Shown piece by piece: positions 1-64,000 of a stretch of DNA of 64,000 nt; position 1 is the first letter of the stretch, and each line of letters starts with the position of its first letter. A program made the position numbers and the translations under genes. Source of the stretch: Spirochaetales bacterium (lineage in GTDB: Bacteria; Spirochaetota; Spirochaetia; Sphaerochaetales; Sphaerochaetaceae); assembly GCA_022788185.1 (NCBI GenBank), contig JALEVV010000063.1, positions 29,444-93,443 of the forward strand. Reading direction: 5' to 3'. The notes under the pieces were generated by a model, which had not been told where the DNA came from, ran no database searches, and worked only from the letters and a program-made list of their open reading frames with translations.

Positions 1-1969
1 GAACAAGACTGTCACCCTCATCAAGAATGATTGCCTTTACACCGCGCTTCTTTGCATTGACGAATGCACTGAGTTCAACCTTCTTGGTAACACCGTACTT
101 TGTGATCATCATCAGGTACTCATCATCCTTGAAGTCCTCAAAACAGATGATTGACGTTACCTTCTCCTGATTTTCTATCTGGAGGAAGTTCTTCAGGTTG
201 GCCCCCTTGGAGTTCTTTGCACCCTCAGGAATCTCATATACATAGGTGTAATATGCCTTACCCAGGTTGGTGACATACATGACGATATCATGGGAAGAAG
301 CAATGAACATGTGCTCCACGAAGTCACCGTCGGTGAGTTTTGCACCTCTTACTCCCTTACCGCCTCTGCTCTGAGCCTTGTATTCCTCTGCAGAAAGACG
401 CTTTGCAAAGCCCTTATTTGAAATAAGGACAACTACCTGTTCTTCCTTGATGAAATCGGCATCAGTTGCGTTCTCGAGCTCACGCTCCTGAATCTCAGTG
501 CGTCTTCTGTCTCCATATCTCTGACCGATATCCTGAATTTCCTTCTTCACTACACCGAGAATCTTGTTTCTGTCGGAAAGAAGTTCCTTGAAGTATGCGA
601 TCTGGGCTTCGATTTCAGCCAGTTCATCCAGAATCTTCTGAGTCTCAAGGTGGGAAAGTCTTCCAAGTTTCATGTCAATGATGGCAGCAGCCTGCTTTCC
701 GTCAAGACCGAATCTCTTCTGAAGCTCAAGAGAAGCCACATTGTTATCCTCACTTGCCTTGATTATCTCGATTACCTCATCGATGTTATCAAGACCGATT
801 TTGAGACCAAGGAGGATGTGAGCCCTTTCCTCTGCCTTCTGCAGGTCAAATCTGGTGCGTCTTTCGATTACCTGTTCCCTGTGATCGACATAGGATGAGA
901 TCATGTCCCTTAAGGTAAGTACCTTAGGTCTTCCGTCCTTAAGTGCCAGATTGTAGACATTAAAGTTGGACTGAAGTGCGGTCCTGCTGAAAAGCATGTT
1001 CAGAACAATGTTCGGAACTGCTCCCTGCTTGAGATCCACGACAATTCTGATACCGTCCCTGTCAGACTCATCCCTTACCTGTGCGATGTTGGGAATTGCA
1101 TTGTCCTTTCTGAGATCGTCTATCTTCTTTACCAGCTCTGCCTTGTTAACCTGATATGGAATCTCAGAGAAGATGATTCTGTCATGACCTTTGTCATTCT
1201 CTTCGATTTCATAGCGCGAACGGATGATTATCTTACCTTTTCCGGTAGTATAAGCATCCATGATACCTCTTTTTCCGCAGATTATGCCTGCAGAGGGGAA
1301 GTCAGGACCCTTTACGTAATCCATCAGTTCAAGCGATGAGATCTCAGGATTATCGATGAAAGCACATATACCGTCCACGACCTCTGTAAGGTTATGGGGT
1401 GCCATGTTCGTGGCCATACCTACCGCAATACCGCTGGTTCCGTTGGTAAGAAGGAAGGGGAATGCGGCGGGAAGAACCGTAGGCTCCTCGAGTGAATCAT
1501 CGTAGTTGGGACCGAAATCAACGGTGTTCTTGCCGATATCGGTAAGCATTTCCTCACCGATCCTGCTCATCTTTGACTCGGTATACCTCATTGCGGCAGG
1601 AGGGTCACCATCGATTGAACCGAAGTTACCCTGCGGTGTTACCACGGGATATCTCAGGGAGAAATCCTGTGCAAGACGTACCAGTGCATCATAAACGGAG
1701 GCATCACCATGGGGGTGATATTTACCGAGAACGTCACCGACGATACGGGCACACTTTTTATATGAGCCGCTGGCCTTCAGTCCCATCTCATACATATCGT
1801 AGAGAATTCTTCTGTGTACAGGCTTAAGACCATCCCTCACGTCTGGGAGAGCACGGCTGACAATGACCGACATTGCATAGTTAAGATAGCTTGTCTTCAT
1901 CTCCTTGGAGACATCAGCTATTATCGTGCGGCTGTTAATGTCCTCAGCCTTGGTTAATTCGTCATCCAT
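1..1969 (-). CDS. gyrA: DNA gyrase subunit A (3' part cut by window edge)
   Basis: Catalytic subunit of gyrase, which cuts and rejoins DNA to introduce negative supercoils. About 656 N-terminal residues are inside the window; the C-terminal beta-pinwheel runs off the left edge. Visible family marks are [17 protein letters not shown], the QRDR stretch [11 protein letters not shown], the catalytic-Tyr region ending AAMRYTE, and [14 protein letters not shown]. The start is the ATG at 1967-1969, 11 nt after gyrB, with AAGGAAG upstream, so gyrB-gyrA is one operon. The residue equivalent to E. coli Ser83 is Ala90 (codon GCC at 1700-1702). Identification is certain. Confidence 0.98.
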
Positions 1970-1980
1970 ACTAACTTCCT

Positions 1981-4008
1981 TTATACGTCAAGGTTGGCTA
2001 CGTAAGTAGCATTCTGTTCGATGAACTCGCGCCTGGGTTCCACATCCTCACCCATGAGCATGCTGAATACCCTGTCTGCTTCCTCAGCATCCTCCAGATG
2101 GATCTTGCTGATGAGTCTCGTCTCGGGATTCATGGTTGTCTCCCAAAGCTGCTCGGGATTCATTTCACCAAGACCCTTATATCTCTGGATAGGAATCTTG
2201 GCCTCATCCATTCCGGCACAGTTCTCTTCGATGATCTTCTTCTTGTCAGCCTCGTCATAGGCATAGAAAACCTTCTTTCCAAGGGTGATCTTATATAGGG
2301 GAGGCATTGCGAAATAAATGTATCCCGCTTCAATCAGAGGCCTCATATATCTGAAGAAGAAAGTAAGCAACAATGTCCTGATATGAGATCCATCGACATC
2401 GGCATCGGCCATAATTATTATTTTATGATATCGTGCCTTTGTAATATCGAAGGTCTGCTCAGAGTCCTCGATATTATTGTTGTACCTGGTAAGACCTGCA
2501 CCGATGGTGGAAATTACAGGCTGAAGCTTGTCGTTTCCGAGAACCTTGTATTCCTGTGCCTTTTCCACATTGAGCATCTTTCCCCAGAGAGGAAGGATGG
2601 CCTGGAATCTTCTGTCACGGCCCTGCTTTGCGGATCCGCCTGCAGAGTCTCCCTCAACGATGAAAACCTCACACTTTGCGGGATCCTTTTCCGAGCAGTC
2701 GGCAAGCTTACCGGGAAGTCCGCCTCCCTCACTCTTCTTTCTTATCTGCTCACGGGCCTTTCTTGCGGCAATACGTCCAAGGGCCGCACTGATGGCCTTA
2801 TCAAGCAGCAGCTCAATGTCTGCAGGGAACTCATCAAAGTAATTGTTAAGCTTCTCATAGACCAGAGACTGGACGATGAACCTGACGTTGGCGTTACCGA
2901 GCTTCATCTTGGTCTGACCTTCAAACTGAGGGTTGGGTATCTTAATCGATACAACTCCGGTAAGGCCTTCGGAGATATCAGCTGACTCCAGCTTGTCATT
3001 ACCGAACTTCTTGAGCATCTTGGCATTCTTTGACAGCTGATTGTTCACGGCCATCAGAATGGCTGTTTTGAATCCGGTAAGGTGGGTACCGCCCTCACGG
3101 GTATTGATGTTGTTTACGAAGGAGTAAACCTTCTCATCATACTTGTCGTTGTACTGAAGAGCGACTTCAACGAGCACATCGTTCTTCTCACCCTCAAAGG
3201 CAACGGGAGCAAAGAGGGTCTTCTTATACTGATTGAGGTACTCGACGAATTCACCGAGTCCGCCTTCGGAATGGAAGGACTCCTTCTTTTCCTCTTCACC
3301 TCTTCTGTCATCGATGGTGATCCTGATTCCGTGATTGAGGTAGCTCAGCTCACGGAAACGGTTTGAAAGGGTTTCATAGCTGAAGCTGTTGTTTTCCATG
3401 ACAGTGAAGTCCGGTGAGAAGCTGATAGTGGTTCCGTGTTTCTCGGGATCACAGTGTCCCACGATCTTCACATCTTCCTCAGGAACGCCCTGATGATAGA
3501 TCTGCCTGTAAATATTGCCATCCCTGTATACAGTGGCCTCCAGATAGCAGGAAAGTGCATTTACGCAGGAAACACCGACACCGTGAAGTCCTCCGGAAAC
3601 CTTATACGCACCCTTTCCGAACTTACCGCCGGCATTCAGCCTGGTAAGACAGACCTCCAGGGTACTCTTTCCGACCTGAGGATGGATGTCAACGGGAATA
3701 CCTCTTCCGTTATCCTCAACCGTGCAGACCTCACCGTACTCGTTGTGATCGAAGATGATGTTTATATGATCACAGAACCCGGCCATGGCCTCATCAATAC
3801 TGTTATCAAGTACTTCGTAGACAAGATGGTGCAGTCCATCAATACCCGTGGTACCGATGTACATGCCAGGGCGAAGACGCACATGTTCAAGACCTTCAAG
3901 GACCTGAATTTCACTGCTGTCGTATTCCTCTGAACCGGCTGCATCGAACTCTGCATTCTGTTCTTCCGGGATGACGATCTGATCTTCGTTTTTCGTTGTT
4001 TCGTCCAT
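1981..4008 (-). CDS. gyrB: DNA gyrase subunit B
   Basis: ATPase subunit of gyrase. The 675 residues show the GHKL ATPase ([33 protein letters not shown]), the transducer domain, and the TOPRIM domain ([31 protein letters not shown]) ending in [12 protein letters not shown] short acidic N-terminal extension of about 30 residues precedes the ATPase core. It is transcribed away from dnaA and followed by gyrA. A purine-rich AAGGTGAG lies upstream of the ATG. A second type II topoisomerase pair (parE-parC) lies at 54.5-58.4 kb, so this pair, next to dnaA and with the GyrB-type motifs, is the gyrase. Confidence 0.98.
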
Positions 4009-4250
4009 AAAATCTTTCTCACCTTATCCCGTCTTTCCGACGGGTTGCATAATATATAATATATAGTAACAGTTTTAAGGGTTATCTTCAAGAAGCCGTT
4101 CAAAAATATTCACTATAATAACTTATTATATAATAAAGAAATAATATAAAATGAATTCGTAAAACAACTTTAGTGTGCTCCTGGTTACTGAAAAACAGCA
4201 ATTGAGATATCGATTTTTATATGCTAAATTAATTCCCAAAGGATTTTCCA
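4009..4250. other. gyrB-dnaA divergent intergenic region
   Basis: This 242-bp spacer separates divergent gyrB and dnaA. It is very A+T-rich around 4045-4150, with runs built from ATATATAAT-like sequence. It must hold the gyrB promoter on the minus strand and the dnaA promoter at the right end. I see no good DnaA-box-like nonamers here, unlike the dnaA-dnaN spacer, so I do not call it the main origin, although easily melted DNA here could assist unwinding. Confidence 0.6.
4202..4230 (+). promoter_or_regulatory. dnaA promoter
   Basis: TTGAGA at 4202-4207, a 17-bp spacer, then TAAATT at 4225-4230 preceded by TGC, an extended -10. Transcription would start near 4237, just before the AAAGGA ribosome-binding site at 4238-4243, giving a leader of about 14 nt. 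Confidence 0.6.
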
Positions 4251-5591
4251 ATGCTGAAAGACTATTATCTTGAAGCCCTTGAGGAAACTCAGGGCAGGAT
4301 ACAGAAGGGTAAGCAGATATGGCTTTCCAATGCTTCCTTCAAAAAGGAAGGAAAGGACTCCATAACACTCGTTTTTGCCACCAAAATGTATCTCAACAAC
4401 TTCAACAGTTACTGCAAAAGCGAACTGCAGAACGTTCTGGACGATCTGGCAGGCACACACATAGAAATCGAAACCATAATAGGTGATACAGAGGAGAAGA
4501 ACGAAGATCCTGAACCCGTGGTTATCCCCGAAGCTGTCGAGGAACAGCCAAAGAGAAGTTCATACCTTAATCCCATATACACCTTCGAAAGCTTCATTCC
4601 ATGTGAAAACACCAATTTCGCATACAATGCGGCCAAAGCCATCGCGATGCATCCCGGCATAAATTACAACCCCTGTCTCATCTATGGAGGAGTAGGACTC
4701 GGTAAAACCCACCTGCTGCAGTCCGTTGGAAACTATATAGAGAAGGAAAACCCCAAAAAGAAGGTCATATACGTGACTGCCGAGACTTTCACAAATGACT
4801 TCATCAACTCACTTCAGCAGAAAAACGCCTCATCCTTCAGAATCAAATACAGGAAGGCAGATGTCCTTCTCATTGATGATATCCACTTCCTGCAGGAGAA
4901 GATTTCCACTCAGGAGGAACTCTTCCATACCTTCAACGACTTATATGAGTCCAACAAGCAGATAATATTTACCTGCGACCGTCCCATCAGCGAACTCAAG
5001 GGCTTTACCGACAGGCTTAAATCAAGATTCACGAGAGGTCTCAATCTAAACCTCACGGCCCCTGACTACGAGACCAGGGTGGCAATCCTGAAAAAGAAGT
5101 GTGAAAACCAGAATGTAAGGATTTATGACTCAGTAATTTCCTACATGGCTGAGAACATCAAGACCAATGTCCGTGATCTCGAAGGATCACTGACGACACT
5201 CATAGCTTATTCAAAGCTCATAAAGACGAACATCACCCTTGAAATCGCACAGGAACAGCTCAAAAACCTGATTGCAGCTCCGATGGCAAGTGAACAGGAC
5301 ATTTCCATCAGCACGATAGTCAGGGAGGTTGCATCCTACTACAACATAGAGACCAGTGAGCTTAAGGGCAAGAAGCGTACCGCCATCATTAAGGATGCCA
5401 GGAACATGGCCATCTACCTTACAAGGAAGATCACCCAGTATTCCACGACTGAAATAGGCAACTACTTTGACAGGGATCACTCCACGATCACCCATTCAAT
5501 AGACAAGGTGGACAAGGAAAGGAAGGAAAACTCCGACCTTGCAGCAGCTCTGGACACTCTGGAGAATAATATAAGATCAAAAGCCAAATAA
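4251..5591 (+). CDS. dnaA: Chromosomal replication initiator DnaA
   Basis: AAA+ ATPase that binds DnaA boxes and opens oriC. The 446 residues include an N-terminal DnaB-interaction domain, an acidic linker (about residues 80-105), Walker A GGVGLGKTHLL near residue 146, Walker B LLIDDIHFL, sensor/arginine-finger region RLKSRFTRGL, and the C-terminal DNA-binding signature RDHSTITHSIDKV. The ATG follows AAAGGA by 7 nt. It is the first gene of the plus-strand replication cluster and is followed by an intrinsic terminator and the origin-like spacer. Confidence 0.99.
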   Translation: MLKDYYLEALEETQGRIQKGKQIWLSNASFKKEGKDSITLVFATKMYLNNFNSYCKSELQNVLDDLAGTHIEIETIIGDTEEKNEDPEPVVIPEAVEEQPKRSSYLNPIYTFESFIPCENTNFAYNAAKAIAMHPGINYNPCLIYGGVGLGKTHLLQSVGNYIEKENPKKKVIYVTAETFTNDFINSLQQKNASSFRIKYRKADVLLIDDIHFLQEKISTQEELFHTFNDLYESNKQIIFTCDRPISELKGFTDRLKSRFTRGLNLNLTAPDYETRVAILKKKCENQNVRIYDSVISYMAENIKTNVRDLEGSLTTLIAYSKLIKTNITLEIAQEQLKNLIAAPMASEQDISISTIVREVASYYNIETSELKGKKRTAIIKDARNMAIYLTRKITQYSTTEIGNYFDRDHSTITHSIDKVDKERKENSDLAAALDTLENNIRSKAK

Positions 5592-5655
5592 TGTCCTGAA
5601 ATATAATTTTATTTCAAATATTATTATTTAAATTGATATTTTATACCATTGTAAG

Positions 5656-5685
5656 CAGACAGGATTAAACCTGTCTGTTTTCTTT
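5656..5685 (+). terminator. Intrinsic terminator after dnaA
   Basis: Stem CAGACAGG (5656-5663), loop ATTAAA, stem CCTGTCTG (5670-5677), then a T-rich run. It would stop dnaA transcription before the DnaA-box-rich spacer, leaving dnaN to its own promoter. Confidence 0.85.
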
Positions 5686-5918
5686 GTTTCCACAGGCCTT
5701 GTGGAAAACCATGCTGAAAACCTGTTGAAATGCTGTTGAAAACACTCTGATAACCTGTTTAAAAAAGGAGGCATTTATGTTGATAATTCTGAAAACTTTC
5801 CGGCCTTTCAATTTTTTTCCACATTTTCAACACGAGAAAAAACTTATCCACAGGTTTTCCATGGAGGTTTTCAACATGATAATCCATTCTGTCACAATAA
5901 ATAAAACAGTTTTCAACA
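5686..5918. other. Probable oriC: DnaA-box-like cluster between dnaA and dnaN
   Basis: At least nine nonamers of the form TTTTC(C/A)ACA, or close to it, lie in 233 bp: 5686-5694, 5700-5708 (reverse), 5723-5731 (reverse), 5734-5742 (reverse), 5815-5823, 5824-5832, the perfect TTATCCACA at 5844-5852, 5868-5876 and 5910-5918. The dnaA-dnaN spacer is a common oriC position, and the strand switch of genes at gyrB/dnaA agrees. An A+T-rich stretch follows at 5885-5970. The short ORFs in this spacer lack protein-like composition and are not called. The DnaA-dependence of the variant boxes is inferred. Confidence 0.8.
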
Positions 5919-6008
5919 ATCAAAATGCCTATATTATCACTATTACTAAACTTAATTATCCTTTATAATATCAGTAATGATATTCGAAGAAGAGGAGTTT
6001 TTATTTAT

Positions 6009-7115
6009 ATGAAGTTTATATGTCCGAAAGATACAATACTTAAGGAAGTGGAATATGCCAGCAATTTCACCAGCCAGAGGAATTCTCTCTCCATATCTTC
6101 CAATATACTGCTGGAAAACTACCAGAACGTGCTTACGATAAAGGGTACTGACGGAAAACTCGGTTTCGTCACATCCTTTCCTGTTTCCACTGATGTTCCC
6201 GGTTCCACTACCGTTACATGCGACAAGTTCCTTCAGGTTCTTAAATCCATGCCTTCCGTTGACATCGAATTCTCTGAGGAAAAGGATAAGATGAAAATTA
6301 CTCCGGTAAAGGACAGCAAGAGCATCAACTTCAACATAAGGACCATAAGTGCCGAGCACTTCCCTGAACTGCTGCAGTATGATGAGACTGCTTTCTTCTC
6401 CCTTTCCCAGCGTGATTTCTTCGACATGGTGGATAAGACGGCTTTTGCAGTCGGAACCGATGAATCCAAGTTCTTCCTTACCGGTGTCTATCTTGAGAAA
6501 AAGGATGATCAGGTGGTAATGGTTGCCACCGACAGTAAGAGACTTAGCTGCATCAGAAAGAGCTTCGAACAGGATATTCCTGATTTCCGTTCATCGATCA
6601 TTCCGGTAAAATTCCTGCAGATTCTCAGGAACATCGGTATCGGAGAGGGACTTTTCTCCCTTATGCTCACTGACACTCATATTTTTGCCCAGATAAACGG
6701 TCACCTGATCTATTCTTCTCTGATCACGGGTAATTATCCTGCATATCAGAGGGTAATTCCGCCCAGCTTCAACTACGAATGCAAGGTAAACGTGTCAGAG
6801 ATGCTTGAGGCCCTCAACAGGGTATCAATCTTCGTTGAAAGCAATTCAAAGAAAATCTTCCTCGAGCTCAGACCCGACGGCATCATGTTAAGCGGTGAGA
6901 CCAGTGACGTGGGTGATGCGAAGGAAATCGTTTCCTGCGAATACAACGGACCTGAAGCCAACATTACCTTCAACAACAACTTCCTGGTATCTTCACTGAA
7001 GAAAATAGATACTGAATACTTCAGGATCTGCTTCAATTCCGCAACGACTGCAATGGCATTCTTCCCTGATCCTGAAAAGGATTACATCTTCATAATCATG
7101 CCCATGCATGCCTGA
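6009..7115 (+). CDS. dnaN: DNA polymerase III beta subunit (sliding clamp)
   Basis: Ring-shaped processivity clamp for the replicative polymerase. It has 368 residues, typical for the family, with the three-fold repeated clamp fold, central motifs ATDSKRLS and GNYPAYQRVIP, and the C-terminal MPMHA, close to the usual MPMR end. The reading frame is open further upstream to 5925, but the ATG at 6009 gives the expected MKFICPKD start and follows AGAGGAG at 5991-5997. A TATAAT at 5964-5969 could be its -10. recF starts 3 nt after its stop. Confidence 0.98.
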   Translation: MKFICPKDTILKEVEYASNFTSQRNSLSISSNILLENYQNVLTIKGTDGKLGFVTSFPVSTDVPGSTTVTCDKFLQVLKSMPSVDIEFSEEKDKMKITPVKDSKSINFNIRTISAEHFPELLQYDETAFFSLSQRDFFDMVDKTAFAVGTDESKFFLTGVYLEKKDDQVVMVATDSKRLSCIRKSFEQDIPDFRSSIIPVKFLQILRNIGIGEGLFSLMLTDTHIFAQINGHLIYSSLITGNYPAYQRVIPPSFNYECKVNVSEMLEALNRVSIFVESNSKKIFLELRPDGIMLSGETSDVGDAKEIVSCEYNGPEANITFNNNFLVSSLKKIDTEYFRICFNSATTAMAFFPDPEKDYIFIIMPMHA

Positions 7116-7118
7116 TTT

Positions 7119-8201
7119 ATGCAGATAAAAAGCATAAAGTACTACAATTTCAGAAACATAAAAGACGGTATCGTCCCTTTCAGCGGGGACGATATCATTC
7201 TTGAAGGGATAAACGGTCAGGGAAAGACCAATATCCTCGAATCGGTATATACGGTCTGTTACGGAAATTCCTTCAGAACGGTCAACAGCCGGGACATGAT
7301 AAAGATACCTGCCAGGGAAATGAGTCTGTACGCCAGGCTGGAGGAGGATGACGAAACCTACGATGTGATCTTTTCCCTTGAACAGGGAAAGAGAAGGATA
7401 AGCGTCAACGGCAGGGAAGTAAGGGACAGGAAGGATCTCATATATCTTTTTCCGTGCATTGTGTTCACCCATGAGGATATAGACTTCATAAAGGGAGAGC
7501 CTGAGAACAGGAGAAGGTTTTTCGATCAGACGATGAGCATGTACGATCCCGTGTATCTCACCTCCCTGAGGGCATACAGGGCAATTCTTGAGCAGAGAAA
7601 TGCCGCTATCAGAAATTTAAGGAAGGACCTGCTTCCGTTTTACAACGGGCGCCTGGCCTCCTATGGTCTGGAGCTCATGAAATCCCGCAGGAACCTGGTT
7701 GAGGAATTCAATGGGATATTCCCTGATCTTTACAGGAGAATCTCCCAAACCGATAAGCACATTACGGTGAGTTACCGCTCCTCCTGGGATGATTTCACAA
7801 CACCTGAGGAGGTGTGTGAATATCTGGAAGAAAACGTCGAGAGGGACATGAAGATGATGACGACCACATCGGGAGTCCATCGGGACAGGTTTACCGTGAA
7901 TGATGAAAACGGTCCGCTGCTTCTCACCGGATCAACGGGACAGATCAGACTGGCATCCCTGCTGTTCCGTGTGGCTGAGACCCAGTTCTTCCGTGAGCAC
8001 ACGGGAAAGGATCCCATCCTGCTGCTTGATGACGTGCTTCTTGAGCTGGACAGCACTAAAAGGGCTGCTTTTCTTTCAGAGCTCAGTCACTACAGTCAGG
8101 CTTTCTATACTTTTCTTCCCAATGAGCGGTATTTTGATGAAAGGGAAGGTCATCTTATGGTTTATGATGTGAAGGGAGGCTGTCTTGAAAAGAGGAAATG
8201 A
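7119..8201 (+). CDS. recF: DNA replication and repair protein RecF
   Basis: SMC-like ATPase that helps load RecA at single-strand gaps. The 360 residues include Walker A GINGQGKTNILES near residue 33, the ABC-type signature region STGQIRLASLLFRVAE, and Walker B LLLDDVLLELD. It starts 3 nt after dnaN and overlaps dciA by 17 nt, so dnaN-recF-dciA are translationally coupled. Confidence 0.97.
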   Translation: MQIKSIKYYNFRNIKDGIVPFSGDDIILEGINGQGKTNILESVYTVCYGNSFRTVNSRDMIKIPAREMSLYARLEEDDETYDVIFSLEQGKRRISVNGREVRDRKDLIYLFPCIVFTHEDIDFIKGEPENRRRFFDQTMSMYDPVYLTSLRAYRAILEQRNAAIRNLRKDLLPFYNGRLASYGLELMKSRRNLVEEFNGIFPDLYRRISQTDKHITVSYRSSWDDFTTPEEVCEYLEENVERDMKMMTTTSGVHRDRFTVNDENGPLLLTGSTGQIRLASLLFRVAETQFFREHTGKDPILLLDDVLLELDSTKRAAFLSELSHYSQAFYTFLPNERYFDEREGHLMVYDVKGGCLEKRK

Positions 8202-8475
8202 GGTATCCGTCGGGGAATACATGAAGCGCTACCGGAAGCAGATAGAGGAAGCATTCGGTGATGAAGCCGTAGTCCTCAGGTGGAAGGAGATAGTAGGTCC
8301 GGTCCTTTTCCCCCACGTCCGTCTTGAGACAATCGATGTGGAAAACATGGAGGTCCGTATAGATCATCCGGCGTACCGGAATGCGTTCATGATGCGTCAG
8401 AAACTCATTACAGACAGGATTCATGAGCTGTTTCCCCGGTATGAGATAAAAAATGTAATGATACACCTGTCTTAG
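8185..8475 (+). CDS. dciA: DciA-like (DUF721) protein, predicted DnaB helicase operator
   Basis: A 96-residue basic protein of the DUF721 family, which in bacteria without DnaC/DnaI acts with the replicative helicase (established for DciA). The motif region VVLRWKEIVGPVLFPHV and the following beta-strand V.NMEVRIDHPAY.NAF are typical. The TTG start at 8185 lies inside the end of recF and is preceded by GGGAGG at 8174-8179; an ATG at 8221 is the alternative but lacks such a site. Its position after recF is a common arrangement. Confidence 0.85.
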   Translation: MKRGNEVSVGEYMKRYRKQIEEAFGDEAVVLRWKEIVGPVLFPHVRLETIDVENMEVRIDHPAYRNAFMMRQKLITDRIHELFPRYEIKNVMIHLS

Positions 8476-8478
8476 ATA

Positions 8479-8505
8479 TTGACCATTTTTCTTATCCGAT
8501 ATAAA
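8479..8505 (+). promoter_or_regulatory. Possible rpmH promoter
   Basis: TTGACC at 8479-8484 and TATAAA at 8500-8505, with a slightly short 15-bp spacer. It is followed by a small hairpin CGGAC-GATTTT-GTCCG and a leader of about 65 nt to rpmH. The spacing is imperfect, so confidence is moderate. Confidence 0.45.
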
Positions 8506-8578
8506 GTTGCAAATCGGACGATTTTGTCCGTAAGTAAGAAAATCTGCGCTTCACGCAAAAAAATAATGGAGTGAATTC

Positions 8579-8746
8579 ATGAGTTACAAAGGAAAAAGAA
8601 CCTATCAGCCCAGTAAGACAAAGAGAACCAGAAAATTCGGTTTCCGTGCACGCATGGCTACCAAAGGCGGACGCCTGGTCCTCGCTCGCCGCAGAGCAAA
8701 GGGCAGACACAGCTTAACAGTTTCTGATGAGAAGAAACCTTTCTAA
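8579..8746 (+). CDS. rpmH: 50S ribosomal protein L34
   Basis: A 55-residue, extremely basic protein with the L34 core [20 protein letters not shown], then [13 protein letters not shown] and a short C-terminal tail [11 protein letters not shown] that is a little longer than the usual family end. The ATG follows TGGAG. Its last 20 nt overlap the rnpA start, the classic rpmH-rnpA pairing near oriC. Confidence 0.97.
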
Positions 8747-9086
8747 GACAGAGATAATTCGTAAGAAGCAGGATATCGATCGCATTTTCAGACAGGGGAC
8801 TGCAGTTTCCTGTAAGGGAATGCGATTGGCCTTTATAGAGAACACCTGTCATTTCGACCGCTTCATCATCATACCTGCAAAGCACTATGGAAATGCAGTA
8901 GAGAGAAATAAGTTAAGGAGGAGATGCAAGGAACTTTTCCGTCTCTATCCGGGCAGGATACTCAGCGGTGCTGCTTCAGAAAATGAAAAATGTCATGATA
9001 TCGCCTTAGTAGTATATCCTGGAAAGGTTCTCAGCTATTCCTTGCTTGAGTCCAAATTCTACGGTTTGCTGGACAGGATCCGCTGA
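8727..9086 (+). CDS. rnpA: Ribonuclease P protein component
   Basis: Protein subunit of RNase P, which trims the 5' leader from pre-tRNAs. At 119 residues it has the usual length, and it carries the signature [16 protein letters not shown] (the RNR motif) near residue 55-70 plus a conserved N-terminal [20 protein letters not shown]. It overlaps the end of rpmH. No yidD gene lies between it and yidC; the 83-nt gap is too short. Confidence 0.95.
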
Positions 9087-9169
9087 GAATTGCTCCTAAT
9101 CCCTCTTCTTGCAGAGTTCATATTCCTATCTTTCCGATTATTCTACAGGCCATAGTTCAAGGAGACAAA

Positions 9170-10918
9170 ATGGATAGGAATACTATTCTTGCGATCATAT
9201 TATCCGTGATCGTGATCACAGTGGGAATGACGGTTCAGACCGTTTTCTTCCCAATGGATACCGCAATCGCGGAAACGGAAGTTCAGACAGTTGAGGAAAA
9301 CGTAACCTCCGTCAGTTCTGTAATATCAAGCCCGGCAACCCCGAAAAACACAGTAACAGATACAAATCCGTTCACGGTTGAGACGGATGCCATGACCGTT
9401 ACCTTCGATCCCTATGGTGCATCGGTAAGCAGCATAAAGATGAAGAAGCATCTTGATGCCTCAAAAGAACCGGTGGAAATCCTGCTTACGGACGGAGGAA
9501 AGGGCAATGCATTCCTGATGTATCGTTCCAATGATACCTCAGCGCCCATAACGGATGCCTTCAGCCACAGCATTGAGGAACGAGGGGATCTTATCCTCGT
9601 CATCTTCTCACAGGTGTTCGAGCAGGAAGGAAAGCAGTATGAGATAATCAAGAAATATGCACTCAGCAAGAGTGAGGAATATCTCTTCCAGATAGCCGTC
9701 ACACTCAATTCCCTTGATGGTTCCCAGCTTCCCTTCTCCGTATATACCATCGGTGTGGAGCCTCAGGTCGGTCCTGAGTTCGAGAACCTCAGCGGTAACT
9801 ATGACTACAGAAGGATGTACTATTCACCGCTTGACAAGACATCGAAGAAGACGGTCAGCTTCAAGAACGGAGTCTATCAGACCAGTGACAGCGTCTCATG
9901 GGCAGCCCTTGCAGGCAAGTACTTCACCATCATAGGTGTGCCTGCCGAAGGAAGCAGCAACACGGTCAGATTCACGCAGGACACATCCGAAAAGCAGCAG
10001 AACTCCTTCTATATCACGAGAACTGGAGTGGCAGCTTCAAGCGTAACCGATGTCTACAGCTTCTACTGCGGACCCAAACTCACCAAGTATCTCAACATGT
10101 ATGATATCGCGAATGACAATACATTCGGTATCACGAACCTCCACCTTGCGAAGGTTATGGATTCCTCAACCTGGCTTGGCTGGCTTGAGACAATCCTCAA
10201 GTGGGTACTTACACTCATTTACAGATTCATCCCCAACTACGGTGTTGCGATAATCATCCTTACACTGCTCATCAAGCTCATGCTTCAGCCGATAAGCAAG
10301 AAGGGTATGGAATCAACGGCGAAGATGTCTGCCATCAACCCCAAGCTGGAAGAGATCAAGGCAAAGTATGCGGACAATCCGGAAGCAATGAACAATGCAA
10401 TGGCCAAACTCTACAAGGAGGAGGGCATCAACCCGATGGGTTCATGTCTGCCGATGTTCATTCAGTTCCCCGTATTCATTGCTCTCTACGGACTTCTCAA
10501 CAACCATTTCGAGCTGCGCGGTGCAATGTTCATCCCTGGATGGATTCCCGATCTTTCAATTCCCGATACTGTCGCGGTCCTTCCCTTCAGCCTTCCCCTT
10601 CTCGGAAGTCAGATCCATCTGCTGCCGATCATCTACACTGCATCCATGATCTTCTCAATGAAGATAACGCAGACTGCAAGCACGCAGTCATCACAGCAGG
10701 GCATGATGAACTTCATGACCTACGGCATGCCTCTTATCTTCTTCTTCATGCTCTATAATGCTCCGTCAGGACTTCTTGTCTACTGGACAGTGACCAACGC
10801 AATTTCAATAATCCAGCAGGTCTACGTCAACTCAAAGAAGAAGAAGCAGTACGAAGAGGAGATGAAGTCAAAGGAAGATGAAAAGAATCTGAAATTCAAA
10901 AGCAGAAAGAAAAAATAA
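9170..10918 (+). CDS. yidC: Membrane protein insertase YidC
   Basis: Inserts proteins into the inner membrane, alone or with SecYEG. The 582 residues comprise an N-terminal membrane anchor, a large periplasmic beta-sandwich domain (about residues 60-330) as in Gram-negative YidC, and the conserved C-terminal core with NYGVAIIILTLLIKL, then M.PKL.EIKAKY, GINPMGSCLPMFIQFPVFIALY, and a basic tail. The long periplasmic domain implies a diderm cell. The ATG follows CAAGGAGAC. Confidence 0.97.
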   Translation: MDRNTILAIILSVIVITVGMTVQTVFFPMDTAIAETEVQTVEENVTSVSSVISSPATPKNTVTDTNPFTVETDAMTVTFDPYGASVSSIKMKKHLDASKEPVEILLTDGGKGNAFLMYRSNDTSAPITDAFSHSIEERGDLILVIFSQVFEQEGKQYEIIKKYALSKSEEYLFQIAVTLNSLDGSQLPFSVYTIGVEPQVGPEFENLSGNYDYRRMYYSPLDKTSKKTVSFKNGVYQTSDSVSWAALAGKYFTIIGVPAEGSSNTVRFTQDTSEKQQNSFYITRTGVAASSVTDVYSFYCGPKLTKYLNMYDIANDNTFGITNLHLAKVMDSSTWLGWLETILKWVLTLIYRFIPNYGVAIIILTLLIKLMLQPISKKGMESTAKMSAINPKLEEIKAKYADNPEAMNNAMAKLYKEEGINPMGSCLPMFIQFPVFIALYGLLNNHFELRGAMFIPGWIPDLSIPDTVAVLPFSLPLLGSQIHLLPIIYTASMIFSMKITQTASTQSSQQGMMNFMTYGMPLIFFFMLYNAPSGLLVYWTVTNAISIIQQVYVNSKKKKQYEEEMKSKEDEKNLKFKSRKKK

Positions 10919-10932
10919 AAGGACAGATATAG

Positions 10933-11595
10933 ATGACCAGAGAATTTGAAGGAAAGACAGAACAGGAAGCCATTGACATGGCTATCCGTGAGTTAGGTCT
11001 GGACAGAGATGATTTCGATGTCGAGATAATAGATCAGCAGAAAAAAACTTTCTTCAAGAAGGGAAGCGTTACGATAAGGGTTCACATTCCTGAGGAAGAG
11101 CCTGAGGAGATTTTCTCTGAACAGGCGCTTGCCAGTGAGAGTGAGGATGAGGAGAAGATACTCCATTTCATAGAGAATCTGATAATGAAGATGGGATATG
11201 AGTGCAGTGTCAGCATCAACTTCAGAAAGGATCATAAGCTTGGTTTCAGCATTGAGAGTCCCAATTCCTCAATCCTTATCGGAAGGAAGGGTAAGAACCT
11301 TGATGCTATCCAGCTGCTGGCAAATGTCTATGCCGCAAAGCTTGATGAGGACTACAAGATCATCGTTGACAGCGAGGATTACAGGATGAGACATGAGGAG
11401 TACATTGTGCGCAATGCGTTCAAGTGTGCCGAATATGTCAGAAAGTCAGGTAAGAGCAAGCTGCTTGAACCGATGAATCCGTTTGAGAGAAGGCTCATTC
11501 ATACGGCGCTCAATGATTTCGACGGAGTCGAGACAAAGAGCGAGGGTGAAGGACTTTACAAGCAGGTAAGAATAATACCCGTAAAAAACAACTGA
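10933..11595 (+). CDS. khpB: RNA-binding protein KhpB (Jag)
   Basis: A 220-residue protein with three modules: Jag_N (about 1-55, EGKTEQEAIDMAIRELGL), a KH domain with the GxxG loop as LIGRKGKNLDAIQ near residue 115-130, and an R3H domain (RKSGKSKLLEPMNPFERRLIH). It binds RNA and is commonly encoded after yidC, as here with 14 nt between them. It ends the origin-proximal plus-strand operon, which is closed by a GC-rich hairpin. Confidence 0.95.
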   Translation: MTREFEGKTEQEAIDMAIRELGLDRDDFDVEIIDQQKKTFFKKGSVTIRVHIPEEEPEEIFSEQALASESEDEEKILHFIENLIMKMGYECSVSINFRKDHKLGFSIESPNSSILIGRKGKNLDAIQLLANVYAAKLDEDYKIIVDSEDYRMRHEEYIVRNAFKCAEYVRKSGKSKLLEPMNPFERRLIHTALNDFDGVETKSEGEGLYKQVRIIPVKNN

Positions 11596-11601
11596 TAGTG
11601 T

Positions 11602-11626
11602 GGCCCGGAAAACCGGGCCATTCTTA
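11602..11626 (+). terminator. Terminator after khpB
   Basis: Perfect stem GGCCCGG (11602-11608), loop AAAA, CCGGGCC (11613-11619), followed by ATTCTTATA. The T-run is broken, but the stem is strong and sits directly after the khpB stop. Confidence 0.75.
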
Positions 11627-11629
11627 TAA

Positions 11630-11658
11630 TTGACAGATAGGTTTACTGCTATTACTAT
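11630..11658 (+). promoter_or_regulatory. perR promoter
   Basis: TTGACA (11630-11635), exactly 17 bp, TACTAT (11653-11658). Transcription would start near 11665, about 20 nt before the ATG. The A+T-rich stretch CTATTACTATTAATATCG over the -10 could hold a PerR-type operator, but I see no clean TTATAAT inverted repeat. Confidence 0.7.
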
Positions 11659-11685
11659 TAATATCGATTACTGATAAGAGGTTCT

Positions 11686-12084
11686 ATGAAGGAGTTGAGG
11701 AATACAAAGCAGAGGGAGGAAGTGCTTAATGCGGTCAGAACGCTCATGTACCATCCCACGGCAGAGGAAGTATATCTTGATGTATCCAGAAAGAATCCTT
11801 CTATCAGCAAGGGTACGGTATACAGAAATCTGAATCTGCTTACACAGCTGGGGGAAATCAGCAAAATCAGCATGCCCGGAAGCGAACCTGACAGGTTCGA
11901 CCACATTACGGAAGAAAATCACCATCATGCTTTCTGCCGATGCTGCAAAAGACTGTTCGATTATGAGCTTGATGAGGAGCTTCATTATGAGGGACATGTC
12001 ATCGATAAGGATTTTACCGTGGAAAAGAGTCAGTTGATACTTACCGGCATCTGCAAGGATTGTCTGGAAAAGAATAAGGAGTGA
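11686..12084 (+). CDS. perR: Fur-family regulator, probably PerR
   Basis: A 132-residue winged-helix metalloregulator. Marks are HPTAEEVY (His of the regulatory site), the DNA-recognition helix ISKGTVYRNLNLL, the acidic/His metal cluster PDRFDHITEENHHHAF, and two CxxC zinc motifs (CRCC and CKDC). PerR is preferred over Fur because the next gene, 3 nt downstream, is rubrerythrin, a standard PerR target, and because the RFD Asp that senses peroxide in PerR is present. It probably represses the perR-rbr operon. An iron-sensing Fur role cannot be excluded. Confidence 0.85.
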   Translation: MKELRNTKQREEVLNAVRTLMYHPTAEEVYLDVSRKNPSISKGTVYRNLNLLTQLGEISKISMPGSEPDRFDHITEENHHHAFCRCCKRLFDYELDEELHYEGHVIDKDFTVEKSQLILTGICKDCLEKNKE

Positions 12085-12087
12085 AAA

Positions 12088-12630
12088 ATGGAATTAAAAG
12101 GCAGTAAGACTGAAAAGAACCTGCAGGAGGCATTTGCAGGAGAGAGCCAGGCAAGGAACAAGTACACATACTTTGCCTCAAAGGCCAAGAAGGAAGGTTA
12201 TGTGCAGATTGCAAAGATCTTCGAGGAAACAGCTGACAACGAGAAGGAACATGCAAAGCTTTGGTTCAAACTTCTCCAGGAGAACGGTGAAATCCCCACA
12301 ACGGCTGCCAACCTGAAGGCTGCCGCAGAAGGTGAGAACTACGAGTGGACCGACATGTATGCCCGCATGGCTGATGAAGCTGAGGAAGAGGGCTTTAAGG
12401 CTATCGCAGCCCAGTTCAGAGGTGTTGCTGCCATCGAGGCTGAGCATGAGAAGAGATATCTCGAGCTGCTCAATAACGTGGAAAAAGGTCTTGTGTTCTC
12501 AAGGGACGGAGAGATGATCTGGAAGTGCACTAACTGCGGACACATCGTAATCGGTAAGAGCGCTCCTCAGGTCTGTCCTGTATGTGCTCATCCGCAGGCA
12601 TACTTTGAGATTGCCGCAAAGAACTGGTAA
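12088..12630 (+). CDS. rbr: Rubrerythrin
   Basis: A 180-residue non-haem iron peroxidase that reduces hydrogen peroxide in anaerobes. The N-terminal four-helix bundle has paired diiron motifs ([19 protein letters not shown], and later [11 protein letters not shown]), and the C-terminal rubredoxin domain carries CTNCGH and CPVCAHP, which bind one iron. It is co-transcribed with perR and followed by an intrinsic terminator. Confidence 0.97.
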
Positions 12631-12650
12631 TCCCGGTCCTCAGGCGAAAG

Positions 12651-12683
12651 ACGGCTGCCATGACGGTGGCCGTTTTTGTTTTT
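12651..12683 (+). terminator. Intrinsic terminator after rbr
   Basis: Stem ACGGCTGCC (12651-12659) pairs with GGTGGCCGT (12665-12673) using two G-T wobbles and a loop of ATGAC. A T-rich tract of about ten bases follows. Confidence 0.85.
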
Positions 12684-12755
12684 ATCATGAAGATTGTCAG
12701 AAAAGGTTGCCATATCTGTGTCTGAGGCACATATTTGAATCATCCAGGAGGAATT

Positions 12756-13046
12756 ATGGCAGAATATTATTCAAATGAACCCGATAACGGAAACAGAAAG
12801 GGTGATGAAGGCACAATGCCCCTTATTCTGGGAATTCTTTCGATTGTGCTGTCCCTTACCTTTTCCCGTCTGGTAGGGCTTATACTCGGAATTATTGCGA
12901 TTGTGAAGGGCGGTCAGCATCGCCATGAGGACAATGACGCCAGAATCGGCTTCATATGCGGCATTATCGGTGTCTCCCTGTCATCGGTATTCCTGTTGGC
13001 AGTATCATCGTTACTGTTCTCATTATTCACGTTCTGGCTTATCTGA
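12756..13046 (+). CDS. Small DUF4190-like membrane protein
   Basis: A 96-residue protein of unknown role. A polar N-terminus (about 25 residues) is followed by hydrophobic segments MPLILGILSIVLSL and LVGLILGIIAIVKGG, a hydrophilic HRHEDNDARIG loop, and a last pair of membrane stretches. The G-I-L-S-I...G-L-I-L-G-I pattern resembles DUF4190. The ATG at 12756 follows AGGAGG; a TTG at 12735 is in frame but has no such site. The next gene is a related small protein. Confidence 0.7.
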   Translation: MAEYYSNEPDNGNRKGDEGTMPLILGILSIVLSLTFSRLVGLILGIIAIVKGGQHRHEDNDARIGFICGIIGVSLSSVFLLAVSSLLFSLFTFWLI

Positions 13047-13057
13047 GGTGGATGAAT

Positions 13058-13288
13058 ATGAAAAAGAAGATTTATCCGACAGTTTGTGCAGTCACGGGAG
13101 TGGCAACGGCATTTACGTTGATTCTGTCTCCCCTTTCCCTGATCCTGTCCCTCATAGGTCTTGTTTCAGGTTCCGTTGAGAGGAAGGAAAATCCTTCCCC
13201 CTTCATTCTGGGAACAATAGGAACAGTAATATCAATTGTGTCACTGACCGTACTTTACTGTCTTTTCAGACGCATATTGATGCTTTAG
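13058..13288 (+). CDS. Small membrane protein, partner of the preceding gene
   Basis: A 76-residue protein with a basic start (MKKK), two hydrophobic segments (AVTGVATAFTLILSPLSLIL and FILGTIGTVISIVSLTVLY) and a basic end (FRRILML). The loop GSVERKENPSPFILG is reminiscent of the hinge in the preceding protein, so the two may be related by duplication. The second ATG (13058) sits 7 nt after GAGGTG and is preferred to 13052. No function is recognisable. Confidence 0.6.
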   Translation: MKKKIYPTVCAVTGVATAFTLILSPLSLILSLIGLVSGSVERKENPSPFILGTIGTVISIVSLTVLYCLFRRILML

Positions 13289-13290
13289 GA

Positions 13291-14286
13291 TCACTCCCCG
13301 TAGTGTTCCTCAATATAGTGTCTGAGCTCCAGACTTCTTTCCTTTGAGAACTGTGCTCCTATCTGGCTGATGATCTCACCGGCCAGGAAGGATGCGATTT
13401 TACCGGCAGTCTCACTGGAATATCCCTTAGCAATTCCATACAGGAAGCCTGCGGCATAGGTGTCTCCGGCTCCTGTGGTATCCACCGGTTCCGAAGATCC
13501 CTGAACGTCAATCTTCGTGATCACCCTGTTGTCCGACACGAAGGAACCCCTCTTGCCGTTTTTGACGACAGCTATCGGGGCAAGCTTTCCCATACTCTTG
13601 CAGCACTCATAGGCATCGTAGTTGTCAAAGAGATATCTTGCTTCCTCGCTGTTGGCGAACACTATGTCGCAATGGTCCGTAATCAGCTGGAGAAAGTCAG
13701 ATCTGTATCTGCCTACGGCAAAGGGATCCGCGATATCGAATGCAACCTTAATCCCGTTCTCACTGCAGAAACTCAGAACCTTTCTTATGGCCCTTTTCTG
13801 AGGCTCTGTATCCCACATGTATCCGGTGAAGTAGAAAATAGAGGCATCCTTCAGATTGTCCAGATTCACGTTCGGTGCATCAAAGCACTTGTTTGCGCCC
13901 AGAAAGGTATTCATGGTCCTTTCCTTGTCATCGGTGAGTAGGATGATGGACGTGCCTGTGGGTTCATCATATGAGATAAGATCGTCACCGACCCCGATTT
14001 CACGGAGTTTTGCCCTGTAAACCTCGGAAAGCTCATCCTTTCCCACACCTCCTGCAAGAGTGGTATGAATACCGAGGGAGCATAGTGTAACCATAGTGTT
14101 GGGGCATGAACCGCCCGGAGAATAAACCAGCTTCTTGGTCTTAAGGTAATCGATTAGTTCCTTATGACGGGCTTTATCAATCAGATGCATTGTTCCCTTG
14201 TACAGGGAAAGGGCATTAAGGTCTTCATTGGTGATGTTTGCCAGTATGTCTATAAGGGGATTGCCGATTCCGTAGATCTTATTCAT
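13291..14286 (-). CDS. PfkB-family sugar/nucleoside kinase (adenosine kinase-like)
   Basis: A 331-residue ribokinase-fold kinase. The C-terminal PfkB signature VDTTGAGDTYAAGFLYG supplies the catalytic Asp and anion hole; the N-terminal substrate region is GNPLIDILANI and SPGGSCPNT. The N-DPL-like start and length suit the adenosine kinase-like branch seen in many bacteria, but the substrate cannot be set from sequence alone. There is no Shine-Dalgarno sequence, and TATAAT lies 6 nt before the ATG, so the message is probably leaderless. Confidence 0.85.
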   Translation of the reverse strand: MNKIYGIGNPLIDILANITNEDLNALSLYKGTMHLIDKARHKELIDYLKTKKLVYSPGGSCPNTMVTLCSLGIHTTLAGGVGKDELSEVYRAKLREIGVGDDLISYDEPTGTSIILLTDDKERTMNTFLGANKCFDAPNVNLDNLKDASIFYFTGYMWDTEPQKRAIRKVLSFCSENGIKVAFDIADPFAVGRYRSDFLQLITDHCDIVFANSEEARYLFDNYDAYECCKSMGKLAPIAVVKNGKRGSFVSDNRVITKIDVQGSSEPVDTTGAGDTYAAGFLYGIAKGYSSETAGKIASFLAGEIISQIGAQFSKERSLELRHYIEEHYGE

Positions 14287-14292
14287 GGGAAA

Positions 14293-14321
14293 ATTATAGC
14301 TTCAAACGCCCAATAAAACAA
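14293..14321 (-). promoter_or_regulatory. Promoter of the PfkB-family kinase (leaderless type)
   Basis: On the minus strand: TTGTTT (14316-14321), 17 bp, TATAAT (14293-14298), then 6 nt TTTCCC and the ATG at 14286. The predicted start of transcription is the A of the start codon. Confidence 0.7.
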
Positions 14322-14337
14322 TTCAATATAATCCCCA

Positions 14338-14366
14338 TGCCAAAACACACTCATAAATGATACACT
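14338..14366 (+). promoter_or_regulatory. murA promoter (leaderless type, extended -10)
   Basis: TGATACACT, an extended -10 (hexamer 14361-14366), lies 6 nt before the murA ATG. The -35 position (14338-14343, TGCCAA) is weak, which the extended -10 can offset. No Shine-Dalgarno sequence is present. Confidence 0.6.
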
Positions 14367-14372
14367 GAATTC

Positions 14373-15656
14373 ATGAGCAGATATGTGATAAGAGGCGCAA
14401 GGGAACTTCACGGTGAAATAAATGTCAGCGGAAACAAGAATGCTGCCCTTCCGTGCATAGCTGCGACCCTTCTTACCGATGAGGAAGTAAGACTTTCAAA
14501 CATCCCGGACATTCTTGATGTAAGGGTAATGAAGAAACTGCTTACAGAGCTGGGATCTGAAATTCATGAACACTCTCAGAACAGTGCTTCCTATTATTCC
14601 CATATAAGATTCTCAGGACTTACTCCTTCCCTTGTGGACAGCGTAAGAGGATCCATACTGTTTTCCGGTCCCCTGCTGGCAAGGGGTGAAAAAGTAGTTA
14701 TACCTCCTCCCGGCGGTGACGTGATAGGGCTGAGAAGACTTGATACCCACTTCATGGGGCTTTCAGCCCTTGGTGTGGACTGCAGTGTGGATGAAAGGGG
14801 CTATCTAATTCTCACACCTCCCCAGAGGCTTATGGGAGCGGACATATTCCTTGACGAAGCCTCCGTCACGGCCACTGAGAACTGCATAATGGCAGCCACC
14901 CTTGCCTATGGGGAGAGTACCATTTACAATGCGGCGTGCGAGCCTCATATCCAGGATCTGTGCCATCTTCTGAACAGAATGGGAAGCTCAATTGAGGGTA
15001 TAGGCTCCAACTATCTCAGGATAAAGGGAAGGGAAAAACTCAAAGGTGCAGAATTTGCCATAGGTCCCGATTACATGGAAACAGGATCCTACATCGGACT
15101 TGCCGCCGCAACCGGCAGTGAACTGCTCCTTAGAAGAACCGATACATCCTACCTGAGGCCTCTGGAACTGGGCTTTGACAAACTCGGCATAAAGTTTGAG
15201 TCCTTCAAAGACTGTATTTATATACCAAAGGAACAGAAGAAGATCATAAGCAGGACCTATTCAGGTGTTACTAACAAGCTTGATGATGCCCCATGGCCGG
15301 GCTTTCCCGCCGACCTTCTGTCCATAATGACGGTAACGGCTACTCAGATGACAGGTACCCTCCTTATCCATGAGAAGATGTTTGAATCGAGACTCTACTT
15401 TGTTGATTACCTCATCAGAATGGGAGCTGACATCATTCTGTGTGACCCACACAGGGCTGTTGTGAGCGGCAAGAGCAGACTAAAACCCTGTGAGCTGACA
15501 AGTCCCGATGTCAGGGCCGGAATGGCCATGGTGATAGCAGCGCTGGCAACCGAAGGCGTCTGTTCAATTGACAGGATAGACCAGATCGAAAGGGGATATG
15601 AAAAGCTTCTTGAAAAGCTCAGCGGGGTCGGTGCCGATATCGTGAGAGCCGACTAG
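14373..15656 (+). CDS. murA: UDP-N-acetylglucosamine 1-carboxyvinyltransferase (MurA, Cys-to-Asp type)
   Basis: Transfers enolpyruvate from PEP to UDP-GlcNAc, the first committed step of peptidoglycan synthesis. The 427 residues have the EPSP-synthase-like two-domain fold with GNKNAALPCIAATLL at the start and the conserved Arg-rich and GPDYMETG segments later. The active-site loop reads PPPGGDVIGLRRLD: Asp116 (GAC, 14718-14720) replaces the usual Cys that fosfomycin alkylates. Asp at this place is known in mycobacteria, chlamydiae and Borrelia and gives fosfomycin-insensitive enzyme. No Shine-Dalgarno sequence is present. Confidence 0.97.
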   Translation: MSRYVIRGARELHGEINVSGNKNAALPCIAATLLTDEEVRLSNIPDILDVRVMKKLLTELGSEIHEHSQNSASYYSHIRFSGLTPSLVDSVRGSILFSGPLLARGEKVVIPPPGGDVIGLRRLDTHFMGLSALGVDCSVDERGYLILTPPQRLMGADIFLDEASVTATENCIMAATLAYGESTIYNAACEPHIQDLCHLLNRMGSSIEGIGSNYLRIKGREKLKGAEFAIGPDYMETGSYIGLAAATGSELLLRRTDTSYLRPLELGFDKLGIKFESFKDCIYIPKEQKKIISRTYSGVTNKLDDAPWPGFPADLLSIMTVTATQMTGTLLIHEKMFESRLYFVDYLIRMGADIILCDPHRAVVSGKSRLKPCELTSPDVRAGMAMVIAALATEGVCSIDRIDQIERGYEKLLEKLSGVGADIVRAD

Positions 15657-16097
15657 TTTTTTCCTCCCCTGGGACACTAAATATGGGTTTTCCACAAGTT
15701 TTCAACAATGTTTCAACAATTAATGCACAGGGGTTGTGGAAAACTCTGAAAACTTAAAACCGTTATTTGTTGCACTATAGTGTGATAATAATAGTTAAAT
15801 ATTTGCAATAAAATAAATTATTTAAACTTTGAGCTTATTGGAAATACCTAGAAATTATATAATTTTTACCTTGTTCCGAGTTTGAAAACCCTTGTTGAAA
15901 ACATATGAAAACACGGAGTTTTCAACAGGTTTTCAACAGGTGGGGTTTTCGGTGTGTAAAAGTAGTTAATTATACCTTGGTGATGGAATTAACCCTGTGC
16001 AAAACGGAAAAAGAGAGAAAAAGGACACACTTTCCGTAGTGTAATGACAGCCTTCCGGAAGAAGGCTGTCATAAAGAGGAAAAGATAATCACCGGGT
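15657..16097. other. Convergent spacer with a second DnaA-box-like cluster
   Basis: This 441-bp region lies between the 3' ends of murA and the AAA+ gene, so it needs no promoter. Nonamers like those in the dnaA-dnaN spacer occur at 15688-15696 (TTTTCCACA), 15699-15707, 15710-15718 (GTTTCAACA), 15735-15743 (reverse TTTTCCACA), 15893-15901 (reverse), 15919-15927 and 15930-15938 (TTTTCAACA). An A+T-rich block, 15780-15870, lies between two sub-clusters. It may be an auxiliary origin element or a DnaA-titrating site. Confidence 0.65.
16045..16071. repeat. Perfect 11-bp hairpin near the 3' end of the AAA+ gene
   Basis: TGACAGCCTTC (16045-16055) and its complement (16061-16071) flank a 5-nt loop. 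No clear T-run follows on either strand. It could still act as a bidirectional terminator or mRNA 3'-end stabiliser for the minus-strand gene ending at 16098. Confidence 0.5.
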
Positions 16098-17204
16098 TCA
16101 GAGATCTTCGTCAGGGAGGGAGAAGATGAATGAGCCCTCACTGCATGTCCTGTGCATGTGTTCGACCGTCTTCAGCAACTGTCTCACATTGCCAGGCCAG
16201 TCATACTCCATGAAGGGAGTGTAATCAGCTATCATGTTTTTATAACCCTTTGCTTCCTCATGATGGCGGATCAGGGCTGGAATGTCTTCCTTCCGTTCCC
16301 TGAGGGGAGAGATCCTGATGACCTGTGAGCAGATTCTGTGGTATATGTCCTTTCTGAGTTTCCCGCTTTCCATGAGCGCCTTGGGAGACTGGTTTGAAAT
16401 AAGTATTATCTTACCGGTCGACTGACACATATCATTTCCGTAATATCCCACCGGACGGTACTGTCTGTCCTCAATGAACCTCAGCATGAGGCTCTGGGAA
16501 GATAGGGACAGATTCTCTATCTCATCGAATATGAGACAGGTGTCGTTGGCTTCCTCCGCGTATCCCTTCACGGTTTTCACGGAACCCGTATAGGAACCTT
16601 TGTCTGAACCGAACAGAGCCGATTCACAGAGGTCGGAATTGATCTGGCAGCTGTTCACCACAACTCTTTCCTTTGAGCTGTTATAGGTCTTTGCAATTGC
16701 CCTGCTTATAACTTCCTTGCCTGTTCCGGTTTCTCCGTAGATAAGAACCAGTTCGTCATCGGATGAAAACAATCTGGCTTTGTTCCTGACTTCAACGGAG
16801 TTTTCTGAAGAGCCTATATAGAGGCTGTCAAAAAAGTCCTCATCCGCATTGACTGAATTCATCTCCTGGCTTTCCGGGATCAGGGAAGCCAGTTCATCCT
16901 CTGAAAATGGTTTCCTCAGCAGCGTGAAACCTTCACGCACTTCCGCAGAAACCATATCCTTCATCAGTGTTTTGGGGCAGAGCAATATTACCTTTGTTTC
17001 CTTCAGGCTAAGGGCCTGCATGAACAGTGCTCCGTATCTTTCGGGACTGTCAACGTCGATGATACATAGCTTTCGATCAGGTATGCCTTGAAGCATTTCG
17101 GTAATGTTTTCCGTTGACCTGATGAAGAGACACTGCTGACCGGTTATTTTATTAACAGTGGTCCTATGGTGAGAATTAGTGGAAAAGAGCACAGTTTTAT
17201 TCAA
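16098..17204 (-). CDS. Sigma54-activator-like AAA+ regulator with degenerate receiver and no HTH
   Basis: A 368-residue protein. Residues about 1-110 look like a receiver fold without the N-terminal acidic pair (a pseudo-receiver). Residues about 125-350 are a sigma54-activation-type AAA+ domain: Walker A GETGTGKE, Walker B CLIFDEIEN, arginine-finger region LRKDIYHRI, and YDWPGNVRQLLKTVEH. The sigma54-contacting GAFTGA loop reads GSYTGS, and the protein ends after the AAA+ lid with no Fis-type helix-turn-helix. The TTG start follows AAAGGAC. It may be a specialised or decayed regulator; the target is unknown. Confidence 0.8.
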   Translation of the reverse strand: MNKTVLFSTNSHHRTTVNKITGQQCLFIRSTENITEMLQGIPDRKLCIIDVDSPERYGALFMQALSLKETKVILLCPKTLMKDMVSAEVREGFTLLRKPFSEDELASLIPESQEMNSVNADEDFFDSLYIGSSENSVEVRNKARLFSSDDELVLIYGETGTGKEVISRAIAKTYNSSKERVVVNSCQINSDLCESALFGSDKGSYTGSVKTVKGYAEEANDTCLIFDEIENLSLSSQSLMLRFIEDRQYRPVGYYGNDMCQSTGKIILISNQSPKALMESGKLRKDIYHRICSQVIRISPLRERKEDIPALIRHHEEAKGYKNMIADYTPFMEYDWPGNVRQLLKTVEHMHRTCSEGSFIFSLPDEDL

Positions 17205-17372
17205 TGTTACGTCCTTTTCATGAATTCTGAGACGACGTTAATAAGTGACCTTACTAACCTTAAAATGTTAATTTGATAACAATTACCCCCTACTCACTTA
17301 TATGGTAAGGGTGAAAATCGGAATTTGACAAGAAAAATTTTGTATAATTTTTAAATAAGTCTATTGACCATA
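17205..17372. other. Upstream region of the AAA+ gene with inverted elements
   Basis: This A+T-rich spacer presumably holds the promoter of the minus-strand AAA+ gene. ATAAGTGA-CCTTAC at 17241-17254 reappears in inverted order as TCACTTAT (17294-17301) and GTAAGG (17305-17310), which could be a paired operator. I could not fix a promoter with confidence. Confidence 0.35.
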
Positions 17373-17408
17373 TATATAGTGTAATTAACTGAATAACTAC
17401 ACTATATA
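17373..17408. repeat. 11-bp perfect inverted repeat overlapping the rsmE stop
   Basis: TATATAGTGTA at 17373-17383 is repeated inverted at 17398-17408 with a 14-nt loop. The right arm lies in the last codons of rsmE. No T-run follows on the minus strand, so it is not a classical terminator; it may be an operator or a 3'-end hairpin. Confidence 0.45.
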
Positions 17409-18149
17409 AGGGTTTTCCCAGATGGTTTCAATTGCACCGACCGCAAAAATTCCTGCCGTTTCAGCCCTGAGAATATTGGTCGGAAGCAGCACAGGGACCA
17501 CACCGGAGGCTTCGAGCATGGCACATTCCCCATCGCTTATTCCCCCCTCGCTGCCAATCAGGACGGACACAGAGGAACCACTGATGTCCGACAGTGCTTT
17601 TTTTAAGCTCATGGTTCTTTCCCTGCTTCCCTGATGGAGGAAAATAAGGGGATAGGGGGAGTCCGAAACAGCATCCTTTATGTCAATTACCCTGATTTTC
17701 CCCATTGAAGAGGAGCTTCCGCTCTGCTGCGCCGCTTCCTTCCTTATGTCCTCAAGTCTTCTTATGTCGTGGTCACCAAGAGTCTTTTCCTGACAGTATT
17801 CACTGATCACGAAGACGACCTCCTCCACACCGGCCTCAGTGAGCATCCTCATCACTGTTTCATTCTTCTTTCCCTTGCATATGGCCTGGTAGACTCGGAT
17901 GGAAGGAATGGTACCCCTGTACGCCGAAAGACTGTCGAGAAGGGTTGCTTCAGGATCGTCGGTAGCCTCCAGGAAAAGAGTGTCCTCATCGGTTACCGTT
18001 GCCCTGTAATAATTGTTTTTGATGTCCTTACATGTGAAAACATCACCGGTTTTTATGCGAAGAACCTTAATCAGGTAATCTTTTTCCCTTTTCCGGAGCT
18101 GGTATACACTCTCTCCCGAGTAGGTGCGGTCAAGGATGAATACTCTCAT
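17397..18149 (-). CDS. rsmE: 16S rRNA (uracil-1498-N3)-methyltransferase
   Basis: SPOUT-fold methyltransferase acting on 16S rRNA U1498. The 250 residues comprise an N-terminal PUA-like domain (about 1-70) and a C-terminal knotted SAM site with the signature IGSEGGISDGE and LPTNILRAETAGIFAVGAI. The first base of its start is in the end of ctpA (4-nt overlap), so the two are coupled. Confidence 0.95.
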   Translation of the reverse strand: MRVFILDRTYSGESVYQLRKREKDYLIKVLRIKTGDVFTCKDIKNNYYRATVTDEDTLFLEATDDPEATLLDSLSAYRGTIPSIRVYQAICKGKKNETVMRMLTEAGVEEVVFVISEYCQEKTLGDHDIRRLEDIRKEAAQQSGSSSSMGKIRVIDIKDAVSDSPYPLIFLHQGSRERTMSLKKALSDISGSSVSVLIGSEGGISDGECAMLEASGVVPVLLPTNILRAETAGIFAVGAIETIWENPYIV

Positions 18150-19591
18150 TTGCCTTCCTTAAGATAGTCAACGGCGGCAATGAGGGCCGTATCATACATT
18201 AAATCGACCTTAGGTCTTTCATTGTACGGCATGGCATAGATGTACTCATTCCTGATAAGCAGCTTAAGGGCTGTTTCATGGATGCCCAGACCTGCGTGAA
18301 GGGCGGCAAAGGCATCTATGTTCTCCCTGGAGTACAGGGGATTATCCTTGATATACTGTGTTATCTCATCCTGACTGCTTTCCACGAAATCGTAGTATGC
18401 CGTGATTTCCTCATCGGTGTATTCATGCTCCTCTACGGCAATGTCAGGTTCTATTCCCGTTTTATGTATGTTGTTCCCATTTGGAGTGAGGTAGTAGGCC
18501 GATGTGTATTTGATGTATCCGTTCTTCCACATGGCAGACTCCTGTATGATGCCTTTTCCGAAGGTCTTGCTTCCTATGACTGTGGCCCTGCCGTTTTCCT
18601 GAAGGGCAGCCGTAAGTATTTCACTTGCAGAGGCTGTTCCGCCGTTTGTCAGGATGACTATGGGAATTGTCAGGTTTTTCCTCGTGTCATTCGAAGCGAC
18701 TGTTGAGTAATTCTGTCTTGAGGATCCTTCCTTGTGCTGGATCGACAGAACCGTCGCACCTTCGGGCAGGAAGAAGTTCGCGATCATGGTGGCGGAGTCT
18801 ACAACTCCTCCCGCATTGTTCCTTAAATCTATTATGAGTCCCTGAGCGCCGTTCAGGGTGAGTTTTTTCAGATTCTCGCTGAAGAGCTCATAGGTCTTCT
18901 GGGTAAAGGATGATATGCTGATGTACCCGATATCGGTTCCTTCAATCATCAGGGATGTGGTATTCGGGGTTGTGACCTCCTCAGGATACATTGTGATGTC
19001 AAAGACTGCAGAGCCCCTGTGAACGGTCAGGGTGATGGGTTCCCCTGCCTTACCCCTTATCTTCATGCTTGCTTCCGTTGCGGTAAGCTCGTAAACGGTT
19101 TCCCCGTTCACGTGGGAGATAAGGTCTCCGGCCCTGAGTCCCGCCCTGTCTGCGGGGCCGCCAGGGAATGGCGCTATGATCTCGACCATGTAGGTCTTTT
19201 CATCATCCCAGTCGATGAATGCGGGGGAGTATTTTGTCAGATAGGTGCCTATACCTACGTAGATACCTGTTATGTCTTCGGTGAATTCCTCGCTTTCTTC
19301 CTCTGTTATGTACTCGGAATAGGGGTCATCGAGGGCCTTGAAAAGGGCTTTAGTGAGCTCCACATCGACTTTGTCGATATCGATGTCATAAAGAAAGTTC
19401 TGACTCAGATACTGGTAGAGTGTGTTCAGCCCCAGCAGGGTGGATGAAATGTTTGTGACCTGAACCTGCTGAAGGGCAGTGTTCTGCTGCTGTCCTGATC
19501 CGGAATGGGTCTCGGAAGAGGCTCCCGCTGTAAGTGGAGAGAGTGTCAGAATCGCGATCAGAATGATCAGCATTGCTTTTCTTAATTGCAT
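18146..19591 (-). CDS. ctpA: S41-family C-terminal processing peptidase (CtpA type)
   Basis: A 481-residue periplasmic serine protease. An N-terminal signal segment (RKAMLIILIAILTLSPLTAGA) is followed by a helical region, a PDZ domain (RAGLRAGDLISHVNGE, about residues 150-175), and the S41 core with GGTASASEILTAAL (nucleophile Ser) and GSKTFGKGIIQ (general-base Lys). A C-terminal extension of about 100 residues follows. Such proteases mature or degrade envelope proteins. No Shine-Dalgarno sequence is present, and TACAAT ends 7 nt before the ATG. Confidence 0.93.
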   Translation of the reverse strand: MQLRKAMLIILIAILTLSPLTAGASSETHSGSGQQQNTALQQVQVTNISSTLLGLNTLYQYLSQNFLYDIDIDKVDVELTKALFKALDDPYSEYITEEESEEFTEDITGIYVGIGTYLTKYSPAFIDWDDEKTYMVEIIAPFPGGPADRAGLRAGDLISHVNGETVYELTATEASMKIRGKAGEPITLTVHRGSAVFDITMYPEEVTTPNTTSLMIEGTDIGYISISSFTQKTYELFSENLKKLTLNGAQGLIIDLRNNAGGVVDSATMIANFFLPEGATVLSIQHKEGSSRQNYSTVASNDTRKNLTIPIVILTNGGTASASEILTAALQENGRATVIGSKTFGKGIIQESAMWKNGYIKYTSAYYLTPNGNNIHKTGIEPDIAVEEHEYTDEEITAYYDFVESSQDEITQYIKDNPLYSRENIDAFAALHAGLGIHETALKLLIRNEYIYAMPYNERPKVDLMYDTALIAAVDYLKEGK

Positions 19592-19598
19592 ATATAAG

Positions 19599-19627
19599 AT
19601 TGTAATTAAAACATGTTCTCAAGTGAA
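19599..19627 (-). promoter_or_regulatory. ctpA promoter (leaderless type)
   Basis: On the minus strand: TTCACT (19622-19627), 17 bp, TACAAT (19599-19604), then 7 nt and the ATG at 19591. It is back-to-back with the lgt promoter. Confidence 0.55.
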
Positions 19628-19643
19628 GAGATACTTTCTGTAA

Positions 19644-19672
19644 TTGACTCATTATCTGTCTCTAACTACACT
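19644..19672 (+). promoter_or_regulatory. lgt promoter (leaderless type)
   Basis: TTGACT (19644-19649), 17 bp, TACACT (19667-19672), then 6 nt TTCACT and an ATG at 19679. This fixes the lgt start at 19679, since an ATG at 19613 would lie upstream of the promoter. Confidence 0.7.
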
Positions 19673-19678
19673 TTCACT

Positions 19679-20644
19679 ATGCTTTCCTATATCGAATATC
19701 CCTCATGGATCAGGCCGGAGGTCGTATCCTTTCTTCCAGTCAGATGGTATGCAGTGATGTACATCGTGGCATTTGCCATTGCATATCTGCTTTTCAGATA
19801 CCAGGTCAGACATGACGGCAGGCTTGAGATGTCAAAGGATGATTCGGAGAACATGTTCCTTCTCTGCATAGTCCTTCTTCTTGTCGGTGCCCATCTCTTC
19901 TCCGTATTCTTCTACAGTGATGCGGCCTACTATCTGACACATCCCTGGCTTATCTTCTGGCCGTTTGAAAACGGTCGGTTCGTGGGCCTGCCGGGAATGA
20001 GCTACCATGGAGGAGTGGTAGGAGCCATTATCGGAGGCATTATCTTTGCCCGGAAGAAAAAATATGATTTCTTCCTTCTTGCGGATACCGCCTGTGCAGG
20101 AATTCCATTGGGATATGCCTTCGGAAGGATAGGCAATTTCATCAATGCCGAGCTCTACGGCCGTGTGACCGCATCCCCCATCGGCATGGTTTTCCCCTAT
20201 GCGGAGAAGTTCTCGACCAACTATGAATGGGTAAGGAACATATGCGACAATGTGGGAATAGAGTATGCACTCGGTGAGTACGTGAATCTTCCCCGCCATC
20301 CTTCCCAGCTTTATGAGGCGCTCTTTGAAGGTGTGGTGCTTTGGCTTGTATTATGGTTTATATGCAGACCAATGATCAGAAAATATGCATTGAAACCGGG
20401 ATCCATGCTATCATTCTATCTGTTCGGATATGGATTTGCCCGATTTTTCATCGAGTATTTCAGACAGCCGGACAGCAATATCGGTTATGTAATCGCACTG
20501 GGAAAGGAGAGCGACAACATCGCGGTCTTCCAGTCGTTTTTCAATATTTCAAAGGGACAGGTCTTCTGTTTTCTCATGATGGCAGCGGCCGTTGTCCTAT
20601 ATCTGTACGTGAACAGGAGAGAGAAAAAACATGTCAACCATTGA
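19679..20644 (+). CDS. lgt: Prolipoprotein diacylglyceryl transferase
   Basis: Adds a diacylglyceryl group to the lipobox Cys of prolipoproteins in the inner membrane. The 321 residues have about seven membrane segments, the Lgt signature GRIGNFINAELYGR, the catalytic HGG region in SYHGGVVGA, and RHPSQLYEAL. The frame is open from 19613, but the ATG at 19679 follows a good promoter by 6 nt and gives the normal Lgt N-terminus. It overlaps pepP by 14 nt. Lipoproteins at 43.1 and 52.0 kb are likely clients. Confidence 0.95.
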   Translation: MLSYIEYPSWIRPEVVSFLPVRWYAVMYIVAFAIAYLLFRYQVRHDGRLEMSKDDSENMFLLCIVLLLVGAHLFSVFFYSDAAYYLTHPWLIFWPFENGRFVGLPGMSYHGGVVGAIIGGIIFARKKKYDFFLLADTACAGIPLGYAFGRIGNFINAELYGRVTASPIGMVFPYAEKFSTNYEWVRNICDNVGIEYALGEYVNLPRHPSQLYEALFEGVVLWLVLWFICRPMIRKYALKPGSMLSFYLFGYGFARFFIEYFRQPDSNIGYVIALGKESDNIAVFQSFFNISKGQVFCFLMMAAAVVLYLYVNRREKKHVNH

Positions 20645-22403
20645 CGAAAGAGTCAGTGCCCTCAGAGCACTGATGAATGAGAAGGGTTACGATGCCTATA
20701 TCGTGACAGGTACCGATCCTCACATGAGTGAGTATGTCGCTCCCCGCTGGAGGACAAGGGCTTTCATAAGCGGTTTCACAGGCAGTGCCGGAACGGTGCT
20801 TGTCACTAAGGACGAAGCTATCCTCTGGGTTGATTCCAGATACTTCATACAGGGGGCCGCCGAGATTCAGGGTACCTGTTTCCGCCTCATCAAACTGGAT
20901 ATCGACAACAATCCCGATACAAACACCTATATCGAGCAGACACTTCCGGCCGGAAGCACTATCGGAGTTGACAGGTGCAGCATTTCAATATCAAAGTTCA
21001 ATGAACTGAAGGAAAGATTCGCGAAGAGAAATCTCATTCTTGCCGACTCAGACGATCTCCTTGAGCCCATCTGGGAGGGAAGACCCGCCATTCCAGAATC
21101 TGCACTCAGAAGTGTTCCCGTACACTATGCAGGACTCACCGCAGCTGACAAGCTTTCAAAGGTAAGGGCCGCCCTTAAGGAGAAGGGTGCCGATTACACC
21201 TTCATCGCCTCAATCGACGATGTGGCATGGCTTACCAACCTCCGTGGTAATGACATTAAGTGCAACCCCGTGTTCATGTCCTTCTGCCTCGTCACAATGG
21301 ATAAGGCTTATCTCTTCACCTCACCCTCCCGTTTCTCAGAGGAAGTGAGAAAGATCTGTGAGGAGGATTTCATCATCCTCCCTTATGAAGAGGCATACAG
21401 TCTTTCCCGGTACGTGAGCGGAAAGGCTTACTACGATGCTGACAGGGTCAGCATGGCATTCAGCGCCGTTCTCGACAATCCTGATAGCATTAAGGGCCGT
21501 GACATCACTACTGACCTGAAGGCAAAAAAGAATGAGATAGAGCTTCGCGGAATGAGGAGAAGCCACCTTATGGACGGTGTTGCCTACATCAACTTCCTTT
21601 CCCGTCTCAATACGGAGCCTGACGGTTCACTGGATGAAATTGCCGTTTCCGATCTCCTTGAAAAGGAAAGGGAGAAGCTGGAAGGTTATCTCGGACCCTC
21701 ATTCAATCCCATCTCCGGCTTTGCCGAACACGGTGCGATGTGTCATTACAGTGCGACTCCCGAATCCTCCAAGAAAATCGATCATGACGGACTTCTGGTA
21801 CTCGATACCGGTTCCCAGTTCTACTACGGCATGACCGACATCACCAGAACCCTGTGCTTCGGTAAGCCCACCGCAGAGCAGAAGAAGGATTACACCCTCG
21901 TACTGAAGGGGCACCTTGCCCTGGCAAGACAGATCTTCTACAAGGGAACAAAGGGTGTCCAGCTCGACATCCTGGCCAAACAGTACATGTGGCAGGCGGG
22001 AATGACCTACTACCACGGAACAGGTCATGGAGTGGGCTTTAACCTCAATGTCCATGAGGGCCCCATGAACGTATCATCCCGTCTTGTTGACGTACCCCTT
22101 GAGAAGGGCATGGTAATCTCAGATGAGCCGGGAATCTACAAGGAAGGCCGCCATGGCATCAGGATTGAGAACCTCATCGCTGTTGATGACTACGTGAAGA
22201 CCGAGTTCGGTGAGTTCATGGCCTTCGAGGTCCTGACAATGGTGCCTTATGAGAAGAAGCTCATTGATCTCACATATCTCGATGACAGCGAGATCAGCCA
22301 GATCAACGCTTATCATCAGTGGATCAGGGAAGAACTTTCATCCCTCGTTGACGAAGATGCCAAAGCTTATCTCGAAAGTGCCACCGCTCCACTTGTGAGA
22401 TGA
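20631..22403 (+). CDS. pepP: M24-family Xaa-Pro aminopeptidase
   Basis: A 590-residue metallopeptidase that removes N-terminal residues preceding proline. It has two creatinase-like N-terminal domains (about 1-300) and a pita-bread catalytic domain whose five metal ligands are visible: VLDTGSQ, MTDITR, GTGHGVG, SDEPGIY and GIRIENL. A C-terminal segment of about 60 residues follows. The ATG is preceded by AGGAGAG within the end of lgt, so translation is coupled. Confidence 0.93.
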   Translation: MSTIDERVSALRALMNEKGYDAYIVTGTDPHMSEYVAPRWRTRAFISGFTGSAGTVLVTKDEAILWVDSRYFIQGAAEIQGTCFRLIKLDIDNNPDTNTYIEQTLPAGSTIGVDRCSISISKFNELKERFAKRNLILADSDDLLEPIWEGRPAIPESALRSVPVHYAGLTAADKLSKVRAALKEKGADYTFIASIDDVAWLTNLRGNDIKCNPVFMSFCLVTMDKAYLFTSPSRFSEEVRKICEEDFIILPYEEAYSLSRYVSGKAYYDADRVSMAFSAVLDNPDSIKGRDITTDLKAKKNEIELRGMRRSHLMDGVAYINFLSRLNTEPDGSLDEIAVSDLLEKEREKLEGYLGPSFNPISGFAEHGAMCHYSATPESSKKIDHDGLLVLDTGSQFYYGMTDITRTLCFGKPTAEQKKDYTLVLKGHLALARQIFYKGTKGVQLDILAKQYMWQAGMTYYHGTGHGVGFNLNVHEGPMNVSSRLVDVPLEKGMVISDEPGIYKEGRHGIRIENLIAVDDYVKTEFGEFMAFEVLTMVPYEKKLIDLTYLDDSEISQINAYHQWIREELSSLVDEDAKAYLESATAPLVR

Positions 22404-22444
22404 ACGATAAATATATAGAATAAAGGCAATAAAAGGAAAACAAA

Positions 22445-24091
22445 ATGGTTGAAGCATTAAAGAAGAACTCCAAGATCACCAGAAAAGGTCCAGTGGTGCT
22501 CGTCATCATGGACGGTGTCGGTTTCGGTAAGTATTCCGACGGCGATGCAGTCGCTGCGGCAATGACGAAAAACCTTGACGGATTATATAAAAACTATCCA
22601 TGGACCAAGCTCAAGGCTCATGGACTTGCAGTCGGTCTTCCCTCAGATGCCGACATGGGTAACAGTGAGGTAGGACATAACGCAATGGGCTGCGGAAGGG
22701 TATTCGCACAGGGTGCTGCCCTTGTCAGCAATTCAATCTCATCAGGTGCCATGTTCAAGGGTGCAACCTGGGTAAAGCTCGTGGAGAACTGCAAAAAGAA
22801 CAACTCCACACTTCATTTCATCGGTCTTCTTTCCGACGGTAACGTCCACTCTCATATTGACCACCTCAAGGCAATGGTTAAGGAAGCCAAGGCAGAGGGT
22901 GTGAAGAAGGTAAGGGTACACGCCCTTCTCGACGGAAGGGATGTGGGTGAGGTTTCAGCCCTCGATTACTTCGATCCCTTTGCAGCATACCTTGCAGAGC
23001 TCAGCGATGAGAACTTCGATGCCAGAATCGCATCAGGCGGCGGAAGAATGGTCATCACCATGGACCGCTACAATGCCAACTGGGATATGGTCAGAAAGGG
23101 CTGGGAAACTCACGTCCTCGGTGAAGGCAGACAGTTTGCTTCAGCTCACGAGGCAATCGAGACCCTCAGGGCAGAGACAGGTGCCATCGACCAGGATCTT
23201 CCTCCCTTCGTAATTGCAGAGAACGGCAAGCCTGTCGGAACGATCGAGGACGGCGACTCAGTCATCCTCTTCAACTTCCGCGGTGACAGGGCCCTCGAGA
23301 TCACAAAGGCATTTGAAGCAGAAGACCTTAAGGAGTTTGACAGGAAGAGAAAGCCCCAGGTTGAATATGCAGGCATGATGGAATATGACGGAGACCTCCA
23401 CGTTCCCGCCCAGTACCTTGTATCACCTCCTTCAATCGACAGGACGATGGCAGAGTACCTCTGCAAAACCGGAATCAGGCAGTTCTCAATTTCCGAGACT
23501 CAGAAGTTCGGACATGTCACCTACTTCTTCAACGGTAACAAGACAGGCAAGTTCGATGAGAAGCTTGAAGAGTATGTCGAGATTCCTTCAGACATCGTTC
23601 CCTTCGAGGAAAGGCCCTGGATGAAGTGTGCCGAGATCGCTGACAGAGTCATCGCTGAGGTTGAAAGCGGCAAGTGGGATCTCATCAAGCTCAACTTCCC
23701 CAACGGAGACATGGTAGGTCACACAGGTGTCTTTGAAGCAGTCGTATGCTCAATGGAGGCCATGGATCTCCAGATCGGCAGGATCTGGGATGCAATCAGG
23801 AAGGCCGGCGGTGTCATGGTCGTCACTGCAGACCACGGTAATGCCGATGACATGTATGAGCATGGCAAGGACGGATCACTCAAGCTCAAGAAGGACGGAG
23901 AGCCCAAGAGCAAGACATCCCACTCTCTCAACCCCGTACCGTGCATCATCTGCGATTCAGCTTACAACGGAGAGTATTCGAAGGAGCTTAAGACAGGTCT
24001 CGGAATCTCATCCATTCCCGCAACCCTCATGAACCTCCTTGGTTATGACGCACCGGAGGATTACGATCCTTCCGTGATCACACTGAACTGA
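22445..24091 (+). CDS. gpmI: 2,3-bisphosphoglycerate-independent phosphoglycerate mutase
   Basis: Interconverts 3- and 2-phosphoglycerate in glycolysis using two Mn ions. The 548 residues have the alkaline-phosphatase-like metal motifs LVIMDGVGFG, catalytic-Ser region MGNSEVGHNAMG, and C-terminal VVTADHGNAD and KTSHSLNPVPCI. Its length slightly exceeds the usual 510-515. AAAGGAAAA lies before the ATG, and a strong terminator follows. Confidence 0.97.
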   Translation: MVEALKKNSKITRKGPVVLVIMDGVGFGKYSDGDAVAAAMTKNLDGLYKNYPWTKLKAHGLAVGLPSDADMGNSEVGHNAMGCGRVFAQGAALVSNSISSGAMFKGATWVKLVENCKKNNSTLHFIGLLSDGNVHSHIDHLKAMVKEAKAEGVKKVRVHALLDGRDVGEVSALDYFDPFAAYLAELSDENFDARIASGGGRMVITMDRYNANWDMVRKGWETHVLGEGRQFASAHEAIETLRAETGAIDQDLPPFVIAENGKPVGTIEDGDSVILFNFRGDRALEITKAFEAEDLKEFDRKRKPQVEYAGMMEYDGDLHVPAQYLVSPPSIDRTMAEYLCKTGIRQFSISETQKFGHVTYFFNGNKTGKFDEKLEEYVEIPSDIVPFEERPWMKCAEIADRVIAEVESGKWDLIKLNFPNGDMVGHTGVFEAVVCSMEAMDLQIGRIWDAIRKAGGVMVVTADHGNADDMYEHGKDGSLKLKKDGEPKSKTSHSLNPVPCIICDSAYNGEYSKELKTGLGISSIPATLMNLLGYDAPEDYDPSVITLN

Positions 24092-24110
24092 TCGGTAAAT
24101 CAGCAATTAC

Positions 24111-24140
24111 ACCGGCATGGGAAACCGTGCCGGTTTTTTA
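24111..24140 (+). terminator. Intrinsic terminator after gpmI
   Basis: Perfect 10-bp stem ACCGGCATGG (24111-24120) / CCGTGCCGGT (24125-24134), loop GAAA, then TTTTTT. It is one of the clearest terminators in the window. Confidence 0.9.
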
Positions 24141-24155
24141 ACAGGAAAAACATAC

Positions 24156-24623
24156 ATGTCATTTGAGAGTGCATATTCGTATCTGAAGGAAAGAGGATTT
24201 TCTGACAGGGTAATAACTTTTGATGTATCAACTGCCACCGTGGCGCTGGCTGCGGAGGCTCTTCATACAGAGGAGTGCAGGATAGCGAAGACCCTGGGAT
24301 TTCTCCTCTCGGATGGCCCGATCCTGGTCGTGATGGCAGGAGATGCCAGGGCTGATAACAGAAAGTACAGGAATACCTTTCATGAAAAGGCCCACATGCT
24401 TTCCTATGAGGATGCGGTGGAGAAAATAGGACATGCCCCGGGAGGCGTATGCCCGTTCGGGGTGAAGGAAGGTGTAAGAATATTCCTTGATGTCACGCTG
24501 AAAAAGTATGATACGGTATTCCCCGCCGTGGGAAGCAGCAACAGTGCGGTCAGGCTTACGCCCAATGAGCTTGAGAGCCTGCTTCCTGATGCACGGTGGG
24601 TGGATATAGCTAAGGATCAGTAA
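24156..24623 (+). CDS. YbaK/EbsC-family aminoacyl-tRNA deacylase-like protein
   Basis: A 155-residue single-domain protein of the YbaK/ProX editing fold, which hydrolyses mischarged tRNA. Marks are the central KTLGFLLSDGP with the functional Lys, GDARADNRKYR, and APGGVCPFGVKEGVRIFLD. The ATG at 24156 follows AGGAAAAA. The frame extends upstream through the gpmI terminator, but that part is non-coding. The substrate amino acid is unknown. Confidence 0.85.
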   Translation: MSFESAYSYLKERGFSDRVITFDVSTATVALAAEALHTEECRIAKTLGFLLSDGPILVVMAGDARADNRKYRNTFHEKAHMLSYEDAVEKIGHAPGGVCPFGVKEGVRIFLDVTLKKYDTVFPAVGSSNSAVRLTPNELESLLPDARWVDIAKDQ

Positions 24624-25366
24624 CCGTCAGGTCCTACGAGACAAAGCATCAGAGCTCCGATTGCCATCATCACCATTCCGATGATGTTGGTGATCAGGAA
24701 GCTGTTTGAAAGCATTATCATGAACTGACCGATGGAAATGAACAGGAAGGTCAGGAATCTCTTTATCTTATAGACCTCCCTGTCCCTGAGAAATGCCAGA
24801 AAGTATGTGATGTTCGCAAGTATCAGCACTACCAGCACGCACATCGTAAAGAACTGGTTGTGCCTGTTTCCTGAAGGATTAAGTTCATCCACCGGGATGA
24901 GGAATGCTACCATGAAGGAAGCAATTACCGAGAACGTGATGTAGAGTGACATTTTCGACATCGAATCCCGCTGCAGGTTGATTATGGCCGCAAAGAACAG
25001 CGATACGGCGGCGGACAGGAAGATACCCCTCATAATCGTCACTGATACATAGTAGGAAATCATGTACGTCCCGAAGTAGTCGTAGAACGATGGAACTATC
25101 ACAAGGGATTCCATCGTCGTGAAAAGCAGAAAGAGCGGTATGAGGGCACCCTCAACCGCTTCTGACTGGTGTTTCACCCTAAGTACGATGGATGGGACAA
25201 GCGTAGTCAGGACTATCGTCAGCTTGGGGATCACCTCCAGGAAAATGAAAAGGCTGTCATCTGAAATGTACATCACATAACCCATCCAGGAGAGGATGGC
25301 AACAGCCAGGATCGACATACAGATCTGAATGGTGGAGATGACCTTTGCGGTATTGCTTGTAGTCAC
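24617..25366 (-). CDS. Polytopic membrane protein of unknown function
   Basis: A 249-residue, very hydrophobic protein with about seven predicted membrane helices and short polar loops. No motif is recognised. Its start overlaps the stop of the symporter gene (shared base at 25366), so the two are translationally coupled, and a role as regulator or partner of that transporter is a reasonable inference. Its end overlaps the YbaK-like gene by 7 nt in convergent orientation. Confidence 0.75.
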   Translation of the reverse strand: MTTSNTAKVISTIQICMSILAVAILSWMGYVMYISDDSLFIFLEVIPKLTIVLTTLVPSIVLRVKHQSEAVEGALIPLFLLFTTMESLVIVPSFYDYFGTYMISYYVSVTIMRGIFLSAAVSLFFAAIINLQRDSMSKMSLYITFSVIASFMVAFLIPVDELNPSGNRHNQFFTMCVLVVLILANITYFLAFLRDREVYKIKRFLTFLFISIGQFMIMLSNSFLITNIIGMVMMAIGALMLCLVGPDGY

Positions 25367-26610
25367 TACAGAATGTCCTTATAAGGCGGTTTGATATCGG
25401 TGCTGATGAACCTGGATGAAACCACCTGACCCAGCATCATGATCTGTGCATCGAGCAGGATGGCAAGACCGTTCACAAGGGGAAGCAGACCGAGAACAGT
25501 CATTTCCGCCCCATAGAGGGAAATGCCGGACATGCGGAAGACGATGAGCAGGGAGAACATCACTTCAAAGCCTGTTGCCATCGATGTGGTGAAGGAAGCG
25601 AGGCATGAGAACAGGGCAATGATAATGGCCGTCCTGATGTCGGGGGCCGCACCCGTTACCGAGGTGATCAGGGCAAGTGCCGAAAGAGTGGTAATGGCAG
25701 CTGTTCCTGCCCTTCCCGTCATGGTGTAAAGGGGAACGGTGGTAGCCGCCACTCTCTTCTGTACTCCGTTACTGTGCCTTCCGGTTGCTTCCGCAATCGG
25801 AGCGACTGTGAGGATGTTTGAGGTGGTAAGACCCGCAACCATTGCCGACAGGGATCTGAATGTATCCCTGTACGGGTTCCTTTTGCCCTTTGTGAAAATG
25901 GCATAGAGTAGAGGAAGCAGTATGAGCGAGAGAATCGCGGTCACTGCAATGAATGAAAGCACGAAAGCCGGTGCCACGAACACTGTCTTTTCCTGATACA
26001 GCTCTGTGAAGAACTGGGCGGAAGCGATGTATACGATAATGTAGCTGAATACGGTATACGTCCTGGAAAGCCTGAACATCACTTCACTGAATGAGTTTAT
26101 CGTCATGTATGCCGGTTTGATAACATCGGCGTTGGGCTTGAGGGCATATCCGAAAATCCATGCCAGGATTACGATGGGAAGAATGAAGCCCGTGGCGGTT
26201 GCCATGGAATAGTAAACATTGCTCATTATGAGCTGCTGTCCGGCGGAAGTGAACACTGATGAGAGAAAGGTATCAGGCAGTGAATCATATCCGGCCGTTG
26301 ATGAAACAGGGAATGTTACCGGGCGGAGAGTGAAGAGAAGCGCTGCGGCAAGGGGAAGCAGCACTGCTGTGACTGCCGACCAGGAAATTACACCTGCAAG
26401 GCTCTTCCCTCCCAGACCATCCTTTCTCAGGGATGCGACTCCGGCTGAGAAGCCGATAAGGACCAGTGGAATGAACAGAAGTATTCCGATACTCCCCACT
26501 AGGCCTGACAGCGTTGTCAGTATGGAGCTGATGTAAACACTGTCACCAAATAACAATGTGGTGGCGATTCCCATGAAAAGGGCTGCCAGATAAGTGATCC
26601 AGGTCTTCAT
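25366..26610 (-). CDS. Dicarboxylate/amino-acid:cation symporter-like (SDF family)
   Basis: A 414-residue transporter with about ten hydrophobic segments. The stretch MVAGLTTSNILTVAP sits where SDF transporters have the re-entrant Ser/Thr-rich loop, and FTTSMATGFEVMFSL resembles the second hairpin, but the classical signatures are degenerate, so assignment to the family is tentative and the substrate is unknown. The ATG at 26610 lies 8 nt after TAATCT and is preferred to an ATG at 26640, which would lie inside the promoter. Confidence 0.65.
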   Translation of the reverse strand: MKTWITYLAALFMGIATTLLFGDSVYISSILTTLSGLVGSIGILLFIPLVLIGFSAGVASLRKDGLGGKSLAGVISWSAVTAVLLPLAAALLFTLRPVTFPVSSTAGYDSLPDTFLSSVFTSAGQQLIMSNVYYSMATATGFILPIVILAWIFGYALKPNADVIKPAYMTINSFSEVMFRLSRTYTVFSYIIVYIASAQFFTELYQEKTVFVAPAFVLSFIAVTAILSLILLPLLYAIFTKGKRNPYRDTFRSLSAMVAGLTTSNILTVAPIAEATGRHSNGVQKRVAATTVPLYTMTGRAGTAAITTLSALALITSVTGAAPDIRTAIIIALFSCLASFTTSMATGFEVMFSLLIVFRMSGISLYGAEMTVLGLLPLVNGLAILLDAQIMMLGQVVSSRFISTDIKPPYKDIL

Positions 26611-26618
26611 ATTGAAAA

Positions 26619-26647
26619 AGATTACTCCAATAGCCCCCATAAGTCAA
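26619..26647 (-). promoter_or_regulatory. Symporter promoter (near-leaderless type)
   Basis: On the minus strand: TTGACT (26642-26647), 17 bp, TAATCT (26619-26624), then 8 nt to the ATG at 26610. It lies in the short gap after the GH13 gene. Confidence 0.6.
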
Positions 26648-26671
26648 TTTTATGAGGGCTATATGTCTTTA

Positions 26672-29600
26672 TTACTGTCCGAGCAGGTTGTCCAGCTTAT
26701 ATTCGGCAAGGGCTTCCTTCTCAAGAAGTTCATCTATGTATTCATCCGCACTGAACTTTCCCTTTACTCCGTTTACGGTCACGTAGGAGAGTGCCGAGAG
26801 AACGATGAGGGTCTGCATGAGCTCCTTGTTATACCAGGTGACACCCTGATATTCATTGCACTTTACACAGGCTCTTATCTCACTGTCCTTCAGGATCTCC
26901 CTGAGCATTCCGACAGCGGTCCGGTCCTCCGCCCTGAACATGATGTGACCTAGGATGGAGAAGAGTGCGCCGAAGTGGATGACCTGGTGGAAATCCTGTT
27001 CATTGAGCTTAAGCGCATTTCTTCTTTCGTCGAAGAAATAGTTCATGAGTATCCTGTCACAGGCGGTGAGGGCTGCCTTGGCATTACAGGTTTCCTCATC
27101 GATGAAGGGCTTGAGTGTGATGGCTACCGCGATGATGACGGGAAGTTCGGGGGCAATCCTGGCATAGGCTGCAAATGCCTTCCTGCCTCTGGGTGCCTTC
27201 ATTGCCTTGCTGAGGTTGCCGATCTGCCTGATCATGGTTTCGGGACTGATCTCGACAGGCATCTGATAAAGCTGTGCCCTGAGTGCTTCGTCAAAGGTTT
27301 CGCTTTCCCCTACGAGATGGGTGTAGGTCTCGGCAATCGTCAGAAGCAGGGTCTTCTCATTGTGAACCGTTGAATTGGCGAAGATGATCTGGGACAGACT
27401 CTTGAAGAAGAACTGACCTCTGAAGTTCTCAAGGAGCCTGAAGAGCGGCTTGAGCCTGAGAAGGGCGACCGCGATGTTGATGTTGGGAACACCGCTGCCG
27501 TTAAGGAAGTTGCAGAGGTTTTCATAGGAACCGTCGGTATCCTCGACCTCCCTTATGTTCCAGAGCACCAGACTGTCATAGCCGTCGATGGTGAAGCTGT
27601 AGCCTTCCTCGAAGAACTTCATTGAAGGAGTGATGTATGTGAGACCGTCTGAGAAGTTCTCATAGATCACGTATCTCCTTCCGCTGAAGGTAAGTCCGAG
27701 GTTGTCGGCCAGTGAGATGCACTCGGTGTGCCTGTCATCACCCTTTCTGAGCTTGGGGGCGGAAACCTTGATGTTTGCGCTGACCCTCTCGTACTGGTTA
27801 TTCACGATTACGAGATTGCGTTCATCCCTGTCTCCGTTGACGTAGGCGAAGATGGATTCCTCAACACCGCTCATGCCGTAAGCATCGTAGATGTTGAAGT
27901 GCTCGACACCGCTGAAGAGGTAACGCTTCCTGAGCAGGGGGAAGATCTTCCTGTAGTGCTCTGAGATGATCCATTCATTGGGTGTCTCGTTCCAGTATGC
28001 CCTCTTGTACTCCATTCCGTACTTCTCGCGGAAGCCCTCGATCTGTCCATGTCCGAACATGGGAAGACCGGGAAGCGTGGAGAGGATAGTACAGATGCTG
28101 AAGTATCTGTTTCCGTCACCGAACTGGGCTATGGCCGTTTCCTCATCGGGGTTGTTCATGAAGTTGACATAGCGCTTGAGAATTTCAGGCTCATAGGCAA
28201 GAGTGTTCTTTATGGCAAGGCGGTACTTCTGGTTCTCCTGGTTCTTGAGCATGTTCATGAACGCGGAGTTGTAAACACGGTGCATGCCCAGTGTTCTTAC
28301 GAAGTATCCCTCGAGCATCCAGAAGGCCTCAGCCAGCAGGAGAGTGTCAGGCACTTCCTTTGCGATCCTGTCAACGACCTCACGCCAGAATTCCTGCGGG
28401 ATCCTCCTGTTGAATTCCTCATCGCTCATTGCATAGACGAATCTTCCCGCAATGTCTCCGCCTGTACCCGGCTTGGGGTACCAAAGCCTCTGAATATGGC
28501 GCTTTGCCAGGGTCATTGCCGCATCGAAGCGGATGATCGGGAAGTTCCTGGCAACATGAAGAATTTTCTGAATGACAGCCTCACGGGTAGTGGGATTGAG
28601 ATAATCGAGCTGTGCAGTGTCGTTCCAGGGCATCGATGTACCATCATTACCATGGAAAACATACTTGGTTTCACCAGTTCTCTTATCCCTGCGGCGGAAT
28701 GTTACCGCTGCATCGGTCCTGCTGAAGTAGTGGTCCTCAAGCTTGATCTCGATGTCGGGATTCGTTGAGAGATCGGGACCGTTGAAGGTGTATGACGGGA
28801 ACGGGGAGTAATCCTGTGAAACGAAGTATTCGGGATGCTCATACATCCAGTTGCTGTCCAGACCGGTGTGGTTGGGAACCATGTCGGAAGCCAGGCGGAT
28901 TCCTCTCTGCTGACATCTCTTCCTGAGATTTTCCAGTGCTGGCCAGCCGCCTATGGATGCAGCAATCTCATAGTCCTTCAGGGAGTATGCGGAAGCATCG
29001 GCATCGGGGTTTCCGCAGAGGATCTTTATTTCCTTGGAGGCCGAGCTTCTCTCCCAGAGTCCGATGAGCCAGAGGGCGGTAAATCCGCGCTCTGCAAGCA
29101 GGTCGAGCTCATGATCGGGAATCTGATCAAGGGTCTTTATCTCCCTGTGGTACCACTTTGAAAGCTGATCAAGCCATACGAGCGTGCACTTTGCGATCAT
29201 GACGACGCGTGGCATCCAGTTTGTATCGGCACTGAAGGCTTCATATTCATTGCTGAGACCTGAGTAGTCGGGCACTTCCATTACGGGTGCGGGACCGCCG
29301 CCTCCGTTGAAGGTACCGTGGTCCTTCTCCTCCTGGGCAATGAAGTCGAGGCCTGACTGCAGAAGGAGCTTGATGTCTTCGGGAAGAATGAAGCTCCACT
29401 CCCTGAGAATGAACCTCAGCTGATCAGAGAGGCTGTTGGGGAAGAGACGGCCCGGACGTGTGAGGAACTCGAAGATGTCGTCCTCATCGAAGCCGGTTAT
29501 CTTCCTGCCCTTTGAGTAGCTTCCCAGCAGGGACTGAAGTCCTTTGAAGCCCTGCGGGAAGGTTATGCCTTCCGGCTGGACGAACGGCTTTGACGCCTTC

Positions 29601-30043
29601 ACGAGCGCAGGGTTCTGAAGCATTATCTGATGGATGAAGAAGCCTCTCAGGTCCTCTTCCGTCTCATAAATCCTGTCAGGATTCACTGATTCAAGCAGAG
29701 GGGAGGGAAAGTTGGTCCTGTAGTATCTGACCACGTCACCCATCGTTTCGTCATTAAGTACAAGCGGTGTGATCCTTGAGAAAAGATCGGGGTTGTTTTC
29801 CTTTAAATATGTGGTGAGTACGCTCTGATAGAGCAGATGGAGTACTGCCACCGTGTGAAGCTTACCCGCACTTACGTACTCTTCCGAGTCACCTTCCCTC
29901 TTCACAAGCTCATTGTACCTGAAAGCAATTTCATTGGCTTCATTATAAATTTTCTGAAGATCAAACTGCGTGATGAACACGGGTGCAGTCAGATTCAGTT
30001 TTTCCCTAATGAATCTTGATATACGAAAATCGTGCTGTTGCAT
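26672..30043 (-). CDS. Large cytoplasmic GH13 alpha-amylase-family protein
   Basis: A 1123-residue protein without a signal peptide. Residues about 1-280 are a helical N-terminal extension of unknown role; about 280-830 is a GH13 catalytic barrel with ASDMVPNHTGLDS, the nucleophile in IIRFDAAMTLAK, the acid/base Glu in LLAEAFWML, and the third acid in MNNPDEETA; about 830-1123 is a second helical region. It probably acts on intracellular alpha-glucan or maltodextrin. The specificity and the purpose of the flanking helical regions are not evident. AAAGAGG lies 9 nt before the ATG, and TTGTAT-17-TGATAT upstream is a possible promoter. Confidence 0.85.
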   Translation of the reverse strand: MQQHDFRISRFIREKLNLTAPVFITQFDLQKIYNEANEIAFRYNELVKREGDSEEYVSAGKLHTVAVLHLLYQSVLTTYLKENNPDLFSRITPLVLNDETMGDVVRYYRTNFPSPLLESVNPDRIYETEEDLRGFFIHQIMLQNPALVKASKPFVQPEGITFPQGFKGLQSLLGSYSKGRKITGFDEDDIFEFLTRPGRLFPNSLSDQLRFILREWSFILPEDIKLLLQSGLDFIAQEEKDHGTFNGGGGPAPVMEVPDYSGLSNEYEAFSADTNWMPRVVMIAKCTLVWLDQLSKWYHREIKTLDQIPDHELDLLAERGFTALWLIGLWERSSASKEIKILCGNPDADASAYSLKDYEIAASIGGWPALENLRKRCQQRGIRLASDMVPNHTGLDSNWMYEHPEYFVSQDYSPFPSYTFNGPDLSTNPDIEIKLEDHYFSRTDAAVTFRRRDKRTGETKYVFHGNDGTSMPWNDTAQLDYLNPTTREAVIQKILHVARNFPIIRFDAAMTLAKRHIQRLWYPKPGTGGDIAGRFVYAMSDEEFNRRIPQEFWREVVDRIAKEVPDTLLLAEAFWMLEGYFVRTLGMHRVYNSAFMNMLKNQENQKYRLAIKNTLAYEPEILKRYVNFMNNPDEETAIAQFGDGNRYFSICTILSTLPGLPMFGHGQIEGFREKYGMEYKRAYWNETPNEWIISEHYRKIFPLLRKRYLFSGVEHFNIYDAYGMSGVEESIFAYVNGDRDERNLVIVNNQYERVSANIKVSAPKLRKGDDRHTECISLADNLGLTFSGRRYVIYENFSDGLTYITPSMKFFEEGYSFTIDGYDSLVLWNIREVEDTDGSYENLCNFLNGSGVPNINIAVALLRLKPLFRLLENFRGQFFFKSLSQIIFANSTVHNEKTLLLTIAETYTHLVGESETFDEALRAQLYQMPVEISPETMIRQIGNLSKAMKAPRGRKAFAAYARIAPELPVIIAVAITLKPFIDEETCNAKAALTACDRILMNYFFDERRNALKLNEQDFHQVIHFGALFSILGHIMFRAEDRTAVGMLREILKDSEIRACVKCNEYQGVTWYNKELMQTLIVLSALSYVTVNGVKGKFSADEYIDELLEKEALAEYKLDNLLGQ

Positions 30044-30108
30044 GTTTAAACACCTCTTTGCTGGATAGTATCAGGATATCAGAAAAATACTGAGTTGGAT
30101 ACAAACAA

Positions 30109-30633
30109 TTACAATTTTATGTCTGTCTGGACTGTCGGAAATGAGGAAAAAACAGACTTAAGCCTGACTGTCAGCTGATTAAGCTTTACCGTCTCTTCCT
30201 TCGTGAAAGGGGATGTCACGAAAACCCTCACATCTCCATGAACCGGACGTCCTATCCCGATTCTGAGGCGCCAGAACCGGTCACTTCCCATTCTTTCCCT
30301 GATGCTCCTGAGTCCGTTGTGTCCCTGCAGGCCTCCTCCCTGCTGGTAGCGGGCACATCCGAGAGGCAGTTCCAGGTCGTCGTGTACGACAAGAATTTCC
30401 TCGGGCCTGATCCTGAAAAAAGAAGCTGCCTCGCTGACGCAGGTTCCTGAGGCGTTCATGTATGTGAGAGGCTTCACATACATCACCCCGCCTTCCTTTG
30501 CGAAGGCTCCGTGAAACTTGACTGACCACTGCAGATGGGAAAAGAGTTCATCGGCAACGATGAAACCGGCGTTGTGTCTTGTTTTTTCATATTCCTTTGT
30601 GGGGTTTCCCAGAAATGCCACGAGCTTTATCAT
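30109..30633 (-). CDS. pth: Peptidyl-tRNA hydrolase
   Basis: Releases peptides from prematurely dropped peptidyl-tRNA. The 174 residues include the catalytic His in YEKTRHNAGF, YMNASG, VHDDLELPLG and GGGLQGHNGLRSI, all typical of bacterial Pth. The gene is short by about 15 residues at the C-terminus compared with E. coli. No Shine-Dalgarno sequence is present, and TATAAT ends 8 nt before the ATG. The GH13 gene follows 65 nt downstream with its own ribosome-binding site. Confidence 0.96.
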   Translation of the reverse strand: MIKLVAFLGNPTKEYEKTRHNAGFIVADELFSHLQWSVKFHGAFAKEGGVMYVKPLTYMNASGTCVSEAASFFRIRPEEILVVHDDLELPLGCARYQQGGGLQGHNGLRSIRERMGSDRFWRLRIGIGRPVHGDVRVFVTSPFTKEETVKLNQLTVRLKSVFSSFPTVQTDIKL

Positions 30634-30641
30634 GAAGAAAG

Positions 30642-30647
30642 ATTATA
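30642..30647 (-). promoter_or_regulatory. pth -10 element (leaderless type)
   Basis: Minus-strand TATAAT ends 8 nt before the pth ATG at 30633. The matching -35 (TAGTCA, 30665-30670) is poor and lies within the divergent YqfO-like gene. Confidence 0.45.
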
Positions 30648-30663
30648 TTAGGAAAGAGGAGTA

Positions 30664-30993
30664 ATGACTATGTATAACCTCTCTGTATATGTCCCCGGGA
30701 CTCATCTGGATGCCGTCAGGGAAGCCCTTTTCAGTGCCGGAGCCGGAGCAATCGGTGCCTATGACCGCTGCTGCTGGGTTACTGAAGGAACAGGGCAGTT
30801 CCGCCCCTTGGCCGGAAGCGATGCCTTCATCGGCAGTGTGGGGGAGGACACCTTCGTCCGGGAATATAAACTGGAGATCACCATGGAGGACAGTGTCCTT
30901 GAAAAGGCCGTGGAGGCACTCCTTAAAGCCCATCCCTATGAGACACCCGCCTACGGGTTTTACAGGTTCGATCCCCCCTTTGGTATGAAATAA
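30664..30993 (+). CDS. YqfO/CutA-like small PII-fold protein
   Basis: A 109-residue protein resembling the inserted domain of Nif3/YqfO proteins found alone in many bacteria. Marks are the start LSVYVPGTHLDAVREALFSAGAGAIGAYDRC and the end AHPYETPAYGFYRFD. The biochemical role of the stand-alone domain is not established. AGAGGAG precedes the ATG. It is divergent from pth, only 30 nt away. Confidence 0.8.
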   Translation: MTMYNLSVYVPGTHLDAVREALFSAGAGAIGAYDRCCWVTEGTGQFRPLAGSDAFIGSVGEDTFVREYKLEITMEDSVLEKAVEALLKAHPYETPAYGFYRFDPPFGMK

Positions 30994-31051
30994 AATAATA
31001 CTTGTGGATAAAAAATGCGATGATAAACTGTCTCATAAGGAGACGTAACAA

Positions 31052-32206
31052 TTGTCACACATTCTGCTGATGCATGGTGGTGCCCCCACCGCAGTGATCA
31101 ACGCATCACTTTACGGAGCCGTCAGGGAAGCTCAGGAGAGCGGTTTCGACGGGAGGATTCTTGCTGCCCGGGGAGGAACGGGCGGTTTTCTCAGGGAAAG
31201 CTTCATTGATCTTTCCTCCAGACCTGACAGCGATATAGAGGCACTGAAGCATTCACCCGGAAGTGCGATAGGCAGCGGCAGGGATCATCTGGAGAGTGAG
31301 GACTATGACAGGATGATCGAGCTTTGCCGGAAACATGACATCTCAAGGGTCCTCCTGACCGGAGGAAACGGCACGATGGACACATGCAGGAAGCTTTCCG
31401 TGGCCGCAAAGGGCAGCGGTGTCACAGTGACCGGTATTCCCAAAACCATGGATAATGACCTTTCCGTGACCGACCACAGTCCCGGCTTCGGTTCAGCCGC
31501 CAGGTATCTGGCAGGCTCCGTGAGGGAGGTTGCCTATGACGTGAAAGGACTTCCCATACATGTTGTCGTCATTGAGACCTTCGGCCGCGATGCCGGATGG
31601 CTCACCGCATCGGGAGTCTTTGCCTCCACCGGACGGGGAAGCGCTCCGGACATGGTTCTACTTCCGGAAGTTGCCTTCGACGAGGAAAAGTTCCTTAAAA
31701 GGGCCGAAGAGCTCTTCCGCGCCAAGGGCGGCGTGATCGTGCTGGCCAGTGAAGGACTGAAGGGCAGGGACGGAAAGCCCATCGTGGAACCTATTTTCAG
31801 TGTAGGAAGGAGCATTTACTTCGGGGATGTATCAGCACATCTTGCCAATCTCATAATAAGAAAACTCGGAATAAAGGCCAGAAGTGAGAAGCCCGGAATT
31901 CTGGGCCGCTGCAGCGAAAAGTGGGTTTCTCTCTCTGACAGGGAGGAAGCCGTTGCCTGCGGAAGGGTGTCGATGAGAGCGGCACTTAATGGCCTGAACG
32001 GGTATATGAGCATCATAAAAAGAGAAGATTGTCCTGAATACAGGGTATCGTTTGATGCAGTACCCATCAGGGATGAGATACTTAAGGAAAGGACCGTGCC
32101 CCTGGAGTGGATCGACAGTGATGCCTTTTCCATGAAGCAGGAATTCATCAATTACGCGGCCCCGCTCGTCGGAGGCGGACTCGGAGAGTTCGTATCGTTT
32201 ATATAA
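31052..32206 (+). CDS. 6-phosphofructokinase family protein, atypical donor site
   Basis: A 384-residue PFK-fold enzyme, the first gene of the pfk-nagB-nagA-fba operon. Visible motifs: GGAPTAVINAS (donor loop), LLTGGNGTMDT, PKTMDNDLSVTDHSPGFGSA (catalytic Asp residues), and ETFGRDAGWLT. The Lys in PKT is typical of pyrophosphate-dependent or long PFKs, while Gly at the following donor position suits ATP; the usual Asp of GGD is Asn. Phosphate donor and even substrate are therefore open. The TTG start at 31052 follows AAGGAG by 9 nt. Confidence 0.85.
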   Translation: MSHILLMHGGAPTAVINASLYGAVREAQESGFDGRILAARGGTGGFLRESFIDLSSRPDSDIEALKHSPGSAIGSGRDHLESEDYDRMIELCRKHDISRVLLTGGNGTMDTCRKLSVAAKGSGVTVTGIPKTMDNDLSVTDHSPGFGSAARYLAGSVREVAYDVKGLPIHVVVIETFGRDAGWLTASGVFASTGRGSAPDMVLLPEVAFDEEKFLKRAEELFRAKGGVIVLASEGLKGRDGKPIVEPIFSVGRSIYFGDVSAHLANLIIRKLGIKARSEKPGILGRCSEKWVSLSDREEAVACGRVSMRAALNGLNGYMSIIKREDCPEYRVSFDAVPIRDEILKERTVPLEWIDSDAFSMKQEFINYAAPLVGGGLGEFVSFI

Positions 32207-32218
32207 GGAGGAATGAAA

Positions 32219-33034
32219 ATGGATGTAAGGTTTTATCATACTGAGCCGGAGGAACTTAAGAACGGAAAGATTCCAGTTAAGCTGCTCGGTGACAGCGGTG
32301 AGGTTTTCTATGAAATCGCCCTGGACATGATCAGGGAAATCGAAAAAAACAACAGGGACGGAAAAAGAACCGTCTTCATCGTTCCCGTGGGTCCTGTAGG
32401 TCAGTACCCGATCTTCGTGCGTCTCGTGAACGAAAGAAGGATCAGCCTTAAAAATGTCTGGTTCATCAACATGGATGAGTATCTTACTGATGATGAGAAG
32501 TACATCGACTCCTCATCCCCGCTTTCATTCCATGGCTTCATGGACCGTACGGTCTACTCTAAAATCGATCCCGAGCTGGTCATGAGTCCCGATCAGAGGA
32601 TCTTCCCCGATCCTGAAAACGTGAAGGCCGTCCCTGAGCTCATCGAAAGACTCGGAGGCGTGGACATCGCCTTCGGTGGAATCGGGATAAACGGCCACCT
32701 TGCCTTCAATGAGGCTGAGGATGTCACTGCAGAGGAGTTTGCGGGACGGATGACCCGTGTGCTTTCAATCAGCCGTGAAACGGTGACCGCAAATGCCATC
32801 GGTGATCTGAACGGTGCGATCGACGCAATGCCGAAGAAGGCCGTCACGATCGGAATAAAGGAAATCCTCAGTGCCAGAAAGGTCCGTCTGGGCGTATTCC
32901 GTGACTGGCACCGCTCCGTCATAAGAAGGGCAGTCTTCGGTGAAAGGACGGGAGCCTTCCCTGTGACTCTCGCACAGGATCATTCCGATGCGATGATTTA
33001 CGTGAACGCCAATGCGGCAAAGAGACCCTTCTAG
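32219..33034 (+). CDS. nagB: Divergent glucosamine-6-phosphate deaminase (NagB family)
   Basis: A 271-residue NagB/6-phosphogluconolactonase-fold protein expected to convert GlcN-6-P to Fru-6-P and ammonia. The base-supplying NMDEY and the ring-opening segment GIGINGHLAFNE are present, but the usual Asp of GxDGH is Asn (AAC, in the segment at 32690-32705), and the phosphate loop reads VGPVGQYP instead of GSTP. It is therefore a divergent subfamily. The ATG at 32219 lies 7 nt after AGGAGG; an ATG at 32213 is too close to it. It is flanked by pfk and nagA. Confidence 0.8.
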   Translation: MDVRFYHTEPEELKNGKIPVKLLGDSGEVFYEIALDMIREIEKNNRDGKRTVFIVPVGPVGQYPIFVRLVNERRISLKNVWFINMDEYLTDDEKYIDSSSPLSFHGFMDRTVYSKIDPELVMSPDQRIFPDPENVKAVPELIERLGGVDIAFGGIGINGHLAFNEAEDVTAEEFAGRMTRVLSISRETVTANAIGDLNGAIDAMPKKAVTIGIKEILSARKVRLGVFRDWHRSVIRRAVFGERTGAFPVTLAQDHSDAMIYVNANAAKRPF

Positions 33035-33035
33035 A

Positions 33036-34190
33036 ATGGTAATATCTTCCAGAAATACTGTCTCGGAGGGACGCTTCGTCCCTCTGGACATTGAATATGA
33101 AAACGGCATCATAACTGCCCTGAGGCCGTATGGCACATCGGAACATATCGATGCCGATTACGGGGATGATCCCATATATCCGGGATTCATCGACATTCAT
33201 ACCCATGGCGGTGACATGATCGACGTGAACCACCTCACCTGTTATGAGGATGCGGACAGACTGTCCCGCTTCTATGCAGCCCATGGGGTTACCTCATTCA
33301 CCCCGTCAGTCATGACCGATACCCGGGAACAGACGGAAAACCTCCTCCTTATCCTTAAGGATGCGATCGAAAGGGGTGTAAGCGGCGCCACCATTGAGGG
33401 AATCCATCTGGAGGGACCGTTCCTGGCGATGGAGTATAAGGGTGCGATGCCCGATTACCTCATCAGGAACGGAGATCCGCAGCTTTTCGATCACTATCAG
33501 GAAGTAAGCGGCGGCCATGTCATCTACATTACCGTAGCCCCCGAGATCGAGGGAGGGATGGAGCTCATAAGACACATCAGGAAAAAGGGCGGAGTGACCA
33601 TAGCCATGGGACACTCAGCCGCGGAATATGAGACTGCCGTCGAGGCAGTGAAGTGCGGCGTCACCGCATCAACCCATCTTTTCAATGCGATGAAGCTGTT
33701 CCACATGCACCGCCCCGCCATATCCGGAGCGTCCCTCACCGAGGATGAGGTCTATACCGAGATAATTTCTGACGGCTTCCATCTTCACCCTGCCACCGTC
33801 AGACTGGTCCTGAAGACAAAGGGCCTGAATAAGGTTGTTGCCATCAGCGATTCGATAATGGCGGCAGGCCTTCCCGACGGAAACTATCAGCTCGGAGTCA
33901 ATCCCGTGGTGGTTAAGGACGGGGATGCAAAGCTTTTGAATGGAGTAAGGGCAGGAAGCACGCTGACGCTTGAAAGGGCACTGAGAAAGCTCATTGAGTT
34001 CACGGGACTTTCAGGTGCTGAGCTTTCACCGGTATTAAGCCTGAACCAGGCACGTCTGCTTTCACTTGGCAGCAAGGGTGAGATAAGGCAGGGAGCCGAG
34101 GCATCCTTTGCCGTACTGGATAAGGACGGTGCTGTCAGGGAAACGATAGTAAAAGGAAAGAGTGTATATAAAAAGGAGGAAACAAGATGA
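33036..34190 (+). CDS. nagA: N-acetylglucosamine-6-phosphate deacetylase
   Basis: Amidohydrolase removing acetate from GlcNAc-6-P. The 384 residues have the metal-site motifs GFIDIHTHGG, GIHLEGPFLA, MGHSAAEY, STHLFNAM and the catalytic Asp in AISDSIMAAGLPDG. The ATG chosen begins 1 nt after the nagB stop; an in-frame ATG at 33012 inside nagB is possible. It overlaps fba by 4 nt (ATGA), showing translational coupling. Confidence 0.93.
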   Translation: MVISSRNTVSEGRFVPLDIEYENGIITALRPYGTSEHIDADYGDDPIYPGFIDIHTHGGDMIDVNHLTCYEDADRLSRFYAAHGVTSFTPSVMTDTREQTENLLLILKDAIERGVSGATIEGIHLEGPFLAMEYKGAMPDYLIRNGDPQLFDHYQEVSGGHVIYITVAPEIEGGMELIRHIRKKGGVTIAMGHSAAEYETAVEAVKCGVTASTHLFNAMKLFHMHRPAISGASLTEDEVYTEIISDGFHLHPATVRLVLKTKGLNKVVAISDSIMAAGLPDGNYQLGVNPVVVKDGDAKLLNGVRAGSTLTLERALRKLIEFTGLSGAELSPVLSLNQARLLSLGSKGEIRQGAEASFAVLDKDGAVRETIVKGKSVYKKEETR

Positions 34191-35341
34191 GTCTGGTACC
34201 ACTGAGACCGATTCTGGATGCGACGGACAAGTATTCCTATGCACAGGGGGCTTTCAACGTAAATGCGGTCTGTCAGGCCGAGGCCGTGATAAGGATTCAC
34301 GAGCTCTTCAGATCCCCGGCGATCCTGCAGGGTGCGGATCTGGCTAATGGCTTCATGGGAGGGCGTACCGATTTCATGAATGCCACGATCGAGGACAAGA
34401 AGATCGGAGCCAGGAACATTGCCGCAGCGGTAAAGAAGTTCGCTGAAAACAGTCCTATACCTATTGCGCTTCATCTTGATCACGGCCGTGATTTCGATTC
34501 GGTAAAGGCGGCAATTGACGGCGGATACACATCCGTCATGATCGACGGTTCATCCCTCCCGCTCAAGGATAACATCGAGCTTACCAGGGAAGTCGTGAAG
34601 TATGCCCATGAGCGCGGCGTTACCGTTGAAGGCGAACTTGGTGTGCTTGCAGGCGTTGAGGACCATGTGTTCTCCGAAGGCTCCACATACACAAACCCGA
34701 TGGATGCGATCCGTTTCTTTAAGGAAACCGGAACAGATGCACTGGCCATTTCCTACGGAACTATGCACGGTGCGAACAAGGGAAAGAATGCCGTGGTCAG
34801 AAAGGAAATTGCAATTGCGGTCAAGGAGTGCATGCGCCATGAGCACATCCAGGGCGTGCTGGTTTCCCATGGTTCATCCACAGTTCCAAAATACATCGTG
34901 GATGAGATCAACGCGCTGGGCGGAAACATCCAGAATGCATACGGCATTCCCGTTGAGCAGCTCATCGAAGTAAGCCACCTCGGTATCGGAAAGATCAACG
35001 TGGATACGGACATCAGGCTTGCGGTCACCAGGAACATCAGGGAGTTCTTCGTGAACAATCCCTCCTACAGGAGCGATGAGCACATCGGACCCATCTGGGA
35101 GCTCATGGAAAAGAACCGGGCTGCCTTTGATCCCAGGGTTTTCCTGCCACCCGTGATGGACACCGTCATGTATGGTAATGTCCCCTCAGAGAGCGTGCAG
35201 ATCCTCACTGATCTCATCAGAAAGGGTGTAATGGAGGTCGTAGGTACCCTCATTGTTCAGTTCGGCAGTGTCGGAAAAGCCGGGCTTGTTGAGGTTAAGT
35301 CACTGGATGAAATGGCTGAGTTCTACAGGAAGAAGGATTAA
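34187..35341 (+). CDS. fba: Class II fructose-bisphosphate aldolase
   Basis: Zn-dependent aldolase splitting fructose 1,6-bisphosphate. Motifs: GAFNVNAVCQAEA, ALHLDHGRDFD (Zn His), SVMIDGSSLP, VEGELGVLAG, ISYGTMHGANKG and GIGKINVDTDIRLA. The 384 residues exceed the 285-310 of the short class II enzymes, with an extra C-terminal 70-80 residues. As the last gene of the pfk-nagB-nagA-fba operon it would complete conversion of GlcNAc-6-P to triose phosphates. A tagatose-bisphosphate specificity cannot be excluded. AGGAGG lies just before the ATG. Confidence 0.9.
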   Translation: MSLVPLRPILDATDKYSYAQGAFNVNAVCQAEAVIRIHELFRSPAILQGADLANGFMGGRTDFMNATIEDKKIGARNIAAAVKKFAENSPIPIALHLDHGRDFDSVKAAIDGGYTSVMIDGSSLPLKDNIELTREVVKYAHERGVTVEGELGVLAGVEDHVFSEGSTYTNPMDAIRFFKETGTDALAISYGTMHGANKGKNAVVRKEIAIAVKECMRHEHIQGVLVSHGSSTVPKYIVDEINALGGNIQNAYGIPVEQLIEVSHLGIGKINVDTDIRLAVTRNIREFFVNNPSYRSDEHIGPIWELMEKNRAAFDPRVFLPPVMDTVMYGNVPSESVQILTDLIRKGVMEVVGTLIVQFGSVGKAGLVEVKSLDEMAEFYRKKD

Positions 35342-35414
35342 AAAAATTCATACTATGCAACTCGCCATGGTGGTGTAAAGTTTAAGTGAAACAATTCGTA
35401 GGAGAGAATTTTTT

Positions 35415-36212
35415 ATGTCAGATCAGAAAGATAAGCTGAAGGGCGGACTCTCGGAGAAGGCAAAGAGCAGAGTGTGGCTCGCCATATCCCTTCTCACGGC
35501 GCTGGCTTTATGGACACTTCTGTCTGTCCTTCCCAAGACATCCAGAAGCTTCCCCAACCTTATCGTCACGCTGCAGCAGATTCCCGTGATGATCGAGAGG
35601 GGTGTACTGTTCAAGGATATCGCCAGCAGTATGATCAGCGTCACGGCCGGTTATGCACTCGGCTTTGTCATCGCACTGCCCGTTGCCATTCTGATGGCAT
35701 GGTATAAACCCGTAAGGAACATCATTGAGCCGTGGATCCAGTTCGTCAGGAACATCCCGCCCCTTGCATATGTCCCCCTGATCGTAATCACTGCGGGTGT
35801 CGGAAGAAAGCCCCAGATCATCGTCATCACAATCGCAACGTTCCTGACGATGTGCATCACGATCTATCAGGGAATCGTCAACATCGATGAGACCCTCATC
35901 AAGGCCGCACGCGTTCTCGGCGCGACCGACAAGGACATCTTCGTAAGGGTTCTTGCCCCGGCATCCCTCCCGTTCATCCTCACCGCAGTCCGCCTCGGTG
36001 CCTCCGTCGCCCTCACGACACTCATCGCCGCTGAGTCCACCGGAGCCTTTGCAGGACTGGGAATGAGAATACGAAGCCTCAACAACAACTTCGAGACCAA
36101 GCCGATGCTGCTGTACATAATCATTATCGGCATCATAGGCATAACGGTTGAGAAGCTCATCAAATTACTTGAAAGGAAGTTAACAGGATGGCAGGAGAAG
36201 AGAGAAATATAA
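35415..36212 (+). CDS. ABC transporter permease (SsuC/TauC type)
   Basis: A 265-residue inner-membrane permease with about six membrane helices and the EAA-type loop KAARVLGATDKDIFVRVLAPASLPFIL that docks the ATPase. Similar permeases serve sulphonate, taurine, nitrate or thiamine-precursor importers. AGGAGAG precedes the ATG. Its end overlaps the ATPase gene by 25 nt. Confidence 0.9.
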   Translation: MSDQKDKLKGGLSEKAKSRVWLAISLLTALALWTLLSVLPKTSRSFPNLIVTLQQIPVMIERGVLFKDIASSMISVTAGYALGFVIALPVAILMAWYKPVRNIIEPWIQFVRNIPPLAYVPLIVITAGVGRKPQIIVITIATFLTMCITIYQGIVNIDETLIKAARVLGATDKDIFVRVLAPASLPFILTAVRLGASVALTTLIAAESTGAFAGLGMRIRSLNNNFETKPMLLYIIIIGIIGITVEKLIKLLERKLTGWQEKREI

Positions 36213-36979
36213 AAGTTAAGATCGATAACGTCAAAAAGAGTTATCAGGGTCGTACCGGTGAGGTCATTGCCCTCAATGGCGTGAACCTCGACATCAAGGA
36301 AAACGAGTTCATCACCGTCGTAGGACCTTCGGGCTGCGGTAAGTCAACTCTTCTCAACATCATTGCAGGTCTCCTGGAGCCTACCAGCGGAAAGGTCATC
36401 TGTAACGGTAAGGAAGTGAAAGGTACCGGTCAGGACAGGGGTGTCGTATTCCAGCAGTATGCGCTCTTCCCCTGGCTCACGGTCCAGAAGAATGTTGAGT
36501 TCGCTCTCAACATGAAGGGAATCAAGGGTGCGGAGGCTGCCGAGATCGCAAAGAAGTACATCAAACTCGTCGATCTCGAGAAGTTCTGTGACCACTATCC
36601 CAAGGAGCTTTCCGGCGGTATGAAGCAGCGTGTGGCCATTGCCCGTGCCTATGCCGCAAATCCTGAGGTACTTCTCATGGATGAGCCCTTCGGTGCCCTC
36701 GACGCACAGACCAGGACACAGCTTCAGCAGGAGCTGCTCAACACCTGGGAGACCGAGAGAAAGACATGCTTCTTCATCACCCATGATGTAGATGAAGCCC
36801 TCATCCTCGGTCAGCGCGTGGTCATAATGTCCGCCCGCCCGGGCAGGATCAAGAACATAGTGGATGTGGACATTCCATATCCAAGGGATCAGGAGACGAA
36901 GATGAGTCCGCGTTTCCTGGAGCTTAAGAATCTGATCTGGTCTCAGGTATATCAGGAATACCTGGAAGTCAGGAAATAA
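36188..36979 (+). CDS. ABC transporter ATPase (SsuB/TauB type)
   Basis: A 263-residue ATPase with Walker A GPSGCGKSTLL, Q-loop FQQYALFPW, signature LSGGMKQRVAIARA, Walker B VLLMDEPFGALD and the H-loop FITHDVDEA. It powers uptake with the permease immediately upstream and the binding protein 13 nt downstream. AAGGAAG precedes the ATG inside the permease gene. Confidence 0.95.
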   Translation: MAGEERNIKVKIDNVKKSYQGRTGEVIALNGVNLDIKENEFITVVGPSGCGKSTLLNIIAGLLEPTSGKVICNGKEVKGTGQDRGVVFQQYALFPWLTVQKNVEFALNMKGIKGAEAAEIAKKYIKLVDLEKFCDHYPKELSGGMKQRVAIARAYAANPEVLLMDEPFGALDAQTRTQLQQELLNTWETERKTCFFITHDVDEALILGQRVVIMSARPGRIKNIVDVDIPYPRDQETKMSPRFLELKNLIWSQVYQEYLEVRK

Positions 36980-36992
36980 AAGGAGTAGGAAA

Positions 36993-37985
36993 ATGAAAAA
37001 AGTACTTACAGTCTGTCTGATCGCTCTCATCGCAGTTGCATCCGTATTTGCTCAGGGTGCAAGTGAAACAGCTTCCGAAGCAAAACTTCAGAAGGTCAGG
37101 GTTGCATATATGCCTAACTATGCATCTCTCTGTTCAGTCGTCGCAGGTATGGAAACAGGTGCCTTCGCAGAGGAAGGCCTCGAGGTTGAGCTCGTTGAAT
37201 TCGCTGATGGTCCCACAATCATCGCAGCAATGGAATCCGGTTCAATCGATATCGGTTACATCGGTCACGGTGCACACAAGCTTTGCATCAACGGCAGGGC
37301 AAAGATCTTCGCAATGAGCCACGTCGGTAACGGTGATGCAGTCATCGCTCTCCAGAGCCATGGAATCAAGAGTGCCGCAGACCTCAAGGGCAAGAAAGTC
37401 GGTTATGCTTCCGGTACATCTTCCGAGACAATCCTCAAGTGGACTCTCGAGAGTGTCGGTCTCACGATGAATGACATTCAGGCTATGGAAATGGACGCTT
37501 CCGGTATCGTATCCGCAATGAACAGCGGCTCACTCGATGCATGTGCAGCATGGTCTCCCTCAACCTTCATCATCCTCGAGGCAGGCAAAGGCGATGCAGT
37601 CAAGCTTTCCGATAACCTCACATTCTCTGACAGAACCGCTTCCATTTCATCCTGGATCGTAATGGACAAGTTCGCAAAGGAGAACAGGGATACTCTCATC
37701 AGATACACCAGGGCTCTCTACAAGGGTATGGACTACAGGGCTGCAAACGTTGAGGAAACATGTAAGGCAGTTGCAAAGGCAATCGGTTCTTCCTTCGACA
37801 CAATGTGGGCTCAGAGAGGTGATGCTGAGTGGATCACATCCGCAGAACTCATCCAGCAGGTCAAGGACGGCTCAATGGAGAAGCTCTACGAGACACAGAA
37901 AGTCGGTTTCGGCGATGCCGCTGACCAGAGTGCAAAGGTCTCTGATTACGTTCTCTTCGACGTCATGCTTGAAGCTGCGAAATAA
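36993..37985 (+). CDS. ABC transporter substrate-binding protein (SsuA/NMT1-like)
   Basis: A 330-residue periplasmic binding protein. The signal peptide MKKVLTVCLIALIAVASVFA is probably cut before QGASE, a form common in spirochaete exported proteins. The mature part has the type-II periplasmic fold: VRVAYMPNYASL, then GLEVELVEFADGPTIIAAMESGSIDIGYIG, and a hinge region GKKVGYASGTSSE. The ligand is unknown; aliphatic sulphonates, nitrate or pyrimidine precursors are usual for this family. AAAGGAG precedes the ATG. Confidence 0.9.
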   Translation: MKKVLTVCLIALIAVASVFAQGASETASEAKLQKVRVAYMPNYASLCSVVAGMETGAFAEEGLEVELVEFADGPTIIAAMESGSIDIGYIGHGAHKLCINGRAKIFAMSHVGNGDAVIALQSHGIKSAADLKGKKVGYASGTSSETILKWTLESVGLTMNDIQAMEMDASGIVSAMNSGSLDACAAWSPSTFIILEAGKGDAVKLSDNLTFSDRTASISSWIVMDKFAKENRDTLIRYTRALYKGMDYRAANVEETCKAVAKAIGSSFDTMWAQRGDAEWITSAELIQQVKDGSMEKLYETQKVGFGDAADQSAKVSDYVLFDVMLEAAK

Positions 37986-38004
37986 TCAGTTATAATCTTT
38001 AATA

Positions 38005-38032
38005 AGGCCCGATGCAGAGATGCCTTGGGCCT
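38005..38032 (+). repeat. Hairpin between transporter operon and histidine kinase
   Basis: AGGCCC (38005-38010) pairs with GGGCCT (38027-38032), with a possible inner GCA-GAGA-TGC. There is no T-run, so it may only partially separate expression of the transporter and the two-component genes. Confidence 0.4.
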
Positions 38033-38057
38033 GTATCTATTTAAGGGGGTGTGCGGA

Positions 38058-39551
38058 TTGCTCTTTCTGCTGATCCTGGGGATTCTTGTCTCGTCAGTGA
38101 TAATCCTTGCCGTGAAAAAGAATGCAAGGTCGGTCCTGCTCACCGCAATGAGCTTCACGCTCCTGTTTTTTCATGTATCCATTCTGATTTACATTGCAAA
38201 GAAGGGCGGCATTTCCAGGGAAATGTCGACGCTGCTTTTCATAAACAAAAGTTTCAGGAACGCACTCCAGTACACCATCCTCACGCTTAATCAGCTGGGA
38301 TACTGCATCGCCCTGGGGCGATACATCTTCCCTCCGCTCCTGCTGTGGTGTGCATGCTCCTTCTCATACTTCCCGCTGGCAGTGAAACTGAAAAGAAGGC
38401 CATATCCGCTATTCATAATCCCGGTACTTTATCTGGTGGCATACTACCCTGAAGTCTTCAGGCTTTTCATTTCAGTAAATCCATCATTGCTTGTCTTCTT
38501 CGTCCGCAGTTCACAGGTCTGGATCATAATGTACATAGTTATGACCGTCGTTGTCATGCTCTATGAATACAGGGAGATAACTGCCGCATTCTTCAAGCGC
38601 CGCTTCGTGTCAAAGTGCATGCTGCTCTTCTCCCTCGGAGTGCTCTACTCCATATTCGCGGTTCAGGATCCGGGACAGGTATATCTCTTCTATCAGAACG
38701 ACTACATGTGGATGATGGGGCTTTGGTTCCTGAGCAGGAACATCAACGTGACGCTGTATACCTTCGTGGGAATTATCTGCATCGTTTCCGCGGCCATCGG
38801 ATTCTTCTCATTTCTCCGCTATGCGCAGATTCAGTGGGATGAGGAACGGGAGGAAGCCGTACTGAAGCGGAAGGGCATGGTTGCCTATCAGGGGGCCGGC
38901 ATTTTCATCCACGGGATCAAGAATGAGCTCATTGCAAGCCGTGTCCTCATGAAGAGACTGTCCTCAAAGTATGGGGATGATGAGGATCTGAAGACCCTGT
39001 CCTCAATCAACGACCGCCTCATCAACAGACTGACCGGGCTGTATTCCTCCTTCAGAAGTGAGAAATACCGGCTTATTCCGCTGAATGCCGAGCAGATAGT
39101 CTCGCTTACGCTTGAGAAATTCTATCATAAATATCCGGGAGCTCCCGTCAGGATCAAGAACCTTTCCTACGGGATGTCGGTCCTTGGGGATGCGGAAGCC
39201 CTTTCAGAGGCCATTTACAACATCCTCATCAACGCATATGAGGCCAATGCCGACAACGGAAAGGCCGATGTCCCCGTGACTCTTACACTCCGCCGTGAAC
39301 GTCTCTGGATATCGGTGACCGTAACGGACAGCGGAAAGGGCATAGGCAAAAAAGAGGGAAAACTCATTTATGAGCCGTTCTATTCAACCAAGAACAGTGC
39401 CACCTCGTGGGGAATGGGTATGTACTATACCCGGAGCATTATCAGGAACCACATGGGTTCCATCAGATTCGAAAGCAGTAAGGAAGGAACTTCCTTCATA
39501 ATAATGCTGCCGCGTTACGGCAGGGATATCAGCCTGAGGTGGGAAGTATGA
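38058..39551 (+). CDS. Membrane sensor histidine kinase
   Basis: A 497-residue kinase. The first 290 residues hold about seven or eight membrane helices, so sensing is probably within the membrane. The phosphoacceptor region reads FIHGIKNELIASRVL and the HATPase domain has NILINAYEAN, DSGKGIG and the G2 region WGMGMYYTRSII. The TTG at 38058 lies 8 nt after AAGGGGG and is preferred to TTG 38025 inside the hairpin. It overlaps the response regulator by 4 nt (ATGA). Its position after the ABC importer suggests, but does not prove, that it controls it. Confidence 0.85.
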   Translation: MLFLLILGILVSSVIILAVKKNARSVLLTAMSFTLLFFHVSILIYIAKKGGISREMSTLLFINKSFRNALQYTILTLNQLGYCIALGRYIFPPLLLWCACSFSYFPLAVKLKRRPYPLFIIPVLYLVAYYPEVFRLFISVNPSLLVFFVRSSQVWIIMYIVMTVVVMLYEYREITAAFFKRRFVSKCMLLFSLGVLYSIFAVQDPGQVYLFYQNDYMWMMGLWFLSRNINVTLYTFVGIICIVSAAIGFFSFLRYAQIQWDEEREEAVLKRKGMVAYQGAGIFIHGIKNELIASRVLMKRLSSKYGDDEDLKTLSSINDRLINRLTGLYSSFRSEKYRLIPLNAEQIVSLTLEKFYHKYPGAPVRIKNLSYGMSVLGDAEALSEAIYNILINAYEANADNGKADVPVTLTLRRERLWISVTVTDSGKGIGKKEGKLIYEPFYSTKNSATSWGMGMYYTRSIIRNHMGSIRFESSKEGTSFIIMLPRYGRDISLRWEV

Positions 39552-40213
39552 CGGTTCTTATCGCGGAAGACATGGATATCCTGAGACAGGATATCAGGGA
39601 AACCCTGGAGAAGACAGGGGAGATCACGGTCGTAGCTGAAGCAGCCTCCGGTAAGGCTGCCCTGGAGGAATACCTCCTCCATAGGCCCGACATAGTCCTT
39701 ATGGACATCGAGATGGAGTCCAAAACCGCGGGAATTGAAGCCGCTGAGAAGATACTGGAGAAAGATTCCGGTGCCAGGATCATCTATCTCACAAGTCATG
39801 ACAGTGATGAAATAATCGTGAGTGCCCTTGCCACCGGAGCCCGTGACTACGTCGTCAAGGGGTGCGGTGATGATGTGCTGATTTCCCATATAAAATCGGT
39901 GATGGATGGTTCATGCAATCTGGACAGCCGGGTTCAGGCCGTACTCATGGGGGAATACAGCCGGGTTAAGAAGCAGGAAAAGGGCCTTCTGTACTTTGTT
40001 GAGAACCTAAGCCGGCTCACTCCGGTGGAGAGGGAGCTTATCACACTGCTCATTAAAGGTTACAGGATCAGGGAAATTGCCGATAAGCGCAATGTCGAGA
40101 TAGTTACCGTTAAGTCCCAGATCAGGACTCTTCTCCAGAAGGTGGGACTCAGCAGGACAAAGGAGCTTGTGAAAATAATTGAGGAGCTGGGACTCTCCTA
40201 TCTGTTCACCTAG
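39548..40213 (+). CDS. LuxR/NarL-type response regulator
   Basis: A 221-residue regulator. The receiver domain has the acidic pair in IAEDMD, the phosphorylated Asp in IVLMDIEM and the Lys in DYVVKG. The C-terminal helix-turn-helix (about 155-215) reads LTPVERELITLLIKGYRIREIADKR and TVKSQIRTLLQKVGLSRTKELV, typical of the LuxR/NarL group. The ATG at 39548 follows GAGGTG and is coupled to the kinase gene by ATGA. Confidence 0.92.
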   Translation: MTVLIAEDMDILRQDIRETLEKTGEITVVAEAASGKAALEEYLLHRPDIVLMDIEMESKTAGIEAAEKILEKDSGARIIYLTSHDSDEIIVSALATGARDYVVKGCGDDVLISHIKSVMDGSCNLDSRVQAVLMGEYSRVKKQEKGLLYFVENLSRLTPVERELITLLIKGYRIREIADKRNVEIVTVKSQIRTLLQKVGLSRTKELVKIIEELGLSYLFT

Positions 40214-40874
40214 AGTGGATGACTCCCTTTCTGGGACACTCGGAGGCAAGCGGACACTCGGAGCAGAGCGGTGAGACCGGAAGACAGATGTTCTGTCCAT
40301 AGGCGACAAGCAGCTCGTTCAGAGGTATCCAGAACCTTCTGGGCAGGAGGCTTTCCAGTGCATCCACACTCTCTTCGGGTGCCTTGGTCTCGATCCATCC
40401 CATTCTGTTCGCGATCTGATGGACATGACAGTCCACGCATACGGCATCGATGCCGTAGCCGAGATTGAGTGTCAGGTTGGCGGTCTTTATTCCCACACCC
40501 GGCAGCGAGAGAAGCTCTTCCTGGGTGGAGGGCACCTTACCTCCGAATCTTTCTATGAGCTCCTTTGAAACAGAGATGATGTTAAGTGCCTTCCGCTTGT
40601 AAAAGCCTGCTGGATAAATTGCCTTCTCTATCTCTTCCGGGCTCAGCTTTACCATTTCATGGGGTGTGTCTGCCAGTCGGAAAAGGCGTTCTGAGGCAGA
40701 GAGAGTCACATCGTCCTTCGTTCTGAGCGATATCAGTGTTGATATCAGGACGGTGAAGGGAGTATTGAATTTCATTGCGAGGAGGCTGACTGAAGGCAGC
40801 TGCCTTCTCTTCTTTTTCAGTGCTTCCTGAAAGGAAGCGAATACATAGTCGAAATACTTTTCATCTCTTTCCAT
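40206..40874 (-). CDS. nth: Endonuclease III
   Basis: DNA glycosylase/AP lyase for oxidised pyrimidines. The 222 residues have the helix-hairpin-helix LPGVGIKTANL with the catalytic Lys, the catalytic Asp in AVCVDCHVHQI, and a four-Cys 4Fe-4S motif in CLPVSPLCSECPLASECP. The frame is open from 40949, but the ATG at 40874 fits the family length and follows TTGAAA-17-AATAAT by 7 nt. No Shine-Dalgarno sequence is present. It is convergent with and overlaps the end of the response regulator by 8 nt. Confidence 0.94.
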   Translation of the reverse strand: MERDEKYFDYVFASFQEALKKKRRQLPSVSLLAMKFNTPFTVLISTLISLRTKDDVTLSASERLFRLADTPHEMVKLSPEEIEKAIYPAGFYKRKALNIISVSKELIERFGGKVPSTQEELLSLPGVGIKTANLTLNLGYGIDAVCVDCHVHQIANRMGWIETKAPEESVDALESLLPRRFWIPLNELLVAYGQNICLPVSPLCSECPLASECPRKGVIHSR

Positions 40875-40881
40875 AGCAGTC

Positions 40882-40910
40882 ATTATTTCAGAAGGCGTCA
40901 GGGTTTTCAA
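40882..40910 (-). promoter_or_regulatory. nth promoter (leaderless type)
   Basis: On the minus strand: TTGAAA (40905-40910), 17 bp, AATAAT (40882-40887), then 7 nt and the ATG at 40874. Confidence 0.55.
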
Positions 40911-40920
40911 CTTGCATTTG

Positions 40921-40949
40921 TTGACCGAAGATGGAAAACAACATAGCAT
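40921..40949 (+). promoter_or_regulatory. aroF-pheA promoter (near-leaderless type)
   Basis: TTGACC (40921-40926), 17 bp, TAGCAT (40944-40949), then 8 nt and an ATG at 40958. It is divergent from the nth promoter, with the two -35 boxes 10 bp apart. Confidence 0.6.
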
Positions 40950-40957
40950 ATCAGACT

Positions 40958-42871
40958 ATGATAGTAATCCTTAAGCAGGGCATCACAGCCCAGGAAAAAG
41001 AAAAAGTCAAATCCTTCCTCACCGAAAGAGGTTTCATCGTAAGGGAGATAAAAGGAGAGCAGGAGACGGTACTCGGTGCCGTCGGAATGGCCCATGTTGA
41101 TCCCAGGGAGGTGGAAATCCTTCCCGGTGTCGCATCAGTCGTTCCCATTTCCAAGCCATATAAGCTTGCATCCCGCGAGCTTAAGAAAGAAGACACGATC
41201 GTAAAGGTCGGAAACGTCAGTATCGGAGGCAACAGGGTTGCCATAATCGCGGGGCCATGCGCATGTGAGTGCCGCTCCCAGATCATGGAAATAGCTGCCT
41301 CGGTAAGGGAAGCAGGAGCCGTCATCCTCCGCGGAGGCGCCTTCAAGCCCCGTACAAGCCCATATTCCTTCCAGGGACTGGGAGAGGAGGGCCTCAGATA
41401 CCTCAGGGAAGCCGGTGATAAGTACGGCATGCCCGTAACCACGGAAGTCGTTTCACCCAGGGATGTGGAGATGATGAAGTCATACATCGACATGTTCCAG
41501 ATCGGTGCAAGAAACATGCAGAACTTCGAGCTTCTCAAGGAAGTTGGCAAAACCGGAATGCCCGTCCTTCTGAAGCGTGGTCTTTCCGCAACGATTGAGG
41601 AGTGGCTCATGGCCGCCGAGTATCTTATGGCCAACGGAACTGATCAGGTGGTGCTCTGCGAGAGGGGGATCAGGACCTTTGAGAAGGCAACCAGGAACAC
41701 CCTTGACTGTTCAGCCATCCCCGTCGTCCAGAAGCTTACTCACCTCCCCGTGATCGGTGATCCGTCCCATGCAACCGGCATCAGGGACATGGTATCCCCG
41801 ATGGCCCTGGCCCTTGTCGCGGCCGGTGCCTCAGGCATCATGGTAGAGGTTCACAACCATCCTGAAAAAGCCCTTTCAGACGGACCCCAGTCCCTCTATC
41901 CTTCCCAGTTCGAGAAACTCGTCAGGGACATTCAGGCACTCTGCCCCGTGGTCGGAAAATCCCTTGAGAGCGCACCCAGAATCATACCCGCCTCGATCAC
42001 CGATGAAAGTGCCGGTGAAACCGTTCATGAGAGCAATAACGTCATTGCCTTCCAGGGCGAGCGCGGTGCCTTCAGTGAGCTTGCCGTCAGACGAACCTTT
42101 GATGAGGATGTGAAGGTGCTTCCATGTAAGTCCTTCAGGGATACATTTGAAGCCGTCAACAAGGGTAAGGCCCGCTATGCGGTCCTTCCTGTCGAGAATA
42201 CCCTCGGCGGTACCATCTTCGATACACTCGACCTGCTCGGTGCATATCCCGGTCTCACGGTTGTCGGAGAGCAGCAGATCAGGATCATTCATAACCTTAT
42301 TGTTAATCCCGGAACGAAGATTGAGGACATAAAGAAGGTTTACTCCCATCCCCAGGGCCTGGCCCAGTGTCAGGAATTCCTCAATACCGAGCTTAAGAAT
42401 GCACGTCAGGAGCCGTTCTTCGATACCGCTGGCTCAGTATCCTACATAAAGGAAACCGGAGACATGACTGCCGCAGCCATCGCAGGAGCTCCTGCTGCCG
42501 CCTATAACAAGATGGAAATTCTGAAATCAGGAATTGAGACAAACCCCAGAAACTATACCCGTTTCTACGTTCTCTCTAGGGAAGAGAATGCCGAAGCATT
42601 CAAGTCCCAGTTCACCTCAGACATCGCATCACTGCTCTTCAGCGTGAGCGATGAATCCGGTGCCCTCTTCAGGGTGCTTCAGATTCTCTCGGACCATGGA
42701 CTTAACATGAAGAAGCTTGAATCCCGTCCGATTCCCGGAAAGCCCTGGGAGTATTCATTCTTCGTAGAGGTTGAGATGAAGGATGAGGAAGAGTTCAGGA
42801 AGACACTTAAACTGTTAAGGGAAAAGACAGTTTCCCTCAGAGTCCTCGGAACCTTCAAGGGTGCTCACTGA
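40958..42871 (+). CDS. DAHP synthase-prephenate dehydratase fusion with ACT domain
   Basis: A 637-residue two-enzyme protein. Residues about 1-340 are a DAHP synthase of the type with a small N-terminal regulatory domain (MIVILKQGITAQEKEKVK), active-site AGPCACECRSQ, LRGGAFKPRTSPYSFQGLG and VIGDPSHATG. After a linker of about 25 residues, 370-545 is prephenate dehydratase (FQGERGAFSELA, VLPVENTLGGT, NYTRFYVL), and 555-637 is an ACT domain with the Phe-binding ESRP motif. No chorismate mutase segment is present. It joins the entry step and a late Phe-specific step of aromatic synthesis. The frame is open from 40931, but the ATG at 40958 fits promoter and family. Confidence 0.9.
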   Translation: MIVILKQGITAQEKEKVKSFLTERGFIVREIKGEQETVLGAVGMAHVDPREVEILPGVASVVPISKPYKLASRELKKEDTIVKVGNVSIGGNRVAIIAGPCACECRSQIMEIAASVREAGAVILRGGAFKPRTSPYSFQGLGEEGLRYLREAGDKYGMPVTTEVVSPRDVEMMKSYIDMFQIGARNMQNFELLKEVGKTGMPVLLKRGLSATIEEWLMAAEYLMANGTDQVVLCERGIRTFEKATRNTLDCSAIPVVQKLTHLPVIGDPSHATGIRDMVSPMALALVAAGASGIMVEVHNHPEKALSDGPQSLYPSQFEKLVRDIQALCPVVGKSLESAPRIIPASITDESAGETVHESNNVIAFQGERGAFSELAVRRTFDEDVKVLPCKSFRDTFEAVNKGKARYAVLPVENTLGGTIFDTLDLLGAYPGLTVVGEQQIRIIHNLIVNPGTKIEDIKKVYSHPQGLAQCQEFLNTELKNARQEPFFDTAGSVSYIKETGDMTAAAIAGAPAAAYNKMEILKSGIETNPRNYTRFYVLSREENAEAFKSQFTSDIASLLFSVSDESGALFRVLQILSDHGLNMKKLESRPIPGKPWEYSFFVEVEMKDEEEFRKTLKLLREKTVSLRVLGTFKGAH

Positions 42872-42879
42872 TACCGACA

Positions 42880-42904
42880 GGGCTGCCGCATAAAGGCAGC
42901 CCTT
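42880..42904 (+). terminator. Probable terminator after aroF-pheA
   Basis: Perfect stem GGGCTGCC (42880-42887) / GGCAGCCC (42895-42902) with a 7-nt loop, followed by only two T residues. A hairpin of this strength right after the stop is likely to end transcription. Confidence 0.65.
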
Positions 42905-43127
42905 AATGCATAAAGACAGATAACTTGTCATCTATAAGGACTTTCCTGAAAACTCCATGTTTTGCATTCCGTAGCCGATACCCCATGATGTGACAATATG
43001 ACAGGGCGAAGGAGAGTCGCCGGATTCTTCCCGAAAAGTGATGCGTTTCATGATCAGGAGCATCTGTTTTATCCATCTGTGAAGCAGCATACCTGAAAAA
43101 ACGTGCAGTTTCCGGTTTATTATTAGT
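42905..43127. other. Intergenic region with no recognised feature
   Basis: Nothing protein-like or RNA-like is recognisable here. The gene at 43128 has no Shine-Dalgarno sequence, and TTTATT or TATTAT a few bases before its ATG could be a -10, but no -35 is convincing. Confidence 0.4.
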
Positions 43128-43841
43128 ATGAGGAAACTTTACGTCATCATTATCATCTCATTACTTGTTTCATGCTCTGCTGAGCTGACTCATGAAGTTA
43201 CCGTGTCTCTCAATGAGGAGCATTACTGGGAGTACCATACCGGAAGACCGATGTGGTACACACTGAAATACTTTGACGGGGAAAAAGTGAAACAGAAGAC
43301 ACTCTTTGCAGGCACCATGAAAGCCGAAATAACGGTTATTACCGGAAAGAGTGCCGTCTTTGCCGCCTATCCCCTGGGAACTCTTCATCCTGCAGGTGGA
43401 GGTTTCATGAGCGGTGATGAGGAAAATATCAGACTTCATTTCACTGACGGTCGTCTCTCTGAGCTGCTGCTGGAAGCCGCTGACATGAATCCGACACTCA
43501 TGGGAAACCTGAATCCCAAAAGACTTTTCAGTGAAACGGGGATGTTCTTTGACAGTGAGGCACTCCTTGTTGACCTTCTCAACGGAGAGTACAAAGGGGA
43601 GGGGAAGTATAGGACAAAGACATATAAAGTGACACTCTCCGATATACCCAAGGGAAAGTATATACCGGAGAGTGAATCATATCCCTTCTTCGAGATAAAG
43701 GATGAAGAGCTTTCCGTTACAGTATCCCTTCATCCCGGCCAGTACCGTTTCATGAATATATCAATGGCCATATTCCTGCTTGTGACCGTCAGTGCTGACG
43801 GCAGTGCGGAGTACAGGACTTACCAGGGGGATATCTGGTGA
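43128..43841 (+). CDS. Predicted lipoprotein of unknown function
   Basis: A 237-residue protein with a lipoprotein signal MRKLYVIIIISLLVSC, the Cys at residue 16 preceding SAEL. The mature part is rich in beta-prone alternating segments and ends YRTYQGDIW. No domain is recognised. It is convergent with the outer-membrane-type gene, with 1 nt between the stops. Confidence 0.8.
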   Translation: MRKLYVIIIISLLVSCSAELTHEVTVSLNEEHYWEYHTGRPMWYTLKYFDGEKVKQKTLFAGTMKAEITVITGKSAVFAAYPLGTLHPAGGGFMSGDEENIRLHFTDGRLSELLLEAADMNPTLMGNLNPKRLFSETGMFFDSEALLVDLLNGEYKGEGKYRTKTYKVTLSDIPKGKYIPESESYPFFEIKDEELSVTVSLHPGQYRFMNISMAIFLLVTVSADGSAEYRTYQGDIW

Positions 43842-43842
43842 A

Positions 43843-45366
43843 TCAGAGGTCGAAGCCGATCTGGATTCCAACGCCCCAGCGCGGGATCAGACGTCCGATC
43901 TTTACACTGTCATCCGTGGAATAGGAAAGATATTCACCGACTGCCTTGGGATTGTGAATGAACGTCACGCCTGAGAAGAAGTTTATACGGAATGTTGAAT
44001 TACCCGTCCTGAATGCTCCTTCCGGAATGAACGTAAGACCAAGTTCCAGATCTGCTGCAAAGGATAAGAGCTTAGGTGTAACCAATGAATGGATTTTGTT
44101 CCTGACAGTTGATTCCTGTCCCTGCTCATCATAGACCGTATAGTCAGTTACCATATTCCACAGCTCCCTGACTTCCCAGCTCATGATACCGGCGGTAAGC
44201 TCTGCATATGGAGTCACGAATGCCTGTCTGGAATCGGCAAAGTCATAGCGTACACCCAGAAGGAGTGCCGAATATGATCTCTTGAACCTTGGATAGTTTT
44301 CAGGATTCATCATATTTTCCCAGTTTTTATAGGACGGGTTTCCTGACAGGAAGCGCGTTGAGGCAATGAGGGAGAAGCCTGTTCCCTTAATCGGGGCACC
44401 GACCCTTACATTATAGAAGGTATTGTTCAGCTGACTTGAAATACCCATTGAAAGGAACAGTTCACTTTCCTTCCAGGTGGACTTTTTGAAGAGTGACAGC
44501 ACGTCAACGCTGATGACACCGTAGCCGAAGCCTGTGCGCAGTCTTGAGAAGTAATCAAATCTGATGAGCCCCGAATTCACTGAGAGGGTGAATATCGGTC
44601 CTTTAAGATACTCATAATAGATTTCCTGTGTCTTCCACCCCGATGCTGACTGGCAGAATGAGTAGCCAAGGCCCATTGTGAGTATATCGTTTTCCTTGCT
44701 GATAAGGCCAAGGACTCCATATACATGCTGCTTATAGCCAAAGCCAATGGCATTCATGAAGTCGGCCCTGGCTGAAATTGAAAGTAAGGATTCCCCGAAC
44801 CTGAGGAGAAGACCGCCGACTTCCGCACTCATGTTAAGGGAAAGCTTTGCCATGTTTTTTCCCGGTGTCTCATAATCCACTTCCAGGGGAGCCGCGTTTA
44901 TCAGCTTATGCAGCGTGTTCTGGAGAAAAGCATAGTTCTGGTCTCCTATGATGGAAACACCCGCTTCCGGACGGATCCAGATGTAGAAGTTATCGGTTAC
45001 CAGCAGATCAAGCGGAAGACTGAAGAAAATCTGTGTGACATCATACCGTCCGTCGATCTTGTTTCCGTCACCCTCTGCGGAGAAATCGAGCGTGCTCCAT
45101 CCGTTCTGCCAGCCTCTGTTGGTAATGGCCAGCATATTGACGTCAAGCCAGTAGGCAGGAGCTTCCACGTAGAAATGTTCGGAAAAACTGAGCTGGTCAT
45201 CCATGTTGTAGGAAATATTTGCAAGCGCCCATTTATCATTACCCATTCCTATGTACAGGGACTCGGGAATCCAGGATGAAGGATCAGCGTATTCGCTGAT
45301 GGAAATTGCGTATAGTCCTGCTACTGTCAGCAGTGCGGTAAGCAGCAATAAAATCAGTTTCTTCAT
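43843..45366 (-). CDS. Predicted outer-membrane beta-barrel protein
   Basis: A 507-residue exported protein with signal MKKLILLLLTALLTVAGLYA. Many short amphipathic strands (for example FSLIASTRFLSG, SALLLGVRYDF, RINFFSGVTF) and the C-terminal end IQIGFDL suit a beta-barrel in the outer membrane. The ligand or role is unknown. No Shine-Dalgarno sequence is present: TATAAT ends 6 nt before the ATG. It is divergent from sdaA and its -35 overlaps that of sdaA. Confidence 0.75.
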   Translation of the reverse strand: MKKLILLLLTALLTVAGLYAISISEYADPSSWIPESLYIGMGNDKWALANISYNMDDQLSFSEHFYVEAPAYWLDVNMLAITNRGWQNGWSTLDFSAEGDGNKIDGRYDVTQIFFSLPLDLLVTDNFYIWIRPEAGVSIIGDQNYAFLQNTLHKLINAAPLEVDYETPGKNMAKLSLNMSAEVGGLLLRFGESLLSISARADFMNAIGFGYKQHVYGVLGLISKENDILTMGLGYSFCQSASGWKTQEIYYEYLKGPIFTLSVNSGLIRFDYFSRLRTGFGYGVISVDVLSLFKKSTWKESELFLSMGISSQLNNTFYNVRVGAPIKGTGFSLIASTRFLSGNPSYKNWENMMNPENYPRFKRSYSALLLGVRYDFADSRQAFVTPYAELTAGIMSWEVRELWNMVTDYTVYDEQGQESTVRNKIHSLVTPKLLSFAADLELGLTFIPEGAFRTGNSTFRINFFSGVTFIHNPKAVGEYLSYSTDDSVKIGRLIPRWGVGIQIGFDL

Positions 45367-45372
45367 GGTCAG

Positions 45373-45401
45373 ATTATAGCGTAAGTGCTTTTACGATTGA
45401 A
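45373..45401 (-). promoter_or_regulatory. Promoter of the beta-barrel gene (leaderless type)
   Basis: On the minus strand: TTCAAT (45396-45401), 17 bp, TATAAT (45373-45378), then 6 nt and the ATG at 45366. The -35 overlaps the sdaA -35 on the other strand. Confidence 0.7.
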
Positions 45402-45425
45402 GACGAAATAGCGATTATGTAGAAT
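45397..45425 (+). promoter_or_regulatory. sdaA promoter (leaderless type)
   Basis: TTGAAG (45397-45402), 17 bp, TAGAAT (45420-45425), then 7 nt and the ATG at 45433. Confidence 0.65.
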
Positions 45426-45432
45426 ATGTGGC

Positions 45433-46641
45433 ATGGAATCATTAAGGGAATTATTCAGGATCGGATACGGTCCTTCTTCATCTCATACAATGGGGCCGCG
45501 TGCCGCCACCGAGCGCTTTCTTTCAGCATATCCCGATGCTCCTTCCTATCAGGCGGAGCTCTATGGCTCACTGGCCGCTACGGGAAAGGGACACCTTACC
45601 GACAGGGCGATAAGGGAAGTGTGTGAGAAGCACGGAAAGAAGGTCGAGATCCTCTGGTTTCCTGAAGTATTCAAACCATTCCATCCCAATGCACTCACGA
45701 TGAAGGCATTGGGTGAGGATAGCTCTGTTCTCAGTGAGCAGACCTATTACTCCGTCGGGGGAGGAAAGATCGTGGAGGAGGGTGAGACCGATAAGGGCCC
45801 TGAATCGGTGTATCCGAAGGAGAAGTGCGGTACGATGTCCCGCCTTCTGAAATACTGCTCTGATGAAGGAATGCAGATCTGGGAGGTTGCACTTGAGTGC
45901 GAAGGACCAGATATCATCGATTACATAAAGGAAGTATGGATGGTAATGCAGGATGCCATCATTCGGGGCATAAACAACGAAGGTGTGCTTCCCGGAGGTC
46001 TCAAGCTTCAGAGAAAGGCTGCTTCCTGTTACACTAAGGCCCGTGATTTCTCAGGCCCCCTTGGCGGAACATCTCTTCCTCTTGCCTATGCCCTTGCCGT
46101 AAGCGAGGAAAATGCCGGAGGTGGCCAGATCGTCACCGCACCAACCTGCGGAAGCTGCGGTGTGCTTCCGAGCGTGCTCTATTACATGAAGAAGCAGTAT
46201 GATCTCGGCGATGAGAGAATGATAAGGGCGCTCCTCACTGCCGGCATGATCGGGAACATAGTAAAGGAAAACGGTTCGATCTCCGGCGCAGAAGTTGGCT
46301 GTCAGGGTGAAGTCGGGGTTGCCTGCGCCATGGCAGGAGGTGCCGCCGCACAGCTGCTTGGAGGCTCAGTCTATCAGATCGAATACGCAGCCGAAATGGG
46401 ACTTGAACACCATCTCGGACTTACCTGTGACCCTATGAAGGGACTTGTGCAGATTCCATGTATCGAAAGAAATGCGATGGCCGCCATGAGATCACTGGAC
46501 CATGCGGTATTTGCCCTGATGTCCGACGGAAGGCACAAGGTGTCATTTGATGCCGCTGTGGAGGTAATGATGGAGACAGGACAGGCTCTCCCCTCACTGT
46601 ACCGTGAAACAAGCATGGGTGGACTGGCTCTGCTGAAGTAG
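45433..46641 (+). CDS. sdaA: L-serine ammonia-lyase, iron-sulphur type
   Basis: Converts serine to pyruvate and ammonia with an oxygen-sensitive 4Fe-4S cluster. The single 402-residue chain has the beta-domain start GYGPSSSHTMGPRAA and the alpha-domain Cys residues in TAPTCGSCGVLPS, GCQGEVG and LTCDPMKGLVQIPCIERN. It fits an anaerobe fermenting amino acids. Its stop is 2 nt from the convergent AlbA_2 gene. Confidence 0.95.
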   Translation: MESLRELFRIGYGPSSSHTMGPRAATERFLSAYPDAPSYQAELYGSLAATGKGHLTDRAIREVCEKHGKKVEILWFPEVFKPFHPNALTMKALGEDSSVLSEQTYYSVGGGKIVEEGETDKGPESVYPKEKCGTMSRLLKYCSDEGMQIWEVALECEGPDIIDYIKEVWMVMQDAIIRGINNEGVLPGGLKLQRKAASCYTKARDFSGPLGGTSLPLAYALAVSEENAGGGQIVTAPTCGSCGVLPSVLYYMKKQYDLGDERMIRALLTAGMIGNIVKENGSISGAEVGCQGEVGVACAMAGGAAAQLLGGSVYQIEYAAEMGLEHHLGLTCDPMKGLVQIPCIERNAMAAMRSLDHAVFALMSDGRHKVSFDAAVEVMMETGQALPSLYRETSMGGLALLK

Positions 46642-46643
46642 AT

Positions 46644-48128
46644 TCATTTTTTATTCAGGATCAGTCTGCTTCCCCTGCCTTTTCCTTCTGATCTTATTGC
46701 ATGTTTCTGTATCAGCTCTTCCACTGCCTGAGTGAATGATGTGGTAATGCCTTTGTATCCCAGTTTCAGGGCAAGATCCCTTCTTGACATTGGACCTGCA
46801 GTCAGGAATGCAATTATATTGTTTTTAAGATCCTTTCTTTCCATATTCTTTATGGAAGAGGGAATCGATACGGTAGAAGACGTGAATGCAGGATTAATCA
46901 GTATCCTTACCGTAAGCGATCTTCTTTCCGGATCGGTAATGAACAGAGGATTGGGGTTCCCATTATCATCGAGCGCTTCAATGGCCCTCGGAATACCCGT
47001 GTTCCTTCCTTCCGTAAGTCCAAGTTCCTTAAGGAAGTTTCCTATCCTTCTGTTCCTGTATTCACCTGTTGATCTGATATTCAGGGCTTCAATCATCTCT
47101 GCTGAGATGGACCTGTCCAGTCCGGGGAAACTTCTTATCTCAATATATTCCGGGGTGTTGATGACAGTAATGGGTTCACTGACCTGATAACTTCTGTGAT
47201 ATATGGCATTAGCCAGCAGTTCCTTTATTGCATCAATAGGATAATTTAATGTTCTTACTGTAATTATTTCATTATCAGTCTTTCGGATTTTCTCTTCTAT
47301 TACGGAGTTTTTGATATATTCAATAGCACTTCTCAGCTGATTCTGCAGTGGCCCTGAAAACGTCCTTTCACTCATGTTGCGGCCTGTTGGATCCGGGATA
47401 TCAGCAAATTCGATCCTTGCATATGGGAAATAGTCATTGATCTTTTCGGAGAACATCAGAAGGGCAATGTTTCTTGGCCTCAGGTTCTCATCAGGGCCGT
47501 AAAGCAGCTTCATATCCTGGGCAATATCCTTCTTGTCCCTGGTATCACATACATCATAAAGTCTGCTTTTTACCTCATATAGGTGTTCCTTAATCAGGTT
47601 CATTGAAATATCTTCAATGCTGGCAAAAGGGTTTTCCCTGTCATCAAAAGGAATGTGAGCCGATTTTTCAAAAAGTTCCTTAAGGCTGAATTTATCCGCC
47701 TGTATGGTTTTGGAGCCATGTCTTATGTAATACTGTTTTATGCTTTGTTCGCGGAAAACATCCTTACTTGCCATATAAGGCCGTCCAGGACCTGCCGTTA
47801 CCCAGAGTACAAGAATTGTCTTATCATCAATCTGGCACTTTTCAATACGAGGGTAGTAGAATGGTTCGATAAAATGGCATTTGTTAAGTAAGTCCTTTTC
47901 AATTGTATCTATTCTTTCAGGATTGATCCCGGAAACCGGAAGGATCGGACGTCCATTCTCTTCTTCGACGCCAATGAGTATGTACCCGCCATCCTGATCT
48001 TCGATATCATTCGCAAAGGCGCAGATTGTTCTTATGCATTCGGCAGGATTCCAGTCTTTTTTATATTCGATGCGACTTGATTCAACTTCTCTCTGTTCCA
48101 ACAGCATATTGATATCTATGGGTAACAT
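46644..48128 (-). CDS. AlbA_2-domain ATP-binding transcriptional regulator
   Basis: A 494-residue protein of the group often called putative transcriptional regulators. Residues about 10-130 form an AlbA_2 (Schlafen-related) domain (ESSRIEYKKDW, ICAFANDIEDQDGGYILIGVEE); the middle carries an HATPase_c_4-like part (IKELLANAIYHRSYQ, GLTEGRNTGIPRA); the C-terminus is a winged helix (GPMSRRDLALKLGYK). AAAGGAG precedes the ATG. The upstream region holds TGTCGA repeats, the first sitting in the -35, so self-repression is likely. Target genes are unknown. Confidence 0.85.
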   Translation of the reverse strand: MLPIDINMLLEQREVESSRIEYKKDWNPAECIRTICAFANDIEDQDGGYILIGVEEENGRPILPVSGINPERIDTIEKDLLNKCHFIEPFYYPRIEKCQIDDKTILVLWVTAGPGRPYMASKDVFREQSIKQYYIRHGSKTIQADKFSLKELFEKSAHIPFDDRENPFASIEDISMNLIKEHLYEVKSRLYDVCDTRDKKDIAQDMKLLYGPDENLRPRNIALLMFSEKINDYFPYARIEFADIPDPTGRNMSERTFSGPLQNQLRSAIEYIKNSVIEEKIRKTDNEIITVRTLNYPIDAIKELLANAIYHRSYQVSEPITVINTPEYIEIRSFPGLDRSISAEMIEALNIRSTGEYRNRRIGNFLKELGLTEGRNTGIPRAIEALDDNGNPNPLFITDPERRSLTVRILINPAFTSSTVSIPSSIKNMERKDLKNNIIAFLTAGPMSRRDLALKLGYKGITTSFTQAVEELIQKHAIRSEGKGRGSRLILNKK

Positions 48129-48146
48129 GTCAGCTCCTTTGAAATC

Positions 48147-48176
48147 ATTATATCATCAATTGTTTATTATTGTCGA
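48147..48176 (-). promoter_or_regulatory. Promoter of the AlbA_2 regulator with a repeat as -35
   Basis: On the minus strand: TCGACA (48171-48176), 18 bp, TATAAT (48147-48152). The -35 is itself the first TGTCGA repeat read on the other strand, so a repeat-binding protein would block polymerase. Confidence 0.6.
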
Positions 48177-48310
48177 TAATTGTTGAAACAGATTGGTAAT
48201 TGTCGAAATAAATGTTGAAATAATTGTCAATTAATATATATAGCTGTGTTTTTCTTCTGTAAAATGTCGATAATTGTCGAAAATTGTCGATTATTGTCGA
48301 TAATTGTCGA
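48171..48310. repeat. Phased TGTCGA repeat array upstream of the AlbA_2 gene
   Basis: Seven exact TGTCGA hexamers start at 48171, 48201, 48265, 48275, 48285, 48295 and 48305; variants start at 48181 and 48213 (TGTTGA) and 48225 (TGTCAA). The last five are exact 10-bp direct repeats with the decamer form WWATTGTCGA, one per helical turn. This spacing places every copy on one face of the DNA. The likely ligand is the product of the adjacent regulator gene. Confidence 0.8.
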
Positions 48311-48342
48311 AAAGAGTTTTTAGAAGTTTTTGGTAAACAGAC

Positions 48343-48374
48343 AAAAACAGGGCACGCATTGTCTTGCGGCCCTG
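48343..48374 (-). terminator. Intrinsic terminator after leuS
   Basis: On the minus strand: CAGGGC-CGCA (48365-48374), loop AGACAA, TGCG-T-GCCCTG (48348-48358), a 10-bp stem with one bulge, then TTTTTGTCTGTTT. It stops leuS messages before the repeat array. Confidence 0.85.
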
Positions 48375-48393
48375 CCTTATGTTTCGGATGTGC

Positions 48394-50907
48394 TTACTTC
48401 ACGACGAAGTTGACAAGCTTACCGGGAATTGCGATCTCCTTGACGATCGTCTTTCCGTCCAGCCATACCTTGGACTTCTCGTCAGCCTTTGCCGCTGCGA
48501 TCATCTCGTCCTTGGAAGCGCTCTTCGGCATCATGATGCGGCTTCTGAGCTTTCCGTTGATCTGGACGACCATTTCCATGGTGTCCTCCCTGCAGAGCTC
48601 CTCATCGTATGTGGGCCAGCTCTGGTTTGCAACAGAGGGTTCATGTCCCATCATTGACCAGAGCTCTTCAGCCAGATGCGGTGTATAGGGGCTGAGGAGG
48701 AGGGCGAGAGTCTCAATGACTTTCTTGGGAACGACTTCAAGACGGTTCATCTCATTCACAAGTACCATCATCTGGCTGATGGCAGTGTTGAAGTTGAGTG
48801 TTGCCGTATCCTCGGTAACCTTCCTGATGGTCTTGTGGAGGGTCTTGTTGAGATCCATCGGGATTTCAACGTCCTCAATCTTCTTCTCGGTTGAAATTCT
48901 CCACACCCTGTCAAGGAAGCGGTAAACACCGATGAAGCCCTGAGTTGCCCAGGGTTTGGACTCCGTGAGGGGACCCATGAACATCTCGTACATCCTGACT
49001 GAGTCAGCACCGTAGTCGCGGATGAAGTCATCGGGGTTGATGACGTTCTTAAGGGACTTGGACATCTTGGCGATGACCTGTGTGAGTTCCTCACCTGTCT
49101 CCTTGTCGAAGTACTTTCCGTCTCTTTCCTCAACCATGTCCGTGGGTACGAGGGACTTGTTGGGCTTCTGATAGGCAAATGATGTGATCATGCCCTGGTT
49201 GACAAGCTTCTGGAACGGCTCCTTTGTGGATACCAGTCCGAGATCATAGAGAACCTTGTGCCAGAATCTTGCATAGAGGAGGTGGAGAACCGCATGCTCG
49301 GCTCCTCCGATGTAGAGGTCGACCGGCATCCAGTACTTTTCCTTCTCAGGATCGATGAACGCCTTTTCGTTCTTCGGATCGATGTAACGGAGGTAGTACC
49401 AGCAGGAACCTGCCCACTGGGGCATTGTGTTGGTTTCCCTCTTTGCGGGACCGCCGCACTTGGGACACTTACAGTTAACCCAGCTTTCAACGTTCACGAG
49501 CGGGGATTCGCCTGTGCCGGAAGGTTCATACTTGTCAACTGAGGGGAGGGTGAGCGGGAGCTCTTCCTCAGGAACGAGGACTGTGCCGCAGTCAGGACAG
49601 TGTACGAGGGGAATGGGTTCGCCCCAGTATCTCTGGCGTGAGAATACCCAGTCACGAAGCTTGTAGTTCACTGCCTTGTGACCACATCCGTTCTTCTCGA
49701 GGAACTCGAGCATCTTTGCAATGGCGTCAGCCTTGTTAAGACCGTTCAGCCACTCTGAGTTGACGTGCTCGCCGTCCTCAGTCCATGCCTGCTCCTGTAC
49801 ATCCACCTTGCTCTTGAGAACCTCAATGATGGGCAGAGAGAACTTCTTTGCGAACTCCCAGTCCCTGTCATCGTGGGCAGGTACTGCCATGATGGCACCG
49901 GTACCGTAGCTGATGAGTACATAGTCGGCGATCCAGATGGGGATCTTCTTTCCGTTTACCGGGTTGATGGCATAGGAACCGGAGAAGACACCTGTCTTGT
50001 CCTTTGCGAGGTCTGTTCTTTCAAGATCGGACTTGTGTTTTGTGGCATCGAGATATGCTTCAACTGCTTCTTTCTGCTCGGGAGTCGTGAGCTTTTCAAC
50101 AAGCGGATGCTCCGGTGCGATTACCATGTATGTTGCGCCGAAGAGCGTGTCACAGCGTGTTGTGTAAACTTCAAGCTTCTCATCGAACTTCTCAAGCTGG
50201 AAGAATACTGCGGCACCCTCACTTCTTCCGATCCAGTTGCGCTGCATTGCCTTGACGCTTTCCGGCCAGTCTAGGGTATCGAGATCCTCAAGGAGCTTAT
50301 CGGCATAAGCGGTGATTTTCAGGATCCACTGTCTGATGTTCTTCTTTTCAACCTTTGCACCGCAGCGGTCGCAGTGACCTTCCTTGACTTCCTCATTGGC
50401 AAGGCCGGTCTTACAGCTGGGGCACCAGTTGATCGGGGTGTTGGCTTCATATGCAAGACCCTTCTTGTAGAGCTGCTCGAAGATCCACTGTGTCCAGTGA
50501 TAGTAATCCTCATCACATGTGCTGATCTCCCTGTCCCAGTCATAGCAGAAGCCGAGGGATTTTATCTGGCGGCGGAAGTTGTTTATGTTCTTTGTCGTCG
50601 TCTCATAGGGGTGTGTGCCGGTCTTTATCGCATAGTTCTCCGCGGGAAGTCCGAAGGAGTCAAAGCCCATCGGATGGAGGACGTTGTAACCGTTCATTCT
50701 GAGATATCTGCAGTAGATATCAGTAGCCGTATAACCTTCCGGGTGTCCGACATGGAGTCCGGCACCTGATGGATATGGGAACATATCCAGTACATATCTT
50801 CTCTTATCTTTGGAGACAGCCGGGTCTTCCGTTACACGGAAGGTTTTGTGCTCTTCCCAGTATGCCTGCCATTTTTTCTCTATTTCTGAAAAAGGATATT
50901 TGCTCAT
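48394..50907 (-). CDS. leuS: Leucyl-tRNA synthetase
   Basis: Charges tRNA-Leu. The 837-residue class I synthetase has the HIGH-type motif [20 protein letters not shown], zinc-binding Cys pairs in [20 protein letters not shown] and later HCPDCG, the CP1 editing domain, and the KMSKS loop [16 protein letters not shown]. Length and layout are standard for bacteria. No Shine-Dalgarno sequence is present; TAATAT ends 8 nt before the ATG. Confidence 0.98.
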
Positions 50908-50915
50908 AGTGCATT

Positions 50916-50944
50916 ATATTAATATTTAGTCACTGTTTATTCAA
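50916..50944 (-). promoter_or_regulatory. leuS promoter (near-leaderless type)
   Basis: On the minus strand: TTGAAT (50939-50944), 17 bp, TAATAT (50916-50921), then 8 nt and the ATG at 50907. The -35 overlaps the last codons of the upstream GNAT gene. Confidence 0.6.
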
Positions 50945-51491
50945 TTCTTTTCCATGCAAGTGGTTTACTAACATCCTTTTCATGGCTGCCGATGAAAAGC
51001 TCCATCCAGACCATATCGTACCATGTGCCGAATTTATAGCCGCATTTGCTGAATCTCCCGCAGAGCCTGTATCCCAGATGGGAGTGGAAACCGATGCTGT
51101 TGTCATCAAGGTGTTCATCCTCCCCTGAAGGAGCCGCAATGCATGCATACATCGATAGGATTCCCATCCTCTTCAGTTCCTCCTTCAGTGCATCGTGCAG
51201 CGCCCTGCCGATACCCTTCTTCGTGGTTCCCTTTCTGACGTAGATGGAGGTTTCGACAGCCCAGTCATAGGCCTCCCTCTCCTTGAAGGGAGAAGCATAT
51301 GCATAGCCGAGGATGACTCCGTCCTCCTCGTAAACAAGATATGGATAGAAGGAAAGGGTCTTTCCGATCCTTCTCTCAAACTCCTCTGCGGATGGGACCT
51401 CGTACTCAAAGGTGATGGCCGTTTCTTCCACATAGGGTTCATAGATCTCCCTGATAACGGGAGCATCTGCGGTATTTGCGCTTCTTATCAT
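50937..51491 (-). CDS. GNAT acetyltransferase, phosphinothricin-acetyltransferase-like
   Basis: A 184-residue N-acetyltransferase. The start IRSANTADAPVIREIYEPYVEETAITFEYEVPS matches the Pat/MddA group that acetylates phosphinothricin or methionine derivatives; the acetyl-CoA loop region is VRKGTTKKGIGRALHDAL and the end has FHSHLGY..CGRFSKCGYKFGTWYDMVWME. The natural substrate is unknown. The ATG at 51491 follows TTGCCA-17-TATCAT by 7 nt; the frame is open to 51593, but that part overlaps the divergent gene. Confidence 0.88.
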   Translation of the reverse strand: MIRSANTADAPVIREIYEPYVEETAITFEYEVPSAEEFERRIGKTLSFYPYLVYEEDGVILGYAYASPFKEREAYDWAVETSIYVRKGTTKKGIGRALHDALKEELKRMGILSMYACIAAPSGEDEHLDDNSIGFHSHLGYRLCGRFSKCGYKFGTWYDMVWMELFIGSHEKDVSKPLAWKRIE

Positions 51492-51498
51492 GAAAGTG

Positions 51499-51550
51499 AT
51501 GATAGTCATCGGACAAAAGGGTGGCAATACCACCTCCGAATGATGATAAT
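51499..51550. promoter_or_regulatory. Divergent promoters sharing one -35 hexamer
   Basis: Minus strand: TTGCCA (51522-51527), 17 bp, TATCAT (51499-51504), 7 nt to the GNAT ATG at 51491. Plus strand: the same six bases read TGGCAA, 17 bp, GATAAT (51545-51550), 6 nt to the glycosylase ATG at 51557. Only one polymerase could occupy the region at a time. Confidence 0.6.
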
Positions 51551-51556
51551 GTTCAC

Positions 51557-52051
51557 ATGGAAAGAGAAGCACAGGTACATACGATAGGTTCACTCTTCAC
51601 CGAGAACTCAAAAATACTGATACTCGGTTCGTTTCCTTCTGTGAAGAGCAGGGAAGTGAACTTCTTCTACGGGCATAAGCAGAACAGGTTCTGGCCCGTG
51701 ATGGAGCGCCTTTTCAATGTAAGTCTTCCGACAATCGATGATAGAAGGGCTTTCATCCTCTCCCATGACATCGCTCTCTGGGATGTCATCGGATCATGTA
51801 CCATAGAGGGCTCGGGAGACCAGTCCATCAGGGATGTGGTTCCTAATGACCTTACTTTGATAACCTCATCAGCTCCTATAAGGCACATTTTCATTAACGG
51901 CGGTAAGGCTTATCAGCTCTATAAAAAGTATGACAGGGACATTCCGATCCCTGTCACTCCTCTTCCCTCCACATCACCGGCCAATGCATCATGTTCCCTG
52001 GACCGCCTGGTGAAGGAGTGGTCCGTGATCACTCAAGCATTAAATGCCTGA
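51557..52051 (+). CDS. Deoxyinosine/uracil-type DNA glycosylase
   Basis: A 164-residue member of the uracil-DNA glycosylase superfamily, resembling the hypoxanthine-DNA glycosylase branch. Visible motifs are ILGSFPSVKSRE, FFYGHKQNRFWPV, IALWDVIGSC, FINGGKAY and LPSTSPANAS. It would remove deaminated purines or uracil. The ATG at 51557 lies 6 nt after GATAAT; an upstream in-frame start would lie inside the promoter. Its 3' end overlaps the convergent phosphatase gene by 23 nt. Confidence 0.85.
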   Translation: MEREAQVHTIGSLFTENSKILILGSFPSVKSREVNFFYGHKQNRFWPVMERLFNVSLPTIDDRRAFILSHDIALWDVIGSCTIEGSGDQSIRDVVPNDLTLITSSAPIRHIFINGGKAYQLYKKYDRDIPIPVTPLPSTSPANASCSLDRLVKEWSVITQALNA

Positions 52052-52943
52052 GAGCTGCTATGTCCTTCTCATCAACACCGACTGAAAGCAGGAAGTTTTC
52101 AATCCTTTGAGATAATGTATCGCCTTCAAAGCGGTCCATATAGGCAATGTATTCATCAATCGTTCTGGGCCTTCTCATGCCTTCGATAAGGGCGAAGTTT
52201 GAAAAGAGGTAATCACGGTAAAGATCCTCTTCGCTTACACCGAGCAGGCCGTTGATGAGAAAGGTCACCATACCCGTCCTGTCGGTTCCGATGGAGCAGT
52301 GATAGATAATCGGGAGTTTCGTCTCATCGCAGATCATATGAAAGAAAGAGGGAAGGAATGGGATGTTGCTGACCAGATATCCTCCTCCCGTCTTCATGGG
52401 AATGTTGTCATACGACAGAATACCTGGATCAAAGCCATCTTCCCTTAAATCAACTTCAGTCCTGATACCGAGTTTTCCAAGTTCCCTTATTCCTTTTTCA
52501 GTAATGTCATCAAGCCTCGCTGATCTGAAAAGCACTCCCTGTTTTGTCCTCTTTCCTGAAGCAGTCATCCAGCCACCTGCATCACGTACGTTCGTTACAC
52601 CGTCGATGTACAGATTTCTCGGAGCTGTTTCCGATACTGCGATTTTCACATCATCATAAACAAGGTTTTCACCGGCTTTAACGTTGTAAAGCTCAGCTTT
52701 TCCGTCAGCTACGGGATACTCCTGTCCTGAAATGAAGAGTGTTTCCTTGTCAGATTCAATTATTACAGGCTGAGGTCTGCTGAGCTCCGCATTTCCCTTT
52801 GCATATATCGTGGCCATCTCATACGGTCCTGAAAGAAATTCCTGCTGAAGGGGAGTGTGTATTTCAAAAACTTCAGGAGCCTTTACCGTGGTACATGAAA
52901 TAAGCAGCAGTGCATATAAAACAGCTATCAGAAAATTCTTCAT
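52029..52943 (-). CDS. Lipoprotein tyrosine/serine phosphatase (Y_phosphatase3 type)
   Basis: A 304-residue predicted lipoprotein (signal MKNFLIAVLYALLLISC) with a mostly beta N-terminal region (about 20-120) and a dual-specificity phosphatase domain: VRDAGGWMTASGKRTKQGVLFRSARL, then the P-loop HCSIGTDRTG with nucleophile Cys and Arg. It is likely anchored facing the periplasm or outside. The physiological substrate is unknown. It starts 4 nt after the upstream gamma-glutamylcyclotransferase-like gene, so both share a message. Confidence 0.87.
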   Translation of the reverse strand: MKNFLIAVLYALLLISCTTVKAPEVFEIHTPLQQEFLSGPYEMATIYAKGNAELSRPQPVIIESDKETLFISGQEYPVADGKAELYNVKAGENLVYDDVKIAVSETAPRNLYIDGVTNVRDAGGWMTASGKRTKQGVLFRSARLDDITEKGIRELGKLGIRTEVDLREDGFDPGILSYDNIPMKTGGGYLVSNIPFLPSFFHMICDETKLPIIYHCSIGTDRTGMVTFLINGLLGVSEEDLYRDYLFSNFALIEGMRRPRTIDEYIAYMDRFEGDTLSQRIENFLLSVGVDEKDIAALRHLMLE

Positions 52944-52947
52944 TCAA

Positions 52948-53364
52948 CTATTTTAACATACGAATCATTTCCTGAGTGTATTCGAATGCTTCTCTTATGA
53001 GTGCCTTGTCAAAGCCTGCATCCTCATATCCCCTGAGGCACATTTCCAGATATTCATCATCGGGAAGGGCATAGGGGATGTGTTCATGCATGACGTAGAT
53101 GAAGCAGGCTTCGGAAATAAACTCCTTGTAATACTCTTCCGGGTAGTTCTCCCATACGTCCTGAGCCTTTTCATCTGCTTCCGATATCTTCCAGATACCG
53201 ACCGGAACGGTGAAACCTGCTGCCTTTTCCACCGTAAGGAACTCGCCCCTGAAGGCAAGCCTGAAGTCCTGAAGCATGGAAACGGAAACAAACCCGGCAT
53301 CGGGGCACAGTATTTTCATGTGCTCCCTGTTGAGGTTGCTTCCGTATGCCGCTGTGTATCTCAC
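52948..53364 (-). CDS. Gamma-glutamylcyclotransferase-like protein
   Basis: A 138-residue protein of the GGCT/AIG2-like fold. The N-terminal YGSNL loop and the acidic catalytic-type segment around VGIWKISEADEKAQDVWENYPEEYYK fit. It may release 5-oxoproline from gamma-glutamyl peptides. The start is GTG, overlapping the TGA stop of the decayed transporter ATPase as GTGA, so it was once the downstream cistron of that operon. What now drives its transcription is unclear. Confidence 0.8.
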   Translation of the reverse strand: MRYTAAYGSNLNREHMKILCPDAGFVSVSMLQDFRLAFRGEFLTVEKAAGFTVPVGIWKISEADEKAQDVWENYPEEYYKEFISEACFIYVMHEHIPYALPDDEYLEMCLRGYEDAGFDKALIREAFEYTQEMIRMLK

Positions 53365-53962
53365 TTTGAAATCTTGCTGATGAATGCCTGAATTCTCGGG
53401 TTGTCCTGCTTCGTGAAGAAGGTTTCAGGATCCTGATCAGCCAGGATCGCACCTGCTTCCATGAAGATGATCCTGTCGGCAACTTCCCTGGCAAAGCCCA
53501 TCTCATGGGTGACGATCACCATCGTCATTCCCTCATCGGCAAGTTCCCTGATGACGGAGAGAACCTCTCATATCATCTCCGGGTCAAGGGCACTTGTAGG
53601 CTCATCAAAGAGAATTGCCCTGGGGGACCACAAGGAAGAAGAAGTAGATGAAGAGCAGGGTGGGGACACCTCTTGTGAACTCAACGAGGGCGGTTGCGAT
53701 TGCATTGAGGATTCTGTTTCCCGAGATCCTTCCTGCCATCATCATGAAGCCCAGACAGAACGTTATCACTGCTGCCATGAGGGCGGCCTTAATGGTGCCC
53801 AGAAGACCTTCAAGGTGGTTATCCTTCCGAAGAATGACCAGTAGCGCGGGGAAAACTGTCCCGTGACATAGAACTGCCTCACCATGAGTACCATGAGCAG
53901 TGCGATGATAATGACGGATAACAGTATGCCAGGTTCGTGTATTCCTCGCTTTTTCCGTTCTC
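53361..53962 (-). pseudogene. Decayed polar amino-acid ABC transporter: permease-ATPase fusion remnant
   Basis: Pieces in three frames read as one broken operon. The permease begins ENGKSEEYTNL (53925-53962), shifts frame to ILLSVIIIALLMVLM.RQF, shifts again near 53830 to EGLLGTIKAALMAAVITF and EFTRGVPTLLFIYFF, then near 53625 joins the tail of a GlnQ-like ATPase (AILFDEPTSALDPE, VIVTHEMGFAREVADRIIFME, ends FISKISK). The ATPase part has an in-frame TGA (53568-53570). At least two frameshifts, one stop and a deletion of the permease end plus ATPase front make it non-functional. Confidence 0.88.
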
Positions 53963-53966
53963 GGTA

Positions 53967-54439
53967 GCCCTGAGCGGTGAATCCCTTGAGGATGCCGCCC
54001 CCGATTCCACCATGGCCATAGTCCATGACGGGTATATATATGTATGTAGGGGTGCAAAGGAGTACTCCATGACCGGAAACGGCATGGTCCTCAGCTGGAG
54101 TGTATCGGGTGTGAATGTGAAGACTGAGATAACCTTACGTCAAAGGGACATGTGTGACGCCATGAGATTGAGAGCACCATAGAAGCTGAAGTATACGACT
54201 GCGGGTTCGCGCTCCCCTTTGACGGTGGCACAGTGACTGAAGTGAAGAACGGGGAAATCAGGATCAGCCACAATGACAGGTATGCTTCAGTGAAGGCTTG
54301 CAGTGACAGCTCGGTAAAGGCATCGCCGAATACATCCATTGCGTTCCGGAACTCGGTCATTCCCTGTGCGGTTTATGAGATAAAACCGGGCAGGCTTGTG
54401 ACGGAGGATGAATTTGAGGGAGGAAGACTCTGGAGATAA
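53967..54439 (+). pseudogene. Remnant of an unrecognised protein's C-terminus
   Basis: Two plus-strand pieces in different frames look protein-like: LSGESLEDAAPDSTMAIVHD...GYIYVCRGAKEYSMTGNG (53967 to about 54125), then HEIESTIEAEVYDCGFALPF...VKNGEIRISHNDRYASVKAC to the TAA at 54439, with a frameshift and a TGA between. The beta-rich content could be the end of a large secreted or carbohydrate-active protein. No start, promoter or family is visible. The left edge abuts the minus-strand transporter remnant. Confidence 0.6.
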
Positions 54440-54523
54440 ATATAGTTCGGACCTGATCACTTAGGTAACTCCGGGCCTTTGACTTTTTCTGACATGGGTG
54501 GGGAGGGTGCCCCCTGCTTTTGT

Positions 54524-54552
54524 TTGCATTTTTGCGACATTTCTAGGATAAT
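54524..54552 (+). promoter_or_regulatory. parE promoter (leaderless type)
   Basis: TTGCAT (54524-54529), 17 bp, GATAAT (54547-54552), then 7 nt and the ATG at 54560. No Shine-Dalgarno sequence is present. Confidence 0.6.
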
Positions 54553-54559
54553 GTGGTTT

Positions 54560-56365
54560 ATGGCGCAGAAATACGATGAAGATAACATAAAATCCCTGTC
54601 ATCACTGGAGCACATAAGACTCAGACCCGGAATGTACATAGGCAGACTGGGTAACGGTTCCCATGTGGATGACGGTATCTACATACTTCTCAAGGAAGTA
54701 ATCGATAACAGTATCGATGAATTCATCATGGGTGCCGGTTCCAGGATAAACGTGACCGTCCTGGACAACAGTGTCACCGTCAGGGACTTCGGACGCGGTA
54801 TCCCGCTCGGTAAGGTGGTGGAGTGCGTATCCGTCATAAATACCGGTGCGAAATACGACTCGGAGGCTTTCCAGTTCTCCGTCGGTCTTAACGGTGTAGG
54901 TACAAAGGCCGTCAATGCGCTTTCGGAAAAATTCTCGGTAACCTCCTTCCGTGACGGGGAGTATGCCTCCGCCTCCTTTGAGAAGGGCGTCCAGGTGGGA
55001 CGCGTGAAGAAGGGGACCACCACCGAACCCAACGGGACTCTTGTCACGTTCACTCCCGATCCCGAGCTCTTCGTTGATTACTCCTACAATGAGGAGTTCA
55101 TCAAGGAGCGTCTCTGGAACTACGCCTACCTCAACACCGGTCTTACGATCGAGTTCAACAAAAGAATCATCAGAAGCCAGCACGGTCTCATGGATCTTTT
55201 GGAAAAGAACGTGGGCAGCGACGGTCTCTACCCGATTGTCTACTACAAGGGACAGCGCCTTGAGTTCGCATTCACCCACACGTCTAGCTACGGTGAGTCC
55301 TACTACTCCTACGTCAACGGTCAGCACACCAGTGACGGAGGCACCCACCTTTCAGCCTTCAAGGAAGGGCTGCTGAAGGGCATAAACGAATACTATAAGA
55401 AAACCTGGAATGCCCCCGAGATAAGGGACGGTATCTGCGGAGCCATAAGCGTCAAGGTGCAGGACCCGATCTTCGAGAGCCAGACCAAGAACAAGCTCGG
55501 AAATACCGAGATCCGTTCCTGGATCGTGAACGAGGTCAAGGAAGCGGTCATCGATGCGCTCATGAAGAACAGTGAGACCGCAGCGGCGCTTTCAAATAAG
55601 ATCGCGACCAACGAACGTATCCACAAGGAAGAGAGCGCCGTGAGAAACGGAGCCCGTGAGATGGCCAAGAAGGTATCGATCAACATTCCGAAGCTGAAGG
55701 AGTGCCGATACCACCTCAACTCCTATCCCAAGTCCCATGAGAGGGAAGCCCTGAACTCCATGATCTTCCTCACCGAGGGTGATTCAGCCGCCGGTACGAT
55801 CAACAAGACCAGGGACGTGCAGACACAGGCCGTCTTCGCCCTGCGCGGCAAGCCCTTCAACGTCTTCGGAAAGACAAGAAAGGCGATTTACGAGAACCAG
55901 GAGCTTTACAACATAATGGTTGCCCTTGGCCTTGAGAACGGGGATCTGGAAAACCTCCGTTACTCCAAGGTGGTCATCGCGACCGATGCCGATGTGGACG
56001 GCTTCCACATCAGGAATCTCCTGATGACCTACTTCATCACCTTCTTTGAGGATCTGGTGACCTCGGGCAGGGTCTTCATCCTGGATACCCCGCTCTTCAG
56101 GGTAAGGAACAAGAAGGTAACGGTTTACTGTTATTCCGAGAAGGAGAAGGACGCAGCCCTGGAGCAGATCAAATCTCCGGAGGTCACGAGGTTCAAGGGT
56201 CTTGGTGAGATAAGCCCCTCCGAGTTCGGGCAGTTCATCGGTGAGGATATAAGGCTCATTCCCGTCACCATAGACAGCATGACCCAGGTAAGGCAGAAGA
56301 TGGAATTCTACATGGGCAACAACACGCCCGAGAGAAGGGAATATATAATGGAGAACTTAAGGTAG
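54560..56365 (+). CDS. parE: Topoisomerase IV subunit B (ParE)
   Basis: ATPase subunit of the decatenating topoisomerase. The 601 residues have RPGMYIGRLGNGSHVDDGIYILLKE, RDFGRGIP, GLNGVGTKAVNAL, TOPRIM motifs LTEGDSAAGT and ATDADVDGFHIRNLL, and RFKGLGEISP. ParE identity rests on the second gyrB-like gene, its pairing with parC 1 nt downstream, and its distance from dnaA. The frame is open upstream to 54479, but that part precedes the promoter and reads as low-quality sequence. Confidence 0.93.
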   Translation: MAQKYDEDNIKSLSSLEHIRLRPGMYIGRLGNGSHVDDGIYILLKEVIDNSIDEFIMGAGSRINVTVLDNSVTVRDFGRGIPLGKVVECVSVINTGAKYDSEAFQFSVGLNGVGTKAVNALSEKFSVTSFRDGEYASASFEKGVQVGRVKKGTTTEPNGTLVTFTPDPELFVDYSYNEEFIKERLWNYAYLNTGLTIEFNKRIIRSQHGLMDLLEKNVGSDGLYPIVYYKGQRLEFAFTHTSSYGESYYSYVNGQHTSDGGTHLSAFKEGLLKGINEYYKKTWNAPEIRDGICGAISVKVQDPIFESQTKNKLGNTEIRSWIVNEVKEAVIDALMKNSETAAALSNKIATNERIHKEESAVRNGAREMAKKVSINIPKLKECRYHLNSYPKSHEREALNSMIFLTEGDSAAGTINKTRDVQTQAVFALRGKPFNVFGKTRKAIYENQELYNIMVALGLENGDLENLRYSKVVIATDADVDGFHIRNLLMTYFITFFEDLVTSGRVFILDTPLFRVRNKKVTVYCYSEKEKDAALEQIKSPEVTRFKGLGEISPSEFGQFIGEDIRLIPVTIDSMTQVRQKMEFYMGNNTPERREYIMENLR

Positions 56366-56366
56366 C

Positions 56367-58355
56367 ATGTCACACGTATCAAAGATATTTGACGAGAATT
56401 TCATTGAATATGCATCCTATGTAATCCGTGACCGTGCCATTCCCGATCTGCTGGACGGCTTCAAGCCGGTCCAGAGAAGGATTATCCATACCCTGCTGGA
56501 GATGGATGACGGAAGATACCATAAGGTTGCAAACGTCGTCGGCGCGACGATGAAGTACCATCCCCACGGGGATGCCTCCATCTATGAGGCCCTGGTCAAT
56601 CTTACCAACTGCAACCTGTTCATCGAAGGGCAGGGTAATTTCGGAAACTTCCTCACCGGCGACGGTGCTGCTGCCGGAAGGTACATCGAGTGCCGGCTTC
56701 TGCCTCTGGCAAAGAAGGTGCTTTACAGTCCCGAGATAACCGAGTACATCGACTCATATGACGGAAGGAACAGGGAGCCCGTGGTCTTCCCCGCAAAGCT
56801 TCCCGTCGTGGTCGTTCAGGGAACCAGCGGTATCGCGGTCGGTATGAAGACCGACATCCTTCCCCACAACCTCCTCGAGGTCATCGATGCCCAGGAGGCG
56901 ATACTGAGGGGTGAGGAGATCGCGCTCTATCCCGATTTTCCGGGCGGGGGCATAGTCGACGTGTCCGCTTACGACGACGGCTGCGGTTTCGTCTCGGTCA
57001 GGGCCAGACTGGATGTCTCTGATCCCAAGAAGATAATCATCACGGAGCTGCCGTACGGTGTTACCAGTGAGCAGATGATTGATTCGATCGAGGATGCCGC
57101 GAAGAAGGGCAAGCTCCACATCGCCTCGATCAACGACTTCACCGCCGATACAGCGAACATCGAGATCAACCTTCAGAGGAATACGTACACGAAGGACATG
57201 GTCGATGCGCTCTATGCATACACCAAGTGCGAGAACAAGATATCCGTTAACCCGATCGTCATCGTTGACGATCTTCCAAAGGTAATGCCTATAACGGAGA
57301 TGGTGCGCTTCCATGCCAGACACCTGATAGACACCCTGACACAGGAGCTCCACATTGAGAGGGGACACTTGGTAGATAAGCTCCATGCCAGGACCCTTGA
57401 GCGTATTTTCATTGAGGAACGCATTTACAAGAGGATCGAGAACAAGAATACCCAGGAAGCGGTCAACAAGGCTGTCATCACGGGCTTTAAGCCCTTTGCC
57501 GCCGAGCTTGTAAGGGAGCTGGATGATGACGATGTCGAACGGCTTCTGAAGATACCCATCAGGAGAATCTCGCTCTTCGACATCGAGAAGAACAGGAGTG
57601 ACATTGAGGAAATTAATGCCGCCATCGCGGCATGTGATGAGCACCTTGCCCATATAGTCGAATATGCCCTTTCCTACCTGGAGGACCTGAAGGCCAGTAT
57701 CGATCAGGATCTCTGGAAGCGGAAGACAGAGATAGGTTCCTTCGGCATTACCGATGCCAAGCAGATCGCGGTCAGGAATCTGGAGCTCAGATACGATGAG
57801 TCCACCGGATACATCGGCACTAACATGAAAACCGGTGAGCCCCTTATCAAGGTATCCAGCTACGACAAGATCTTCTACATGAAGAAGGACGGAAGCTACC
57901 GCGTCATCAACGTGAGCGATAAGGAGTTCATCGGAACCGAGGGCATCTTCTACATCAACTATGCGGAGAAGGAACTGCTTCAGAACGTGGTCTTCACCAT
58001 GATCTTCAGGGAGAAGGAGTCGAAGTTCTACTTCATCAACCGCTTCCTGATAACATCATTCATCACGGGCAAGCTCTACTCGATCCTGCCTCAGGGAAAC
58101 TATAAGCTCGTAAAGCTCGCAATCTTCCCCAATGCGGTCATCACGGCCAAGTACAAGCCCGGGTGCGGCTACAGGGTGATGGAAGAGACGTTCCGTTTCG
58201 CCGACTTCCCGGTGAGGAAGACTCCTCAGACCAACGGAATAAAGATAATTACCAAGCAGCTTGCTTCCCTTACCCTGAGACAGATAAAGGACTCAGCCAC
58301 CAGTGAGGAAGCGGAGCCCACGCTTTTTGACGGAGAGGAGGGAGATAAGAAGTGA
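56367..58355 (+). CDS. parC: Topoisomerase IV subunit A (ParC)
   Basis: DNA-cleaving subunit of topoisomerase IV, 662 residues, shorter than GyrA as expected for a reduced C-terminal domain. Marks are IRDRAIPDLLDGFKPVQRRI, the [17 protein letters not shown], the catalytic Tyr in GRYIECRL and [18 protein letters not shown]. The E. coli Ser80 position is Ala70 (GCC, 56574-56576), matching the Ala in this window's GyrA. Its last 4 nt overlap the RluA-type gene. Confidence 0.93.
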   Translation: MSHVSKIFDENFIEYASYVIRDRAIPDLLDGFKPVQRRIIHTLLEMDDGRYHKVANVVGATMKYHPHGDASIYEALVNLTNCNLFIEGQGNFGNFLTGDGAAAGRYIECRLLPLAKKVLYSPEITEYIDSYDGRNREPVVFPAKLPVVVVQGTSGIAVGMKTDILPHNLLEVIDAQEAILRGEEIALYPDFPGGGIVDVSAYDDGCGFVSVRARLDVSDPKKIIITELPYGVTSEQMIDSIEDAAKKGKLHIASINDFTADTANIEINLQRNTYTKDMVDALYAYTKCENKISVNPIVIVDDLPKVMPITEMVRFHARHLIDTLTQELHIERGHLVDKLHARTLERIFIEERIYKRIENKNTQEAVNKAVITGFKPFAAELVRELDDDDVERLLKIPIRRISLFDIEKNRSDIEEINAAIAACDEHLAHIVEYALSYLEDLKASIDQDLWKRKTEIGSFGITDAKQIAVRNLELRYDESTGYIGTNMKTGEPLIKVSSYDKIFYMKKDGSYRVINVSDKEFIGTEGIFYINYAEKELLQNVVFTMIFREKESKFYFINRFLITSFITGKLYSILPQGNYKLVKLAIFPNAVITAKYKPGCGYRVMEETFRFADFPVRKTPQTNGIKIITKQLASLTLRQIKDSATSEEAEPTLFDGEEGDKK

Positions 58356-59038
58356 TTCCCGTGAAGGACAGGATACTGTATGAGGACAACCACCTCATCG
58401 TGGTGAACAAGCTGCCCGGAGAGCTCGTGCAGGGTGATGAGACGGGAGACCGGACACTCGCCGATGACGTGAAGGAGTATCTGAGGGTAAAGTACTCCAA
58501 GCCGGGTAACGTCTATCTCGGAATTCCCCACAGGCTGGACAGGCCGACAAGCGGAATCGTTGTCTATGCGAAGACCGAAAAGGCCCTCATAAGGCTCAAT
58601 GAAGCGTTCAGAGGCTCCGGTGTCAGGAAGACATACTGGGCAGTCGTCGACAACATGCCCAGAAAGCCTGAGTCCACCCTGATCCACTACATAGTCCGCA
58701 ACAGTGCGAACAACAAGAGCGTGGCATATCCCAAAGAGATAAAGGGCAGCAAGATCGCACGCCTCGACTATAAGCTCATCGGGACAAGCGACAAGTACTA
58801 CCTGCTTGAGATCGCACTGCACACAGGGCGTCACCATCAGATCAGGGCGCAGCTTGCCGCCATCGGACTTCACATCAAGGGTGACCTGAAGTACGGCTTT
58901 CCCCGCTCCAATCCTGATGGGGGAATCCACCTCCATGCCAGGAAGATCGTCTTCATCCACCCTGTGAAAAAAGAGGAGGTCACCATTGTGGCGTCTCCTC
59001 CCCATGATTCCGTCTGGGATTACTTTGCGGCCCTGTAA
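58352..59038 (+). CDS. RluA-family pseudouridine synthase
   Basis: A 228-residue pseudouridine synthase with the catalytic Asp in GIPHRLDRPTSGIVVYAKT and the RluA-type ending HTGRHHQIRAQLAAIGLHIKGD. It lacks an N-terminal S4 domain. Target RNA site is unknown. The start is GTG within GTGA at the parC stop, preceded by GGAGGGAG. Its end overlaps the convergent alcohol dehydrogenase by 19 nt. Confidence 0.9.
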   Translation: MIPVKDRILYEDNHLIVVNKLPGELVQGDETGDRTLADDVKEYLRVKYSKPGNVYLGIPHRLDRPTSGIVVYAKTEKALIRLNEAFRGSGVRKTYWAVVDNMPRKPESTLIHYIVRNSANNKSVAYPKEIKGSKIARLDYKLIGTSDKYYLLEIALHTGRHHQIRAQLAAIGLHIKGDLKYGFPRSNPDGGIHLHARKIVFIHPVKKEEVTIVASPPHDSVWDYFAAL

Positions 59039-60201
59039 ATATCCTTTATCTCATCATGGGACAGCTTCATGAACTGTCCCAGAGTTCTCTTTCCGAAGAA
59101 CGTTGCCTTCACTGAGAGCTCCTCGAGCTGCTCCTCGGTAAGGGATATGCCAAAATCGCTGATGCGTACCGGCATGCCGAGACTTCTGAAGAACTCCTCC
59201 GTCGCAGCTATCGCGCGAAGGGCATCCGCATCATCGTCTCCGGTCGGTGCAAGGCCGAATACGTCGCGGCCGAAGGAGACGAAGCGGGAAGGCTCCTCTT
59301 TGTACACATATCTTCCCCAGGAGGCCCAGATCGCTGAGAGTCCGGCCCCATGGGCCACATCGAACATGCCTGAAAGCTCATGCTCCATCTGGTGGCACGC
59401 CCAGTCACCGCGGGCACAGTTTCCGAAGGCGGTGAATCCGTTGTGGGATATGGACGATGCCCACATGATGTTGGCCCTTGCCTCATAGTTCTCAGGCTCT
59501 TTAAGTGCAACCGGTCCCCACTGGACGACGGTCCTGAGGAGGGCTGTAGCCATATTGTCGGTGAAGGACAGGGTTTCACCCTTCACGAAGTAGCGCTCCA
59601 TGGTGTGCATCATGATGTCCACGATCGCGGCACCCGTCTGATATGCGGGCAGTGAGTAGGTGAACTCGGGGTTGCACAGGGCAAACCTGAGCCGGCAGTA
59701 ATCGGTATTGCATCCTCTCTTGAGGCCGCCCTCATCGTTGGTGATGACCGATGAGTCACTCATCTCGGAGCCTGCCGCAGCCATGGTGAGAATGCACCCT
59801 GTCTTCATTGAGGCTTTGGGGACTGCCTTCTGTGAGTAGAAGTCCCAGACATCACCGTCGTAAACCCCGCCGTAGGCAATGGCCTTGGAGCTGTCTATTA
59901 CACTTCCGCCACCGATTGCAAGAATGAAGTCGATGCCGTGCTCCTTCACCATTTCAACGCCCTTCCTCACGAGACTTACCCGGGGATTGGGGACGACTCC
60001 ACCCAGGGTGAAGACCTCAATTTCCTCCGCTTTTATAAGTGAGATGACTTTATCAAGAAGGCCTGTCTTCCTGATCCTTTCCGAACCATAGTGGACGAGT
60101 ACCTTCGTCGCACCTTCCTTCTTAAGCTCACGTCCCACTTCCTCCTCGGCACCTTTTCCGAAGAGCACATGGGTCGGTGTGTAATATCCTGCTACTGCCA
60201 T
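59020..60201 (-). CDS. Iron-containing alcohol dehydrogenase (YqhD/BdhA-like)
   Basis: A 393-residue group III alcohol dehydrogenase. The NAD(P)-binding AIGGGSVIDSSKAIAYG, the middle TMAAAGSEMSDSSVIT, and the metal-binding segment with Asp, His and His residues (AAIVDIMMHTMERY, CHQMEHELSGMFDVAHGAGLSA) agree with the butanol dehydrogenase/YqhD branch. It probably reduces aldehydes as a fermentation electron sink. The start overlaps the upstream gene by 10 nt, so both are one operon. Confidence 0.92.
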   Translation of the reverse strand: MAVAGYYTPTHVLFGKGAEEEVGRELKKEGATKVLVHYGSERIRKTGLLDKVISLIKAEEIEVFTLGGVVPNPRVSLVRKGVEMVKEHGIDFILAIGGGSVIDSSKAIAYGGVYDGDVWDFYSQKAVPKASMKTGCILTMAAAGSEMSDSSVITNDEGGLKRGCNTDYCRLRFALCNPEFTYSLPAYQTGAAIVDIMMHTMERYFVKGETLSFTDNMATALLRTVVQWGPVALKEPENYEARANIMWASSISHNGFTAFGNCARGDWACHQMEHELSGMFDVAHGAGLSAIWASWGRYVYKEEPSRFVSFGRDVFGLAPTGDDDADALRAIAATEEFFRSLGMPVRISDFGISLTEEQLEELSVKATFFGKRTLGQFMKLSHDEIKDIYRAAK

Positions 60202-63131
60202 TCCGCTGTCTCCTTATGCACGTTTATCACTGCCTTCTGCTCCAGTCCGTTGGCCTTTACGACCAGCCCCTCCGGAGCCCTTCTGTGGGTGAAGAACTCA
60301 GTCTCCTCCACTTTTTCAAGGCATTCAAGCTTATCATAATCGAGATGTCCCTCATGATAAACAGGGTTTATCGTGAGATAGACGCACCCCAGTGACGTCA
60401 TGTTCTGGAAGAAGTGGGTGCCCTGACTCGGCTCAACCTGGAAGTCGGGAAGCCCCGTTTCCACTATGACCCTCGCCCTGGAAATATCGGACCAGGAGCA
60501 TGGAATTCCCAGCCAGCGGTCTGTGGACCCCAGACGTCCTGCGGCAACGAGGATGTAATCCCCGTCGATGCGGCTGTTCATGTCGGCCAGCTGCCTGGCC
60601 ATCTCAACCGTCCTTGACTTGTCGAAGGCTCCGGCCTTAATGGCGATGATATCCTTTATGTCCGTGATGTACCCGTTGCCCATCACCTTCTCCGCATATA
60701 GGAGGGAATCCCTGACCTCATACTCATCGATGTCGATGTCGCTCTCGCTGAAGGCCGATGCAATGGGCCTGATCTGCAGTATGGAGAAGTCAGGCTTCTT
60801 CTCGCCGCTGCGTTCGGTGTTGACCGCGATCTCGATCTCGACGGGAGTGCCCATGCTTCTGGCTCCCAGCTTCAGGATGGTATCGACGACAGCTGCCAGC
60901 GGGAACATGTCATACTTCAGCATGCCGTTGAAGGTTATCATCTTCACGCCCTCGGCAAATGTCGACTCACTCACGGCACCCGTCGTGAGGTCGAGGGTGG
61001 AGGCAATGTACTTCAGTGACTTCGGATATGCCGCGGCCTCCTGCACCGGAAGCAGGACCAGATTGTCGATGTTTGAGAGCGGGTCGAAGGGAATCGTCAT
61101 GTCCAGTGCGTAGAACGTGTCCTGGGAGGCGGCATTCCCGTTCAGGGATGCGGAGGGTTTCTTGGGTTTTGCCGGACAGAAGCGGAACGCTGAGCCGTCA
61201 TCGACCACACTCTTTCCGAATCCGAAGGAGAGCATGCCGACACCGTCCTCGCTGGTCTGACCGTCCACGGGATAGTAGTTGAGGCTTCTGGCCACGCCGC
61301 TGACATTGGGGAACCACCACTTGCCGTGACGGGAACCTGTTACCTGCTGGAGGATGACCGCCATCTTCTCCTCCTCGACCATGTGACCGGTTATCTTCAT
61401 GTACTCCCGGGCCCTCTGGAAGAAGACCGAGGCGTATACGGTCCTTATCGCATCCGAGAGCTCCTGAAGACGCTTCTCATCACTGCCGTCATTGGAGAGC
61501 ATGCACGTCTGGTAAACCCCGGCGAAGGGCTCGGAGTGGCTGTCTTCAAGAAGCGATGATGATCTGACCGAGAGAGGCTGGCGCACGAACTTCAGGAATT
61601 CGGGCAGCGCCCTCTGAAGTTCACCCGGAAGGGGAAGGGACAGGAAGAGGCGAAGCACCTCATCATCACTCTTTTCAACAAGCTCGCTGACATCAAGTCC
61701 GTTCTCCTCAAAGAACGCATCGTAAAGGGATGTGGAAACAACCACGGTCTTCGGGATGGAGAGGTAAATGGACGGGAACTGCTGCTGAACCCCGTTTGCC
61801 TTCATCTCCGCCGCGATGAAGGCCAGGCCCCTGCCTTTTCCTCCAAGACTTCCGCTGCCGATTCTGGAGAAGAACGACGTCTCGTCGTAGCTGTCGGGTG
61901 AGAACTCAGCAATGACGCCGCGGGTACGCTGCATCCTGTATTCCTTTATCGTATTGTAGACCTCGCTTCGGATCTTCTCGCAGTGCTCCTCATCGCGGAA
62001 TGTCATGTCATGTATCGTCGATGCCAGGGTGAAGAGACCCTTTGCCCTGAGCCACTTCGAAAAGTCATTGCGCCTGCCGTGGTAGACCAGGGAAGAGGCC
62101 GGGACGGTCATGAAGGCATTCTGAAGCTCCTTCATCGTCTCAACCGTCGTTATCGTCTCTCCCGTTGCGGGATCGATGAAGTGGAAGGGCCCGAAGCTGT
62201 AGAATCTGATGAAGTGATCCTCAAGCTCCGAGAGCAGGGTGGGGGATGCCTTCCACAGGAACTCGGAGGCAACCTTCATTGCCTCATCCTTCTGGGTGAG
62301 GTCAGAGGACTGGATCAGGATTGGAACCTCCCTGTTTTCTTCCCGGATCTCGCGGGCAAGGACGAGTCCCGAACCGTTTTTGGAGCCGCGGTAGGGGAAG
62401 TTCACGTCGGATATGATACCGAGAATGTTCTTCCTGTACCGGTTGTAGTAGTACATGCCCTCCTCGCCGGTGCGGGCCAGAACGATCTTGGGCCTGCCCC
62501 TCATCCTCAGGGTCTTGCCCCACTCGTTGAGGGCCTCCAGGATCGAGGCCCTGGCCTGGTGGATGAGACAGGTGTACATCTTAGGAAGGTAGGATGAAAT
62601 GAACCTGACCGAGTCCTCGATCAGGATGATGACCTGAACGTCAGCCTCTTCGGTGTCATGCTCCAGATTGAGGGAGTCCTCGATGAGCTTGACCATGGCA
62701 AGGAAGAGGGAGGGATTCCCCTGCCAGTAAAAGAGGTAGTCTATGCACTTTTTCGCATCATCCTTAAAGGTCCTGACCCTCCTGTGGTCAGGAGAGGGTG
62801 CAAGCACGATAACCGGCATGGTGGGCTTTCTCCCCTTGATCCTCTCGGCAAGCTGCTCCACCCGTCCCGAGTGAAAGTCCAGCATCGTTATGACCAGATC
62901 GAAGGAGAGTCTGTCAATGAGGGAGAGTGCCTCCTTCTCGGAGGAAGTGTGCGTGATCTTGGGCGGATTGCTCAGTCCAAGTGCGGTATATTCCTTGTAA
63001 AGCTCCTCCTCGACCCTTCCGTCCTCCTCAAGCATGAAACGATCGTAGTCGGAACAGATAAGCAGGACATTGTATATGTGCCTTCTCATCAGGTTGGAGA
63101 AGGGCAGCCATGTTTGATCAAGATTGTACAT
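60192..63131 (-). CDS. Double receiver-PPDK_N (PEP/pyruvate-binding) protein
   Basis: A 979-residue cytoplasmic protein. Residues about 15-130 (NVLLICSDYDRFMLEED, DLVITMLDFHSG) and 165-300 (VQVIILIEDSVRF, GIISDVNFPYRGSKNG) look like two receiver-type domains. From about 420 comes an ATP-grasp PPDK_N domain (GSGSLGGKGRGLAFIAAEM, PLSVRSSSLLEDSHSEPFAGVYQT, FGFGKSVVDDGS). The phosphohistidine swivel and PEP-binding barrel of PEP synthase are absent, so full phosphotransfer from PEP is not expected. Its role is unknown; a signalling or regulatory one is likely. TAGAAT ends 6 nt before the ATG and no Shine-Dalgarno sequence is present. Confidence 0.85.
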   Translation of the reverse strand: MYNLDQTWLPFSNLMRRHIYNVLLICSDYDRFMLEEDGRVEEELYKEYTALGLSNPPKITHTSSEKEALSLIDRLSFDLVITMLDFHSGRVEQLAERIKGRKPTMPVIVLAPSPDHRRVRTFKDDAKKCIDYLFYWQGNPSLFLAMVKLIEDSLNLEHDTEEADVQVIILIEDSVRFISSYLPKMYTCLIHQARASILEALNEWGKTLRMRGRPKIVLARTGEEGMYYYNRYRKNILGIISDVNFPYRGSKNGSGLVLAREIREENREVPILIQSSDLTQKDEAMKVASEFLWKASPTLLSELEDHFIRFYSFGPFHFIDPATGETITTVETMKELQNAFMTVPASSLVYHGRRNDFSKWLRAKGLFTLASTIHDMTFRDEEHCEKIRSEVYNTIKEYRMQRTRGVIAEFSPDSYDETSFFSRIGSGSLGGKGRGLAFIAAEMKANGVQQQFPSIYLSIPKTVVVSTSLYDAFFEENGLDVSELVEKSDDEVLRLFLSLPLPGELQRALPEFLKFVRQPLSVRSSSLLEDSHSEPFAGVYQTCMLSNDGSDEKRLQELSDAIRTVYASVFFQRAREYMKITGHMVEEEKMAVILQQVTGSRHGKWWFPNVSGVARSLNYYPVDGQTSEDGVGMLSFGFGKSVVDDGSAFRFCPAKPKKPSASLNGNAASQDTFYALDMTIPFDPLSNIDNLVLLPVQEAAAYPKSLKYIASTLDLTTGAVSESTFAEGVKMITFNGMLKYDMFPLAAVVDTILKLGARSMGTPVEIEIAVNTERSGEKKPDFSILQIRPIASAFSESDIDIDEYEVRDSLLYAEKVMGNGYITDIKDIIAIKAGAFDKSRTVEMARQLADMNSRIDGDYILVAAGRLGSTDRWLGIPCSWSDISRARVIVETGLPDFQVEPSQGTHFFQNMTSLGCVYLTINPVYHEGHLDYDKLECLEKVEETEFFTHRRAPEGLVVKANGLEQKAVINVHKETAEWQ

Positions 63132-63137
63132 GGCGTA

Positions 63138-63143
63138 ATTCTA
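63138..63143 (-). promoter_or_regulatory. -10 element of the REC-PPDK_N gene (leaderless type)
   Basis: Minus-strand TAGAAT ends 6 nt before the ATG at 63131. The corresponding -35 (ATACAA, 63161-63166) is weak. Confidence 0.45.
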
Positions 63144-63264
63144 CCATAACGGGGGCTTTGTTGTATGGTTTTTGTAAATATTGATTTTTTGTTCATTTTA
63201 GAAAAGAAAAATTAACCAAATAAGAAATAAATTTTTCTAAGATTGCACTAATACTAAATTTTTG

Positions 63265-63294
63265 TTGACAGATCTGAAAAAGTGACTGTACTCT
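63265..63294 (+). promoter_or_regulatory. gdhA promoter
   Basis: A consensus TTGACA (63265-63270), 18 bp, TACTCT (63289-63294), giving transcription from about 63301 and a short leader containing GAAGGAG. The upstream 63180-63262 is strongly A+T-rich, as in UP elements. Confidence 0.7.
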
Positions 63295-63302
63295 GTAAAT
63301 GA

Positions 63303-64000
<698 letters not shown>

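Follow-up and report, generated by a model that had tools for sequence, protein, structure and literature searches.

A probable sigma-70-type promoter adjoins the ATG of many first genes in a Sphaerochaetaceae genome, predicting leaderless mRNAs

Introduction

Where do the mRNAs of genes that head a transcription unit begin, if the promoter leaves almost no room before the start codon? The question is raised by a 64,000-nucleotide stretch of a Sphaerochaetaceae genome (the window; contig JALEVV010000063.1, genome G000), in which a promoter-like signal abutting the ATG of many transcription-unit-first genes has been confirmed. In mycobacteria and Deinococcus, the -10 element of leaderless transcripts abuts the start codon. 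In known leaderless mRNAs, a 70S ribosome or an IF2-rich 30S complex that carries initiator tRNA binds the 5'-terminal AUG.

Promoter-like elements at 15 starts in the window

An earlier note on this DNA had named 15 starts with a -10-like hexamer 6–8 nt before the start codon. ATG is found at all 15 coordinates, and each is preceded by such a hexamer ending 6–8 nt upstream, at the distance (gap) originally given. The elements are listed below with scores from a model whose training data all came from outside the window.

14284..14321, minus strand: PfkB kinase, -35 to ATG; TATAAT, gap 6; score 6.7; signal lost in 3/5 congeners
14338..14375, plus strand: murA, -35 region to ATG; TACACT, gap 6, extended -10 (TGA), no -35; score 5.3; 5/5 congeners at least 3.5
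19589..19627, minus strand: ctpA, -35 to ATG; TACAAT, gap 7; score 5.6; 4/4 scored congeners at least 6.1
19644..19681, plus strand: lgt, -35 to ATG; TTGACT-17-TACACT, gap 6; score 6.1; 5/5 congeners at least 8.1
26608..26647, minus strand: SDF symporter, -35 to ATG; TTGACT-17-TAATCT, gap 8; score 3.0; lost in 3/5 congeners; the weakest case
30631..30670, minus strand: pth, -10 region to ATG; TATAAT, gap 8; score 5.0; 4/5 congeners at least 4.4
40872..40910, minus strand: nth, -35 to ATG; TTGAAA-17-AATAAT, gap 7; score 5.2; only 1/5 congeners reaches 4, at another ATG
40921..40960, plus strand: aroF-pheA, -35 to ATG; TTGACC-17-TAGCAT, gap 8; score 6.8; 5/5 congeners at least 6.9
45364..45401, minus strand: putative beta-barrel gene, -35 to ATG; TATAAT, gap 6; score 7.8; -35 overlaps the sdaA -35 by 5 bp
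45397..45435, plus strand: sdaA, -35 to ATG; TTGAAG-17-TAGAAT, gap 7; score 6.8; lost in 2/5 congeners
50905..50944, minus strand: leuS, -35 to ATG; TTGAAT-17-TAATAT, gap 8; score 4.0; conserved in the Sphaerochaeta clade
51489..51527, minus strand: GNAT gene, -35 to ATG; TTGCCA-17-TATCAT, gap 7; score 8.7; -35 shares all six base pairs with the glycosylase -35
51522..51559, plus strand: UDG-family glycosylase, -35 to ATG; TGGCAA-17-GATAAT, gap 6; score 6.0; one orthologue, 4.5
54524..54562, plus strand: parE, -35 to ATG; TTGCAT-17-GATAAT, gap 7; score 6.2; 6/6 orthologues at least 5.9
63129..63166, minus strand: REC-PPDK_N, -10 region to ATG; TAGAAT, gap 6, extended -10 (TGG), no -35; score 4.4; 2 orthologues, 4.1 and 5.0

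Three of the 15 hexamers are identical to TATAAT, seven match it at 5/6 positions, four at 4/6 and one, that of the symporter, at 3/6. At exactly 17 bp, 13/15 starts have at least 3/6 matches to TTGACA and 9/15 have at least 4/6. The earlier note had denied an acceptable -35 to three genes; this holds for murA and REC-PPDK_N, which have two matches each at 17 bp, but not for pth, which has four. Both murA and REC-PPDK_N carry TGn before the -10, and the TGA preceding the TACACT of murA agrees with its original description as an extended -10 promoter.

Some starts have particular features. A perfect TATAAT is also present at gap 5 in leuS. The GNAT gene, separated from the glycosylase by a 65-bp spacer, has no orthologue match in the congener comparison. 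The name parE is that of the earlier note, and Pfam assigns the protein to the GyrB/ParE family. In the symporter gene, GGAG ends 14 nt before the ATG, and the three of five congeners without the signal carry GGAGGG ~30 nt upstream. An alternative in-frame ATG (63035) outscored the named REC-PPDK_N start in congener-trained scoring. A search of the window for Rfam families and tRNAs found none.

With the model trained outside the window, all 15 starts score about 3.0 or higher and 14/15 about 4.0 or higher, while a score of 4 is reached by only 32 of the 2771 window ATGs on both strands, true starts included. Among the divergent genes of the window, 11/16 are leaderless-type versus 1.2 for decoy positions, in a count whose model was trained on those parts of congener genomes that are syntenic to the window. 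Twelve of the 15 named starts enter the window-wide count. The Shine-Dalgarno filter leaves out the symporter and parE, the match in parE being AGGA within AGGATAAT, that is, the -10 itself; REC-PPDK_N is left out because the window contains no neighbouring gene upstream of it.

A positional peak beyond the window

The earlier note had proposed plotting -10 hexamers upstream of starts genome-wide, and a sharp positional peak is indeed obtained. The sample covered 630 kb (28% of the genome). Starts were called solely by coding potential, no motif being used, and gene order was the sole guide to transcription units. TAnnnT occurs at gap 6–7 in 32/120 divergent genes versus 6.3 expected, the largest of 29 control bins holding 12, and in 46/281 first-like genes versus 12.9 expected. 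Operon-internal genes show no peak at this position (2/162 versus 2.6 expected). When the 79 divergent genes lacking a Shine-Dalgarno motif are searched de novo, TATcAT is returned at the same position, with a log-likelihood of 44 versus at most 21.5 in five mononucleotide shuffles; in a search of all divergent genes, the Shine-Dalgarno motif emerges first. With the congener-trained model, 25/104 divergent genes outside the window score at least 4 (24%; decoys 4%).

The genes in the peak share further properties. A Shine-Dalgarno motif is found in 0/32 divergent peak genes versus 42/88 other divergent genes (p 6e-8), and 43/46 first-like peak genes also lack it. The base at -1 is a pyrimidine in 45/46 first-like peak cases versus 114/221 others (p 1e-10), which fits an mRNA 5' end at the start codon or a few nt from it. 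For the 53 first-like cases with gap 5–8 and without a Shine-Dalgarno motif, a -35 with at least 4/6 matches peaks at a spacer of 17 (15/53) versus 0–7 at the other spacers between 8 and 30; the maximum thus falls within the 16–18 bp between -35 and -10 of a sigma-70-type promoter. All first-like peak genes start with ATG (46/46 in G000 and 28/28 in a second species, G011). This is only mild evidence because the caller penalises GTG and TTG, though they are allowed, and because Shine-Dalgarno-led first genes also mostly start with ATG (105/112).

These observations bear on the proposal that the A/T-rich hexamers are not promoters and serve as unstructured or S1-binding translation enhancers on leadered mRNAs. 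S1 sites have been proposed as an alternative source of the A/T bias that precedes genes lacking Shine-Dalgarno motifs, and in the available part of that study the mean of its six spirochaetes is negative for the component associated with leaderless or S1 signals (PMC5397173). The chance that enhancers account for the hexamers is nevertheless very slim, given the fixed phase of the hexamer at gap 6–7, the -35 peak at exactly 17 bp and the nearly invariant pyrimidine at -1. Moreover, operon-internal genes, which require translation but no promoter, do not show the peak.

The peak recurs in G011, in 15/88 divergent genes versus 2.1 expected and in 28/220 first-like genes versus 5.2 expected, with a pyrimidine at -1 in 28/28 first-like peak cases and no operon-internal gene at gap 6–7 (0/100 versus 1.0 expected). 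The same test gives no peak in E. coli K-12 (1/44 versus 1.8 expected). The probability that chance produced the pattern, through the best of many starts having been picked in one window, is vanishingly small. The window is richer in leaderless-type divergent genes than the remaining sample (11/16 versus 34/104; Fisher p 0.01), so the 15 window cases taken alone exaggerate. However, the peak recurs outside the window, in the second species and in orthologues, and no peak is seen in shuffles, shifted decoys or E. coli; the peaks already refute chance.

Two probable modes of initiation

The earlier note had called the architecture systematic, which overstates it. Outside the window, 34/104 divergent genes (decoys 4.8) and 48/251 first-like genes (decoys 11.5) are leaderless-type, and 42/120 divergent genes carry a Shine-Dalgarno motif. 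The mode is mixed, the leaderless type comprising about a third of divergent genes and roughly 10% of all genes. Most operon-internal genes do keep Shine-Dalgarno sites, as originally described, the motif being present in 131/162 of them. This and the intact anti-Shine-Dalgarno sequence GGATCACCTCCTTTCT in the 16S rRNA of six relatives (G017, G029, G030, G031, G041 and G042) speak against loss of the Shine-Dalgarno system; a search of the window's own assembly found no 16S rRNA. Annotation is available for 20 of the 44 leaderless-type and 20 of the 28 Shine-Dalgarno-led divergent genes. There is an apparent functional skew, in a sample too small to test, between leaderless-type regulators and housekeeping genes and Shine-Dalgarno-led solute-binding and catabolic proteins.

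These leaderless-type rates are rough because, of 41 E. coli K-12 genes, the start caller found 36 and placed the start as annotated in only 24 of these. Such imperfect start calling also leaves some room for real promoters on leadered mRNAs, with translation from a downstream in-frame codon or transcription from farther upstream. We give this arrangement a slim chance. The N-terminal start region of LeuS is the same in Treponema, where a Shine-Dalgarno motif is present, and the -10 is kept at a fixed distance in ATG-anchored orthologues. Furthermore, Shine-Dalgarno-led first genes are without the 6–8 nt TAnnnT peak; in these genes, TAnnnT is commonest farther upstream, with a mild maximum at 15–26 nt in G000 and 18–35 nt in congeners.

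It is thus very probable that a sigma-70-type promoter adjoins the ATG of many first genes, that their mRNAs, as predicted here, are leaderless, and that two initiation modes coexist. The case made in the earlier note for leaderless expression is well supported by the peak, the -35 spacing, the decoys, the second species and the orthologues, with 5' ends deduced from these patterns. Together they point strongly to leaderless mRNA in this genome. A -35, a 17-bp spacer and a TATNAT-like -10 lie directly against the ATG, so that transcription likely starts at or within ~2 bases of its A, which would leave the mRNA leaderless. The 5'-terminal AUG would then be recognised directly, probably by a 70S ribosome or an IF2-rich 30S complex carrying initiator tRNA. 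With Shine-Dalgarno motifs at most operon-internal genes and also at many other first genes, the cell would run leaderless and Shine-Dalgarno initiation in parallel.

Distribution among relatives

Orthologous starts score at least 4 in 44/60 cases, with a model trained on the same congeners' stretches. The other 16/60 score below 4; nth fails in 4/5 congeners, PfkB and the symporter in 3/5 and sdaA clearly in 2/5. Across spirochaetes, leuS is leaderless-type at 22/31 scored loci not named Treponema, including that of the named strain Sphaerochaeta halotolerans, versus 0/19 named Treponema; it is leaderless-type in the Sphaerochaeta clade and carries Shine-Dalgarno motifs in the Treponema clade. 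Across the phylum, murA mostly has Shine-Dalgarno motifs and is no phylum-wide leaderless case.

In a joint model, 20/88 divergent genes of G011 are leaderless-type (decoys 4.5), a lower share than in G000, as are 5/14 and 9/38 in Treponema (decoys 1.0 and 3.0). Peaks are weak or missing in the small samples (80–120 kb) from G029, G030, T. vincentii and G096: 6/54 first-like genes versus 2.3 expected in G029, only two with the pyrimidine, 9/56 versus 3.8 in G030, and no peak in G096 (1/36 versus 1.1). De novo searches of the G017 and G031 sets without Shine-Dalgarno motifs (21 and 16 genes) yield no clear motif, the sets being too small. A DNA-pattern survey (-35, -10, ATG, no gene calls) was dropped as too noisy across genomes.

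Comparison with known leaderless systems

The earlier note knew of no description of such extensive leaderless expression in spirochaetes, and this has to be revised. In the portion of the Leptospira interrogans dRNA-seq study available to us, ~440 (430–450) genes have their primary transcription start no more than 10 nt from the start codon (PMC5243855). Zheng et al. 2011 predicted leaderless (TA-led) genes in 6/18 Spirochaetes genomes, with a mean of 3.9% (1.8–6.9%) of genes (PMC3160421). In the part of their survey consulted, TA-led genes carry TANNNT, interpreted as a -10 box, ~12 bp upstream of the start and are mixed with Shine-Dalgarno-led genes, as here. The leaderless-type genes of the Sphaerochaetaceae genome likewise have a fixed-distance TANNNT, no Shine-Dalgarno motif, a restriction to first genes and an ATG start. 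Unlike in those spirochaetes, roughly 10% of genes are involved, though by a different, rougher method. Leptospira belongs to the same phylum, in a distant lineage; its leaderless mRNAs are measured whereas those of Sphaerochaetaceae are predicted, and no common motif besides sigma-54 is reported in the same portion of PMC5243855, in contrast to the clear -35 and -10 seen here. That source also quotes 505 leaderless transcripts in M. tuberculosis and 1174 in D. deserti.

The genome resembles mycobacteria and Deinococcus in having the -10 abutting the start codon of several hundred genes or more; in those organisms, leaderless transcripts are measured and commoner. Sphaerochaetaceae are not named in the consulted part of the Zheng et al. 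survey (PMC3160421), and no report of leaderless genes in the Sphaerochaeta family was found in the literature searched. The mechanism is a known one, and the lineage is new for it.

Evolutionary reading and significance

We tentatively consider that leaderless initiation may be the ancestral default at the first genes of Spirochaetales transcription units, kept by Sphaerochaetaceae and deep-branching relatives, while the Treponema lineage would have switched orthologues such as leuS to Shine-Dalgarno leaders. Retention would allow divergent pairs in spacers of ~61–95 bp made of two opposed promoters only, some with a common -35, whose genes would then compete for RNA polymerase. This reading is rather doubtful, its odds being lowered because the joint model finds leaderless-type starts in Treponema too. 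Spacers of 61–95 bp separate 11/16 doubly leaderless-type pairs in G000 and only 1/5 in G011, and a -35 is common to both genes in 4/16 pairs in G000, 2/12 in congeners and 1/5 in G011. A cluster of spacers at 64–66 bp was noticed post hoc and no significance is claimed for it.

Sphaerochaetaceae, most of whose known genomes are draft assemblies from metagenomes, thus join the organisms predicted to combine leaderless with Shine-Dalgarno initiation. In Sphaerochaetaceae genomes, start codons are likely misannotated wherever the longest frame has been chosen, which in the window would affect lgt, nth, aroF-pheA, parE, the GNAT gene, the glycosylase and the symporter. Sphaerochaeta, with a leaderless-type leuS, and Treponema, with a Shine-Dalgarno leuS, form a natural pair for studying the gain and loss of leaderless initiation at the same genes.

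Leaderless-type starts in the window

Contig C28 of a draft assembly (2.27 Mb, 90 contigs) contains the window, whose leuS clusters with those of Sphaerochaeta halotolerans and other Sphaerochaetaceae (16-row clade, SH-aLRT 99). An earlier note had named fifteen starts as leaderless, with a sigma70-like -10 hexamer 6-8 nt before the start codon. All fifteen are ATG codons with such a hexamer at the claimed gap, and as an observation the finding is correct. Fourteen of the fifteen gene names are backed by Pfam at the family level or better; the response-regulator portion of REC-PPDK_N falls slightly below the curated cut-off, parE is assigned only as far as the GyrB/ParE family, and a Pfam search with the beta-barrel protein gave no match. 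A second GyrB/ParE-family gene (1981-4008, minus strand) has a Shine-Dalgarno-like motif and lacks the leaderless signal, whereas parE at 54560 is leaderless-type. The gene at 40958-42871 encodes a DAHP synthase - prephenate dehydratase - ACT fusion, which joins the first step of phenylalanine synthesis and a later one in a single protein.

Position of the -10 hexamer across the genome

The positions of the -10-like hexamer TAnnnT before starts, a plot proposed in the earlier note, have been examined in 630 kb of the genome holding the window (G000; the window and further stretches), comprising 464 gene contexts. Genes were called by hexamer coding potential and starts were picked on coding score and codon alone. 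First-like genes are either divergent (head-to-head) or separated by more than 20 nt from a co-directional gene ahead of them. The plot has a peak at 6-7 nt, where 32/120 divergent genes carry the hexamer against 6.3 expected (29 control bins, the fullest holding 12). Shuffling dinucleotides leads to an identical expectation for these divergent genes (mean 6.3, largest 12 over 50 shuffles). The count is 46/281 against 12.9 for first-like genes and 2/162 against 2.6 for internal genes, those at most 20 nt from the upstream co-directional gene. An unsupervised motif search in the 79 divergent genes lacking a Shine-Dalgarno motif returned TATcAT, with its biggest share at the 6-7 nt position.

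The leaderless-type share has been estimated with a -10/-35 model trained on congeners, in which nearby ATGs were allowed to compete. Outside the window, 34/104 divergent genes (decoys, control positions scored by the same model, 4.8), 48/251 first-like genes (decoys 11.5), and 2/147 internal genes are leaderless-type, while the counts inside it are 11/16 (decoys 1.2), 12/30 (decoys 2.0), and 0/15. The window is thus denser in leaderless-type divergent starts than the other stretches (p 0.01). The decoy-corrected share is about one third of divergent genes and ~10% of all contexts, figures that are rough because the start caller agreed with the annotation in 24/36 of the E. coli K-12 genes found. 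The share is lower in G011, a second species of the genus (divergent 20/88, decoys 4.5), and no K-12 divergent gene is leaderless-type (0/44).

Promoter signs at the start codon

In a set of 53 genes selected without regard to the -35 region, a TTGACA-like element with at least 4 matches has a spacing peak at 17 bp (15/53; other spacers 0-7). Transcription prefers to start with a pyrimidine at -1 and a purine at +1. A pyrimidine precedes the ATG in 45/46 first-like TAnnnT cases versus 114/221 other first-like genes, as expected if the A of the ATG is +1. None of the 32 divergent peak cases has a Shine-Dalgarno motif, versus 42/88 remaining divergent genes. The peak starts are all ATG, which is mild evidence because 105/112 Shine-Dalgarno-led first genes also begin with ATG. 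These latter genes lack the 6-8 nt peak, and their TAnnnT is most frequent higher up, at 15-26 nt in G000 (mildly) and 18-35 nt in congeners, which is consistent with short leaders. As a mechanism, too, leaderless expression from such promoters is very probable.

Two head-to-head leaderless-type pairs in the window have compact spacers:
45367-45432, 66 bp spacer, -35 elements overlapping by 5 bp
51492-51556, 65 bp spacer, -35 elements formed by the same six base pairs (TTGCCA/TGGCAA)

Both starts are leaderless-type (score at least 3) in 16/60 divergent pairs of G000. Among the annotated genes of this sample (L113-L152), four of 20 leaderless-type ones are regulators (LacI, TetR, AraC, and HTH_3). 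A random draw of 20 divergent genes led by Shine-Dalgarno motifs contains solute-binding proteins, alcohol dehydrogenases, and a phosphorylase, and also a TetR_C and two AraC regulators.

Conservation and other genomes

In five congeners and G017, of the same family, 44/60 orthologous starts of the fifteen genes score at least 4 with a model trained on those congeners' own stretches; two further orthologues, with no ATG nearby, are outside the 60. In this set, the beta-barrel gene and the glycosylase have an orthologue match in G005 only, and GNAT has none. In some of the 16 misses, such as PfkB of G004 and nth of G005, a Shine-Dalgarno motif takes its place, and GGAGGG lies ~30 nt upstream of the symporter in G002, G004, and G007. 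The parE orthologues conserve the -35 and -10 elements, while spacer and flanks have diverged.

The hexamer peak recurs in an independent 400 kb of G011 (divergent 15/88 vs 2.1 expected, first-like 28/220 vs 5.2, internal 0/100 vs 1.0), in G017 (7/42 vs 1.4), in named Sphaerochaetaceae-type loci (first-like 11/66 vs 2.4), and in G031, of the same class and 62% GC (first-like 11/96 vs 2.1). Congener stretches give 29/72 vs 3.9, and being syntenic to the window they are not independent of it. The identical pipeline on 150 kb of K-12 gives 1/44 divergent genes vs 1.8. Among first-like genes of further genomes, G030 has 9/56 vs 3.8 and G029 6/54 vs 2.3, yet with a pyrimidine at -1 in just 2; no peak was found in G096 (1/36 vs 1.1).

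leuS in Sphaerochaeta and Treponema

Among the 80 matches listed for leuS, 50 of 53 spirochaete loci were scored, three having no usable upstream sequence. The 31 loci not named Treponema comprise 22 leaderless-type, 6 Shine-Dalgarno, and 3 unclear starts, versus 0, 14, and 5 in the 19 named Treponema. A LeuS tree was built from 53 rows, with 4 near copies dropped and 6 non-spirochaetes included; on it the two states fit with 2 changes over 39 clear-state rows. The Sphaerochaeta clade holds 15 leaderless-type rows and 1 borderline row; in the Treponema clade, 18 rows are Shine-Dalgarno and 5 are unclear. Five deeper spirochaete rows are leaderless-type and one (L072) is Shine-Dalgarno; since these do not form one clade with the rest, and the tree is unrooted and of a single gene, no direction of change can be read from it. 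The contrast is established for leuS rather than for whole genomes. Treponema also carries the signal: under a joint model, 5/14 divergent genes are leaderless-type in T. vincentii (L302-L305; decoys 1.0) and 9/38 in the Treponema-type pool (decoys 3.0). The hexamer counts are 7/38 divergent (2.6 expected) and 12/127 first-like genes (7.7) in the pool, and 3/28 first-like genes (2.2) in T. vincentii. Four Elusimicrobia leuS loci (L082, L083, L084, and L093) have a TA-rich -10-like hexamer (TAGAAT, TAAAAT) ~6-10 nt before the ATG, and Elusimicrobia may possibly be another leaderless lineage.

Relation to known leaderless expression

Extensive leaderless expression, not known to the earlier note as a described feature of spirochaetes, has been described in them before. 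Leaderless transcripts are reported to be common in Leptospira interrogans (~440; PMC5243855), and leaderless genes are predicted in 6/18 Spirochaetes genomes (mean 3.9%; PMC3160421). Another survey gives no leaderless-like bias for its 6 spirochaetes (PMC5397173). No report of leaderless expression in Sphaerochaeta was found in the open-access papers searched. The finding extends a known gene organisation to a new lineage, and the phenomenon itself is not new in spirochaetes. Its contribution lies in the contrast between clades at leuS, conservation throughout the family, and compact head-to-head promoters.
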